From the NCBI GenBank assembly GCA_011033025.1, contig WFMF01000119.1, positions 62,001-126,000 on the forward strand: a DNA stretch of 64,000 bases. Direction: 5' to 3'. The DNA comes from Beroe forskalii (lineage: Eukaryota; Ctenophora; Nuda; Beroida; Beroidae). Positions 1-64,000 of the stretch are shown piece after piece; the first letter of the stretch is position 1; each line of letters opens with the position of its first letter. The translations under genes and the position numbers were made by a program. Below the pieces are notes generated by a model. That model was given only the letters and a program-made list of their open reading frames with translations, had not been told where the DNA came from and did no database searches.

Positions 1-916
1 AATTAGATATTTGGTTGACGCCATTGTTGATGAAATGAATCAAGGAAAATCCCATTCACTGCAAAAATTAGGGAGAATTCTCCCCTGTTTTTAACTTAGT
101 TTTGTATTAATTTTTATCCTGAATCTGTCTTGTAACAAGAACTAAATTGTATCTGCACTTTCTTCAACGAAATCTGATTAGAAATCGCCTAGCCCCGAAG
201 GGCATAATATACGAACAAAAGTTGCTTATATCCATTATGGGATTCAGAAATATTTCCTTGCGTTTGAAGAAGGTGTGTAGCCTCAGCAGTAGATGCATCA
301 TATCTAAATGATGTAGCGTTGCATCTTAAACGCTACATGTTTAAAATTTCAAAATATGAATGCTATTTTTAGAGAACATGATAGCAGTTAAACTGTGGAA
401 ACATTTGGACTGTCTAAATGCTAACTGACTGTGTACGATTTAAAGTGTATAAATAATATTGCTTTGTCCCATCACTTAAATGTATTGTAATGAAAGAATC
501 TTTATACTGCCATACAGAAATGCTGCTTAATATGATCTGTAATGTCGCAATGTTTCAATTGTAATGGGGGGGGGGGAGTAATAAAGTTTCAAACAAAATC
601 GGAGAAAACATTTGTATTGTGTATTTAAGTCAACATATATCACTTTAGTCATAAGTAATAGTTGTAAATAATATATACCTTCATTATAAGTTATACAATT
701 ACAGTATCACTGCCAACTGCTCATTGGTTTCAGGTATCATACTTTGATATCATATAATAATAACAAATATCCACATATCATCATAACGCATCATACGAGC
801 ATTTTCATAACTTTCAATATTTACAAATAGTAGAATATTCCATCTACCGGAATTTTCGCTCAATACTTTGAACCAGTTGAATGTTTCAAGTATTTTTATT
901 CGAATGCTGTTTTCAG
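1..916. other. Sequence upstream of first recognised exon
   Basis: I see no supported coding exon here. An 11-base G run lies at about 566-576, followed by a canonical AATAAA at 580-585, so the left part could be the 3' UTR of an upstream gene or of a short isoform. The right part runs into the intron in front of the first Kelch-like exon and is AT-rich. Confidence 0.5.
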
Positions 917-3900
917 GATACGATAGCCAGTTCGCTCAAATTCATCTCTCAAAACTTCGAGTCAGTGTTTGAGAAGGATGGGTTCAATGAGATACCACTA
1001 CAGAAGATCAAATCTATACTGTCATCGGACGAGCTGAATGTGAAATCAGAACTTGTAGCATTCAACGGTGAATATCTTTGTGCTTTTGACTTTGATAAGC
1101 ATACAATTGAATCCATTTGTACCCCTTGACTGTTTCCCATATCTCATATTTTATAAGTGTCCCTTTCCCGTATTGCAAGTTGTGTTACTCAAATCTCTCT
1201 TGTGATTAGTTATGTTTGGAATAATTTACCCCTTTATCTCAGGCATGTTACCTTGAATAAAACCCCCTTTATCTCAGGTATGTTACGTTGGATAAATCAC
1301 CCTAACCCCTTTATTTCAGGTGTGTAACGTTGAATTATCACCCCTTTATCTCAGGCATGTGACCTCGAATAAAATACCTCTTTATCTCAGGCATGTTACG
1401 TTGGATAAACACCCCTTAATCTCAGGCATGTTACGTTGGATAAACACCCCTTTATCTCAGGCATGTTACGTTGGATAGAATACCTCTTTATCCCAGGCAT
1501 GTTACGTTGGATAAAGCACGATTTAGCCACGAGATCGGAACACCTGGCAGACCTGTTGAAGTGTATCAGGTTACATCTGCTAACTGTAGAGGATCTAATC
1601 GAACAGATAGAGTGTGAACCATTGGTAATGACGAGCACGGAGTGTAACAGGATATTACATCATGTGAGTTGCTGAGGGAGGGAAGGGGCTTTAAGGGAGA
1701 GTTTAAGAGGGGAGGAGGGGACTTTGATAACAGTAAGTTGTAGAGGAGGGGCTTTAAGGGAGAGTATCCTGTATTAAAGGGGATGAAAGGACTTTCAAAT
1801 GGGGTTTCTGAGGGGAGTATCTTTTATCTCAAAAATTAAGAATTCCCCAAGTGATGCACCACGGTACAGCGAAGAAGATTCTATGAATACTTGAAAATGG
1901 TGGATTACATGGCTCACCAATCTCATGGGGCCCTCCGTTTCAATGCTGCTGCGTTTTCGGACATCTTTGCCTCCACAAATGCCTTTTGTTGGAACTTCAT
2001 GTAACTTTGAATGTGTTGAACTTAGATTACGTATGATAAGCCATAAGGCATCGTACCGTCCAAAATGCTTCCTTTCATGAAGTCCTAACGTCATGCTCCT
2101 TTTCTGAATGCGACATTGCCTTATCTGTTACCAAGATTGGTATTCGATTCCATGGAATTTGCCTTATTCGAGAGATTAGCAATACTAACGTCACATACAC
2201 TGTGCGATTCCACCCTGTAATTCACTCTCTAACCTCAACTCACTATGTACAGCTTAGGGCAGTGGCCGGCGGCGCCAGAAGGGGTACCGCAAATAACTGT
2301 CGATACGATTACCTCTTACTGACACAATTATTTGAACTTTACGGAAGGCGCGTACATGTTTGGATCAAATTTGTATGCGCTAACTTTTAATTAATGCGGC
2401 GCGCGCGCATTTTAATTAATTTTTCGTGTGCGCGCACGCACGGTTTTTATATTCATTCAGGGGGCATTGGCATGCATCCGTTATCGCCCTCTAAAGTCCG
2501 CTAAAGCCGGCTTAAGATATAACTGGATATTGAATTGTTTGACTGAGTATGACACCACCATTTCTCAGGTGAAGAACAACCATTTGATGCCCCACAAGCG
2601 ACAATTCGTGCTTCTGCACGGCATACCCACCAACTCTCCCGACAGACTGCCTCGCAAGAGAATCAGGTAGAGTAAATAATCACTGTGTTTTTGTGTAACA
2701 ATTCGATTTATATTCTCAACATTACACACCAGAAAACTTAAGTTCAGCGTATGTCTAATCAAGGCATCATTTAATGGTAAACGTTTTCAGGCCCCATGCT
2801 CTGTTTGTTTGTGGTGGTATTGACTCCAAACGGATATTCCTCAAAAGGTATTATTCTCAGTTTACCTTGATTTTCATTCTTTTTCAGTACTCAAAGTTCT
2901 TGTTGTTTATCTTAGTCTGTGATTTAAATTATCACATCAACAGAATACTCCCTATTTTCATCTCATTAATCTCAGACTTCCCCTTTTTTTTCTGCTGCTC
3001 AATGTTTCGTCTATTCAGTGTGGAGTGTTACGATGTTGAGCGACAGGAATGGTTCCCCTGTGCTGACATGCTCACTAAACGGGGCAGTCATGGAATTGCC
3101 CTGATGAACGGGAGGATATACGCCGTAGGTTAGAAAACGCAATAATTCCGCCAATTTGATGCACGCCGTTGGTAATAGAAGATGCAACAATTCTGCCAGC
3201 TTTAGGAATTAAGTATAGATACTATAAACACTGGATATGAATCTCAAAACACTATTACCGCATCAATGCTAAACTTAAAGCAACAATAATGGGTTCTTAA
3301 ATTTTGATACAATATATTGAATTTTGATTCTTGAACTTCAATACATTTTTGTCTTCAATCACAATTTCCGATCACGACCAGGTGGTCACGACGGTAACGA
3401 ATTCCTGGACACAGTTGAGATGTACGACCCGGTGGAAGACACCTGGTCCAGCATTCCCAAGATGACGCGAGCAAGGAACGGGGCGGGAGCTGCTGTCATT
3501 GGAAACTACCTCTACGCTATTGGTACGTGTGGAGTGGGAGTGGTTTTACAGCTGCTTTTGGGACCGGGATGGTTATTTTGGTTCTTTTAGTTATATGAAG
3601 AGCTGTATTTTGCTCCCTGTAATTTGACACAAACTTTGATGTAGCCTGTGTCAGCTGATAACCTATCATCTTCGTCTGCGACTCTACCAAGTACAATCTC
3701 ACGCCAAGGTGTAAGGTTGTACCCTACAATCTTACTGTACAATCTTACACCTTAATCTCACTCCTTAATCTCACGCCTTAATCTCACCACCCAGGAGGCC
3801 GAGACAAGCAGTCGAGACACAGAACTTGTGAGAGATTCTCCCACGCATCCGGTGTCTGGGAACAGATCTCCGACATGAACCACGGAAGAGCAGGTGCAGC

Positions 3901-5081
3901 AGTCGCCACCCTCAACAACAAGTTAGTACCTTCCCTCCCTCCCTCCCTCCCTCCCCCCTACCTCCCTCCCTCCCTCCCTCCCCTCCCTCCTCCCTCCCTC
4001 CCTCCCCCCTCCCCCAACCAAGTGCCCTGACTGAGCGGTTGATTCGGTACAAGTTGACACTACTACAATACTAGAACCATTGCCAGACTTTTGCATTTGA
4101 ATTTTGAGCGTGCAAAGAAATATTGTCAAACCGGATCATAGACATAATTAAACAATTAATAAATTACATGATCGAATTCATGAAGTCTACCAGCCAACCT
4201 GACCATCCCTTCTCAAGATCTACGCTGTGGGAGGACGGAGTAACGATAAGACCTACCTGCGTAGCATGGAGTACTACGACCCTGTCACCAACCAGTGGAA
4301 CATTCAGAAACCCATGGAGTCCTGTCGCTACTTCTTCAGGTGCTCTTTCACAGACAATTCACTAAAGCACTTATCTTTCATACCGACCTCGAAATAGCAA
4401 GTCTCTTTATACTATACTGCCACCCAAGTAAAAACTTCCTGTTCACACAACCTTATTTTAACCCAGTTAAAAACTTCCTGTTTGCACAACTCTTACCTAG
4501 TATCTACATTGTAAATTCCCAGCATGGCGGTGGTGAAGGAGATGATGTATGTTATCGGAGGTAACATCTACCACGAGAATGACGATGTGGAGCACAGACC
4601 GGTGCCTGTTGAGCTGTTCGACCCGCAGAAGGAGATGTGGGAGATGCTCGACATCAAGAGCGATGGTATCACCCTCAGGAGTGTCTGTGTTCTAGACGAC
4701 ACGGTGAGTGGGGGCGCCGAGGGATCTTCAAGATCATGGCCCGAGATAAGTCTTTGTGACCTTGAATAGCAGTGTTGAGTGCAGGTTATACTTCTTTGAC
4801 CTTTCCCATCACTCAGCATTACCTGTAGAGAAGATAGCAACCGTCCATAACTTCTATAATACTCTTTCATGCACACCAACTCCTATACCCCAGATAACAC
4901 ATCTCACTGCTTTCAGGTAATCCTGGCGGGTGGTATTAAGAACAGTGCCATGTTGAAGACTGTCCACTGCTTCAACACTAAAACCGACGAATTCACCGAC
5001 CTACCCTCCATGAAATCTGATCGGGGCGGCTGCGGTATGATCGCCTTCACGCCATCTGACATAGCAGGATGTGACACTTGA
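917..5081 (+). CDS. Kelch-like protein, 3' part (BACK domain plus Kelch repeats)
   Basis: Ten exons that join in frame: 917-1067, 1497-1663, 2569-2666, 2791-2847, 3019-3128, 3382-3522, 3795-3925, 4218-4339, 4523-4703 and 4917-5081 (TGA). The first two encode a BACK domain (NFESVF, IPLQKIKSILSSDELNV, then a helical stretch ending CNRILHH); the third gives the usual post-BACK segment (NNHLMPHKR). The rest encode Kelch blades: diglycines (VCGGIDS, GGHDGNEFLDTVEMYDP, YAVGGRSND, YVIGGNIY, ILAGGIKNS) each followed by spaced Y/W residues. In this family BTB-BACK-Kelch proteins are usually substrate adaptors for CUL3 ubiquitin ligases. The BTB exons must lie left of the window. For the exon ending at 3925 the donor GTACCT, not the nearer GTTAGT, keeps frame and gives NNKLIYAVGG. 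I cannot assign a KLHL number. Confidence 0.88.
1228..1510 (+). repeat. Tandem repeat built from the Kelch exon-2 splice acceptor
   Basis: About eight copies of a 35-40 bp unit. Each copy holds a pyrimidine-rich stretch, TCTCAG or a close variant, then GCATGTTACGTTGGATA. The last copy is the true 3' splice site and start of the Kelch exon at 1497. Intact AGs sit before 1426, 1461 and 1497. Using the 1461 copy would insert 36 bases in frame, with no stop; the 1426 copy is out of frame. Confidence 0.85.
1664..2568 (+). other. Intron of the Kelch-like gene
   Basis: There is no coding signal. The left part is purine-rich and repeats GGGGCTTTAAGGGAGAGT twice (about 1685-1770). A GCGC-rich AT/GC mixed segment lies at about 2390-2450. 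The intron ends at TTTCTCAG before exon 2569. Confidence 0.6.
3930..4015. repeat. CCCT pyrimidine microsatellite
   Basis: A run of CCCT and CCCCT units starts a few bases inside the intron that follows the Kelch exon ending at 3925. It has no coding value; the antisense ORF of GGREGG units across it is a repeat artefact. Confidence 0.9.
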
Positions 5082-7806
5082 GACTGAGTTGTGACACGCA
5101 TTAAGTGTCTTGTAAATCGCTGTAACATGTCTGTTATCACTTGAGACTAAAGACATGTTCATCAGTAACGCTGCGATAGTGAGATGATGCGAGATAAATG
5201 CTGGGACAGTAAATTGAAATTTCAAAATTTGCAATATTCAATATTTCCTCGTATTATTCTATACATGCTGTTGCCTGTTATTTGAAATTAAAGAAGAAGC
5301 TAAGCCCAGTCACATAGCCAGAAACTTGCGTGAAATATTTATGTCCGGATTATTAATTCGAGTTGCTTTGTGCTGCTGAAGCCTGAATTTTTATTCATGT
5401 TTACAATTCAAGTGAACATGACCTTGTTATAGTTACATTAACATACAATTACATATGAAATATATCATTAATATCATACGATGTGGAGATTTATTATTAT
5501 TTGATTGATAACTTGCAACTAAATGGTATTGGTGATTGTTCCCATATTCAGATGGAATATACAGAAATTTTATTCGGATTTGCCAATTGAGTTGTGTTTG
5601 GTTTCTCATGTCATACTGTCCCACTCTCAGGACTCAGGCTTGTCAATATTCACCAATTGGCATGGGCAATTACCATGGTCATTGGTCGAATAGTTAATCA
5701 CTGACTCAATTCTTGGGCTAACTGTGTCCCATATAAGTAACTATAACTGTGATATATAAAATTTAATTGTTTGAATTGCGCTCGTGTGCGCTTTTCGAAG
5801 AAAAGAGACCTAGACGCGGCAGACGCGCGCAGCATAAGTCATAGGTGATACGAATATTCCCCTAACCAGGGGTGTCGCGAAACGACACCCCTATTTCTGA
5901 CCAAGCTTTCTTGAGTACGTGCGCCGCAAATTAACAAAACAGATCGGAAAACTAGATTTTGAGAAAATACGCGTATTCATTGAAAATTCTCATTGTAGTT
6001 GTGCAGACATGGAAATTTCTATTCTGATTGATACAGATGATTTACAAATTGAAAACTACGCTCTGCATTACCAAAGTAATGAAATAAAAAATTCTACAGT
6101 TGCACAGCTCACAGCAGTGGCTCCGTATAAATCATATCGATAAAAACTAAAAGCTTCATGATTTTGAGACGATGATAGCAATTTAATTTGCAGGTTCTTA
6201 GCTGTCTCATATACTCACAAGAAGCTAGAACAGGCTCTGAGATTCAAGACAAATGAAATACAAAACATAACGCCCGTATGGATGTATTTCAAATTACCCA
6301 GAGACTGAACAGCTAAAGCAATCATTTGAGATACAAGAGGTAACAATTTACAAAAAGTCATCAGAACACAGAACCTTTTGCCATCGCATATATAAAGTCA
6401 AATTACTCTTGATAATCCCGACCATGGCCCATCAAGCCTAATAGATTAGTAGTAACGGTGATTCATTGCTATTATTTGACTGCATAATCACTTGATGAGA
6501 AGATATGCCATTAAATGCAAAATTCTTGGCGGTTGTTTGAATGGACTTAATGCCATGATTACCTATGGAATATGATAAGAAGTGGATGGTGGCCGTGGAG
6601 TTTCGGTGGGATGGAGTTTTAAGGCTCCAAAGGGGAAGTTGCGATGAGACTCTATGGAGGACACTGGACAGTCAGTGCCAACGAGATATTGAACAAGGCA
6701 AGTGTGTTGAGGTTCCACAGAGGATGGGGTGCCTGCTTGTCCGATTGTATCAAGTCTCAATGAAGCACCGAGTGGGTGTGGCCTGGTTTCGATCCTGCGT
6801 CTCTGGAGTACTGCCAGATTTGATGCACAAGGTAGTGGAATTAGTCTATCATAAGCTGCTCGGCGCCCTCCATACAAGTAAATATTCCAATATTTTCTGT
6901 GACCAGTGGGGCAAATCTACGGGAGTCACAAACTGCTGCAGCTTGTTACCGATGGATTATTGCTCAATGAAATCGATCAATCTAAAATGGTTTGAAATGT
7001 TAAACCATTGTGTGCTTTGCTAAAGTAAATTGCAAAGCGCGATCCAGCTCAAGCCCAAAATAGATCATCGAAAGAAAATGGATCACATTCTGAACCTGCC
7101 GTCTGTCCGAACTCCGACTGAAACAGGATCACTCTTCTTTCCACAGGATCAACACAATCATCTGAGAAGAACTTATATCAATATTATTCAAACAGCTGCA
7201 GCTTAACAGAGCAACAGGAAATAACTTATCATAATAAAATACTAAAATAATTATAATTTCAGTATTCAACTGATTTTTAGAACATAGTAGCGAGCATGAC
7301 ATATATAATACCTTATGACTCTTGTCCACATTCTACATAGCACAATTTTAGGGAAAAGCAAATACCCAGATTGATTTCAAATTCAAGTTCGATTCTGTGT
7401 TTTATGACGTTATAGGTATTGACGTTCCGAAAATTGAATTGGGGTATAACTTCTAGATTTTCTTGGCAGTAGGTTTTTACTTTTACTCTCTTGAGAAAAA
7501 TTTGCCATTGCTGATTTCATCGAATCAAGTTTAAGATTTATCACTTCCAGCCTGCACTTTATATTTGGACGCTCATTTCTTCTCGTGGGATTTAGGTCGA
7601 AAAGTTTTAGACATAATGATACCCCTGCTAACACTAGCTGGGACAGTAGGCATGCCAGCTCTAAAAGTCTAAAATCAGATCTCAGGGAGATGAGATTTTA
7701 TATTCAACTTGACTCTTACTGAGCCATGTCATCGGAATAGCTGTACTATCCTGATAACAGGGGAGCCTCAGCCCTCATCTACCTGAGAATCACAAGTACT
7801 ATGAAT
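5082..7806. other. Intergenic region
   Basis: No gene is supported. A perfect short hairpin (AGGGGTGTCG, 5-base loop, CGACACCCCT) lies at about 5869-5893. Open frames on both strands at 6563-7023 match no family I know and overlap each other, so I do not call them. Confidence 0.5.
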
Positions 7807-8017
7807 GGGGAACGGACATTTCATCTCACGACACTTCATCTCATGACACTTAATCTCGCAATATGTCAACTCTACGCAAAGGTTAGGGTCTGGGTTAGGG
7901 TTTGGTTATGGGTTAGAGTCAGTGTTCCGGTTACGGTCAGGGTTATGGTTAGGGTCAGGACAGGGAGATGAAGTGTCCTGAGATGAAATGTCGTGGGATG
8001 AAATGTCGTTCACCCCC
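7807..8017. mobile_element. MITE-like inverted-repeat element with degenerate GGGTTA core
   Basis: The ends are inverted copies: GGACATTTCATCTCACGACA near 7813 and its complement (GATGAAATGTCGTGGGATGA) near 7985. The centre holds a run of imperfect GGTTAGG units (about 7880-7965). The core resembles telomere repeats, but inside an inverted-repeat element it is more simply element-internal. It carries no ORF. Adjoining 8018-8080 is another small palindrome around ACCCTATTGACGAGGTAGGGT. Confidence 0.6.
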
Positions 8018-8188
8018 TTTTTACTACCCTTTTTAACTACCCTATTGACGAGGTAGGGTAGTAAAAAGTGTGGTAAAAAGGGAGTTTAAAAGAGAATTAA
8101 CCCCGGAATCATGATTTAAGACTCTATTATTAGATTTGCAGTAGTGTAAACACTCGAAATGAATAACAAACCAATAGTACTTGCCAAC

Positions 8189-8500
8189 ACTTTTCTCATT
8201 TTACACACTTACACACTCTTTTTACACACTTACACACAACCGCTTACACACTTACACAATCGCACTAAAATTTTTTACACACTTACACACTCTTTTTACA
8301 CACTTACACACAACCCCTTACACACTTACACACTCGCGGTAAATTTTTTTACACACTTACACACTCTTTTTACACACTTACACACAACCCCTTACACACT
8401 CGCACTAAAATGTTTTACACACTTACACACTTTTTTACACACTTACACACTCGCTCTCACACACTTACACACTCGTTCTTACACACTTACAAGTAGCCCT
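8189..8500. repeat. CACACTTACA minisatellite
   Basis: Repeats of ACACACTTACACACTC separated by TTTTT or AACCCC spacers make an array of about 300 bp. The 126-residue open frame through it (THLHTL units) is a by-product of the repeat, not a gene. Confidence 0.9.
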
Positions 8501-11500
8501 CTAACAAACAGATTTCCTGATGTAAAAAAACTGCCTTAGGTTTGCATCACAACCCTTTTTACTACCCTATAGACGAGGTTCCATTGACTGATGAGCACAC
8601 ATACGTGTTACACATGATTCAATCTGAGTCTTTGCTATTTCAAAAAATTGCTGCCATTTAGAACTTTAGAATGTGAAAACGAGTTTTTGTTACCTGTGCA
8701 ATGTTCTCAGTCAATACAAGCATTTGGAATATCATTACTTCATTACAAGTTATGAAGCGATTCAAAATGGTGAGGCTTGTGAAACAAAACTTTAAAATTT
8801 TACTCATGTTTGAAACGGAGGCGTTTATGAAATCACGAATTCAGGGAGAGAGGTCCGGAGAGGTTTGGTGTAAGCGTCAGATCTGCAGATAACTTCTCTA
8901 TTTCTATTCTCTAGTGTAACGAATGAAAAGGATGCTCCACTGTCACTTCTGAAGTTCGGAGCTCGTCTGCAATGACAAAAATTGAATCAAACTACGAGAT
9001 TACAGTATGCAGTTTGGGTAATAGATATCATGTCACAAATTAAACTATTATATCAGTATCATGGTTTGGTCAATTCAATAAGAAAAATCAAATTTTCAAC
9101 TTTAAAATGTTAGGTGTATTACCTACATGGTCAGTCGCATAAAAGTTTCGCATCAGTTGTTAAACAATCGTTCAAACCCATTATACCGATCCTTAATATA
9201 AATTAAATTGACACGTGAATAATGGTTGTTTGTGCGGGCGCACACCATTAATTTGAGCTTGCCAAGAAAATATCAAGAGAAACGAAATACGCAAAATGGA
9301 GAAAAGATGCATCGTTGCTATGGAAACCAGTCTTTGTGCACGTGCAGATTATGATCAGTTCTATGCGAGTACTTTCTATTACGCTACTACTGTTAAATTA
9401 AGTGTTTTGAATTGAATTGTGTAGTTTTTAAAATTTGGCGTTACATTTCCTTTAAATTCAAGATCTTAAGATGGACATAAAACTTGAATAACGGAGGATA
9501 TTCCAGATGGATTGTTTTCATAAAAACTGTGGCAGAGGTCGGTCGATAATCAGTAATCACTGCTGAGTCGGTGACAACTGTAGAAACTAAAGTTTTGGAA
9601 TTGACTGCTATTTGCTTTACAAAAGTGTACAATTCAATCGAGTCTTAAAAATGTGTAGCATATTTCTAAAATAGATACAACTTACAAATATTTGGTAAGA
9701 AGTTCACATTTTAAATGCATTTTTTGTCCTCATGACTAAATTTGATTTCGAAAATTCATAATCAATTCCAAGAACAACCAAAAATACAGTTTCACCGTCA
9801 AAAATTCTTAATTCTTACAAGTAGATAAAACAATCATTGAAAGAAGGCTCGTTTGGAATTAAATTTTTCATGGAAAAAATAGCATTTCAATTTTCGAAAA
9901 ATTATTATTAAATGTAAGAGCGACCAAAAATAACATTTCTACCAACAATTTTAAACGATATTTCTGCCAATAATTTTTACGAATGTTTATAAATTTTTGG
10001 CTATAAAACTGTATTTGTTGCTCGGCAAAACCTTCAAATAGACTATCAATAATCGATGACTTGTATAATGTACTTACTTTGTACTTTGTTGAGTTTCGTA
10101 CATTCCTCTATCAGGCCATCGCAGCTGCGCACCACCCCGACAGCAAAGGAGCTGTCTTGTAGCCATTCCATTCTAGAATTGAGTTCCCGTTTCTTGTACT
10201 GTATCCGGGAACTGGGGGTTCATCAGGGAAGGAAATGACGAACGCTGTAGCAAAACTTTCATGAATGGAATGATATAAGAAGGGAATCTGTCGGTAATTC
10301 ATGAAAATAATCAATGAAAAGAATTTTTGTTGCAAGTGGCACAGAGTTGAATACTTTGACGTTAAGTATCAAACTTAAGTCGGTGTGTAGCAGTCATTAC
10401 AAATACAGTTTATGGTGCAAGATCTAAGAACCCTGATGTTCTCAGCACAATTTTGTCCTTCCCGAAATTGTATGAAATTATTTTAAAATTATTGAGCTTA
10501 ACAATAAACAAAAGTATATTGACCCATCACCCCCTTCAATAATGCCATTTAAAACAACTCACGTACCATTTATTGTCAACAGAGAATTGACTGAACAGAA
10601 GCGAGGACGAATAAGAAAACAAAAGAAGCTGACGTAGGATTCCATCAAGGTAACATTGTCAATTGAGTCGTACTATTCTTCAAGTCACCTGAAAATGGCC
10701 TATTATCTGAACACATCATTTTTATCAATACCTCATAATCTCATCAAAAAATACCTTGTAAATCATAGTGACACATCAACTTGACTATAATTGCACAGCT
10801 GTGCCACCAAAACATTGGAATCAATAAATGCTTAGACAGAGCACCAACACTACATAAAAATGATAAATAATTTCAACATTTTAAAGTTTTCATCGCAAAG
10901 TGCTATAGCCTCAATGTAGTTCCAATAATACAATGGATCATTATTGATGATCATTATCTTATCATTGTACTATTATTATATTATTAAAATACTCTGCATT
11001 TTTTAATTTTCTGGTTAGAGTACGAACAAATGAACGAAGAATATTTCCGAAAAGAAGTTACACGTTTTTATAATTTGTTTTTGTTGTCTCACAAACTTTT
11101 TGTAAACAAATATTTGATTTGATTGAAAAGAACTTTTATTGCTTCAATCTAATCGACATGATTAATCATTTTTATAACATCCAACCCCATAAGCACATAA
11201 CGCATAATTTTAATGGATTAAAGATAACAAAGTACATAACACTCACGTTATAATATATTGGTAATATCGTCAATCCAATGCTCTGCTGTTTCCTGCGTGA
11301 AATCCAGGAAGTCGTCAGTAATCCATGGGCCCATGCCTCAAATGATATGTTTAAAAGTTGAAATATGCCTTAGAATTCAGAATAAAATCAATTTTTCAAA
11401 ATCGTTAACTTATATCTGCAATGTACAAAATAGATAAGTAGTAAATAAGAAATAACTGGGCTTAATAAGAAATATTTAACAATCCTGCTATCTTCATATT

Positions 11501-12823
11501 TACATAATTATAATCCAGAAGGAAGTGGACCATGAAATCGACAATCAATTGGCATCAGGAAACGAGACGATATATATGCAACGAATGGTAGGCAAAGTGT
11601 CAGATATTATTGGAAATATCGCCAATCGGCAATTTGTATCGCCATTGTCATCAATAGCGACAATAAACATTGATTGACATTCATTGGCGACACTCACTGT
11701 CTACAATATAAATCATGATCTCCTAGTGCCCTTGAAGATCGCCAAACACCCATAGTAGGTAATGGTGATTGACTATCACAAATTTCGACGATGATCAACT
11801 ACATTCACTGTCGCCACTGTCCGCAATGAATACGTGAATTTCCATAATCAGCGATGGATTTGCTGCATATCACAGTCGACTATGAACCCTAATCCAAACT
11901 CTAACCCTCACCACACCATTACCAAAACCTGTGCTATGGCTCAAAGAGGTTGAAATATAAACGTTATAACTCATGAACGATAGTGTTATCATCTGAAACT
12001 TTCGAAAATCATGTGATTATCATCCACAGCTACATTGGCTGGCTACAAGTGAGGTTTGGTTAGGGTATGGATTATTCATTAGGATTCATTGGCGACTGTG
12101 GCGATACATTTGGGCAGATATTAAAAGAGCAGAATTATTAGTAGTATTATAGAAGAGGTAATATTATGGAGATAAGTAAAATCTGGAATCAGATGGTCCC
12201 AAGGGGCACTATGAAGGAAATCGCCACAGTGACCTACAAGAGTACAAGGAATGCCCCATACCTACTGTGCTCCACTATGACTGGACGAATCTATGACCAA
12301 AACCTGACACATTTGCAACTAAAAATTCAAGTTAAGTCAGGTATACAAGAAACACAATGAAATTTCAGCAAAACAAACTTACATTGAAACTGACCAAATT
12401 AGTACAGAAACCAGAATCGTACTACTGTATCGAGGCATTATTACTGCATTTAGGCAAGAGCCTGCCAAGTCTAATATTTTTAAATCCCCAAATCTTTACA
12501 CAAATTTGTGCTGATCGTTCGATTGACATATAGGGCTCAATAGCGACATGATGCAAATTTGTATGCTTTCGATAAAAATCTATTTAGAAAGTTGCCACGT
12601 GAATAGGAAATCCATGCATCTTTTCGAGTCCTCCGGTAAGTGAATGATCTGCACACATATAGATGCATTTGGCTCTTTTAGACCCCTTATTAGAATGTTA
12701 AATTCTTTGTTGTTTTTAAGGGCGCTCCTCCATTCCCCCTTAATGGAATGAAATCAATGGAATGGTCATAGTCTGGAGTTAAAAGTGGACAACAGTTTGT
12801 AAAATAGACACATCGGTAAAAGG
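8501..12823. other. Intergenic region
   Basis: AT-rich, with no supported gene. An ACCCTATAGACGAGGTTCC stretch near 8563 repeats part of the palindrome at 8018-8080. An AT-rich inverted repeat lies near 10930-10980, and ATTGGCGA motifs recur between 11580 and 12110, which may mark an old element. Confidence 0.5.
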
Positions 12824-13439
12824 GTCACAAGAGTTTTGAATTTTGTCCAATGGATGCATTGGATCCATCATGTCCAATGGACGTCCATTGGACATCCATT
12901 ATGAACATTATGTAAAATGGATCCAATAGATCCATTGGGTCCATCTTTTGATGATCAATGGACATGTTCAATGGATCAATCTGAGTGGATCGAATGGACA
13001 CAATCACCAAACATGGTTTGGTAGATGGGCATCAGTCTGGTATTTTTGTTCAATGGATCCATTTCGTCCATTGGATCCATTGTGTCCATTGAACACCATT
13101 GGACGTGTCCATTGGATCCATTGCACATTGTGCCCATTGGATCCAAAGTATTCAAGGACATGTCCAATAGTGTTCAATGGACACAATGAATCCATTGGAC
13201 ACAATGGATCCATTGAACAAAAATACCAGACTGATGCCCATGTACCAAACCATGTTTGGTGATTGTGTCCATTCGATCATTGAACATGTCCATTGAACAT
13301 CAAAAATGGATCCCCTAAGTCCATAGGATCCTTTGAAAACCATTGATAAATTTTACCGATGGACATCATGTCCAATGGACATCCTTTGGACATGATGGAT
13401 CCAATGGATCCATTGTACAAAATTCGCAACTCTTGTGAC
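12824..13439. mobile_element. 616-bp foldback (hairpin) element
   Basis: The two halves are inverted copies centred near 13130. The termini are GTCACAAGAG on the left and its complement CTCTTGTGAC on the right. Internal blocks also pair, for example CACCAAACATGGTTTGGTAG (13010) against the stretch ending near 13262, and ATCAGTCTGGTATTTTTGTT against 13214-13240. The interior is dense in ATGGATCCAATGGACA motifs. It is probably a non-autonomous foldback transposon. I see no clear target-site duplication, and all ORFs in it are short palindromic by-products. Confidence 0.75.
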
Positions 13440-14296
13440 ATATCAATTGAAACCAAAAACTATTGGTCTGGAGTCAGAAGTTGATCTTTATTTTCCTCAA
13501 AATTCAAATAGACACATCAAGAGGCACCCGAAACTAAGTAAAATTTATTGTCAAAGAAAGCTCACAATGAAAGGAATTAAATATTACATAAATCAAGGTT
13601 CATATTACTATATTAGCTGGGAAAGTGGACCATCTTGCCTCAAATAGGCATGCCAAGTGGCACCAAGAACTAATTACTTATTAAGATGAATATGAATAAA
13701 TATATTATTGTTATTTCCTTTGTGGGTGGCCTTTTTAACAGTCTTCATGATTGGCTAAGTGCTTTCCCTCAGCACAACCGAGAAGTTTCCTTAGTTATAA
13801 ATTATGAAAAATATATCATGTTATTGTGCTGTAGAAATTTTATTCATTCATTCATTCAATTACTAAGTAAACTTTTCAGTAAAAATTTATAGTAGACTAG
13901 ATTGATTCAATTCAATTCATGAAAATGACATAAAAGGGATCATGTTGGTGTTCAAGTACGGAGTTGGAGAAAAGTCTTGCAGATTGATGTCTTGAAGAAT
14001 GATTGCTTTTAATTCAAAAATGACATAAAATGTCATGAAATGACATGAAATAAATGTTTAAATTGGGTCAAAAATTGTGCAATGCATAGGCACTGAATAC
14101 ATGTTTAAAATTGTGGAGTATAAAGTGGGCAATATTTTGCCTCAAATAGACAACAAAAAACTTGATGAAATTTCTAGCAAAGCTTACACTTACAATTGAC
14201 TTGATAGGATAATTACAATTGACTTGATAGGAAAATACAGAAGACACAAGCTAATATTGTGAGATTGTGCAGAATAAAGAGCCTTATATTTTGACT

Positions 14297-14497
14297 GGCA
14301 AAGTTTTACCACAGGAACATGACCAAGATTAGCCTCCATTAGCCTCCATAGTGGAGGCTATTTGGCTATTTTTCAAAAAATTAGCTTATTGCAAAAGCCT
14401 CCATGGAGACTAATTCTTGACATTAGCCTCCACTCAGCCTCCATGGAGGCTAATGGAGGCTTATTTTGGTCATGTATTCCTGTGGTAAAACTTTGCC
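14297..14497. mobile_element. 201-bp MITE with 8-bp target-site duplication
   Basis: The termini are inverted copies starting GGCAAAGTTTTACCACAGGA, then CATGACC. The element is flanked on both sides by TTTTGACT (14289-14296 and 14498-14505), an exact 8-bp direct duplication. The interior holds AGCCTCCATTAGCCTCC in both orientations. An 8-bp duplication is typical of hAT-superfamily insertions. It has no coding capacity. Confidence 0.85.
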
Positions 14498-14978
14498 TTT
14501 TGACTCAGACAGAAAAATCAAGTGACATCAAAAATTAAATAAAATTGCCAGTGAAAGTTCACAATAATGCAGTTTGAAAACAGCAAAAATAGCTGTTCAT
14601 ATTGGGGGATATAAATTAGGCCATTTTTTGTCTCAACAGTGAAAAAATACTAGATGAAATTTGCATTAAAATTTGTCTGTGAAAATAAAAGGGATTGAAA
14701 CTAACATAAAATACATGTTCATATTAGGCATGAAGATTGGGCAAGATTTTGCCTCAAATAGGCCATGTGCCAAGTGGCACCAAGAACAAAGAAAAGTTTT
14801 CAGTCAAAATTTTCAATAAACTAGATTGAAATTGTTCATATTGGTCAAAAAATTGGGAAATGCTATAATATTGCCTCAAATAGACATATCAAGTGGCACC
14901 AAAAACTAGGTAAACTAGGTGAAGGATAAAATCACATACCTAAAGCTAGTCTTCTACTCTTCTTAGTAGAACAAATAC

Positions 14979-15075
14979 AGACCATGGATGGAGCTGTTGG
15001 AGAGTTTTCTGGCTTGACTTCTTCTTTCTGAAAGTCAAGCCACATAACTCTCCAACAACTCCATCCATAGTCTTT
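14979..15075. other. Imperfect 41-bp-arm hairpin
   Basis: The left arm (about 14979-15020: ATGGATGGAGCTGTTGGAGA and onward) pairs with the right arm (about 15032-15075: AACAACTCCATCCATAGTCT end) with a few mismatches and a loop near 10 bases. The size and shape are like a pre-miRNA foldback, but a small MITE would look the same. A similar CTTTGA...TCATC...CTAGGCA context recurs near 16610-16650. Confidence 0.4.
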
Positions 15076-15700
15076 GATGGAATCCATGAAAGAGTGCCTT
15101 CATCAAACATCTAGGCAGATCCAAATAAAGCATAATGAGACACCAAAAATGATATGGTGTAATGAAGGCTATAAACACTGAGCCACCTGAACTTCAAAAC
15201 TTTAAAAAGTGAAAACATGGTGGAAATAAATACATGTTCATATTGGGCATAAAAATTAGCAAATGATTTGCCACAAATAGGCATGTCAAATGGCACCAAA
15301 ACTATGTCAAGTGTTCACTGAAAACTTGCATTAAAATAGATAACAAACAAAATAGATATATACCTATGTTGATATAGTGACGGATAAAGTAGGAAATAGT
15401 TTGCCTCTAATAGCTAAAAAAGTAGGTGAAATTTTCTGTATAAATTTGCTTACCAATTGAAAATGACAGAATATAAATTTTGTGGAGAATGAAGAGGGCA
15501 ATATTTCCCTCAGATAGACATATCAAGTGGCACCAAAAAAAAGCAAAACTAGATTTGAAGGCTTACTACAATATGAATAAGGCATCAAGAGGCATTTATA
15601 GCTTCAAAGGAATAATCACATTCATGGACTCATGGAAAGTATTTTGCCTTAAATGAGCTTAAACTTATTTCGTATAGAAGGATTATTGAAAAAATATTTA

Positions 15701-17491
15701 CATTTAAAGAACTACCAATAAAGCTGGCATCCAAGGAATAAAACTTGGAAAGGAAAACCTGTAAATGATAACATATTATAAGGAGATCTTACAGGACCAG
15801 AACAAACCGAACAACTGTTCTTTTAATGGCAAAATAGCGTGATGTAAACAAGCATAAAATTCAAACAAGCATAAATGTTTCACTTTTATAATTTTAAAGT
15901 ATAGAAACACAAAACAATGGTTATTCGTCACCACAGAACCTTGGTAAGGCATTAAAAGACTTGGTAAAGACTTAACAGAAACTAGAAAGCAAGAAGGAAC
16001 AGTGTATGAAGTGCTTTGCTGGTACTTCATATGAAACCGGCTATCCAGTTCTGACAAAATTGGTCAATTTCTGGATGAATGCTGAGAAAATACTATGAAC
16101 GTAGCGCGCGGCGCCATTTTCCTGGATGGTCGTTTTGACGGTTCAAATCGATCAGTCAAAACGACCAACTGTTACGCACACCTATGCGGGCTTAGGAAGC
16201 TGACGCCAGCCGCACGCGCGGCGCTGCAGATTCTCAAAAGGGTCTGTCAACGTCACACAACGCCTGACAACAATATCATCGATAGACAATTTCGGACTGC
16301 GTGCAAATTTTGACCATTTCAGTTTTAAAACCATTTGTGAATGTCCAATCGAGACCAAAATTTGCATGGATACATTTCATGGCATAAAGCATCATCTGTG
16401 AAAACTTTTCAGAATAAAACAAAAGTTTATTTATATTAGGCAACACCTGGCAATGAATATTTGAAGAATTTGCATCCCGGCCCAAATAATAAAGATACAG
16501 CAGAATTTAGTCAGTTTCGGACCAAAACTGCAGATTTTGGTCTGAAACTGCCTTTACATCTAAGTTGTTTTTGTACAGGCAACCACAAACCTATCCAACA
16601 GCTCTAATGTCTTTGACAGTATCCAAGATGAACTTCATCAGAGTCTAGGCATGGCAGATCTGCATTACAGAAAATGAACGAGACTACACTACTACTGACA
16701 ACCAAATGAGCCCCTCTAACCAATTCTCCAACATATCTGCACTCTGCAGCAGCTCTTTCATCTTTCAGACCACAGGACATTCCATTGGATGGAACAAAAC
16801 TTCTTTCCTTACCCATAACAGGTTCTCTAGACATCTACACCTGACAGAGCATGCATCCATACAAATTTGAAAGCCTTCTCTAAACAAAACAGAGGCTGCT
16901 CTCTGAAATCATATCAACTTTTAGTCAATGACCTGCAGGCATCTCCCTCCCCTCTTCAACATAGACTATACTGTGCCCATATCCTTGTGTGCTGTGACCT
17001 TTTGTTTCTGCTTAGACTCAACAGCCACCACCCCAGACCCCTCTCACATTGAACACTCCATCCTCTCTCATTTCACTCTCTCATCTCACGTCACACTTCA
17101 CCCCATCACTCCCTCATCGACATCTGATCCTTTCATGCACATACATTCCATCTCCACTGCCATCTGACACCATCACCACACTAAATAAACATTCCACACA
17201 CAATTCTTCCTTGGATGAAGATGATTAGCAAGTGCTATTTGGAAGCTACCAACATACCAACCTTGTGTCAATTGTTGTCTCAACAACTCCTGCCACAACT
17301 CTCTCCATTGATTGAATGATCTGCTCACAAATATATTTGTTAGAGATATATTTCTAGGGAATTTGTTTTTGATTATTTTATATTATTTGATAAATTTCAT
17401 GCTTACATTTGTTTTAATATGATATTTTAGAAATATCTATTCTTGCATTTATTGTGGAAACACTTTATTGGATACTATTTATAGGTTTAAA
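15701..17491. other. Upstream region of the TAF5-like gene
   Basis: No gene is supported. A short palindrome with TCGTTTTGACGGTT lies near 16125-16165. A C/T-rich stretch covers about 17010-17170. The sequence TTTATAG just before 17485 could be a 3' splice site for a 5' UTR intron. Confidence 0.45.
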
Positions 17492-19450
17492 ATGGCCACT
17501 GGGGAGTTGCTAAGCACTTCAGAAGATGGTGATGACGACCAATTAATGCAGGCAGTTTTAGGGTACCTGAAAAAGAAGAATTTGCAAGAAACAGTATGTA
17601 CCCTAAGAAAAGAAGCAGACATACATGGAGATGAAGACTCAATGCACATTGATAAAATGAAGCAAGTCTTAACAAGTTATAAGAGTGCTCAGCATCAAGA
17701 ACGTGCCCTATCACAATTTGGAGCACTATGTCAATTTGTGGAGAAAAGTCTTGAAATGTACCGTGGTGAACTTAGTCTTGTTATATATCCTCTTTTTGTA
17801 CAAATATATTTGGAACTCATTGTTGGAAACCAACCAAAGCTTGCACGAGAATTTTATGAAAAATATAAAGGGCAGCAAGAAGGTAGGGAAGAAGATTTGA
17901 ATGAATTGGTTACAATTACAACCAAAGAAGCTTTGCAGTTGAATCAAAATTTCTTTCAGTTCAGAAGTAATAAATATGTAGTCAGAATGTGTAAAGACAG
18001 TTTTAATTGTCTGCTTTCACATCTACAAGATAATTCTCATGTCCTTTTGCTGAATCTTATCAACCTTCACCTTTTTGTTGATGTTTTTGATGGCTTACCA
18101 AAGCAGCCATCTCAAGTTGCTCTTTCCAACTCAACACTGATGGGTGATGGCATGAGATCTGTCAATCAGCAGAAAATGTTCTATGGAGTCACACTTTTGC
18201 CAGCAATGATAAGTGCCTTGCTTGATCCTGATGAGTTTGATGAAGCAACTGTTGATGCTGAAGCTGATCCTAAGAAAAAGAAAAAGAAGGACAAAATGAT
18301 CCTGGCAACTGTTAAACAGAAGGATAAAACAGAGTCCCATGCTCCCCAAGCAAACAGAATACCCTATCCTGCAATAAGTGAATCAGAAGCTGCTGATCAA
18401 CAAGAAATGATACAAGAACTCACTGGAAGATATAGAATAACCCATGGAAGTCAGCCTACAATTGCTTTATATACATTCATTAATGCTAAGAATATAATCA
18501 ACAATGCCAGCTTATCAGAAGATTGTAAACTGTTAACAGCTGCCTGTCAGAATAGTGCTGTTAAAGTGTGGTCACTCACCAAGAACAAGCTGCACAAGAT
18601 GCGTGATGCTGACGAGTTAGAAAATCTCAATCTTGCTGATGAAAATATCATTGATATGATTATGGATGAAAAAACTGGTTCACAATCCTTAACTATGCAT
18701 GGCCACATTGGCCCTGTTTATGATGCTTCAGTGAATTTCAATAAAACACTGATTCTAAGTGGTGGTGATGATTGCACAGCCAGGTTATGGTCACTTCAGA
18801 CTCATACGCAATTGTCTGCATATCGTGCACATGAACATCCCATATGGAGATGTGCTTGGTCACCTCAAGGGCACTACTTTGCCACTGGTGGAGTGGATAG
18901 ACTTGTGTTATTGTGGAGCACACAGCACGTTTCACCTGTAAGACTTTTCAGTGGGCATCTAGGCGATGTAACGTCATTGTGTATGCATCCTAATGGCAAC
19001 TATGTTGCTTCTGGAAGCAGTGATAGAAGTATAAGAATCTGGGACATGTCGAGTGGTGGCTGTGTCCGACATTTAACAGGACATAAGGGTGCAGTGACTT
19101 CTCTTGTATTCTCGCCACATGGTCACCTCCTAGTGTCGGGGGATGAAGCTGGAATAATCCTTGTTTGGGACATGAGTACGGGGACCCATGCTGCCACACT
19201 TTCAAATCACACTGCTGCAGTGACCACTCTGGCAATGAGTCGAGAGGGTGGCACTGTGGTAAGTGGAGGTATGGATTGTTTGATCAATACGTGGGATTTA
19301 GCGTTTGTGGTAGATAACATGGAAAACGAACTCGCAAATGAAGATGTTCTCATCAATAAAAGTAGGACTAAAGATTCGCCGTTGTTGTATGTGGGGACAA
19401 CTCGTAAAAATTTAATAATGGGCGTTGGAAATTATTGCCCAAATTCGTGA
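17492..19450 (+). CDS. TAF5-like: TAF5-like WD40 protein, intronless
   Basis: An uninterrupted 652-codon frame. I chose the ATG in AAAATGGCC; an in-frame TTG upstream is not a likely start. The order is as in TAF5: an N-terminal LisH-like helix pair (QAVLGYLKKKNLQETVCTLR, about residues 20-40); the TAF5 N-terminal domain (YPLFVQIYLELIVGNQPKLA, then NKYVVRM...FNCLLSHLQ) at about 70-220; a lysine-rich linker; and about seven WD40 repeats from about residue 320 (MHGHIGPVYDAS, GHLGDVTSLCMHPNGNYVAS, TGHKGAVTSLVFSPHGHLLV, MDCLINTWDL). IMDEKTGSQ and the C-terminal TRKNLIM fit TAF5 better than TAF5L. TAF5 is a core subunit of TFIID. A gene of this family usually has many introns, so this is likely an expressed retrocopy or a paralogue that lost its introns. 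No A-rich tail is visible. Confidence 0.85.
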   Translation: MATGELLSTSEDGDDDQLMQAVLGYLKKKNLQETVCTLRKEADIHGDEDSMHIDKMKQVLTSYKSAQHQERALSQFGALCQFVEKSLEMYRGELSLVIYPLFVQIYLELIVGNQPKLAREFYEKYKGQQEGREEDLNELVTITTKEALQLNQNFFQFRSNKYVVRMCKDSFNCLLSHLQDNSHVLLLNLINLHLFVDVFDGLPKQPSQVALSNSTLMGDGMRSVNQQKMFYGVTLLPAMISALLDPDEFDEATVDAEADPKKKKKKDKMILATVKQKDKTESHAPQANRIPYPAISESEAADQQEMIQELTGRYRITHGSQPTIALYTFINAKNIINNASLSEDCKLLTAACQNSAVKVWSLTKNKLHKMRDADELENLNLADENIIDMIMDEKTGSQSLTMHGHIGPVYDASVNFNKTLILSGGDDCTARLWSLQTHTQLSAYRAHEHPIWRCAWSPQGHYFATGGVDRLVLLWSTQHVSPVRLFSGHLGDVTSLCMHPNGNYVASGSSDRSIRIWDMSSGGCVRHLTGHKGAVTSLVFSPHGHLLVSGDEAGIILVWDMSTGTHAATLSNHTAAVTTLAMSREGGTVVSGGMDCLINTWDLAFVVDNMENELANEDVLINKSRTKDSPLLYVGTTRKNLIMGVGNYCPNS

Positions 19451-20346
19451 TTATCAATTCAACAATTTGTCTGCATTAAATGCAGATAAATCGATCAAAT
19501 TTTAATTATACAATTACCTAAAAAGATAAAGCAATTTTTATTGATATCAGATTGTTCTGTGATTTACGATTGTTTACACGTCATTCTAACATCTAGAGTA
19601 AGTTTGATCTATTGCCTGACACCCTTCAATTTCATTATTTGATAAGTATATTATTAATTTGACTATTTTCAGATTCTTTGAATTGTTTTCTTTAAGTTCA
19701 TTGATGAAGAATAAGATGCAATAGGAACGCTTTGAATCCATTTTACGTTTCATTACTTATTTAAGCGTTGGCTACCAGTTCAAGCTAGTGCAATCATAAG
19801 GATAATAATAGCTTTAAACATACAAAATCAGTGGTCTAAGGCTTAAAAGGAAGGTATTGAATACACAATTGTCCTTTCCTTCGTATATTATACGATCTCC
19901 AAATAGCTCATTACTATTTGTAATTGATGCTAAACGCTGTTTATCGGATAGGGAAATAGGTCTGTAATATTAATCATGCCCTGTATCACAACTATGAAAT
20001 GCGAATGTTGTGATTTACCTAGCGGCCAGCGGGAGGTATTAGGATAGCATATATTAGTATAAGTTTATAAGCCTTGCAGAAAAAAATACCGATGTGGAGC
20101 CATCAATTTAGCACTTTAAATCAAGATTAAGATGGTATACATACGTGCCATAGAACATCCTACTCTGGGATGTAAGGACGTAGTATAGTATAGTCACAGC
20201 ATTGGAATTCTTACATCTCTCTAGATTTAACGCTGGCTTTCTATTTAATTGGGTTGAATGATATTTGATAACTACACGCCATTAATTCTGTGTTGCTGAA
20301 GTACAGCAGATGTTATAACTTTGTAAAACTATTGAGGCAATGCAAA
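19451..20346. other. Intergenic region between TAF5-like and MINDY-like genes
   Basis: AT-rich, with no gene. It must hold the 3' UTR of the TAF5-like gene and the 5' region of the MINDY-like gene. I see no canonical AATAAA soon after 19450. An in-frame ATG at 20290 precedes the chosen start of the next gene without a stop between. Confidence 0.5.
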
Positions 20347-23300
20347 ATGGATCCAACATCCAATGAGGACAGCCCTTCAAACCCTGAAAACGATGACTTT
20401 GGCAGTGCGTTCGCCAGCGGTCGAACAGACTCCCCGACAAATGCTGGTGCAGTGGTAGACTCCAATAAATCTGAGGTTAAAATAGAAAGTGTAGAGGAAG
20501 GAAAGTCAGTTGAGGAACCATCGTCATCTGACAAACAGGAGGAGACCGTGGTGGAAGAGGAAAGCTCTGGGGGTAAAAAAGAAGATAAAACCGTGAGCAA
20601 GGACAGTAGCAGTCCTGGGCCATCTAACCTACCTCAAACGCTCTTCTACATCAAGAAATTCGAAGCTAATCCCAAAGCTCAGAGCATCATCCTGCAATCA
20701 GTGAACGGGCCGTGTCCGCTGATAGCCATCGTAAACTGCCTCCTGCTCCAGCACAAACTAACGCTCCCTGAAGACACGGAGTGCATCACTGCCACCAGTT
20801 TGTGCTCGCTGCTTGGCAACTACCTGCTAGACCGAGCTCAGCAGAACACACAGGAAAAACACCATACCGAACAGTACATCCTCGACTCTCTGGACCGATT
20901 CGTTCAGATCCAGACCGGTATCGATGTTAACGTTAAGTTTAACAGCGTGGAGGGCTTTGAGTACACCCCGGAGCTGTCGCTGTTTGATTTGGCGCAGGTT
21001 AGCTTGCTGCACGGCTGGGTGGTGGATCCCCAGGATCAGGTACTTTCAGAACTCATAGCTGATCTCAGTTACAACCAGCTGGTCGAGAAGACCATGGAGA
21101 AGTCCTGTAGTTCGGACACCAAAGAAGTGTCAGAGTCACTGCTGCTACGTGACCATCTGGAGTCTACTCAGCTAACTGTGCATGGGATATGTGAGATTAA
21201 CAGCTCCATGAACTCAGGGGATATCGCGGTGTTGTTCCGGAATAACCACTTCAGTACAATCACCAAGAACCAAGGCCGGCTCTTCGTGCTGGTCACGGAC
21301 ATTGGGTGGGCCGAGCAGGCCAAAGTCATCTGGGAGACGCTCGATAGCACGTGCAATAGTTCGGCCTTCGTTGATGGGTTCTTTAAGCCGTCCAAAACGT
21401 CACAGCCGACTCAGGATTCCAGACCGACAACTAATAAAGATGAGGTAATAGTGGAGTTATTGTCTGATGACGATTCAATGCTCCCTTATGTTTTATTGAT
21501 TGCAGAAAGTCAAAATCTACAAAATTTGGTAGAAAACAACGTGGTTGTACATGTTATTTACTTTCAACTGTATAATGAAATCATCTCCAACCTACCTATA
21601 TAGAATTCACTTTGTGTTACATGTTCAATACAGCACAATAAGATCATCTTGCAATGCATGATACATACAATACTGTAATATGTATACGCCTCTCGATTAA
21701 ATTTGTATGATTGCTACTCTTCTAGACTAAGGGCAAAACTACGTAGGTACTTAGCGATAATACTTCGTATTTGTCTTGTCATGCATCACCAGTGAATTGC
21801 ACAAAATTACAGAACTACTCAATTACAAGAAATGATAAATATGGAGGTCGTTATCCTATGTTTCCATTTATTACGAATGGGACTTTTCCATGTTATAAGT
21901 ACACATGCATTACTGTGTGTAGGCTCTCAAGATACGCACGATTTGTGTAATGTAGGTATACCAGTGTATTTCTTGTCACTTATACTTGCTTATTAAGTAT
22001 TTTCCTAGTTATACTTGCTTATGCAATTTACTTATACTTGTTTATTTTCAGGAATACGCCATGTCTCTAGAACTACAGATAAGCAAAGAAGAACAAATAG
22101 AACAGCAACGACTCTGGGACGAAGCCAAGGTTTGTCTGAATGGTTGACATGTCGATCAAGAATTTAACACCACCAATCAAAAACAAATTTGAGCACTAAC
22201 GATGATGTAGAATATACAGGCTTTTGATCGTTTAATCAAATATAGAATCCAGTTCAGTAATAGATCCCCATTGCCCCAAATTCAATCTGCCTTATCAACT
22301 TGATCGGACAAAATAAGCCCTTTTTCTATTTAAGGTGATGTAATGGGCAACATCTTCTCCATTTAGACAGGTGTAAATATCGACATAAATTCTTGCATAT
22401 TACAATAATCATGCTGAGGGTCTTAAATACCAATTAAGCGTACTTAATTGTTTATCATATTAGAATAATATCTTAATCACCAAGATTGAGGCGAATTTCT
22501 TTCCACGGGGGTTTTCTATTGATATCTTTAACTGTTATTGCTATTTAAATTTGGAGCTCATTTGGTAAAATTCGCTCAAAGTTTCTAATAAATCGCACTT
22601 TTTTCAGCAAATCAGCCAGCAGCAACAAAGTGGGGGTACCTCGAGTGAACACCAGAACCCTAGTGAACGATCAAAACAAAAAGTTCAAAAGGTCTTCTTT
22701 CTATTGCTAGTTTTCGCATTTCATTTGTAGCCCTTTCGTGTGCTCGAAGCGCGTCACGCATGTTTTTAAGACGCGCGCGTAGATTTAACTAGTAAATAAT
22801 TTATGAAAAACACAGTACAAAGTGGTATTAAATCAGTCAAAATTTGCTAATTTAATACCAATTTGTGTAACATTTAAAAGCTATAGCCTATGTGTTATAA
22901 TTGTTACGATCAGACGTTTCGTCCACGAATATACATACAAAATTCCATTTGAGGTGCTTCAAACCGTCGAGGCGTTGAATTTTTACGTCAAAATTTACGT
23001 CAATTTGTGTGCATGAACTGAACGTCATTTCCTCGAAGTTCTAAACTGTAATATCTTGATGAGGGTCCAGTATATTAGATCTGTCACCTGGGAGCTTTTA
23101 GCCTACCCCATTCAAAATGACTCGAAGATGGTTGCATATGATATTGCCAACGTTATATGCAACCATCTGATTGGTCCATTTGGTATCTCACACTAAGGAT
23201 ATCACGTGATAGACTGTCGAAAATCCGAGCATTCCGCCAATTTCTAATACGCCGAGTATAAATGCTACTAATTCAGACATTCTCCAATGTGATAGAAATC

Positions 23301-23376
23301 AACACAAGTTTTTCAGGAGCACAAAGGTTCAGATCGGGACAGAAAGAAGTCAGACAACAACTGTACCCTGATGTGA
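20347..23376 (+). CDS. MINDY: MINDY-1/2-like (FAM63) lysine-48 deubiquitinase
   Basis: Four exons that join in phase 0: 20347-21444, 22052-22129, 22608-22691 and 23317-23376 (TGA). I chose the start CAAAATGG; an in-frame ATG at 20290 is the alternative. The acidic, serine-rich N-terminus is followed by the catalytic domain: a Gln and the nucleophile Cys in QSVNGPCPLIAIVNCLL, and the general-base His in FRNNHFSTI, as in human MINDY-1 (Q131, C137, H319). MINDY enzymes trim K48-linked ubiquitin chains. The donor after TTNKDE joins EYAMSLELQIS, matching the ubiquitin-binding MIU-like helix region, followed by a Gln-rich tail. The protein ends CTLM, a CaaX box; vertebrate MINDY-1 also ends in a CaaX-type sequence. 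The whole catalytic domain lies in one exon. The second-to-last donor (GTCTTC) is weak. Confidence 0.9.
21445..23316 (+). other. Introns of the MINDY-like gene
   Basis: Three introns at 21445-22051, 22130-22607 and 22692-23316. The first holds an open read-through of the first exon to 21603, which would give a shorter protein lacking the helix and CaaX box if retained. A small inverted repeat (GATGGTTGCATATGA, with TATATGCAACCATCTG) lies at about 23127-23172. Confidence 0.7.
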
Positions 23377-26300
23377 TCCACAATGCACTAACGATAAATT
23401 AACACAAATTCATGATATTAAGATGTGAAGGATTGTATATTGTATAATTTTATTTTGATTGCAATTGTAAACTCAGATAAGCGATAATCGTCAATCGATT
23501 GGTAATTTTGAGCTTTTTTCGTTTCAGTCTTTTAATAAGGATATTCCTGAGCACAGTATACCTGGACACTTGTTTGTTACAATAGGGCTGTTGAAGCGGT
23601 AAATTTAACTTGTATTTTCAACTTTTCAAGGAATATAAGAAGAATTATTATCTCATTATGATTTAACTACATGCATTTCATTCAGATTCAGAATATTCTG
23701 TTATCAGTTGATGTCAAGTTTTGCATACCTTAAACTGCAATTGCTAGAATACAAATTTTGATAATGCGATTTGAGAACCCTTTTTTGTTTGAGAAAACAC
23801 GAAAAAGCATGGTGAAATAATTCAGTTTTATGAAATAGATTATTTAAACTGCATGTTGACTATGTTGATATCGACTATTTGATAAATTTGTATGATAAAA
23901 TACCATTTAAAACGCGTAAACTAACAATTTTAGACAATCCAGTCTGAACCTTATATTAATGAGTAAGCAAGTTTTCACATACATCTTGATGTGTCAGTGA
24001 TTCTTATTTTTCAACATTGGTTAAAACCAGTGCCCTAAGATCATCCACATTTATAACCTCTAACATGAAATATAAAATTTATAATAGAATCTTTGTAATT
24101 GTGTATTGTTTAATTTTATGCTGGTATGGGATTTGAAATTAAATTTGTCATTTCCATAACTTAATTCGCCTATTTATTTTGATTCTCAATATCATTTGCA
24201 TTGATAAATTCGACACTAAAATGATTAAAACCTGCTTGAATGCTTGCCAATGTCAGGTGCTCATGCTGCACTGCCCGTCTATTTCCTCTGACTGGGTAGC
24301 TTTCTAACGAAAGCGCAAATACAAAGCTAAGTGACCGTACACAAATGTGGAATTCAGCGATCAATTATGGAACGTTGCGCGCGCGGGGTAAGGTAACTAG
24401 AATTAGAACATCCTGAGAAAAATTACGTTCCTTGCCGTTTTAGTCTACCTTAGTACCAGAAATATAGGCGACTAATAATTAAGGCGCAAGATATTAAGGC
24501 GACAAGATATTAAGGCGATTTTTTCCTGGAGTTCAAATTGAAGTTTTTTCGAAAATAAACGATTTTTTTTTTCAATTTAAATGGCTATGAAACAATATAA
24601 AATTGAACAAAAATACAGAAAATTTCTTGTTGAGTGAGCCCTCAAAATACAGTACCTACATCAGATCCTGAGATTTTTAAACCGGTCAATCAACATTCTA
24701 GAGTCAATACCGGCATCTTTACATCAGATGAAGATTAGAATGATAATGAGATTTCCACTAAAATAATACTTGAATAGGTATTTCAATTTGTTTTTGCTGC
24801 TAATTGCACTGATAACTGGCTATCAAGTGATTTATTGTGTTCCTATATTGGGAAAAGTCGATTGAGGAGAAAAAATGACTGAAAATAAAGTCTTTAAAAA
24901 ATTAAGACAACCATATATTTAGACGACCAGATATCAAGGCGACAAGAAATTAAGGCGATTTTTCCAAAATCGCCTTAATTTCTTGTCGCCTTTATTTCTG
25001 GTACTAAGGTATTTAATGAATTGGCCGGCCCAAGGGTCAGAATAATGTGTCCGAGGATCAGTTAAAAGCTCTATTCTTTTCTTTAATTCAATGAGTTTTA
25101 TCCGCTAATATCTTCTGAAATGAGGGTTGCCGCATTCCATGCCTTAAATGTGAAACGCTGCGCGCATCCTCAAATCATCAGTAATTTGCCCACGCCGCGC
25201 GTAGATGAATAACGGACGTGAAAGAATATTGAAATCGCGTTGGATAAGAATTGTCCACCTTAAATTCAGAATATTCACACGCAGGGCGGTGTCGAATCGT
25301 TTATCGGGATTATCCCGCCATTGTTTCGAATCAGTCAGACCAATTATATGGCGTACCTTTCTTTTCTTTCTGCTTTCCAATCACAAAAAACGTTTAAATA
25401 TCTTGATTAAGTGAGAAAATCTAAAGGGAAGGTACAAGGTGAGTTGGAAAATATGTTGGATAACTATTGTACCAAGCCCTCGGCGACAGCTTTATTTGCA
25501 AAGTCCGAAGTCGTACTTCGGAGTAAGGTCTCGAATTATCGAAAGTTGTGACTTGTGACCATTAATGTTATTAGACTCATGTTTTTCAATCTTCATAGTT
25601 CAATTTTGTGAGGCTTGACATGCGGAACCCCGTCAAATTATGTATTTCTCAAAGTATGAACCTGTCCAAAAGATTCAAACCTGGAAAAAAGTTCATTGTT
25701 AATCATGTCCAGAGCAATTTTGGCCAAAACCTGGCCAAAAGATGTCGCAAACCTTTACACAATAAGTTAGCTAAGGTTGGACGGGTTACCGCTTGTCAAG
25801 AGGCCTTTATTTTTCCACTGTTATTTAACCCCTGATTTAACCCCTTGATATCAACGCAAAGGCCTCCATTCTGATGATAAAATTGTGAATTTGGACAAAA
25901 ACAATGTACTCCTAGCCCACTCCCATAATCATATCAAGCAGATATAGAATCTTTCCATTCAAGTCAACAGTGACACTCTACTTTGCCACACTTTGTATAT
26001 GGAACTTTTCATTTCTCAGGTCTCACAGAATCCTCATAAGGCTAAAACGTTGTATTGAGGGGAGGGGGCATTCGTGATCGTGGTGGATCTAATTGATCTC
26101 CAAAAACCCTAACTTTGGGCAGAAACACTTTCTTATTTGACACCTCGATAAACAATAAACATGCTGGATTCTTTGGCTTTCTGATTGAAAAAATGTGAAA
26201 TACAATGTGCATTAGCACAAATAGTTGGAAATTTTGTAAATTGCAATTGAAATATTACAAAATTCGTTATCAAAACGTACATATCTCTATACTCACAAAC

Positions 26301-26596
26301 TGTAATCATGTAACCGCATCTAGCTACGTAGTAGCTGGAAAGCATAGCTTAAGCATTAAGCATATCGATCGATGCCGAAATATCACCTTTTAAAGGCGGA
26401 AATAGTGACATGAAAAAGAAGGTCGGACTGTATGTTAAACCCATAAGTTCCTTCAATTCCTAACTCATTTACATATGTCTATTCTTGACCAGATTTTGAA
26501 TTTGACTTGGTGGTTGTTGGTACCTGCCTTTAGCGCAACCTACAGCTGCTTCTTTAAATAAACCGCTGAAAAAGTATATTTTCTGTGCTGTTAGCC
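23377..26596. other. Intergenic region
   Basis: No gene is supported on either strand. It contains the TIR element at 24448-25009. The short open frames at 25144-25835 show no family motif. Confidence 0.5.
24448..25009. mobile_element. 562-bp non-autonomous element, TA target site, CCTTAGTACC termini
   Basis: Inverted ends CCTTAGTACCAGAAATA are flanked by TA on both sides (24446-24447 and 25010-25011), as in Tc1/mariner-type insertions. Subterminal direct repeats of GACAAGATATTAAGGCGA type occur at both ends, and the right end folds on itself (AAATTAAGGCGATTTT against AAAATCGCCTTAATTT). It has no transposase ORF. A relative with the same terminal CCTTAGTAC lies at 59765-59951. Confidence 0.8.
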
Positions 26597-29005
26597 TTAT
26601 AATGTCATTGTACTGTACTGTGGGTTGCTCCAGATGTCTGGTTTTTCCTTCAACACGAGGTGGTTAACAGGAGACAGCTTAGCAGTGAGGTTGCAGATAC
26701 TGTAGACGGAAACCTTCCGATCCTTGACAGTCGTCTCGTCCCAGCTACCTCTCAGTCTGAAGACTGAGGGGTATTCATCACAGAGCTGGAAGTACCCGTG
26801 AACACACTCCATGATTCGTTTGGCGAATGGCTTGGAGTCGTCTGCAGGATCCGTCTTGCTGTGCCTGATCCTGGGATTGAACCTGTCTATCATCTGATTG
26901 ATGGGGTAAGATTGGAAGTGGTAGGCGTATATGTTGTCCTGTTCCCTGGTTGTACACTTCTTGAATGCCAGCTCAAGATCTGAGGTAAGGATTTCAGTGC
27001 ACTCAAACGTACCGTTCTCTCGCACTTCACACACTGATCTCATTACTTCGTTGATCGTGTTTACGATCCTTGTGTCCATCGCAGGTTGGACCTCTGAAAC
27101 TTCAATTATCCCGCCACTCTGCTTGGCAAAAGCGGGTCCTCTGACCGGGGCAAACCAGGCCCTCTCCTGGGGGTTGTCCGGGTTAAAAGCAGAGAATCGT
27201 ATCCAACACACACTCTGCACGGGGTAGTTGGAGAGGTTGAGCTGTGTAAACTTTCTTGTGTTCATCTTGAAGTATCCAAAGTGAGTGATGACACCCTGAT
27301 TTCTATCAGGGCTAACTGTCTGGATCTGGTACCTCCAAACGAGGGAGGTCGCCGTTTCCTTGATCATTGGGAATGCGAATTTCAGTTCTTTAGCGGTTCG
27401 AGGGATGTTGTAACACAGCGTAAACATGTTTTTCTGGCCTGGTCCCAAGAATGGTACGTAGAACCCACCAGTGTAGTTGAAGAAGTCGAAGACTCCAGTG
27501 TGCCCGTACATCTGTCCCTCTTGCATCATCTTGATCACTGTAGGCTCGATGATGTTCAGTCCTGTCTTGAGGTCGTCGTCATCTACAGTCACATTAGGTG
27601 GGGGGTGGTTGGCAATGCACTCCCGGAGTTTCAGCTTGGGATCTATCAGTGTCTGGTATCCGAAGATGGTGTCCTCACCGTACGGTTTACTGGCCCTGAA
27701 CGCCATGCTTTCCTCCAGCTCCTTACGCTCCTTCCTCGAACATGAATCGATTTGTAGCTGTCGTCTCGTGTCAGCTGTTTTGCTGCACCCGTCTTGTGGC
27801 TGAATCCTCTCGGTTCGCTCTATGAGTGTTCCTTTAGGATCAGCAAGTAGAATCTTCTCCATCCCTTCAGCCTCAGGATCCACTTCACTGAGGGGTACAG
27901 TAGCTCTACTGTAGAAGGCGTCGTTAGCGGAGATGGGGTGAAGGTACGTTCCGTTCGTGAGGGCAGAGTCGAGTAAGAACTCTCCAAATTCCAAAGGATA
28001 CGTGTTGAACCAAAGGTGATATCTTGCTGACATCCTTATCTTTCTTTTACTGCCGTAGTTCATGAGGGTGCCATTGAAGATCTCATCCTCACCTGGTTGC
28101 CAGGAGTAGTAGTAAACGAAGTCGTTGAATATCTCAAGCCCATGGCAGGTCTCACCCCATTTCTGTAGTCGCCCTTCTTCTGTGAAATGCTCCTCATTAA
28201 CAGAGTTAATAATAGCCCACTGCATGGCATCAACCGAGTTATCCGGCAGTTTGTCAATGCTTGCTCTGAATGCCAGGGGATGCACAATGAAGTTATACCT
28301 GTCGTAGCACTGGTTGGAGTCCAGCGCCTGGTTCTTGAGGGAGATGATGTGAAGATACCTGCCTCTCACATCGTTGTTATACCAGTAACCACCTCTGTAG
28401 GGACCTAGTGGCACGTACTGATTGAACTCAGAGTCCTCGCAATCCTCCTTCCAGTCCTCCTCGTAGGGATGATAGTCCCACAAGTCGTTCTGTATCTCAT
28501 TCCCTCTCAGAGCGAAGAAGTGGCGGTTCCTGAAGTACTGGGATTCACACACCCACATGGATTCAAGAGGCACCCACCCTGTGATGTTCCAAGGCTCCTT
28601 ATCATGGTTCTTGATGGGTTTGTAGAGGTGAACACCGCCGCCGTATCCAGCAATAAGCGGCTGTTTGTTGCTGGGGTTGCAGCAGCTGTCAAAGTGCTTG
28701 CCGAGTTCCTCCTCGACTGCTCTGTACCCTTCCATCCATGAATTTGTCCGGTCCACTGGCGCTCCGTACTTGTCGTAATAAAGCCCAGACAGCTGCTGGC
28801 CTTGGCCAGTGTAGTCATAACCTCTCAAGTGACAGTGCATAAAGACGTGTACTTCATGGGAGTAGGCGTCCAACACAGTCAGGTTGTAGTTATTAAGCAG
28901 CCCGATGGTTTGGTGGGGCTCCTCAGTCCTCTGTTCCTTACACACGTTGGGCTTTTGTTTCTTAGGTGACGTGCTTTGGGATTCATCCTCAACTTTGCGT
29001 GACAT
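26597..29005 (-). CDS. Uncharacterised single-exon protein, about 802 residues
   Basis: A single open frame on the minus strand, stop at 26597. I chose the ATG at 29005 (MSRKVEDES) because the sequence before it on that strand ends TTGCAG just ahead of AACATG, a good 3' splice site for a 5' UTR intron. The upstream in-frame ATG at 29038 is the alternative and adds 11 residues. The N-terminus is charged, with KKQKP. The rest is rich in Tyr, Trp, Phe and Asn (GYDYTGQGQ, PYRGGYWYNNDVRGRYLHI, FDFFNYTGGFYVPFLGPG, WFAPVRGPAFAKQSGG), which suggests a folded beta-rich protein. I see no signal peptide, membrane segment or catalytic signature, and I do not recognise the family. The length and good codon structure show it is a real gene; lack of introns leaves capture of a foreign or retrotransposed gene open. 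Confidence 0.75.
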   Translation of the reverse strand: MSRKVEDESQSTSPKKQKPNVCKEQRTEEPHQTIGLLNNYNLTVLDAYSHEVHVFMHCHLRGYDYTGQGQQLSGLYYDKYGAPVDRTNSWMEGYRAVEEELGKHFDSCCNPSNKQPLIAGYGGGVHLYKPIKNHDKEPWNITGWVPLESMWVCESQYFRNRHFFALRGNEIQNDLWDYHPYEEDWKEDCEDSEFNQYVPLGPYRGGYWYNNDVRGRYLHIISLKNQALDSNQCYDRYNFIVHPLAFRASIDKLPDNSVDAMQWAIINSVNEEHFTEEGRLQKWGETCHGLEIFNDFVYYYSWQPGEDEIFNGTLMNYGSKRKIRMSARYHLWFNTYPLEFGEFLLDSALTNGTYLHPISANDAFYSRATVPLSEVDPEAEGMEKILLADPKGTLIERTERIQPQDGCSKTADTRRQLQIDSCSRKERKELEESMAFRASKPYGEDTIFGYQTLIDPKLKLRECIANHPPPNVTVDDDDLKTGLNIIEPTVIKMMQEGQMYGHTGVFDFFNYTGGFYVPFLGPGQKNMFTLCYNIPRTAKELKFAFPMIKETATSLVWRYQIQTVSPDRNQGVITHFGYFKMNTRKFTQLNLSNYPVQSVCWIRFSAFNPDNPQERAWFAPVRGPAFAKQSGGIIEVSEVQPAMDTRIVNTINEVMRSVCEVRENGTFECTEILTSDLELAFKKCTTREQDNIYAYHFQSYPINQMIDRFNPRIRHSKTDPADDSKPFAKRIMECVHGYFQLCDEYPSVFRLRGSWDETTVKDRKVSVYSICNLTAKLSPVNHLVLKEKPDIWSNPQYSTMTL

Positions 29006-30226
29006 GTTCTGCAATGTGCATGGGTTGAACAAATACATATTCAGAATACAACAACATCAAAACACAGAAAGAAAATATGCCACTAAACCAAATGACTCTG
29101 AGATTCATGGGTAATTATGTTTCGAAAAATGAAAAAATCAACCCGGTAGGCGAATGGGAAAGGAAATTTGGGTTGAACAAATAGAAATTAAAATGCACAA
29201 ATTCGTACCACTTGGTAATGGTAGCTCATTGGCAACTCACCAGGAAGAAGTTACCAGCTACTAGGCTAGATTCGATTCAAATTTTATGGCATGAATGTAG
29301 GAAGGCCCTTTTTGAGAACGATAGTCTAACAAAACTTAAAGAACGATCGTCGTAGTAATAATGGGTGTCTATATGCCTAACCATGGTGAACTCAGTGTAG
29401 ATCCTTGCTGTACGGCATGTTAAACAAGGAATCGAAACTGAGGGGCTCCGTACAGGACATTGCTATTGCGACGAATGTGATTATACAGCCAAGATTTAGA
29501 TTAAATCTTACATTTTCAAATTTTGTGATGACAGATGATTTGCTCCTTTATAATCGAAAATATTGTCAAAACATCGAAATCTAACCACGCGTTTTCTAAT
29601 TGAATTAACTTCATGATATGGTATCAGCCGTTCCTGCGAATTGTAGTCAGAGAAATGGCAGCGAGAAGTCTTGAATATTATTTCTTACCGGAGTTCATGG
29701 CAATCATGGTTTTCGACTTGAGATGTTCATTTTCGCACGGGCACTGCGTTAGTGTAAGTATTAAATTCGCTGACTTTAAGATTCAAACACCATCAGTGTA
29801 TAAGTCATTGAAAAACCACAAATATTTTGTTGTAAAAAGTTGGCACCTCCAAATGTTTTCTTATTTTGTCACAATGGTCCAAAAATGTATTACATTCCTG
29901 AACCGACGAGCGCGCGCGAAATGATTTTCCCCGTACAGACCCAAAATTTCACGTACGTTTTTCTTACATTAATGTTGCTTTATCAACAAATTACCGGTTT
30001 TTACTACATTTCTTTGTTCTCTGGTCGGTTTTGTTTCGTTTGTTGCTGTAGCGGATGGGTACGCCTTGTTTAATGTTTTAAGTAAGCGTTGGCTTTCCAA
30101 TTTAAACATTGGCTCAAAGAATTGCATTTAAATATATCATCACCACCACGAATGCGATATTACTCTGTAGGAATCAGTTATTCAGGTTGCAGTGAAACTA
30201 ATATACAATCCTATTTGAGACCCTAA
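29006..30226. other. Intergenic region between divergent genes
   Basis: The minus-strand gene at 26597-29005 and the zinc-finger locus diverge from here, so promoters for both probably lie inside, as may a 5' UTR exon of each. I see no CpG-rich block and no convincing TATA-type motif. The ORFs at 29613-30073 show no family motif. Confidence 0.45.
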
Positions 30227-32129
30227 ATGGCTACTTTACACATTCAAGCCAACACAGAAGTCCTGGGATTCTACCAGAAGCAAAAGGCGGAATTCCACTT
30301 CCAAGAAAAGACCGACAATGAATTTCTCATGTTTCTACTTGATACTGCTGTCAGGGTCATCTCAATAGGTTGGTTTTATGAAAAATTGGCCCTTCATTTC
30401 CGACGCACATTTTCTTCTTGATTTATACATTTCATCTTTCGACAAAAACAGTTATTTTCTCTGCACTCAATGCCCATGATTTCAGTTCAACACTTAGCAC
30501 CAGTGATAGAAGCAGTATCAGATGCCAGTGCAGATGCCAGCGAAGATATAGCTGACGATGAGAACTTTGAATCGGGTGAGTGTCCGTCAGCTGGAATTTA
30601 ACTTCTTGAGATCAAAAATTTCATGCATCGGCCGGACACTTTTTCCTCTGCTTTGTTTTTGAACTCTCAATGAATTATATCCTTTGTGGAAATCTCTGCC
30701 AGCTGAATCGAAAACTTTTCAGAATTTTCCGCAGCAGCAGGGAGTATGGAGATAGATCGTATAAACAGGGAGGTAGAGGATATCATCCAACTACCACCGG
30801 ATCCAAATCCACCGCTCTCACAGTGAGTTGACCTGGAACATCCAAGAGGGCATGTCTTGGAAATAATCATCCTACTGGCAATGGGCATGTTAAGGTTGTT
30901 CCCTCGCTGTTATTTTAGAAATTCCGATGTTTAGACACCACTCAAATTTTCTTATAACAATCACTCCCATTTATTTCAGGCCTGTACCCAAAGCGATAGT
31001 TCAGATGACTGCGCAGGAGACTCAATTCAGTGTACCTTCTCAACAACCTGTTACTCTACCTCCCGTCCAACAACCCGCTGCTCAGATATGTAGGAACTGT
31101 GTATCGCTATCAGTATTTCCCTTCTTCCTATCGTAGTACACAGCTTTTAGGAGTTTTTGTAAATTTTGTAAATTTTGACAGCGTCCTTTGCAGACATCTC
31201 TGTTTTAAAATGAACCATTGAAATTTTGACAGCGTCCTTTGCAGATATCTCTCCCAACGCCACCCGCTCCCCCGCAACCCGTCCAACCTGTCGTCGTACC
31301 ACAACAACCTGCTCCTCAGATGCCTGCCTCTCAAATCCCTGCCTCTCAACCTACTGCTCCGCTACCGACCCCCTCCGCCGTCACGCCCAAATACTCCGCC
31401 TCAATTCCGAGCAGTTCAGTGCCCGTGTCTCTGTCAGTTCGAGACATGCCGGCAGCGTCCCACCCTACCTCCGCCCCTCAGTCCACCTCGCAACCCTCCA
31501 CGTCCACCTCATCTGATGTCAACACCACAACCACCACCGCCAATAGAGACACTTCCTCCTACAACCAGTTCGCTCCGCCGCCGGACGAAGCCGAGGAGAC
31601 CACTTTGAGCGAATTCAAGGCAGAGGCAATCCCCGAAGTCGTGACTATCAAGGACGAACCGATGTCATCGTCTGACAATTCGACGCTGCTGCCCCAAGAG
31701 ACCCTTCACCACCTCATGAGTACCTTGCAGTCGAACGAGGAAAACATCGGAGTGTCGAATCTAGTCACCACCGCCCAACCTTCGTCCCTATCCTCGACAT
31801 TCCTCGACAAAACGAACAACCCACTCTCAATGCTCACTCTCTCCAACACCACTTCTAACATCAACAGCCTCTTCCCTCCCGGGGTTTCAGACAACTTGCC
31901 GGGCAGCTCCCGTTCTGGCGAACTGTAAGTCTCTTTGCAATGTGCCATGGGATAATGCGCCTGAAAAGATCAATTGATACGAAGTTTAGAAATGAATTCA
32001 CTTAACTGATTCTTAAAATGCGTAGAACTTGGATAAATTTTATGATGCTTAATTTGTACTAAAATATTTGTATTTTCAGCAAAAGTCTTATGGACAACAA
32101 AGCTGGTGGCAGTGGCTCTTCTAACCCCA
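30227..32129 (+). CDS. Constant 5' region of the zinc-finger locus (six exons)
   Basis: Exons 30227-30368, 30486-30575, 30723-30822, 30980-31100, 31245-31924 and 32080-32129 join in frame to 394 codons plus one base. The ATG is in CCTAAATGG. The N-terminus (residues 1-50) looks helical (EVLGFYQKQKAEFHFQEKTDNE). It is followed by an acidic part (DASEDIADDENFES), then a Pro/Gln and Ser/Thr-rich disordered region with two SUMO-type sites, FKAE and IKDE (about residues 275 and 286). There is no BTB, zinc finger or other DNA-binding domain. The last exon ends ...NPA with one base left over before the donor GTAAGT, exactly the phase used by the downstream variable exons. The donor of exon 4 is uncertain: GTATCG at 31101 keeps frame, the stronger-looking GTAGGA at 31090 does not. 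I infer a transcription-regulatory N-terminus shared by all isoforms. Confidence 0.8.
31174..31256 (+). repeat. Duplicated splice acceptor of constant exon 5
   Basis: AATTTTGACAGCGTCCTTTG plus CAGA(C/T)ATCTCT occurs twice, ending near 31207 and 31253. The second copy is the acceptor used for exon 5 at 31245. The first would lead into a stop codon within about ten codons in the expected frame. Confidence 0.8.
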
Positions 32130-33157
32130 GTAAGTCATCTTCTTCATCTTTAGCATGCGTGGAATGTTGCGGTTTCAGAGACAAGTTTAGGATTAATTTA
32201 ATTAATTGGGATAAGGTCCACGGTTTAGAGAATGAAGCCAGATTTCAGGAATGCAAAAATTCGATTTCAATGTTAAAATATTCTTCCTTGAATTTATGAG
32301 GCCTTTGGTCATAAATGTGTAACAATTCATGCGGCCTGATTCTGGTTTCATCTCTAGCCCAGTGCAGTGGTATGGGTTGGAGAAAATGTGAAAGATTTAA
32401 GACATCTAATTATCTTAGTATGGCTAATAGGTATTTCTTGTTCTGTCTTGTGTTGGTTGTGCTATGTTCTGTTTTGACTGTATGTTTCATTTTCAAACAA
32501 TTTCAGTTTTGGCGATTTGATTATTGTACAGAGCATTTTTCAATTTTGAGATGTTTTCTCCTCTATGTTAACTGTTTCTTGATTTTTTACCATGTGGTAT
32601 AATTATCTATGACCATGTGGTATATAATTCTACCATCTAGCTACATATGGCTGCCGTGCCATCTTCGATCGAAATGAAATTATCGTCCCTATAATGGCTA
32701 TTCGCTTAGGTGCATCATAAGCTTTTGCTTGACTGGGCAGTGTCATGCGACATCACCTTTTCTAACTCATCTTATAACCTGCTAAAGTGCTAAATTTAGA
32801 TACCTTTCTACGTTATTTACTGAGCAATTTTTTGCTGCCTTCCGCCCCTTTTTGTGGCTGAAATATCTACCTAGCACGACTACGAGACACTACTCTGATC
32901 CTGTGTAAAGGTATGTTGTCTGTCCCCCACTTACCTCAAGTCACTGATTGCGTTGATAATAACCGCAAAATCGGTCAAAAACTTCGCAATGTCAGTACGA
33001 AAAAGTACAATATGTCGCGTAATGCCTGGGCACCACGGAAACTAGTATCCACCGGCCACTTTTTCATTTCGATTTTTCTATCATGCTGCGTGTGATGTCT
33101 CAAATGTATGAATTATTTTTCTGCAACCAACTAGCTACACCCTATGATTCCTTGCAG

Positions 33158-33196
33158 TCTTGTCTTGTATTAGAATCGGACTACCAACTCACCAAG
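33158..33196 (+). other. Candidate 39-base cassette exon
   Basis: The acceptor CCTTGCAG and the donor AAG|GTAAGC bracket 39 bases. Thirty-nine is a multiple of three, so entering in phase 1 the reading frame stays open (LSCIRIGLPTHQ) and leaves in phase 1, compatible with both the constant region and all variable exons. It is only a splice-site argument; no domain supports it. Confidence 0.25.
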
Positions 33197-33921
33197 GTAA
33201 GCTTGTACAGTGGATGAGAGAGCACGGCATCATTAGATCCTCTGTCCGTTACTCGTCTCAAATATCACTTCTCGTGTATGTGAGAGTCTGCTATGAATCC
33301 TTGGCGCGAAAAATTGGCGGTTCAACTTACCACATTGCGCTATGATAATGACTTCATCTTAACCGCCTATTTATTCCTTGTGCATATTAGTGTCCGTGTG
33401 TGAATGTAAGGTAGCTCTCTCTAACTACTTTCTCCCCTCGGTAACTCGTTGATGTTAATATAATTGCTGGCTGGTGGCGCCGTCTCAAGTTACCAGCCGC
33501 CTCAGGGTGTTAGTTACACTCGCACACTAACTACCACCACTAATGTATGTATGTATGAATGAAATATGCTATCCTGCTCAGGTAACATGTAGAATGTATA
33601 ATGGTGTGTAAACGCAAAGTACATAGACGATCTTTCCTCAGGAAAATGAGAACTCCAAAATTTGAGAAGGCAAAATATAAGCCAGTGCCAAATGAAGCAT
33701 TTTTCAAAGCCCTGCCGCTTAATTTCATGTTAAATTGATTTTCCAAATTAAGTAATTTTGTGGCCTGATTGCCTAATTTTCTGCTTGCTAAACTCCTGCA
33801 ATGTATAGTGTGTACACTCACTATCTCAATAAGGAAAACCTTCGCTCTGCAGAGCCCTACTCTAGGCGACGCTCAGACTCACCCACTTTATTAAAGTACC
33901 GTCTAATATGGACGGCGTATT

Positions 33922-34027
33922 AGCTTACCTACCCGTAGGATCCATAAATCGTCATTGACCATTCAGCACACGAGTTTGTGGCAAACTCGGACGCTGATTG
34001 GTCGATGACAAATGGACCTGTGAGTAC
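33922..34027. mobile_element. MITE-like inverted repeat, copy 1
   Basis: Arms of about 50 bp pair: GATCCATAAATCGTCATTGA and GACCATTCAGC on the left, GCTGATTGGTCGATGAC and AATGGACC on the right. The left flank GGCGTATTAGCTTACC matches the end of the copy at 36979-37112, so both belong to one family. Confidence 0.6.
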
Positions 34028-35629
34028 CATCTAGTGACTAGTCACTATTCTTTCCCTCTAGCCTAATTACTGTGCTTTGAATCATGTATCTATTTGTATA
34101 GAATGTATTATGGGACAATGCCCTTTAGATCGAATAAATGGCCAGTATTAGGGTGAGTATACTGAACTGTTATACTTTGGAAGCTCTTGGCCCACGTTAA
34201 AAACTTATTCTCTGAAAAATGAGTTCCAAAAACCTGGAATTTACACAGTGACTTGGGTTAAGTGGGTCTGTTTGTGTGCCTTTAGTAAATATGCTTTATT
34301 GCGTGTTTTTGAAGTGTGGTTAGTAACTGTCAGTCATTGTGCGTGTGTTTGAAGTGTGGTTAGTGGGTTTCAGTCATAGGGCGGGTGGGAGGGATATTTT
34401 TCTGATAAATTCAACATCCTGCACAACCAGAAAGGCTAAAAAAGTGTTTCATTATGATTTTGATCACAATGTAATTATCCAGTAAGGGTTTGTAATTGGT
34501 TAAAAGTTAGGGCCTGCGGCCCTAGTGAAATTGAAAATCTTCTAATAAATCTTTATTTCATAAAAATGCAATGATAATTGAGAACAGTGGTATTCTAATA
34601 TTTTATCGGTTGTGCAGGTTTTTGAATTTAATCAAATGATAGATTTAGGAATATTCTGTAAGTGTCTCTGAGACTGCTTCATATATAATTTCCACCATGC
34701 GACCTGGAGTGAGGCAGGGTTTTATCTAGACGCATAAATTAAGCATACATCAATTAATCAATTATGAATTAAATTGTGGAATTATGTGCATGTTGAAAAT
34801 TTATGGAATTGTGCAGATTTAAATTAAATCATACCCTGATGAAAGTGTACAGGAAATAAAAATTGGCGGCGTCACATTTGTGGTAAAATATATTTCCCAA
34901 CTGCATATTTAATGAAATATGATATTAAAGTTTTTAATCACCGATAGTTCTTAATCAAAATCCTGCCTCATTTAAAATTATAATTTAATTCATATTTTTA
35001 AATTGTTGCTTATCCTCGATGTATCATTCTGTAAAATATAATGGACGTGTTTTATTCTCCGATCTAATTTTCACTCAAGTGATTTTCTCTTTCAATAGAC
35101 TCAACGTTTTACGGTAATCAGCCGTATTTTCTGGTGACTGGTTCTGTCATAATCTTGTGAAAGTTTAGCCTGAAAATATTTCCTTATGAAATAAATTATG
35201 GTCGGTTGAGACGCCTTATTATGGTCCAAAGTTATAAATAATCAATTGTTATGCTTTGGAAGATCAATTACCAAAAGAAAAACTATTAACTAACGTTGTT
35301 TTGCGTGCGGCTTTCAATGTTTATGATACACCGAGGATACAGTTTATTCGATTGATTCGATTGATAGAGTACAAAACAATATTGAGGGTTAGAAAATTTA
35401 CCGCTCATAAGCAATTTTGCTCGAAATTTTGCTGTGAAATAATTTCAGTACTCTATCAATCTTTTTATATCATTCATTGATGTTCTGATTTTTGAACCCA
35501 TGAAACTTACTTTTGCGAATCGTGATAGACGATTTTTATCCTTTGGTTATGTGGGTTCATACTATTCTATTTCCGAGAAATCCCGAATTCCCGAAACACC
35601 AACTCGCAGAAATAAAGGGTTTTTGGAGG

Positions 35630-35727
35630 TCTCGTTCGAATAATTGGCGACTGAGAGTGACGTCATCGTCAAGGTCTGAAATAACCATTTGGTGACGTCA
35701 TATCGCCATTTTCCTCGAACGAGTCTT
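35630..35727. mobile_element. Small inverted-repeat element
   Basis: CTCGTTCGAATAATTGGCGA with GTGACGTCA on the left pairs with TGACGTCATATCGCCATTTT and CTCGAACGAG on the right. It is about 98 bp with no ORF. Confidence 0.55.
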
Positions 35728-36639
35728 CGTCTTCCTGACATTATTCAGGAACAATGGATAACCTTTTACATGTCAACCTGCGTGGTACATGCGGATTGAC
35801 GAATTCTGTGTGTTGGTTGCTCAGGATTTGTCTAGTTTATAATATACATTTTATTCATTGCATTTCATTGATTAATAAATCAGAGGAAACGAAAAATCAT
35901 ACGCATGGCATTGTGCCAACCAACGTCGCATCAGCTTTACCACCCACTCACTCTGCTTTCAATACATATCTGATCTTGAGTTATTTCCCTTCATTTCCAG
36001 ATGATAAAAATAGCAAATGTTTATGATTTTTCTGTTCCTCTTGTCACTTCATTGCATGTAAATCATACAACAAAATTTGCATAAAGCCAATTTAAATAGG
36101 TGGGCAATTTGCATCAATTTTTAGGGGTAAAAACGCGAATCCATAACGTCGAATGCCATAGAATCATTCAAATTGTCTTGAAATTATAATTGCGGCCAGA
36201 TGAATGCACAAATTAGTTAATTAAATCTTGAGGTCTGGACGCTCGATTAAAAGTTAAATGAGTTGTTTTCCAAGATTTTAACTTTTAAGGGGTATATTTT
36301 GATACTTTAATAACGTTTTGGCTCTAAATTATTAACGACTTGTTTGATTGTTATTTGAGTATTTGTGAATATATTTGATGAATTCTGCTTTGTGCTTTCT
36401 GAGTCTGTCTTCATAAATCGACTTGTATCTATAAACATCGACTGGTGAGTTTAATTCCTGCGGTACACACTGAAAGCAGGATTCTGAAGACACCTCGGGG
36501 GATCAATCAGGTTCTCCACAGGAAAGGTGTCAGTGTCAGATTAAAACCCAGCCCTTAATTTCACTCTGTTATTATATTACTTTTTTCACTGTACCGGGTC
36601 CATATTGTACGAAATTCACCTTATAATGAGTTCTATAAA

Positions 36640-36760
36640 GCCATGTACATGTACATATTGTAGTGGTGTACATGAAATCTGTGTACAATGTACAACGTAT
36701 AATGTACAGTGTACAGTGCACTGCACATGTCCTGCGTGTATAATGTACGATGTACATGCG
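36640..36760. repeat. TGTACA-rich stretch
   Basis: Many overlapping TGTACA and GTACAATG hexamers in loose tandem. Similar stretches lie near 55793-55850 and 56378-56425, just before variable exons V25 and V26. Confidence 0.6.
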
Positions 36761-36978
36761 TCCTGCCCACATCTTATCTAGGGGTATACACTGAGCAGTG
36801 TATACCGGGAATGTATTCACTACACACTGCAAGTGTTAATTGCGCCACTAACACCTTCACTCAACGATCTGCTGAAGTATATGTGCTCGGCAGGCCGGTA
36901 CCAATTATACCAAATATGGTATAACTCGGCTAAAGTCGTGTGTGTGATGCCGGGTTTCATTTATCAGCAGCTAATGTT

Positions 36979-37112
36979 GTCGGCGTATTATAGCTTACCC
37001 ATTAGATCCATAAATCGTCTTGACATTGACCAATCAGCGGGAGAGTTAACGCTCAACTCGCGTGCTGATTGGTCAATGGAAAAGGACCTGTGGGTAAGCT
37101 TATACGCCGTCG
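36979..37112. mobile_element. MITE-like inverted repeat, copy 2
   Basis: The termini TCGGCGTATTATAGCTTACC and GGTAAGCTTATACGCCGTCG are inverted copies, and internal ATTGACCAATCAGC pairs with GCTGATTGGTCAAT. It is about 134 bp with no ORF. Confidence 0.7.
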
Positions 37113-37862
37113 ATAATTGTAGATTATAGAAATTTAATTATGTGATGGTATTCATGTATCGTGCGAATCAGTTGAAATATGTGTGGGACAATTTTGCAGC
37201 ATTAACTGCACGACTAGCACATTTCGCGGGAGAGAGCCATGCAAAGTAGGGGGTTCATTAAGGATAATGTTAGCATTTAAGCGGCCGACTTGAGGATGTG
37301 GTTTCGCGGTATTTTAAACGGATGGTATGTAACCCTGAGGGTTCAACAACATGCAGTCATTACTAGGGATTTAGGGTTAAACGGTTGATATTACACACGA
37401 GTATCGTAAAATGGTTATATTATGGTTAAGATACTATTCACATTGAAATTGCCCTCATTTTCGATAATTCCTCTTTTTGTTATCTAACACAATGAATAAG
37501 ATTTATTTTATTCATATTGTAATCACTGTTCTAGGGCCATGAAAATTGAACGCTATTGTACATTTCGTAATAATAAATTGTCCATTTGCTGTGTTCTGTT
37601 ATCAACTAAAAAACTTAAAATCCTGCATGAAATGTGTTTTATTGACTAAATTATGATACATCGATAGCTAAGATACTGATTTAGTTCTTCCATCAAAACC
37701 AAAGTCCAAAAAGAACATTTTTGTCCGCTTGATATCAAGCTACGTGTAACGTCGGCCATCAAATTTTCCATCACTCCCCACATCTCCTATCCCATCTTCT
37801 CTCCCACTCTTCTCCCACTCCTCCTCTCCCACTCCACGGCCCTCCTAACGGCGGCTTCTCAG

Positions 37863-38098
37863 GCGGCCTTATCCCAAAGGCAGCGCCACCTGCCCGTACT
37901 GCGGCGATTCCTACCTCAACGTACGCCGCCATGTGATCTCTGTACACCTCAAAACACCGCCCGTTCCGGTGCCACTTCTGCGATAAGAGCTTTACTCAGA
38001 GCGGGCATCGTCTCAGCCATATGAGGGAGAAGCACAATTTCCAGCAGAAGTTCAAACGCAGAGCAAGAGGATTGGATGAAAAAAGAACTACGATATGA
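37863..38098 (+). pseudogene. V1: decayed zinc-finger exon, two frame lesions
   Basis: Acceptor TTCTCAG. Two fingers can be read only by changing frame. Finger 1 (CPYCG...HVISVH) is out of phase with the acceptor, and after HLK there is one extra base in the run AAAA, so finger 2 (CHFCDKSFTQSGHRLSHMREKH) sits in yet another frame. The C-terminal QQKFKR segment matches V2, its nearest relative. AATAAA follows at 38181. It is a dead or dying copy; a sequencing error could explain only one of the two lesions. Confidence 0.75.
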
Positions 38099-38555
38099 GT
38101 GCCCTTGTTGGGGCACTATTTCTTGTCAATAGTCGTATTAATTTTCAAAATGGATGTTTTGTGGACATATAACCAGACTAAATAAAGTTTTTGCTTATCT
38201 TCTGATTATTTTTTCTTGTATGATCGTATTGACGTATTACTGGTCCGAATTAACTATTTTATTGTTTCAATGTTCTTGATGTAAGTTGATTTTTGTTCTC
38301 TATCATTCATATGAAATGACTGTTTATTTAAATTTTTGGCCCTCTTCTTTATAAAAACAACGTTTATAATTGCAGCATCTCTAATCCGAATTCAAATGAA
38401 ATAAGAAACAGTAAACACCAATGAATTGAAATAAGAAACATCAAATTTCGAATTCCCGTCGTTTTCTTCCTTTAATTCAAGAATCCACGAAAATCCAAAT
38501 TAAATCCACGAAAATCCAAATTGAATCCACAAAAATGGACACAAACTCCACACAG

Positions 38556-38797
38556 GTGGTAGGAAGAGGAGCTATATTTACTCCAGAAAATGTGAGTTCT
38601 GCGGCAAAATAGTGAAGGGTTCACCGTCCAACCTACAAAACCACATTAACGCAGTGCACTTGCAACGACGCCGCTTCCAATGCCACTTCTGCGAGATGAG
38701 ATTTACTCAAAGTGGGCATCGGCTTTGTCATATGAGGAAAGAACACAATTACCAGCAGAAGTTTAAACGCAGCCGGAATACGGGAAACAAAGAATGA
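38556..38797 (+). CDS. V2: variable terminal exon, two C2H2 fingers
   Basis: Acceptor CACACAG, phase-1 entry giving S-G-R-K-R. Fingers: CEFCGKIVKG...HINAVH, then CHFCEMRFTQSGHRLCHMRKEH, joined by LQRRRFQ. The basic tail NYQQKFKRSRNTGNKE is followed by TGA. AATAAA at 38993 supports a terminal exon. It is closest to V1 and V3. Confidence 0.85.
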
Positions 38798-39141
38798 ACT
38801 ATGCTCAGTGGCTTTTTAGCTGTTTGTTTTCATAAAAAAGTAGAAAGTAGCGCATTTGTAATATTTTCTTTATTTTTCATCTATTCGTGTTTTATGATGT
38901 TTTCAATTTTGATGTTTTCAATTATGATGTTTTCAATTTTCCTCTTCCATGTACCATCGGGACCAATTTGTGCTTCACAGAATTCAAAATGGAATAAAAC
39001 TCATCATCATGTCACTTCATTTTCATTTTAAAGCGTGACTAAAATCCAATCAAGGAAAATATTTCGTTATTATTGGAAAGCAGCATTTTCTGAGTTTTAA
39101 TGTTAAATTATGATGGAAAATGAACAGTAAAATCCACGCAG

Positions 39142-39437
39142 GCCGCCGTCCACGTAGTAAGAAGAAGAAGCACGGCACCAATCTTCAAATCTGCGAGCAC
39201 TGCGGGAAGAAAGTCAAAGGCTCGCCCTCCAACCTCCGTGCTCACATCAACGGGGTCCACTTGAAAGTGCGGCCCTTCAAGTGCTATTTCTGTGACTTGA
39301 CGTTCACTCAGAACGGCAACAGGAAGAGCCACATGCGGAAAGAGCACAAATTTCTGCACAATAAGAATGATCCCAAAATAAATATAGATGGCGAGGATTT
39401 GATGGCTGAAGTGGTCACGGAATTCGTTTATCAATGA
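39142..39437 (+). CDS. V3: variable terminal exon, two C2H2 fingers
   Basis: Acceptor CCACGCAG, phase 1. A basic leader (RRPRSKKKKHG) looks like a nuclear localisation signal. Fingers: CEHCGKKVKGSPSNLRAHINGVH and CYFCDLTFTQNGNRKSHMRKEH. The acidic tail ends VVTEFVYQ. The 388 bases to V4 hold only ATTAAA (39763) as a possible poly(A) signal. Confidence 0.85.
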
Positions 39438-39825
39438 TGACTGAAGTGGTCAAGGATTTGATTTATCAATAGAATCTTTTTCGATCACCATTCTGCGAAG
39501 ATAGACATTGAACATTTGGACTTTGCCATTTATACGTAAATCATTCTTATAGTTTGAAAATTCACGAAATATTTTACTATTTATCTTAAATGTCAGCGTC
39601 AATTATGAGATGTATTAGTGTATTACTTCAATTTTGATGTTTCAACTGTTTCTATATCGGTTGTCTTAGATTGTTCTGACTTGAAAGTTGAAAAGGTTAC
39701 ACAATGAGGATTTTATCACCCGAAGTCTGTTGAACAAAAAATTGTACCTTATTTTCCCACTCATTAAAGCACTCATTTCGCACGAGGGTCTAAAATGAAA
39801 TATGAAATATCAGTGACCCACGCAG

Positions 39826-40115
39826 GTATCAAGGCCCCCTACGCTCTGTTCGAGCGGCGATGCGAGTTCTGCGGTAAAACATTTGCAGGCTCGGACTTCA
39901 AGCTGCAGCGCCACGTGGCAGCCGTCCACCTGCAGCACCGACCTTTCCCCTGCCAGCTCTGTGAGAAGAGTTTCAACCAGAAGGTGCACCTGCAGCGTCA
40001 TGTCGACATTGTACACATGAAGCTCAAGCCGTTCCACTGTGGCGTGTGTGGCAGCAGTTTCGCTACGAAGTGCAATAGAAACCATCACGAGAAGAAGTGT
40101 AATATCCGAGGGTGA
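39826..40115 (+). CDS. V4: variable terminal exon, three fingers (last C2HC)
   Basis: Acceptor CCACGCAG, phase 1. Fingers: CEFCGKTFAGSDFKLQRHVAAVH; CQLCEKSFNQKVHLQRHVDIVH; and CGVCGSSFATKCNRNHHEKKC, whose last ligand is Cys instead of His. The linker HMKLKPFHC introduces the third-finger arrangement shared by V5-V10. TGA overlaps the start of AATAAA (40116); another lies at 40329. The exon end has been duplicated downstream (40140-40230). Confidence 0.87.
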
Positions 40116-40240
40116 AATAAAGATGAAAACAGGGGCCTTTGTCAGGAAGAAGTGTGGCATCCGTCCTTATCAGCATAAGACGAGGGGGAGAAGTGTGACA
40201 TCCGTCCTTATCGGCATAAGACGAGGGAGAATGCTGGAAT
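40116..40240 (+). repeat. Tandem copies of the V4 exon end
   Basis: The last coding stretch of V4 (GAGAAGAAGTGTAATATCCG) reappears as AGGAAGAAGTGTGGCATCCG near 40142 and GGGAGAAGTGTGACATCCG near 40186. The latter two also share TCCTTATC(A/G)GCATAAGACG, a unit of about 42 bp. Confidence 0.65.
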
Positions 40241-40932
40241 GCAGCATCGCTACTGCCCTCAAGGCTCAAGTTATCATGCAAATAGTTGTATTAGTATTAG
40301 TATTTTCTCAAATCCTGTAACGGCAAATAATAAACTGTAGAGCCCTTGCCAGAGACATGTTTTCAGCGTGAAATTTAATTGTATGCATTATGAAAGTTAA
40401 AAGTATCAATAAAAGAGACAGTTTTAAGCAAGATTTTACGAGGAACCGTTTTTGAGAGATCCAGACTTCATTTATTTTGTGCGACTGATTACTGTCCTGG
40501 TCAGGGCGGCAATTATTGATTTCTTTCATATTTTTATGAATGTAAAAGACACAGTTCAATGCAATTATTATTCTAAAATATTTGAAATTCACTGAAAATT
40601 TTGTTTGATATCTTTTGCTGAAATTCAAATTGATCAAATTAAGCCTCGATATAAATTTTTAAACGTTATCACTTTGGGTGCCAGCCAAATGTGTCACCAA
40701 TCCAGCTTAAATCAAAGGGACGTTGTAAACTGGAAAACCACATCTAACTCAGTCCACCTTCAAAAAACGTCCCTAAACAGGCCACCTTTGAACACTGTTT
40801 CAACCAAACAACCATCGGCCATCTCATTTGATAACCCCTCGAATGTGTTGAAGTTCGTTTTCAAAAATTTTCATTCCAGAACATCTAAATGTGTCATATA
40901 AGTCGCAAAACGGCCTCATTTTAAACGTCGTG

Positions 40933-41020
40933 CACGAGAAATAGGCGGGCAAGATGAAGTCATTATCATAGCTCAATGGAGTGAGTTGATGACGTTGACC
41001 CGCCTATTTTTCTTACGTGG
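40933..41020. mobile_element. Small inverted-repeat element before V5
   Basis: CACGAGAAATAGGCGGGCAA with GATGAAGTCAT on the left pairs with GATGACGTTGACCCGCCTAT and TTTTCTTACGTGG on the right; about 88 bp, non-coding. The stretch 40241-40932 shows no other feature apart from a TCAACTCAGTCCACCTTCAA-like fragment at about 40745 that resembles zinc-finger exon DNA (see V6). Confidence 0.55.
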
Positions 41021-41088
41021 CGTTTATATCAACTATCATTGGAATACATTTAATCCAGCTGATCCATGTTTTGATAATCCACCCACAG

Positions 41089-41406
41089 GTAAGAAAAGGC
41101 TTCAAACGTGTAAATACTGTGGAAAGCAAGTGAAAGGATCGCCTTTCAACCTCCGAATGCACATCAACTCAGTCCACCTAAAAAATACGTCCCTTCAAGT
41201 GCCAACTTTGTGATAAGACATTCAATGAGAAGTCCCATCTGCAAACCCATATCGACATCATCCACATGAAGATGAAGCCGTTTAAGTGCAGGTTTTGTGA
41301 AAAGTCCTTCACTACGAAAGGTAATCAGAAAAGCCACGAGAAAAAAGCTCATGGTGATGAAATGGAGGAAATAGAGGCTACCGAAGAAATAGGTGATCTA
41401 TCCTAA
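41089..41406 (+). pseudogene. V5: zinc-finger exon with +1 frameshift
   Basis: Acceptor CCCACAG, phase 1 (SKKRLQ). Finger 1 (CKYCGKQVKG...HINSVH) is intact. After HLK the run CTAAAAAATACG has one base too many, and translation ends at TGA (41216-41218). In the shifted frame the remainder is perfectly conserved to a stop at 41406: CQLCDKTFNEKSHLQTHIDIIH and CRFCEKSFTTKGNQKSHEKKAH plus the EEIGDLS tail. The break is therefore recent, or an assembly or allele error. Intron sequence before it (CCAGCTGATCCATGTT) is shared with V11. Confidence 0.8.
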
Positions 41407-41663
41407 TATCCTATTCTTCTTAAATGTATCTTAATCTTGTTAAATAATTGTCAAAAAGTTCTATCAACTAATTCAGCATATCATACCTATAATATATCAT
41501 TAATCTGAATTGGTAACGAGCATATATATATTTCATGTTTCTTGAGTTGCAATATCATTAATCCAACTAAATCACAGCCAATCCTCAGCATTGATCTTGA
41601 ACTGGTATTGATCCACTCACTGTTTTAAACCACAGAATTGATCCACAGTTTTAATTCCCACAG

Positions 41664-42034
41664 GTAACGATGTGGAATTGCAGCCTCCCATTTTTGTAAA
41701 TTTGAACCATCCGGATAAGTCAAAGAGCGTCCAAAAGTGTCATTATTGCGGTAAAATTGTGAAAGGGACGCCTTGTAAACTCCAAAACCACATCAACTCA
41801 GTCCACCTTCAAAAACGTCCCTACAAGTGCCACCTATGTGATAAGCGCTTCAATCAGACAACCCATCGGCAAACCCATATCAACATTGTCCACATGAAGC
41901 TGAAGCCGTTTAAGTGCAGGTTTTGCGAAAATTTCTTCGCTACAAAGGGTAATTTAAGGAAACACGAGAAAATAGCTCATCTTGATGGAATAGAGGAAAT
42001 AGAGGATACCGAAGAAATAGGTAATCTATGTTAA
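41664..42034 (+). CDS. V6: variable terminal exon, three C2H2 fingers
   Basis: Acceptor TCCCACAG, phase 1 (start may be off by one base). The leader SNDVELQPPIF...PDKSKSVQK is typical of V6-V10. Fingers: CHYCGKIVKG...HINSVH; CHLCDKRFNQTTHRQTHINIVH; CRFCENFFATKGNLRKHEKIAH. The acidic tail ends EEIGNLC. No canonical poly(A) signal is seen before V7. Confidence 0.87.
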
Positions 42035-42291
42035 TATCTGATGCATCTTAAATGTATCTTACTTTTGTGAAATCAATGTCGACAGTTCAATCAACTAATT
42101 CAGTATAAATACATAAATTGGTAACGAGAAGATATCTCTCATATTTCTTGAGTTAGAATATCATTGATCCAACTAAATCACAGCCAATCCACATAACAGT
42201 AAATTGATCTCCAACTGGTATTAACCCACAGTATTAATCCACAGTAGTAATCCACGGTATTTATACATTTATCACAGTTTTAATCCGCCAG

Positions 42292-42689
42292 GTAGCGATG
42301 TGGAGTTGCCGCCTCTTCCCACTTTTGTAAGTTTGGAGCCTTCCATTCCAATAACCGATGATGACCGTCCGGATAAATCAAAGAACGTCCAAAAGTGTGA
42401 TTATTGTGGCAAACTTGTAAAAGGGACGGCGTCTAGGCTCCAAATGCACATCAACACCGTCCACCTACAAAAACGTCCCTATAAGTGCCACATTTGTGAT
42501 AAGAGATTCAATCAGAAGAACCATCGACAAACCCATATCGACATTGTCCACATGAAGTTGAAGCCTTTTAAATGCATGTATTGTGAGGATTGCTTCCCTA
42601 CGAAAGGTAATCTAGGGAAGCACGTGAAACTAGCTCATCCTGATGAAGTAGAGGCTAACAAAGACGTCTCACAGGACCCTCTGCAATGA
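42292..42689 (+). CDS. V7: variable terminal exon, three C2H2 fingers
   Basis: Acceptor CCGCCAG, phase 1. Leader SSDVELPPLP...ITDDDRPDKSKNVQK. Fingers: CDYCGKLVKG...HINTVH; CHICDKRFNQKNHRQTHIDIVH; CMYCEDCFPTKGNLGKHVKLAH. Tail KDVSQDPLQ. A TTAA-flanked MITE follows the stop. V7 with V8 forms the block duplicated as V9-V10. Confidence 0.87.
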
Positions 42690-42717
42690 GGGATTCCTTC
42701 AATCCTCACCGAGGAAG

Positions 42718-42929
42718 TTAACGATGGTGTCTCGACCTTTTGAGGCGCGGAGTATAATGCCACGCTTGGGTACTTTTTGTGGCGCTTGAAAGGGTGCACA
42801 TGTGCTTTACTATGTTTTTTATCTCATCTTAGAGATCACATTTCCATTTTGTTCCCTTTTATGTGCCGCAAAAACTACCCTGGTGCAGCGTAGTATACCA
42901 GGCCTCAAAAGGTCGAGACACCAGGTTAA
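42718..42929. mobile_element. piggyBac-like MITE, copy A
   Basis: Flanked by TTAA on both sides (42718-42721, 42926-42929). Arms of about 80 bp pair, including a perfect TGGTGTCTCGACCTTTTGAG against CTCAAAAGGTCGAGACACCA. TTAA duplication is the piggyBac hallmark. It is non-coding. A related copy sits in the same position after V9 (44419-44643). Confidence 0.7.
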
Positions 42930-43396
42930 GACTTTGGAAAAGCTATTCATTGAAATGGGACAAATGAAATTCCAAGTTAAGTGACCTTAGAAGAACATAC
43001 TGTTGACTGCTGCGTCAGATACTGTACTGCAAACATTTATATGTGTTGTGATATTATCTCTAATTCTATGCATGCTTCTTTTTCAATGAAAACATTTTAC
43101 TGGAATAAGTATATCCTTATCTATTTATATATCTTGAAAAAGTTGAAAAGTATAGTTAATTTTGTTTTATGATTGTTAAAGGATTTGAGTATAATCTGAA
43201 TTTTGAAATGAGCATTGATCCCTTGGCCTTATGTTTCTTGAGTTTTTCGAGCCCTGCGATAATGGAGCGATCTGCAACATATGCGTGATCCATCTAAATC
43301 ACAGTCACTCCACATTCCACAGTATTCATCCCCTGAGTTATAAATCCATAGTGTTTATCCACAGTGGATATTAATCCACAGTATTTATCCACATAG

Positions 43397-43914
43397 GTAA
43401 CACTGTGGGGTTGCTGCCACTTCCCACTTTAGTAAGTGTGAAGCCTTCCATCTTACTCACAGTTGATAACCTCCCAGGAAAGTATAAGTACGACCAAACG
43501 TGCAAATACTGTGGCAAGCTGGTGAAAGGGTCGCCTTGTAAGCTCCGAATGCACATCAATTCAGTCCACCTACAGCAACGTCCCTATAAGTGCCACCTCT
43601 GTGATAAGAGATTCAATCAGAAAAGCCATCGGCAAACCCATATCAACATCATGCACATGAAGCTGAAGCCGTTTAAGTGCAGGTTTTGTGAAAATTACTT
43701 CACTACAAAGGGTAATTTAAGGAAACACGAGAAAATAGCCCATCCTGATGAAATAGAGGAAACAGATGCTACCAAAGAAATAGGTAATCTCTCTTATTCA
43801 TCTTTAACGTATCTCAATTTTGTTAAATCATTGTCGAAAGTTTCATCAACTAATTCAGCAAAAATTGGAAACGAGCGGATATCTCTTATTTTTCTTGAGT
43901 TGGAATATCATTAA
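43397..43914 (+). CDS. V8: variable terminal exon, three C2H2 fingers, extended tail
   Basis: Acceptor CCACATAG, phase 1. Leader SNTVGLLPLPTLVSVKPS as in V10. Fingers: CKYCGKLVKG...HINSVH; CHLCDKRFNQKSHRQTHINIMH; CRFCENYFTTKGNLRKHEKIAH. After EIGNL, where V6 stops, the reading frame stays open for about 37 more codons to 43914, a C-terminal extension made from former 3' UTR. Confidence 0.86.
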
Positions 43915-43966
43915 TCCAACTAAACAGCCAATGCACAGTATTAATCTACAGTATTAATCCACACAG

Positions 43967-44382
43967 ATAACGATGTGGAGTTGCAGCCTTCGGGTGATGA
44001 AGTAATATGTGACGGCTCCCTAAGTGTGGAGCCTTCCATCCCAATCACCGATGATTTTCCCCCGGATGAGTCAAAGAATGTCCAAAAGTGTAGTTACTGT
44101 GGCAAAATTGTGAACGGCACGGCTTCTAGGCTCCGAATGCACATCAACACCGTCCACCTTCAAAAACGTCCCTACAAGTGCCACCTTTGCGATAAGAGAT
44201 TCAACCAGAAGACCCATTGACAAACCCATATCGACATTGTCCACAAGAATCTGACCCCGTTCAAGTGTCGGTTTTGTGAGGATTGCTTCACTACATAAGG
44301 TAAACTAGGAAAGCACGTGAAATTGGCTCACCCTGATGAAATAGAGGCTACCAAAGACGTCTCAAAGGGCCCTCTGCCATGA
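43967..44382 (+). pseudogene. V9: zinc-finger exon with premature stops
   Basis: Acceptor CCACACAG, phase 1. Leader NNDVELQPS. Finger 1 (CSYCGKIVNG...HINTVH) is intact. Finger 2 stops at KTH* because CATCGACAA of its relatives is CATTGACAA here, turning an Arg codon to TGA (44218-44220). A second stop (TAAGG, where relatives have AAAGG) breaks finger 3, which also lost ligand spacing (HKNLTPFKC). Homology continues to the ancestral stop near 44382. It is the duplicate of V7. Confidence 0.85.
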
Positions 44383-44418
44383 TAGTTTGAAGTGCCCCTT
44401 CAATCCTCACCGATGAGG

Positions 44419-44643
44419 TTAACCATGGTGTCTCGACCTTTTGATGCAAAGCATATTATGCTGCACTTGGGTAATGGGTACTTTTTGTGGCACGTGATAC
44501 GGCGCAAGTGTGCTTTACTTCATTTTTTTAAATTACATTTTGCTTAGAGTGCAAATTTGTATTTTGATCACTTTTTGCGCTGCAAAAACTACCCTGGCGC
44601 AGCATAAAACGTTTGGCCTCGAAAATTTGAGACACCAGGTTAA
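44419..44643. mobile_element. piggyBac-like MITE, copy B
   Basis: TTAA at 44419-44422 and 44640-44643; inverted arms start TGGTGTCTCGACCTTTTGAT on the left. It is homologous to copy A at 42718-42929 and in the same place relative to the preceding exon, so it was probably carried along in the exon-block duplication, not inserted twice. Confidence 0.7.
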
Positions 44644-45094
44644 GGTATGCAGCGTTGCTCTCCTGAAGGCTTTGGAATAATCATTGAAATTGGAGAAAGT
44701 GAAGGAACTTTTGAATAACATGCTGTTGACTGATGAGTCAGATACTGTAATGAAAACATTTATAGGTGTTGTTGCCATATTATTTTTAATTCTATACATG
44801 CTTCTTTTTCGACGAAAATATTTTACTGGAATAAGTATATCTGTCTTATAAATCTTAGATATAGCAAGTTAAAAGTATAGTTAATTTAATGTTTTATCAT
44901 TGTCGGAAGGTCAATTAATTATTTGAGCATAATATAAAATCAGAAATGAGCGGATATCCTTAGGCTTTATGTTCCCTGAGTTGGAATAGCGTTAATCCAT
45001 CTAAATCACAGCAAATCCACATCCCACAGTATTCACTATTCATCCCCTGTGCTTATCCACAGTAGGTATTGATCCACAGTATTAATCCTCACAG

Positions 45095-45477
45095 GTAACA
45101 CCGTGGGGCTGCTGCCACTTCCCACTTTAGTAAGCGTGAAGCCTTCCATTCCATTCACAGTCGATAACCTCCCGGATAAGTCGAAGTACGTCCAAAAGTG
45201 TGATTATTGTGGCAAACTTGTGAAAGGGTCGGCGTGTAAGCTCCGAGATCACATCAACGCTGTCCACCTTAAAAGCCGTCCCTTCCAGTGCCACCTTTGT
45301 GATAAGAGCTTCAACCAGAGCATCCACCGACGACGCCACATCGACATCATCCACATGAAGCTGAAGCCGTATCAATGTAGGTTTTGTGAGAATTGTTTCA
45401 CTACGAGGGGTAATCAGAGAAACCACGAGAAAAGCTGGCATCGTGATAAACTACAGGCTGCTGATGGTGTGATGTAA
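45095..45477 (+). CDS. V10: variable terminal exon, three C2H2 fingers
   Basis: Acceptor CCTCACAG, phase 1. Leader SNTVGLLPLPTLVSVKPS. Fingers: CDYCGKLVKG...HINAVH; CHLCDKSFNQSIHRRRHIDIIH; CRFCENCFTTRGNQRNHEKSWH. Tail RDKLQAADGVM. It is the duplicate of V8. Upstream are several TCCACAG pseudo-acceptors (45030-45090). Confidence 0.87.
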
Positions 45478-45911
45478 TTAAACAGGACATCTGCCATGGC
45501 CCATGAGGGTTGAAGTGATCAGGCATGCAGCTCTGCCATGATGGATCAGGCATCTGCATCTCTGATGATGTCATGGGGCTGGATCTTCTTCGTGAAGAAC
45601 TTGGGATTTTCATTGACATTTATTGATTGGAACCACCAATATTCTTGTTCTCGTATAGTTTTGACTATTTTGTAGTGGTTAATTGGGCACGAATCATGAT
45701 ACTTACAATATTTGACATGATATCCTTGCGAGAGGCGCTTCATACATATTACAAACTTCGTTTTCAAAAAATTTCAAATTTGAAAGTTCAGTCCAGAAAA
45801 TTGAGTGCCATCTAATTCGCAAAACGACCACATATATCAAAAATCACTGACATTCGTTGAAGTGGAACTCATTCAACCCAGCTGATCCATGTTGTAATAA
45901 TCCACCCACAG

Positions 45912-46126
45912 GTAAGAAAAAGTCCGTTTCAGGGCTCCAAACGTGTGAATACTGTGGCAAGATAGTGAAAGGATCACCTTACAACCTCCGAGATCACATC
46001 AACGCAGTCCACCTGAAACGGCGTCCTTTCCGTTGTAAATTTTGTGGCAGTTCCTATGCTCAGAAATCGAACTGTAGGAGTCACGAAACGAGCTGTAAAG
46101 TTCGAGGCAGCGTACTGAAGCAATGA
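45912..46126 (+). CDS. V11: variable terminal exon, two fingers (last C2HC)
   Basis: Acceptor CCCACAG, phase 1 (SKKKSVSG). Fingers: CEYCGKIVKGSPYNLRDHINAVH and CKFCGSSYAQKSNCRSHETSC, the latter ending in Cys. Short basic tail. The preceding intron end is nearly identical to that of V5, so the two exons duplicated with flanking sequence. Confidence 0.87.
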
Positions 46127-46596
46127 AACCCAAACTGATGTTCCGCCATCATTAGACCCATTAGACTTCATCAGTCATCTGTACCTCTGGACTGGTGATT
46201 ACTGAACTTAGAAATGTCACAGCGATATTTTTTCCCACTCAAGGGCCTGATATTCTTATAAAAACATTTCAATCATGAAAGAACCAGAATTTAGTTTCCA
46301 GTTATTATTGATTATATATACAAGATATTATATTTCATGAAGTGTGATCCTTCGATCAATTCTGGTAACTTTTTTAATTAAACTGTTTGGTTCGCTCTAT
46401 AAAGTGCAGTATTGAGGGCTATTGACCATTGTTGGAAGAAATTTGATCGATAAATTACGATATTTAAGTGTATCAGAGTGTACCTCCGAAAATATGGCAT
46501 TGAAATTCCTATCTAAAGAAAATTTCAACGCGTGCATTTCACTAAAATTTCAAATCCCAGCCTATTAACGTCAAAGAATTCTTCTAAAATTCCCAG

Positions 46597-46814
46597 AGGA
46601 CGGAAGACCGGGAGGGACTCAGGAGTGCGGTTACTGTGGAAAGTATCTTCGTGGGGACGCCTCCAATCTCCGAGACCACGTCAATGCTGTTCACCTGAAG
46701 TTGAAACCGTTCAAGTGCAGATTGTGCGATGTGACGTTTACTCGTGTTTCTAACCGGAATGCGCACGAGAGATGCTTCCATAATAAAGTGAAACGACAAG
46801 GAAATGCTTCTTAG
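46597..46814 (+). CDS. V12: variable terminal exon, two C2H2 fingers
   Basis: Acceptor TTCCCAG, phase 1 (K-DGRPGG). Fingers: CGYCGKYLRGDASNLRDHVNAVH and CRLCDVTFTRVSNRNAHERCFH, linker LKLKPFK. Tail NKVKRQGNAS then TAG. There is no ATG-started frame of its own; it only makes sense as a spliced exon. V12-V14 are close relatives. Confidence 0.85.
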
Positions 46815-47327
46815 AAGGCCTGGTTAGCTGGTGTCTAATGACGGGATTTTTCAGTGATGTGCTGTTTCGTGGAATATTTCTTATTTTAAAGTTTTACCCA
46901 GGAATTTTAGATTTGAATGATCATAGAAATGATTATAGACACTTGCTTTGTCGGGTCCATATTGATTTTGACCCTCACCCTACGGGTTGTGGATCTAAAC
47001 CAGATACATCCTTCGAGAAGTATTCCAAAATGGATTTGAAAGCTGAGTGTCTAAGTATTTTTAGCTCCTGATTCATTTTGCTGCACTCCACTATGTGTTC
47101 CTCATGACACACCTATTTTCGTACCATGTTATGGGCACTTATGTTACATTTTGAAGTTTTCACGTACAATGTTGAGGGATATTGACCATTGTCGAAATTC
47201 AAACTAAGGATATTGAGCGTGTACCCCCGCGCCGAAATTTGTGTATTGAAAATCCTACCAAAAAGATTTCGCATGGGTGTTTCACCGCAATTTCCAATCC
47301 CTCAAAAAATACCTCTCAATTTCCCAG

Positions 47328-47536
47328 AGGATGGAAGGCGGAAACAGAAATGCGCTTACTGTGGAAAGTACCTTCGCGGAGACGCCTCGAACCTCCGGGA
47401 CCACGTCAACGCATTTCACCTAAACTTGAAACCGTTCAAGTGCAGATTGTGTGACATTACTTTCAAACGTGCATCTCATCGGAACGCTCACGAGAGATGC
47501 TTCCATTATAAAGAGAAACGACAAGGAAATGCCTAG
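47328..47536 (+). CDS. V13: variable terminal exon, two C2H2 fingers
   Basis: Acceptor TTTCCCAG, phase 1 (K-DGRRKQK). Fingers: CAYCGKYLRGDASNLRDHVNAFH and CRLCDITFKRASHRNAHERCFH. Tail YKEKRQGNA. Flanking sequence (TTTCCAATCCCT, CCTCTCAATTTCCCAG) is shared with V14, showing duplication of the exon with its intron end. Confidence 0.86.
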
Positions 47537-47964
47537 ATAAAAGTCAGCTGTAGAACTTGTGTGAAATTGTGTGAAATGAAGGGATTTTTCTCAGTGGTGT
47601 GGTGTTTTCATCGAATATTTCAAATTTTAACCGGGAATGTGTTAGACGTTTTTTTAAAAATAATTTTTCAATTATAAAAGAACCAGAATGTAGTGTCCTG
47701 CTATTGATCCCATATGCAATTGTGATCCTTTGATCAACTCTGATAACTTTTTTATTTAAATTGTTTGGTTCGCTCTACGCACAATATTGAGGGCTATTGA
47801 CCATTTTGGAAGTCAAACTAAGAAAATTAATTGATATCTAAGTGTATCAGAGTATACCTCCGGAATGATGTGCATTGAAATTTTGCCAAAAAGATGCCTC
47901 ATGGGCGTTTCACCGAAATTTCCAATCCCTACTTTCCTCAAAAAAACGCCTCTCAATTTCCCAG

Positions 47965-48155
47965 ATGACGGAAGGCCGGAAGGGAAACAGAAATGCGATT
48001 ACTGTGGAAAGTACCTTCGTGGGGACTCCTGTAACCTCCGGGATCACATCAACGCAGTTCACCTGAAGTTGAAACCGTTCAAGTGCAGATTGTGCAACGT
48101 GATGTTCACTCGTGTATCTCACCGGAATAGGCACGAGAGAAGCTTACATAAGTGA
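47965..48155 (+). CDS. V14: variable terminal exon, two C2H2 fingers
   Basis: Acceptor TTTCCCAG, phase 1 (N-DGRPEGKQ). Fingers: CDYCGKYLRGDSCNLRDHINAVH and CRLCNVMFTRVSHRNRHERSLH. It stops one residue after the last His (K then TGA), the shortest tail in the array. Confidence 0.86.
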
Positions 48156-48448
48156 AAGTCAGCTGTGAACTGGTGTTAAATTGTGTGATATTGAAGGATT
48201 TTTTTCAGTGTCGTGCTGTTTTCATGGAATATGTCTTAGTTTAACCAGGAATGTGTTTATCTTTTCAAGTTAAGATTTAATGGTTGTAGAGCTCTGAAGT
48301 TTTTATCGAGGAGTTTTCCAAAATGGATCCGATAGACGAGTGTGTGTGTATTTTCTGCTCCTGATTCATTTTGCTGCACTCCACTATGTGTACCTCACGA
48401 CACGCCTATTTTCGCACCATGCTATCGGCCCTTACGTAACATTTTCAG

Positions 48449-48699
48449 GCCACTTAGCCGAGGACCTTCACCTCAAGAAGACATCACAGCCTCGAATGTG
48501 GACCTGTGAAACGTGTGGTAAAGTCATCAAGGGTCACGTTTCCAAATACCATAACCACGTGTCGAGTGTACATCTCAAGCTGAGGCCATACGAATGTGAG
48601 AGGTGCGGGAGAACCTTCTCCAGGCCCCAAACCTTCAATAGACACAAGAAAAAGTGCTTTTCTGCTGCTTCTTCAAAATTTCTAATTATTTCTGAGTAG
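48449..48699 (+). CDS. V15: variable terminal exon, two fingers (last C2HC)
   Basis: Acceptor ATTTTCAG, phase 1 (S-HLAEDLHLKK). Fingers: CETCGKVIKGHVSKYHNHVSSVH and CERCGRTFSRPQTFNRHKKKC. Tail FSAASSKFLIISE. The following 260 bases are AT-rich and otherwise empty. Confidence 0.85.
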
Positions 48700-48961
48700 A
48701 CTCAATGAGAGGAACGTTTTAAACAAGTGGAACTTTATTGGCGTTGCGTTGTTCTACATCAAATGTAATATGGGTCATGTTTTGAATGTGTATAAAATTA
48801 TCCATTTTGATTGTGCTACAAAAATAGTTTCCATGGTCAAATTATTCATGATCACACACACACGAAAAGTTGAAACTTCCCATAAAACCAGAGACTAGAA
48901 CCCTGTCACAGTCTATCATCATGAACATTGAAAATTCACAGACGGATTCCCTTTTCCCCAG

Positions 48962-49215
48962 ATATCAGACGGACTCCCCGGAAGTATGATGCTCTGAAGA
49001 ACAACTCCCGGCTCCAGCACTGTCAGCACTGCGGTAAAACCCTACGAGGGAGTATCACTAATCTCCGGGATCACATTCGCAGAGTCCACCTCAAACTCAA
49101 GCCGTTCCCCTGCCGGTATTGTGACCGGGTCTTTGCTGCCAACTCCAAACGGAAAACGCACGAGAGTAAAACGCATCCGGTGGAGTGGTCCGTTGATTAT
49201 GATCGGAAGATATGA
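48962..49215 (+). CDS. V16: variable terminal exon, two C2H2 fingers
   Basis: Acceptor TTTCCCCAG, phase 1 (N-IRRTPRKYDALKN). Fingers: CQHCGKTLRGSITNLRDHIRRVH and CRYCDRVFAANSKRKTHESKTH. Tail PVEWSVDYDRKI. Confidence 0.86.
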
Positions 49216-49480
49216 GATTGTGCCAGCAGTTTTCAGTCCTCTGAATTTTAATTGAGTTTCTCTAAATTTTCTGTAATTTTCATGCTCGATTAAAAACTTT
49301 TATTTTATTTTGATTCCCGTGGAAGCATTTTTTAGCATTAGGGAATGAACAGCCATGCATCATCCTCTGATCATCTCCCGCCTTTTAGTTCCCTGTCAAC
49401 AAATTTTTCGCCACTCCATACATCATTACCATTAGATCTAGGTGTACTAAATTGTAAATATTCCGTCCACCCCTTCACAG

Positions 49481-49755
49481 GACACCCAACACCTCTGACC
49501 ACGCCCCGTCAGAAAACCCCTAGTTCTCTGGAATCCGGTACTGTCATTCTCTGTCAGTACTGTGGCAAACTCTTCTCCGGATCCGAGGCCCACCTCAAGC
49601 GGCACATCGACGCAGTGCACCTCAAACTCCGGCCCTTCAAGTGTCGGTTTTGCGAGGTGTGCTTCTCTCAGAACTCAGCAAGGATCACTCACGAGCGCAA
49701 TATCCATAGGAATGTGGCTAAGTTTAAGGGCTGGACAGGGGAGAGTAGAGAATGA
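49481..49755 (+). CDS. V17: variable terminal exon, two C2H2 fingers
   Basis: Acceptor CCTTCACAG, phase 1 (R-HPTPLTTPRQK). Fingers: CQYCGKLFSGSEAHLKRHIDAVH and CRFCEVCFSQNSARITHERNIH. Tail RNVAKFKGWTGESRE. AATAAA lies at 50026-50031. The 510-base gap to V18 shows nothing else. Confidence 0.86.
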
Positions 49756-50265
49756 ATATTTGAATATAATGTGGGCTTTTGCATAATTGGTAATTATACG
49801 CTTCAAGATTGTGGACTGTTACAAAATGAAGTGTAGCGCTTCAATTCAATGATAAGTTGTTATGTTTATACATTTGCATGGGCCAGGATGAGCGTATAAT
49901 TTGAATCACGGCGAGTTTTCAGAAATTATTGTTTCAGATTCTGGCACGTTGATTTTATTTTTAAAATTTTAATTAATCAATTGAGTAGTAGTAATCACTA
50001 TCACTGTTGAATAAGCATGTTCATTAATAAACTCTGATTTCGTGTTTCTATGATAACTGAGTTTTGATTGAGTCTGAAACTCAATTTTTAAATCATTCAA
50101 TCAAATATTGGTTTTACAGTTCTTTAGTATCTTCTCAAGTGAGCGATCAATTTCAAAACTTTCAAATTCTATCGTACTAGAGCTATGTAATGTTCTTGGC
50201 CAACATCCACATTTCTCGGTCCTCAACCCTAATTTACTCTCATCAAATAATCCCAACACTTTCAG

Positions 50266-50600
50266 CTCGAAGATCCTTCAGCTGTCCGTACTGTAACAAA
50301 CTGATCTGTGGCTCTGTTTCCAACCTAAAACGCCACATCGGTGCTGTCCACATGAAACTCAAACCGTACAAGTGTCAGTACTGCGAGCTGAGCTTCACCC
50401 AGGCCGGATCCGTTATTACTCACGAGAACAACGTCCACAAGGACGCTTTCGAGGGGGATTGGTCTCGCAGGAGTTCGGCAAAGAGTCAGAATGTGTTCGA
50501 GGGGAACGCCCTGATCAGGAGGCTGGAGGAAGGGAATAGGGTCAGACGGGAGTACAGGAGTCGGGAGAGCAGGGGGAGGGCGGCATCTGAGGAGACCTGA
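50266..50600 (+). CDS. V18: variable terminal exon, two C2H2 fingers, long charged tail
   Basis: Acceptor CTTTCAG, phase 1 (T-RRSFS). Fingers: CPYCNKLICGSVSNLKRHIGAVH and CQYCELSFTQAGSVITHENNVH. The tail of about 55 residues is rich in Arg and Glu (RRLEEGNRVRREYRSRESRG), probably helical or disordered. Confidence 0.86.
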
Positions 50601-50915
50601 TTCCATGGAATATTCTGGGTGGGGACGCCGAAATTACAGGGTACAAGACTGTCCCAAAAACACTTGAAATCTTTTTTATTCGTTAAGTTGTAAAAACTGA
50701 TGTTATTCAGATAATGTTCGCAAGAAACAACTTTTTGTAAAAAAGGCTTTTTAATTTTGCTGCTGAGTATTTTTGCAAGGATGAAAGCTTTAATTTAATT
50801 TTTGACACTATAATCCAAAATTAAGATAAAATGTGTATTGACGTTTTTTGGAGTTTACGTCGAACTTTCACTCCACCGGTCATATGACTCATCCACTCAA
50901 TCAACATTTCGACAG

Positions 50916-51166
50916 GTTGTAGCTACTGTGGACAAGTTTTCTGCACCCGAGGCTCACTAAGACGACACATAGCAACCATCCACCTCTGCAAACGACCTTA
51001 TAAGTGTCTATTTTGTGATGTCAGGACGGGCGAGAGTGGGAACATTCTGAAGCACATGAAGCGCATGCATTCGGCCCGTTTTTCCAAACACAAGGAAATG
51101 TACCCAGACTTCAGGATGTCCAAGGAAGAGACTGATGATAGTGAACAGGGAAATGATACCGCGTGA
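50916..51166 (+). CDS. V19: variable terminal exon, two C2H2 fingers
   Basis: Acceptor TTCGACAG, phase 1. Finger 1 starts almost at once: CSYCGQVFCTRGSLRRHIATIH; finger 2: CLFCDVRTGESGNILKHMKRMH, with the linker LCKRPYK. Tail SARFSKHKEMYPDF... ends NDTA. It has no start codon of its own. V19-V21 share the second finger almost exactly. Confidence 0.86.
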
Positions 51167-51417
51167 AATCATGGCCCGCGATTTTTGTCACGATTATATT
51201 AACTTATTAATTGGGTAAAAAACTGTTTATCTAAACTGTTGGAAGCGTCTTGACTTTTTAAAGCGCAATTTTTGCTAATGTTGAGTCCAACTTCTGATCA
51301 TGGTACCTTGTTTGAAATGAAAATACGTCTAACAATGTTAACACTTCACCGAACACTGTCAAATTCACTATTCACTATCAAATTCTAATCACCATTGCTT
51401 AGTCTAATTCCTCTCAG

Positions 51418-51716
51418 GTGCCTCAATAGATTCCCGCTGGAATTGTGATTTGTGTCAGAAGGTGTACAGCAGTCAACGCGCTCTAAGACGCCATATTGAC
51501 ACCATCCACCTCTGCAAACGACCTTATAAGTGTCTATTTTGTGATGTCAGGACGGGCGAGAGTGGGAACATCCTCAAGCACATGAAGCGTATGCATTCGG
51601 CCCGTTTTTCCAAACACAAGAAAATGTTCCCAGATTTCAAGATGCCGAAGGAAAATACTGACGTCAGTGGAAAGGAAATTGATTACGCATTAGCTGGATT
51701 TAGTCAGGATAAATGA
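51418..51716 (+). CDS. V20: variable terminal exon, two C2H2 fingers
   Basis: Acceptor CCTCTCAG, phase 1 (S-ASIDSRWN). Fingers: CDLCQKVYSSQRALRRHIDTIH and CLFCDVRTGESGNILKHMKRMH. Tail SARFSKHKKMFPDFKMPKEN then a unique end. AATAAA at 51940-51945. Confidence 0.87.
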
Positions 51717-52035
51717 TACGATAAGCTGTCCAGACTGCCTTATTACGAGTTTTTTTATCTATGATAAATGGTTCTAATCATCAATGTATCAGTATTTGGT
51801 TTTATCGAGTGAAATGTGACCTTTAATTCATCCTGTATTAGACATTTCGTTTGATATCGTAAGCAGTAAGTTTATTAAGATGGTATTACAGTATGTATTA
51901 ATTATTGGATGCTTTGTATTGAAGGTCCGTACCTTGTTCAATAAATTCGAAATTGTTAGCATTCCATCGAGCACTACCATCTTTTCATGATCATCATTTC
52001 ACTGGCACCCAACTGTTCAGTCTAATTCTCTCCAG

Positions 52036-52286
52036 GTGTTCTGTTGACATCCCCCTTCGTTTGCCATTTGTGTCAGAAGGCGTACAGCAGTCAGCCCGTT
52101 CTCAAACGCCATATTGACACCATCCACCTCTGTAAACGACCTTATAAGTGTCTATTTTGCGACTTTAGAACGGGTCAGAGCGGAAATCTCATCAAACACA
52201 TGAAGCGGATGCACGCTGTCCGTTACTCCAAACACAAGGAAATGTTTCCAGGATTCAGGATGGCTTCATCAAAGGACGGGAAATGA
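52036..52286 (+). CDS. V21: variable terminal exon, two C2H2 fingers
   Basis: Acceptor CTCTCCAG, phase 1 (S-VLLTSPFV). Fingers: CHLCQKAYSSQPVLKRHIDTIH and CLFCDFRTGQSGNLIKHMKRMH. Tail AVRYSKHKEMFPGFRMAS. Confidence 0.87.
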
Positions 52287-52489
52287 ACACCCTGCTGTTA
52301 CGATTATGTATATGGTCTTTTTAAGGAGTTTTTTAAATTTTGCTGCTGTTTGATTTCAAAATTTAAGTTTGAGATTTAAGTTTTAGAAAATGTATGGTGC
52401 TGAATCTTGAAAAATTTAAGGTGATATCATAATACCATTGACCGTATTACTGATTACATCACCTAGGTCAACGACACGCCTCTGCAGGT

Positions 52490-52625
52490 CATCGCCTTGA
52501 CACCACTCTGTAACTTGACACCACTCTGTAACTTGACACCACCTTGACATCACCTTGACACCACTTTCGCATTGACACCCTATCACCTTGACACCACTTT
52601 CACATTGACACCATCTCCACAACGC
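52490..52625. repeat. CCTTGACACCACTTT imperfect tandem repeat before V22
   Basis: About eight imperfect units of 15-25 bp (CTTGACACCACTCTGTAA, CATTGACACC) form a C/T-rich stretch that runs up to the V22 acceptor at 52627. Confidence 0.75.
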
Positions 52626-52627
52626 AG

Positions 52628-52884
52628 GTGGCACATCATCGCTTCTCTGTCAACTGTGTCTCAAGTACTACAGTAGTCAGCCCGTTCTCAAGCGGCACAT
52701 TGACACCGTCCACCTCAAGAGATGCCGGGTTAATTGTCCCTACTGCCCGGTATCCTTCGCTCAGAAGGGCAGCATGTATCTGCACATGCGGAGAGCTCAC
52801 CCGGAGCAGTACAGAGCGTGGAAAGAGTATAAGGTGGTCTCGTCTGGTGGCGGTCGTTCTGATAAGAGTCATAGTGGTCAGTGA
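52628..52884 (+). CDS. V22: variable terminal exon, two C2H2 fingers
   Basis: Acceptor CAACGCAG, phase 1 (S-GTSSLL). Fingers: CQLCLKYYSSQPVLKRHIDTVH and CPYCPVSFAQKGSMYLHMRRAH, linker LKRCRVN. Tail PEQYRAWKEYKVVSSGGGRS ending SGQ. Finger 1 is close to V21, finger 2 is not, suggesting recombination or fast divergence. The exon end is duplicated downstream. Confidence 0.85.
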
Positions 52885-53000
52885 TATTGCCTTGGGTCTG
52901 GTGGCAGTCGTTCTGATAAGCGTCAAAATAGGCCGTGATATTGCAGTGTTTTGACTTTGAGACTGGTAGACGTAAGCTATGGGCCGTGATATTGGAGCAT
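52846..53000 (+). repeat. Tandem copies of the V22 exon end
   Basis: The coding end with stop (GTCTGGTGGCGGTCGTTCTG, GTCAGTGATATTGC) recurs at about 52899 (GTCTGGTGGCAGTCGTTCTG, GCCGTGATATTGC), and a third partial copy (GGGCCGTGATATTGGAGCA) lies near 52980. Confidence 0.7.
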
Positions 53001-53474
53001 TTTGAGGTATGATTATTGTTAGAAAAGGCTACTAGAATTAATTATCGATGAATTATCAGTTTACTATGCATGTTGATAATAACTTTCTCTTATTGATTTT
53101 TGAAAATTTAAGTTATACCGTAAATGAAATGGAACTGTTAAGGTCGACGGGGTATCTAATTTCATTAGAAAATATTTTTCAGAGCAGACAGAGCATTGTG
53201 GTTGTATTAAATTATCATCTTAGTGTACATCGTAATAAAAATGTATTCAAAACTTTATTCCTTGATTTGAATTTCATAAAAATACGAAATAGTTTGTTTT
53301 GTTAACTTGTATGGGGATAATTTCCAATCTTAAAATATCTACGTGGGTTGATGTGATTTAAAATTAGCCTGATCGTGATGAAATTCTCCGCCTTATTCAA
53401 ATTCCTCTGACTCAAAATTTCATGCGTGTGTCACGATACCAGAACACGCACGAATTTACGCATATGAGTTAGGC

Positions 53475-53792
53475 AGGTGTCGCCACCTCGAGAAATGAGA
53501 ATTCTTCTGAAATTTCCGATCGCGCGGCGCTATGTACGTAGGTGAATATACTGTTAAATCAGTATCACACGCGTACAAATTGTGGTTTTGTGGAAATTTC
53601 AGACACCGATCTCAGAGGTGGCGACACCTCAGTAAAGATCGCTCGATTGACTGAGTGCTTGATAAATACGAGCAAATTTACGGTGCCGTGTCGAACTCCC
53701 TCGTGCGCGGCTTTTACATGCGCGGCTCACAGGCAGTGAGCCGCGCACAATTAAGCCGTGCATGAAAAAGCCGCGCACATAGAAGTTTGACA
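53475..53792. mobile_element. Two adjacent palindromic elements between V22 and V23
   Basis: At 53475-53629, AGGTGTCGCCACCTCGAGA pairs with TCTCAGAGGTGGCGACACCT, and internal TCTGAAATTTCC with GGAAATTTCAGA. At 53703-53779, TGCGCGGCTTTTACATG and GCGCGGCTCAC pair with GTGAGCCGCGC and CATGAAAAAGCCGCGCA. Both are non-coding. No exon was found between 52885 and 54141. Confidence 0.65.
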
Positions 53793-54141
53793 CGCCTCTG
53801 CTACTCTTCGCGTGTTAACTTTCGATATTAGTTCTTATCACGCCTTCCGTCAATGGAGCGATCTGCACGCATATGCCATGTACATACGTTGCAATCACGT
53901 ACCTATCGAAATTCGAATCTTATTTCTTGATCTAGCAAACATCTATATTCTATGTTCTTCTGATCACATGATGATCACTGCCCTCATTCAATGAATGTGC
54001 ACAATCGATAGACCTGGACGACTCTACGTCATCAATTCACCACTTTAATCTCTAATCTATAACAATGACGTCACTTTAAACCGTCTATTATCGTGTCTAT
54101 AAACTTATAAACCGTCTTTATTAATCGTATGTAATCTCTAG

Positions 54142-54372
54142 ATCTGGAGAGGAAGCAAGTGTGTCCCTTCTGCTACAAAGTGCTCGCTAACGCCCCCAAC
54201 TTGGCGTCACGTCTCCGCCGTTCATCGTCGTCTCAAACCGTACGAATGTCAGTTTTGCGGTAAAAAATTTGCTGACCCGAGCGCCTGTAAAAGACACGTG
54301 AAGGAAACGAAGAACTGTATCATTACAAGGACCAAGAATTACAGTGAACTTGCTAAGATTGAACCGTCTTAA
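54142..54372 (+). pseudogene. V23: zinc-finger exon with one-base deletion
   Basis: Acceptor AATCTCTAG, phase 1 (LERKQV). Finger 1 begins CPFCYKVLANAPNLA but one base is missing in AACTTGGCGTCAC; relatives read NLARH. After the loss the frame meets TAA at about 54262. In the restored reading frame RHVSAVH, then CQFCGKKFADPSACKRHVKETKNC, continue cleanly to a stop at 54372. AATAAA at 54855. Confidence 0.8.
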
Positions 54373-55047
54373 GTGTATGGATTGAAGTTTTGAGAATTGA
54401 AAATCTGCAAGAGTATGGAATTGACTATATTTCTAAGGGGATCAGAAAACACGATTTTGGGATACGAGTCTGTCGGGATGTTGGACATTTGAATTCAAAG
54501 CATTAAAGCAACAGGTCCTGACCAACTCATTCCAAAATCGTGTTTCCAAAAGCATCATATCAGGCGTGGCCCCATCTAATATTCTAATAACTATCAGTTA
54601 TTTTAAACTACATCTTTTACATTTATTAAGGTATTGAACCAAATTAAATTTACGTTTCCATGCCTCGAATTAATCGCATGAATGGTTTACAACTGATGTA
54701 TAGTGTATGGGTACATCCTCTAGAATTTTCACTCTATTATACACTCCGTACGTTTCAGAGTTAGAAAAACTTCGCGTCGTGTATTATTGAGATTTAAAAC
54801 TTGCTCCTAATTTCGGGACCATCTAAACGACTCTGCTCTTGTGCATTATTTCTAAATAAACGCGCGCTTTGCGTGCGTTATTTTTGTTGATGAAGCCAGG
54901 CGTGCCGTTTTTAAATGCATATATGAATTTTGTTAATGAATACCGCCACGAGCTGCCATGTTGAGTCAGTGACCCACTACTAAAATTTTGACATATTCCA
55001 TGCGATTATCTGAATTTAAATGACATCTCCCTTCTTTCTGTCCCCAG

Positions 55048-55361
55048 ATTCCACGATTCGCATTCAGCCAGATGACCACGTGTGCAGGATCTGTAACAGA
55101 CCCTTCCCCCACCGGCAAGCCCTGGTCTGCCACCAGTCCGTGGTCCACGGAGAGACCCCCGTCAAGCTGAGCAAGTGTCCGCACTGCCAGACCGTCATGT
55201 CGACATCCAGGTCGCTCCAACGACACATCACCGCCGTGCACCACCGACTGAAACCGTACAGCTGTGAGTTGTGCGGCAAGAGTTTCGCTGATCCGAGCTC
55301 GTGTAGGAGACATTTGAAGAAGACGTGTAGTGTGGCGAGGAAGAAACAGTGGTTACAGTGA
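55048..55361 (+). CDS. V24: variable terminal exon, three fingers (last C2HC)
   Basis: Acceptor TCCCCAG, phase 1 (N-STIRIQPDDHV). Fingers: CRICNRPFPHRQALVCHQSVVH; CPHCQTVMSTSRSLQRHITAVH; CELCGKSFADPSSCRRHLKKTC, the last with Cys as fourth ligand. The tail is a short basic stretch ending KQWLQ. The region around its stop is duplicated downstream. The 650 bases before it hold only AATAAA of V23. Confidence 0.87.
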
Positions 55362-55472
55362 TGGAAGCAGTCTATTATTTGGTGCCTGAGTCTAAATCAA
55401 CTCAATCAACAGTGGTTACAGTGATGGAAACAGTTAATTATTTGGTGCCTGAGTCTAAATCAACTCAATCTG
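55345..55472 (+). repeat. 65-bp tandem duplication of the V24 stop region
   Basis: The sequence from the last codons of V24 (CAGTGGTTACAGTGATGGAA) through TTATTTGGTGCCTGAGTCTA and AATCAACTCAATC occurs twice in tandem with three or so differences. The copy keeps the QWLQ-stop sequence in non-coding DNA. Confidence 0.85.
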
Positions 55473-55792
55473 ATTTTCTCGTGCCAACTGCGTGTATTAG
55501 GCGTACTTTAGCGTGCTTCAAACTTTTCTGTGGATTGCATTCGTTTTATTGGGCATATTTTGTAAATGACATCTGTTGAATTTCCAAAGTCTGCATTTAA
55601 ATCATTAAATAGCATCAATTTCATGCCACATTTGCATTTCCCAAGAATTCCCAAATCATTTGGCGATGTAAACTCAAATTGGCACGACCATTTGCTGTTC
55701 AACATGCATTCAATTCACATCATATATTTGGACCAATAAGGAATTGCCACATATGAGAATTATTCTGACACATTCTGCCGCGCGCCATCATG

Positions 55793-55850
55793 TACAATGT
55801 ACTATGTACAATGTACAATGTACATAATGTACGTACATGATGCTGCGCTA
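55793..55850. repeat. GTACAATGTAC palindromic repeat
   Basis: Overlapping GTACAATG units between CATCATGTACAATGTAC and GTACATGATG; like 36640-36760 and 56378-56425. Confidence 0.65.
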
Positions 55851-55930
55851 CCTAGAAATGTCAAAATGGTTCCCATTCTGTAGCATGTGACCTGTCAAAT
55901 GTCCCAATGTCCGTACTCTCCGTATTTCAG

Positions 55931-56109
55931 ACAATTTATGCTCGTTTTGCGGCAAGACGTATTACAACTCTCACGGCCTAGAACGCCACATTAACGCGGT
56001 ACACCGATGTCTGAAACCCTACAAATGTGATTTGTGTGGGGCTGCGTTCTCTGACCCCAGCTCGAGACTTCGACACATGAGACTGAGAAGATGCAAGATC
56101 TTCAAGTAG
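55931..56109 (+). CDS. V25: variable terminal exon, two fingers (last C2HC)
   Basis: Acceptor GTATTTCAG, phase 1 (N-NL). Fingers: CSFCGKTYYNSHGLERHINAVH and CDLCGAAFSDPSSRLRHMRLRRC. Ends KIFK then TAG. No start codon of its own. AATAAA at 56422-56427. Confidence 0.86.
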
Positions 56110-56449
56110 ACCATGTAGATAGTGGAGTTAAATGAATGTATGGATTGATCTTTCATTCTGTAATTTGTGATTTATCCCATCGTCTTACATAATTGATAGC
56201 GTTCAATCCAAATTTTTGTGCTCATTTGGCGATAGTCAATTTCAATTACCCTAGTTATTTAAAAAGCTTGAAATTCCACAAAATGTCAATTACTCGCCGT
56301 AATAATTGTTTTCTCAGAGTCCTGTGTCAACTTTTGAGTACCAGCCTTAAACGACCCATCGACCATACATTTGATACACTTTGTACAATGTACATTTGGT
56401 ATACACGTATGATGTACACGTAATAAACATCTTTATACGTACATTTCAG

Positions 56450-56598
56450 ACACCAGAATACACTGCAGCATGTGCGACAAGCAAGTTTACCCTCGCAACT
56501 TGAAGCCCTACAGCTGCAATTTGTGCGGGGCTGTCTTCTCAGATCCTAGTCCTAGGAACAGACACATGAGACTCAAGAGATGCAAGCAACCCAAGTGA
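56450..56598 (+). CDS. V26: variable terminal exon with truncated first finger
   Basis: Acceptor ACATTTCAG, phase 1 (N-TRIH). The first finger keeps its Cys pair (CSMCDKQVYPRN) but lacks the helix and both His, running straight into the linker LKPYS of finger 2 (CNLCGAVFSDPSPRNRHMRLKRC). An in-frame deletion relative to V25 of about 33-36 bases explains this. The frame is otherwise open to TGA. AATAAA at 56748-56753. It may be functional with one finger, or decaying. Confidence 0.75.
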
Positions 56599-57370
56599 TC
56601 GTGAGACGTGTGATGCTTGGAGTGCTCAATGATGAGAACAGCGTGATGCTCAAAGAGGTGTGACGTGTGTACAAATTGGCGCGTGGTATGGCCTGGCAAC
56701 TTTGGTGTCTGAAATGTACGTCAAATAGCGTGACATATTTTGATTTTAATAAAGAGTGTGACATGTGAAAGGCAGAACAGTTAAATTATTATTTTGTTTT
56801 CAATTATAAAAACTTTATTGTATGAACTATTTACCGTTTTTATATTTCAGACGTATCAAGTATAAAATTCAAAGTTCAATCATGAATTTGTATTGAGGAC
56901 AGCTGCTATAATATGTCAACTTCAACTTATTTTTTTATTATAAAAGGGTAGTTTATTATATTTATTCCGTTAAAAAGAATCCATTACCCGATCTGTTTCT
57001 TGTATTACCAGAAAATAATATTATGTATACCTATGTTACTATCAAATATTACTTAAAATAATTTATTTATTTTTGTGACAAATTTAAAACCTTTTAATTA
57101 GTCTCGGGGTGTGGGTTTTGTTCTGAAGAAATGTTTTGCAAATTTCTACTCGACTGGTAATTTAACAAATATTTCATTGAAAATTAAGTTGTAAATTGTG
57201 GGAAATAAAGCAATGTTTCCGGGGAAATTTATTTGCAACAAAAATCCATTTGATAAATATTTTCATCTAAAGCCACACAGACCTCAGTTATTCATCTCAA
57301 CCCAATTTCATTCTCCATCGATCTTTCCGATATCTTCCAATGCGCCCTTATTTATGAGTCTCACTAATAC
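56599..57370. other. AT-rich spacer between V26 and the V27 minisatellite
   Basis: No finger is encoded. A lone acceptor-like TATATTTCAG at about 56851 opens a phase-1 frame of only a dozen codons (VSSIKFKVQS), possibly the remains of a lost exon. Confidence 0.4.
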
Positions 57371-58557
57371 AATGCCCCCTTATTTCAGATTACCACCTTC
57401 AATGCCCCCTAATTTCAGATTACCACCTTCAATGCCCCCTAATTTCAAAGCACCACCTTCAATGCCCCCTAATTTCAAAGCACCACTTCCAATGCCCTCT
57501 ATTTTCAGAATACCACTTCCAATGCCCTCTATTTTCAGAATACCACTTCCAATGCCCTCTATTTTCAGAATACCACTTCCAATGCCCTCTATTTTCAGAA
57601 TACCACTTCCAATGCCCTCTATTTTGAGAATATCACTTCCAATGCCCTCTATTTTCATAACACCTCTTCCAATGCCCTCTATTTTCAGAATACCACTTCC
57701 AATGCCTCCTAATTTCAAAGCACCACTTCCAATGCCCTCTATTTTCAGAATACCACTTCCAATGCCCCCTAATTTCAAAGCACCACTTCCAATGCCCTCT
57801 ATTTTCAGAATACCACTTCCAATGCCCTCTATTTTCAGAATACCACTTCCAATGCCCTCTATTTTCAGAATACCACTTCCAATGCCCCCTATTTTCAGAA
57901 TACCTCTTCCAATGCCCTCTAATTTCAGAATACCTCTTCCAATGCCCTCTATTTTCAGAATACCACTTCCAATGCCCTCTATTTTCAGAATACCACTTCC
58001 AATGCCGGGCCTATTTTCAGAATACCTCTTCCAATGCCCTCTTATTTCAGAATACCCCTTCCAATGCCCTCTAATTTCAGAATACCCCTTCCAATGCCCT
58101 CTATTTTCAAAATACCACTTCCAATGCCCTCTATTTTCAGAATACCACTTCCAATGCCCTCTATTTTCAGAATACCCCTTCCAATGCCCTCTAATTTCAG
58201 AATAATCCTTCCAATGCCCTCTATTTTCAAAATACCTCTTCCAATGCCCTCTATTTTCAGAATACCACTTCCAATGCCCTCTAATTTCAGAATAATCCTT
58301 CCAATGCCTCCTAATTTCAAAATACCACTTCCAATGCCCTCTATTTTCAGAATACCACTTCCAATGCCCTCTATTTTCAGAATACCCCTTCCAATGCCCT
58401 CTAATTTCAGAATAATCCTTCCAATGCCCTCTATTTTCAAAATACCTCTTCCAATGCCCTCTATTTTCAGAATACCACTTCCAATGCCCTCTATTTTCAG
58501 AACACCTCTTCCAATGCCCTCTATTTTCAGAATACCACTTCCAATGCCCCCGGTGCC
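57371..58557 (+). repeat. 30-bp minisatellite made of V27 splice acceptors
   Basis: About 39 tandem copies of CCAATGCCCTCTATTTTCAG plus AATACCACTT, the last of which is the true acceptor and start of V27. Most copies keep the pyrimidine tract and AG. The unit is 30 bp, so all frames stay periodic, which creates long spurious ORFs on both strands. In the V27 frame each copy reads YHFQCPLFSE. Copies with AATAATCC instead of AATACCAC place TAA in that frame (near 58201, 58291 and 58411), so only the acceptors before 58471, 58501 and 58531 give an open extension into the fingers. Confidence 0.92.
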
Positions 58558-58744
58558 CTAAAGTCTTCACCCGGTGCTACAACATGAAGGCTCACGTCCG
58601 GACAGTCCATGAGAAGTTGAAACCGTACCAGTGCACCAAGTGTGGTCGGATGTTCGCTGATTCCAGCAACTTTAGGAAGCACACCCGGCGATTGTATTGT
58701 GAGAGTACTAGAACTAGAACAAGTGTTGATCGGAGAGTCATTTA
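58531..58744 (+). CDS. V27: variable terminal exon, two fingers (last C2HC)
   Basis: Acceptor CTATTTTCAG, phase 1 (K-YHFQ). Fingers: CPRCPKVFTRCYNMKAHVRTVH and CTKCGRMFADSSNFRKHTRRLYC. Basic tail ends SVDRRVI, then TAG. It is flanked on both sides by minisatellites grown from its own ends. Alternative acceptors 30 and 60 bases upstream would add 10 or 20 residues in frame. AATAAA at 59303-59308. Confidence 0.85.
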
Positions 58745-59113
58745 GTGGCATCTAGAACCAGTGTTGATCGGAAACTTATTTAGTGGCAAGTCTTAATCCG
58801 AGACTCATTTAGTGGTTTGGATAATCGGAGACTCATTTAATGGTGCGTAGAACCATTTCTGATCGGAGACTTATTTAAAAGCAACTAGAGCCAGTCTTAA
58901 TTAGAGACTTATAAAGTGACCACTTGAACCACTATTGAGGCGACTTATTCAACGTGACTACTTGAACCAGTATTGATCGGAGACTCCTTTAATGGCAACT
59001 AGAACCAATATTGATCGGAGACTTATTTAGTGGCAACGAGAACCAGTATTGATCGGAGACTTATTTAGTGGCAAGTAGAACCAGTATTAACAATTGGAGA
59101 CTTATTTATTGTG
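58699..59113 (+). repeat. About 42-bp tandem repeat grown from the V27 stop region
   Basis: About ten imperfect copies of AACCAGTATTGATCGGAGAC plus TTATTTAGTGGCAAGTAG. The first copy includes the last codons and TAG stop of V27 (AACAAGTGTTGATCGGAGAG, TCATTTAGTGGCA). Confidence 0.8.
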
Positions 59114-59764
59114 AGCATCCTCCGGAGACTCTGAATCTAACTCGTAATTCGACAGACTGTGTCAAATGTTACGATAGCTGCTTAAAAAGCTGTGCTGGGT
59201 TTATGTAAAACGTTTTTATCTTATTTTCAATCTTGAGTAGTCGAATTGGGCTTTCTGGCACATTCTGTTTGCCTTATTTATCGGATGTTTTAATGTTTAG
59301 TTAATAAAAGCTGAAAAATAGAAAGATTGTGAAATTTCAAATTTTCATTTATCCACGTAGGTATATTTAAATATTTAATGTACTGTGTATTTTCTGAAAA
59401 AATATTCCATTGTGGCATTGTACTAAAATAACTCTCTATTTTTATTACGTAAAATTCTGTCTTTTCAATTTCTATCACCGTCATTGTCATTTCCTGTCAA
59501 GTGCAAACTTAGATGCATTATATAAAATTAAATAATGATGCGTAGTCACAGAATGCTGCCAAAGACCTTTATGCCTGGCATTGGTTAGTCTCGGGTCATG
59601 CTCGATAATGGGCGGTATAGAGTGACGTCATCAACTTAGTCTAAATCGGTATATTGATGATGTCGAACTGTCAATTATCTCGTGTAACCCGTATGGAAGG
59701 GAGCAGTAGGATTTGTTCGTCTATCGGCAGCCGGTTTAATCTAATTTATAAGTAGTATTTCATA

Positions 59765-59951
59765 CCTTAGTACATGAAATTAAGTAAGCAGATAATTAAG
59801 CACTCAGGCCGCAGAAAATGCTTGATTTGGTGTTACGTCAATAATTGATATGACAAATAATAAGCAAAATAGCTATGAAAAATGCTTAATTTGGTGTTGC
59901 CTAATAATGTGCGTTCTTAATTTTCGGAGTTCTTAATTTCATGTACTAAGG
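59765..59951. mobile_element. 187-bp MITE, TA target site, CCTTAGTAC termini
   Basis: CCTTAGTACATGAAATTAAG and its complement at the ends, with TA on each side (59763-59764, 59952-59953). It shares its outer bases with the element at 24448-25009. It ends about 55 bases before the V28 acceptor. Confidence 0.8.
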
Positions 59952-60006
59952 TATTCTGGATTCTCAACAATATTCCGTATTCCTTAACCCCGTTTCCCAC
60001 TCCCAG

Positions 60007-60236
60007 GACCGCAGGCCGGCTCCAAATGTCCGCACTGCTACAAGTACCTCTCCTCCAACTCTAACCTGGCTCGACATGTCAACTCCGTGCACCGCCGTCT
60101 CCGAACTTTCATCTGCGTGAACTGTGGCAAGGGCTTCTGCGACCCGAGTGTGTTGCGACGTCACATCAAGAACGCGTGCTGCGCTGAGGACAGGTCCACT
60201 AAAGGATTTCCTCATCAAGATTTCCTCAACAACTAG
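60007..60236 (+). CDS. V28: variable terminal exon, two fingers (last C2HC)
   Basis: Acceptor CACTCCCAG, phase 1 (R-PQAGSK). Fingers: CPHCYKYLSSNSNLARHVNSVH and CVNCGKGFCDPSVLRRHIKNAC, linker RRLRTFI. Tail ends HQDFLNN then TAG. No start codon of its own. Confidence 0.86.
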
Positions 60237-60683
60237 AAGAATATGACTGGACTTGGAGAAGACTCAACATTTGGATTCTTAACATTGTCGGACTGAACAC
60301 CAGTATGGACTAAACTGACTTTAAATTTGAGTTATTAATGCGATCTTTGTTTGCTGCACAAATAAGTCGTACCGGTAGTCAGCCATAAGTAGTCGCATTG
60401 CATTATCAAAATGCAATGGCGAGTTCGGGTTGTTAGACTGATCGGAATCAAATTGATGAGACATTATACTTACTTGCGCTCATTTGCCGAAAACCTAATC
60501 AATTTCTCGCTTTATTAGACTTATTTTTGGCCATATTATTTTAACATTAGGAACGAAATTTGATCTCGCAAAAACTTCATCGCCAAAAAACTATCGTCAA
60601 CGCTGTAATTCCCCAAATCTTTGTATAAAAATACCCGATAGTTCCATACTCTGCTCTCACGCACCAAACCCCCGAATCTTCAG

Positions 60684-60928
60684 ATCCTGTTCCATCCAAC
60701 TCTACAGATTCGGCTGCAACGCAGTGTCACCTGTGTTCCAAGAAGCTGTCCAACCCCCAGAAGCTGAGCAATCACATCGAAATCGTGCACTACGGCATCA
60801 AGAAGTACCGATGTTTCGTGTGCAAGCGTCCCTTTGGGGATGTCAGCAACTTGAAGCGGCACGTCAAGCGACAACACAGCGACCGGGCTGCTCTCTGGGT
60901 TGAGAATCACAAGAATTTGAGATTTTGA
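60684..60928 (+). CDS. V29: variable terminal exon, two C2H2 fingers
   Basis: Acceptor AATCTTCAG, phase 1 (N-PVPSNSTDSAATQ). Fingers: CHLCSKKLSNPQKLSNHIEIVH and CFVCKRPFGDVSNLKRHVKRQH, linker YGIKKYR. Tail DRAALWVENHKNLRF then TGA. The spacer 60929-61409 shows nothing else. Confidence 0.86.
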
Positions 60929-61409
60929 GGGGAAGGCAGTGGTTTTGTGCTTAGAATATCATGGACGGTTCTATCAAAGCACTAAATCATGGACCATGGA
61001 TAATCTTTAGATCTTGCTAATGAGAGCACAGTCAACAGTCTGAATTTTGTGCAAACTTTGTGGTCTTCTGGGTTTTCTTATTTGTGTATAGAAAAAAAAG
61101 AACTATTTGATTAGTTCATTATATCATCGCCATATTCCGAGACGTTTAAAAGAAATTCATGTAAATGTTGTTTTTTAATCCGGCGTACTTTAACGTTGTA
61201 AATTGTCAGAAAGGACACAATCCTCTTTCTTAAAAAGTTTATCGTTGTAAATTATAAGTCTGGAAATTGACAAATTTAAATGCTCGAAACGAGGACCATA
61301 AGAAATTGACATCCTATCAATATTAAAGCAATTCTTCTTGGCTATACCATCACTGTCTGTCACCAATTTCCCATTATCGTCCACCATGTGTAGAGTCCAC
61401 GCGTTTCAG

Positions 61410-61612
61410 TTCGACGAGTGCACACCTGTGAGATCTGCCGGAAGACCCTGACAACGGCCCACAGCCTCCGACAGCACACGGAGACAATCCACTTTCAGCG
61501 ATGTCTCAACATGAGACGACATGTCAGGAGACAGCATTGTATGGACAACAGTGCCATGTCAGAAGACCCTTCAGCGATGTCAGTAACATGAGACGACATG
61601 TCAGGAGACAGC
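61410..61612 (+). pseudogene. V30: zinc-finger exon with rearranged second finger
   Basis: Acceptor GCGTTTCAG, phase 1 (I-RRVHT). Finger 1 (CEICRKTLTTAHSLRQHTETIH) is intact. The following sequence jumps from HFQRC to LNMRRHVRRQHC, the C-terminal half of a V29-like second finger, so the Cys pair is missing. The phase-1 frame then ends SAMSVT* at about 61591. A second copy of this half-finger with CHVRRPFSDVSNMRRHVRRQ lies just downstream in another frame, so a duplication at TTCAGCGATGTC scrambled the exon. Confidence 0.75.
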
Positions 61613-62090
61613 ATTGTGTGGATGTGGACAGCACGGTGTGACATGTCAGGAGACAGCATTGTGGAGATGTGGACAGCACGGTGTGACATGTCAGGAGACA
61701 GCATTGTGTGGATGTGGACAGCACGGTGTGACATGTCAGGAGACAGCATTGTGTGGATGTGGACAGCACGGTGTGACATGTCAGGAGACAGCATTGTGGG
61801 GATGTGGACAGCACGGTGTGACATGTCAGGAGACAGCATTGTGTGGATGTGGACAGCACGGTGTGACATGTCAGGAGACAGCATTGTGGGGATGTGGACA
61901 GCACGGTGTGACATGTCAGGAGACAGCATTGTGGAGATGTGGACAACACGGTGTGACATGTCAGGAGACAGCATTGTGGGGATGTGGACAGTAGAGTGTG
62001 ACATGTCAGGAGACAGCACTGTGTGGATGTGGACAGCACGGTGTGACATGTCAGGAGACAGCATTGTGGGGATGTCGATAGTAGAGTGAG
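61590..62090 (+). repeat. 45-bp minisatellite from the end of the V30 finger
   Basis: About eleven copies of GACATGTCAGGAGACAGCAT plus TGTGTGGATGTGGACAGCAC and GGTGT. The unit contains the end of the second finger (HVRRQHC) and, in that frame, a TGA. Since 45 is a multiple of three, other frames stay open on both strands; those ORFs (MSGDSIV or MLSPDMSH units) are artefacts. Confidence 0.9.
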
Positions 62091-62554
62091 ACATTGCTGC
62101 GGGGTTATCTTAATGGGATGTGAACCATGGGAAAAGGATCTGCAGTATCTATTGCGAAACGTTTATTTACTTTTCCATTAATGGTCCGAACATTTTTACG
62201 TTACGTTTTAAAAACATCTATAGCGATATTTAATAATTTCTGTGCCGGTAACTTTTTCATCCCGCCATTATTTTCTTAGCTTGCAAGAAACAGATTAACC
62301 TTATTCAAATAATGACGACTGATATTTTAGTTTTTAGACTTAAGATTCGGAATTAGTGGCTAACTAGAATAATTAAAGTTGTGATGTAATCACTAGTTGA
62401 AGCAAAAGTGAAATGAAAGCATTCGTTGAAATTGTCGGCTAATATCCAGTTCACTCATACACAACTCTCAAAAAACACTCTGTCTAACACACGTCAAATT
62501 AACTAAACACTATGAACTATGAAAATGACGCCATCCCAACACATCACATTTCAG

Positions 62555-62880
62555 CCTCCTCCTCGTCTGTGAGATTCTCCTGTGAAATCTGTCAGAAGTC
62601 CCTGGCAACCAATAAAAACCTGCAGCTTCACATCGACGTAGTGCACCGCGGACTACGCAACTTTGTGTGTGGCGTTTGCGGGAAAAGGTTCGGAGATCCG
62701 AGTAACTTGCGACGGCACAAGAAGTGTGCCCACGGTTATATGGGGAAGAAGGTGTCAGCCACACAGGTGGATAACCTTGTGCAGTGGATGCAGAGTGAGA
62801 TTGGAGGGGGCATGATGGTGGTGGAAGGACAGCAGAGCGCTTCCAAGGGACCTGAGGAAGAAAATGTTGATATTTGCTGA
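62555..62880 (+). CDS. V31: variable terminal exon, two C2H2 fingers
   Basis: Acceptor CATTTCAG, phase 1 (T-SSSSVRFS). Fingers: CEICQKSLATNKNLQLHIDVVH and CGVCGKRFGDPSNLRRHKKCAH, linker RGLRNFV. Long tail with KKVSATQVDN and an acidic end (EEENVDIC). AATAAA at 63056-63061. The 460 bases before it are AT-rich and featureless. Confidence 0.87.
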
Positions 62881-63134
62881 ATTTCTGCGTATGTTGGAGA
62901 CTGGAACAATATGAACATGAATATTTTAAATCAGTGTTACGCATTTCTAATTGGGACAATTTATAACTTATTTTATTTGGCTTGAAGTTTTGACTCACTC
63001 AAGTAGTAATGAGATTCCTGGAGCTTCTGTTCGATCGAACTTGGCAATGAAACTTAATAAATGAAATATCTCTGACCTTTGCTCACTTCGTCACTTCAAT
63101 CTTTCCGGTAATTTGAAACTAAAAACCCCCGCAG

Positions 63135-63503
63135 GACAAGGAAAATCCGGCAAGAAACTGTTCACATGTGAATATTGTGATAGGCAGATGAAGCACAAAT
63201 CCCACATGACCCAGCACATTAAAACAGTCCACCTGAAGTTGAAACCTTTCAAATGCCCGTCCTGCGCGGCGGGTTTTGCCAAGAATGCGGACCTGCAACT
63301 TCACATCGACGTGGTGCACCGTGGAATACGCAAGTTTGGGTGTGGCGTGCGGGAAAAAGTTCGGAGATCCGAGTAACTTGCGACGACACAAGAAGTGTGC
63401 CCACGGAGCCAGTAAGAAGGTGTCAGCCACACAGTCGGTGGAAGAACAGCAGAGCGGTTCCAAGGGGCCGGCTACTGAGGAGGAGAATGTAGATATTGGC
63501 TGA
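63135..63503 (+). pseudogene. V32: exon with two intact fingers and a frameshifted third
   Basis: Acceptor CCCCGCAG, phase 1 (R-QGKSGKKLFT). Fingers 1 and 2 are intact: CEYCDRQMKHKSHMTQHIKTVH and CPSCAAGFAKNADLQLHIDVVH. In the third, GGCGTGCGGG lacks two bases compared with V31 (GGCGTTTGCGGG), so the frame ends at 63376. In the shifted frame KKFGDPSNLRRHKKCAH and the VSATQ...EEENVDIG tail continue to 63503. The product would still carry two fingers. AATAAA at 63683-63688. Confidence 0.8.
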
Positions 63504-63843
63504 ATATAGGAAGACCGAAGAGTGTAGTCGAGATTTGTTGATCGATTTAGACATGGACAGTTTTACTATATGTCACATAATAACTAATGTTTTATTGGTT
63601 TACTCGAATATTTGAGTTTCATATTCTCTGTTTTAATGGTCACTAGCTCTGTGCCACAGCTCCCTATGTATTCTTACAGAAAAATAAAATTGATGAATTA
63701 AATTAAAAAGCCAAATCGATAATGCTCGGGAATGCATCTTCTAAAGGGAATGGGCCGTTCACTTTCTTGGGTCATCTGGCAGCATGGTTATAGAATAAAT
63801 CACAGCCTTATCATAAAACTCACTCAAATTCCGTACCTTTCAG

Positions 63844-64000
63844 CATTCTCCGACTCTTCCTCTGGTAAATACCAATGTGAATATTGTTCCAAGTCCATAT
63901 CGAGGCTCCAGAACTTACGACTTCACGTCGATGTCGTTCACCGGGGTATTCGCAAGCACGTGTGCGGCGTGTGCGGAAGAGAATTCGGGAGTTCGAGTAA
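63844..64000 (+). CDS. V33: variable exon, cut by the window edge
   Basis: Acceptor CCTTTCAG, phase 1 (T-FSDSSSGKYQ). Finger 1 is CEYCSKSISRLQNLRLHVDVVH, and finger 2 begins CGVCGREFGSSS before the window ends. It is a close relative of V31 and V32. It shows that the array extends further to the right. Confidence 0.85.

Follow-up and report, generated by a model that had tools for sequence, protein, structure and literature searches.

Organization of the locus

The locus described here raises the question of whether a long run of zinc-finger copies consists of genes in their own right or of interchangeable ends of a single gene. In the window, by which we mean the whole 64,000-nt stretch of Beroe forskalii DNA analyzed, positions 30227-64000 of the + strand hold a constant six-exon region, an intron of 5.7 kb (32130..37862) and 33 zinc-finger exon copies. 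Judging from sequence anatomy, these copies probably serve one transcription-factor gene as alternative terminal exons, with cis-splicing the simplest way of joining them to it, a reading to which we assign a probability of about 0.77.

The finger array spans 26 kb (37863-64000), with a median gap of 431 nt between copies. Strict matches to the pattern C-x2-C-x12/13-H within it number 66 on the + strand and 0 on the - strand (mean 0.12 and maximum 1 in 50 shuffles), and those outside it (1-37862) number 0 on the + strand and 1 on the - strand. This agrees with the initial annotation, which had described 33 same-strand copies over 26 kb in an array running off the window; the last copy (63844) is indeed cut by the window end. 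As for the surroundings, a neighboring gene encodes a TAF5-like product whose best PDB matches are TFIID subunit 5 chains, a scan of two neighboring proteins against viral contigs found no relatives, and searches of the window for tRNAs (bacterial settings) and Rfam families gave no match.

The constant region

The constant region (30227-32129, + strand) comprises six short exons with 394 codons and ends in phase 1. Exon 1 (30227..30368) carries the start codon, its ATG being immediately preceded by an in-frame TAA, and is followed by exon 2 (30486..30575), exon 3 (30723..30822), exon 4 (30980..31100, whose 3' end may be 31089 or 31100), the long, Q/P/S/T-rich coding exon 5 (31245..31924) and exon 6 (32080..32129), which ends in phase 1 at a gtaagt donor. 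Codon usage favors the frame used in five of the six exons, exon 5 scoring highest of them. The donors of exons 1-6 score 0.24, 6.86, 2.37, -6.85, 2.37 and 3.16 bits; thresholds of 3 and 5 bits, failed by four and five of these six donors, are too strict, and the score itself, whose weights were not obtained by training, is insensitive here, as most constant-region donors score weakly.

The weak point of this gene model is the join between exons 4 and 5. The best donor there, at 31090, leaves one base and does not match the frame of exon 5; the three AGs near the exon 5 start inside its open frame (31233, 31245, and 31320) require no leftover base, and the frame-consistent donors of exon 4 all score -6.2 or less (-6.85 at 31101). 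The frame of exons 1-4 does not pass cleanly into exon 5. The six-exon region proposed initially, with its phase-1 end, is thus upheld at its 3' side, where phase 1 at 32129 follows from exons 5 and 6, and not at the exon 4/5 join, which has no good frame-consistent donor.

A Pfam search with the 394-aa constant translation returned 0 families at E values up to 0.1, and therefore no BTB domain; an alternative first coding exon may lie farther upstream of the constant region and its TAA-preceded ATG. Exon 1 alone, modeled by AlphaFold from its single sequence, gave two helices (mean pLDDT 82.7), a model too short for identification. The constant N-terminus would thus consist of a short, predicted helical start and a long Q/P/S/T-rich stretch without a known domain.

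Coding integrity and fold of the finger exons

Each finger exon lies on the + strand, and in 26 of the 33 the frame is intact from the acceptor to the copy's own stop, matching the at least 26 intact copies counted at the outset. These are exons 2 (38556..38797), 3 (39142..39437), 11 (45912..46126), 12 (46597..46814), 13 (47328..47536), 14 (47965..48155), 15 (48449..48699), 16 (48962..49215), 17 (49481..49755), 18 (50266..50600), 19 (50916..51166), 20 (51418..51716), 21 (52036..52286), 22 (52628..52884), 25 (55931..56109), 27 (58531..58745), 28 (60007..60236), 29 (60684..60928) and 31 (62555..62880), together with exon 26 (56450..56598), which has one complete finger, and the three-finger exons 4 (39826..40115), 6 (41664..42034), 7 (42292..42689), 8 (43397..43914), 10 (45095..45477), and 24 (55048..55361). 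At least 4 of the 33 copies are broken. The two fingers lie in different frames in exons 1 (37863..38098, a broken copy), 5 (41089..41406) and 23 (54142..54372), and the second finger of exon 9 (43967..44382, end approximate) is interrupted by an in-frame stop. Exon 30 (61410..61591) is open and has one finger, with its stop right before a 45-bp minisatellite; exon 32 (63135..63376) encodes two good fingers, after which the frame is lost; and exon 33 (63844..64000) is open up to the window end.

The 27 copies that could be aligned contain 58 fingers, two in 19 copies, three in 6 and one in 2, one of the latter being cut by the window end. In each of the 4 copies (of 33) scanned against Pfam, at least one finger family exceeded the curated cut-off, and FLYWCH was absent among the matches listed for these 4 copies at E values up to 0.1 (for one copy, the best 25 of 30 families). 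The AlphaFold model of exon 2 contains two finger-like units (mean pLDDT 82.8); a fold search with this model retrieved ordinary C2H2 proteins (best match ZBTB7A, E = 4.1e-4), as did a finger sequence profile run against the PDB (best match Zinc finger protein 568), and these matches indicate the fold, not the family. Codon usage scored another frame higher in 8 of the 26 intact exons, yet such frames contain stops.

Splice acceptors and entry phase

The curated acceptors read YAG in 33 of 33 copies (31 CAG, 2 TAG), and their scores have a median rank at the 95th percentile when compared with every AG of the window. Exons 5 and 11 both start at CAG/GTAAGA, exon 27 has an acceptor minisatellite in front of it, and exon 29 has a second in-phase acceptor at 60708. 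With the curated sites, 32 of the 33 copies enter their first finger in phase 1, as had been proposed, the exception being the first copy (37863), whose best acceptor gives phase 2. Across the 32 phase-1 copies, the distance from the acceptor to the first Cys takes 18 distinct values between 2 and 122 nt, all of them equal to 2 mod 3.

Because visual judgment entered into the curation of the acceptors, we also chose the best-scoring AG for each copy blind to phase. This gave phase 1 in 30 copies, phase 2 in 3 and phase 0 in none; for 29 of the 32 copies with phase-1 curated sites, blind choice and curation picked one and the same AG. A binomial test of 30/33 gives p = 8e-12 for an expectation of 1/3 and p = 3e-9 for the background of 0.41 among local AGs, although these values overstate independence because the copies are duplicates.

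Duplication and selection in the array

Tandem duplication of the finger copies is clear, and close copies are under purifying selection: for the 13 closest intact pairs, 11 of which give a defined value, dN/dS lies between 0.10 and 0.45, and the median over the 87 of 325 intact pairs with a defined dS is 0.39, with 2 values exceeding 1. A Mantel test over the aligned copies gave r = -0.41, with 0 of 2000 permutations as extreme. The array would have expanded by local tandem duplication, so that copies resemble their neighbors, and some members may now be in the process of being lost. The heptamer AATCCAC occurs 14 times on the + strand, versus 2 times on the - strand, and 12 of the + strand occurrences precede an acceptor by no more than 150 nt; we read it as inherited by duplication, because all 12 precede exons 2-11, which are related.

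At the finger positions that we take to contact DNA, the predicted signatures are distinct in 27 of 27 aligned copies, and the isoforms would probably differ in their DNA targets. Among 12 close pairs, 43 of 120 contact positions differ versus 98 of 309 other positions. Change at contact positions is therefore without clear excess, and we make no claim of diversifying selection.

Starts, ends and alternative explanations

The clear tandem duplication and the broken copies would also suit a cluster of separate zinc-finger genes, or the remains of such genes, unconnected with the gene upstream, and in 11 of the 33 copies the open frame includes an in-frame ATG ahead of the finger. For ten of them, however, every such ATG precedes the acceptor, and exon 15 is the one copy in which an in-frame ATG follows the acceptor and precedes the finger. 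Candidate first coding exons of their own (an ATG, at least 10 codons and a phase-1 donor in the stretch preceding the copy) are found for 0, 1, and 2 of the 33 copies at donor thresholds of 3, 2, and 0 bits, fewer than the 1.3, 2.8, and 6.6 obtained in shuffled gaps (50 shuffles). Taking into account that the gaps are short and that single-exon genes give no reason for a shared phase and consistent YAG acceptors, we consider this explanation improbable.

The common entry phase of 32 of the 33 copies would also suit finger exons joined to each other to form one long poly-finger protein. This seems highly improbable, as each of the 26 intact copies has its own stop. Between the last finger and the stop, donors of at least 2 bits occur in 2 of the 26 intact copies, leaving 24 without one, and donors of at least 0 bits in 7, leaving 19; in 5 of the 26 there is a phase-1 donor of at least 0 bits. 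A general donor shortage in the array was rejected, the counts at 2 bits or more being similar on the two strands (42 on + versus 44 on -), and 15 of 32 copies contain such a donor in the interval that starts 60 nt into the exon and ends 150 nt downstream of the stop. Polyadenylation hexamers, a point against the terminal-exon reading, are not enriched after the finger exons, with AATAAA found 16 times versus 15.2 expected and AATAAA or ATTAAA present in 18 of 32 gaps versus 16.9 expected.

The same proteins could also be made in trans, with the array or parts of it transcribed from promoters of its own and spliced to constant exons carried by another RNA. In flies, the two loci with this layout are reported to undergo trans-splicing, mod(mdg4) and, in part, lola (PMC12692577, PMC1947980), and for mod(mdg4) it is also reported in moths; in A. 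gambiae, whose mod(mdg4) exons share a single strand as at this locus, it is still described as likely (PMC4667647). Neither hexamer enrichment nor an exact-match docking signal was found that might account for exon choice at the present locus. An exact k-mer search of the 5.7-kb intron against 32 acceptor regions for a shared docking or selector sequence gave nothing above the same-sense level: no 9-mer is complementary to four or more regions, and at k = 8 a complementary k-mer is common to at most 5 of the 32, equal to the best same-sense 8-mer. Against splicing in trans, the mod(mdg4)-like genes of Daphnia, a beetle and hymenopterans are described as cis-spliced (PMC4667647), and all finger exons found here lie on the strand of the constant region, directly behind it, so that nothing requires trans-splicing. 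We regard this route as unlikely.

The common phase, the nearly complete lack of start codons between acceptor and finger, the few conceivable first exons, the own stops and the purifying selection together argue for alternative terminal exons that depend on an upstream phase-1 donor, as the initial annotation had suggested. The obvious candidate is the end of constant exon 6 at 32129 (3.16 bits), although the 5.7-kb intron has two further donors (2.1 and 3.0 bits) that end open ATG frames in phase 1. The donor at 32130 would be spliced to a single finger exon per transcript. Because a finger exon with an intact frame carries its own stop, in most cases with no donor ahead of it, the exon chosen would be the last coding exon, at which the transcript would presumably end, and would supply the DNA-binding end of the isoform, with mostly two and sometimes three C2H2 fingers.

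Comparison with known systems and implications

The best-documented loci in which a single constant region serves tens of transcription factors are lola and mod(mdg4). Arrays of the Dscam type also consist of tandemly duplicated alternative exons in a shared phase, as here, but theirs are internal and mutually exclusive, whereas the finger exons look terminal and the exact-match search found no base-pairing element common to intron and acceptors. Clustered protocadherins combine one constant part with many variable exons, the variable ones being 5', while the constant part is 5' at this locus. Their variable exons are described as having alternative promoters (PMC4835542).

Drosophila lola combines a constant N-terminal region with alternative 3' exons, most of which encode one or two zinc fingers, and is reported to give at least 20 isoforms (PMC5127561, PMC1947980). 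Sequence anatomy and phase place the present locus close to this arrangement, with 5' constant exons, an array of 3' alternative exons and variable ends of mostly two fingers, but it has more terminal exon copies (33, at least 26 of them intact), and the BTB domain of lola's constant region was not found. For mod(mdg4), the numbers of combinations reported are 31 in D. melanogaster, 9 in B. mori, 40 in D. plexippus, 41 in P. xylostella, 35 in A. gambiae, and 34 in A. aegypti (PMC4667647). The insect gene likewise has constant 5' exons with a set of alternative 3' exons, and in both fly-type loci, as in 26 of the 33 copies here, the variable exon ends the protein with its own stop. It differs in its BTB N-terminus and mostly FLYWCH ends, in place of C2H2 ends with no BTB found, and, in several species though not in A. 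gambiae, in the use of both strands, compared with one strand here. The parallel with lola and mod(mdg4) drawn initially therefore extends to architecture and phase only, because no BTB domain, nor any Pfam family at E values up to 0.1, was found in the constant region.

According to one study, the BTB type of lola and mod(mdg4) is found in Arthropoda only (PMC11426971), and the matches listed among open-access titles and abstract openings include no BTB-less locus with a layout of this kind. It is possible, and we suggest it tentatively, that the lola design arose independently here, in an animal outside the groups known for such loci, as a non-BTB transcription-factor gene that gained more than 33 interchangeable DNA-binding tails as its last exon was duplicated in tandem and whose constant N-terminus has a helical interaction element of its own. 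With a similar number of tails on a BTB-less locus, the design would prove to be independent of BTB, and the compact, one-strand layout would provide a natural test of whether ordinary cis-splicing suffices to choose among dozens of terminal exons.

Finger exons as putative alternative terminal exons

The initial annotation had described 33 same-strand zinc-finger exon copies over 26 kb, 32 of them entered in phase 1. This array was borne out, extending from 37863 to the window end with 66 strict finger matches on the plus strand and none on the minus strand (shuffles average 0.12; n = 50). With curated acceptors, chosen partly by eye, YAG is present at 33/33 sites and the first finger is entered in phase 1 in 32 of the 33 copies. 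To avoid picking sites that fit, every AG in each open frame was also scored with a generic acceptor matrix and the best was kept irrespective of phase. This phase-blind choice placed 30/33 copies in phase 1 and three in phase 2 (37863, 38587, and 39158), and coincided with the curated site in 29 of the 32 copies curated as phase 1. The binomial p for a shared phase was 8e-12 (3e-9 against background), values that overstate independence because the copies are related; a more cautious measure is that the 32 copies have 18 distinct acceptor-to-finger distances, every one 2 mod 3.

An in-frame ATG lies between acceptor and first finger in only one of the 33 copies, and anywhere upstream in the open frame in 11. 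Of the 33 copies, none is preceded by a stretch able to hold an own first coding exon when donors must reach 3 bits, one when they must reach 2 bits, and two when they must reach 0 bits, fewer than in shuffled gaps (1.3, 2.8, and 6.6, respectively). Between last finger and stop, a donor of at least 2 bits occurs in 2 of the 26 intact copies (those open from acceptor to own stop), and of at least 0 bits in 7, counts that are rough because the generic, untrained splice-site weights score four of the six donors in the constant region below 3 bits. The array has no general shortage of donors (at 2 bits, 42 on the plus and 44 on the minus strand). The scarcity of ATGs, own first exons, and pre-stop donors suggests that most finger exons would need an upstream donor, end the protein, and resist joining to each other. 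Together with the shared phase, these features of the sequence make the proposal that the finger exons are alternative terminal exons of an upstream gene well supported. The nearest donor attached to a clearly coding region is at 32130 (3.16 bits), at the start of a 5.7-kb intron (32130-37862); two further donors in this intron (2.1 and 3.0 bits) come after short open ATG frames.

In all, 12/33 finger exons open with GT. Only two plus-strand donors in the array reach 6 bits, and each lies at the very start of a finger exon (exons 5 and 11). These two exons, at 41089 and 45912, are related and open with CAG/GTAAGA, a combined acceptor and donor of the kind seen in recursive splicing (PMC8605326); re-splicing further downstream could follow, or this may be plain coding sequence. 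Polyadenylation hexamers were at chance level, without enrichment, and exact matching gave no sign of a docking element that would guide exon choice. A 60-bp element also occurs twice in the long intron (33953-34012 and 37024-37083); its copies have diverged (72%), match mutually in reverse complement as well (78%) and are perhaps a small mobile element.

Constant region and gene neighbourhood

The constant region, the proposed common N-terminus, starts at 30227, its ATG directly preceded by an in-frame TAA. Together its six exons make up 394 codons, and the last one closes at 32129 in phase 1 as proposed, but the join between exon 4 (ending at about 31100) and exon 5 (31245-31924) is problematic: the top donor is one base off from all three AGs that lie in the exon 5 open frame near its start, and frame-consistent donors score poorly. 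By codon usage, referenced to three neighbouring genes, the used frame scores best for exons 1, 2, 3, 5, and 6; exon 4 scores higher in another frame, which carries two stops. The mismatch could reflect an assembly error, an overlooked small exon, or a separate start within exon 5, which carries an in-frame ATG at 31320; the join phase to the fingers is set by exons 5 and 6 only. Two similar acceptor regions, placed by local duplication, are found at this join (31089-31245).

The window looks eukaryotic, with introns and animal-type genes. It includes Kelch repeats (2759-3130; Pfam), a plus-strand TAF5-like protein (17489-19447) with TFIID subunit 5 as top PDB matches, and a MINDY deubiquitinase domain (20347-21600; Pfam). 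A minus-strand single-exon ORF of 802 codons (26600-29005), with no Pfam match, lies head to head with the constant region.

Diversity and growth of the array

Across 27 aligned copies (the 26 intact ones and the copy cut by the window end), four cysteines are invariant and the usual plan is two fingers, with a 13-residue spacing frequent in the first; six copies have three fingers. AlphaFold, given the 27 copies as alignment, predicted two finger-like units in one copy (mean pLDDT 82.8). Of the 13 closest intact pairs, 11 had a defined dS, and their dN/dS was 0.10-0.45; over the 87/325 pairs with defined dS the median was 0.39, with two pairs above 1. Predicted contact residues differ among all 27 copies, with no clear excess of change at these positions (43/120 vs. 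98/309 at other positions). The further apart two copies lie in the array, the less similar they are (Mantel r -0.41; none of 2000 permutations as extreme), and 23/27 copies have their closest relative at most two places away, which points to local duplication as the mode of growth.

Directly 5' of finger exon 27 lies a 30-bp minisatellite of about 39 copies (57370-58549), whose unit includes the splice acceptor TTTTCAG; 14 of its 29 TTYCAG sites are in phase 1, and only the last three offer a stop-free path to the finger. A 45-bp minisatellite (61595-62075; 10.7 copies) just 3' of finger exon 30 has a unit similar to the terminal part of a finger, as judged by eye.

Comparison with lola and mod(mdg4)

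The likeness to lola and mod(mdg4) drawn initially holds for the layout. According to published descriptions, lola makes at least 20 isoforms, the majority carrying two fingers (PMC5127561, PMC1947980), and mod(mdg4) has 9 to 41 combinations across six insects (PMC4667647). The likeness does not extend to the BTB domain that defines both genes, which a Pfam search (E up to 0.1) did not find in the constant region, or to the FLYWCH feature of mod(mdg4), absent from the Pfam matches listed for four finger copies. Fly mod(mdg4) is reported to be trans-spliced, with separate promoters and partly opposite strands (PMC12692577), whereas all copies found here are on one strand, which makes cis-splicing the simpler assumption; yet Anopheles gambiae mod(mdg4), also on one strand, is thought to be trans-spliced (PMC4667647). 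TTK-type BTB domains are described as found in Arthropoda only (PMC11426971), and the open-access literature matches listed contain no BTB-less precedent for such a locus. The interest of this B. forskalii locus lies in its absent BTB domain and in the number of its tails.
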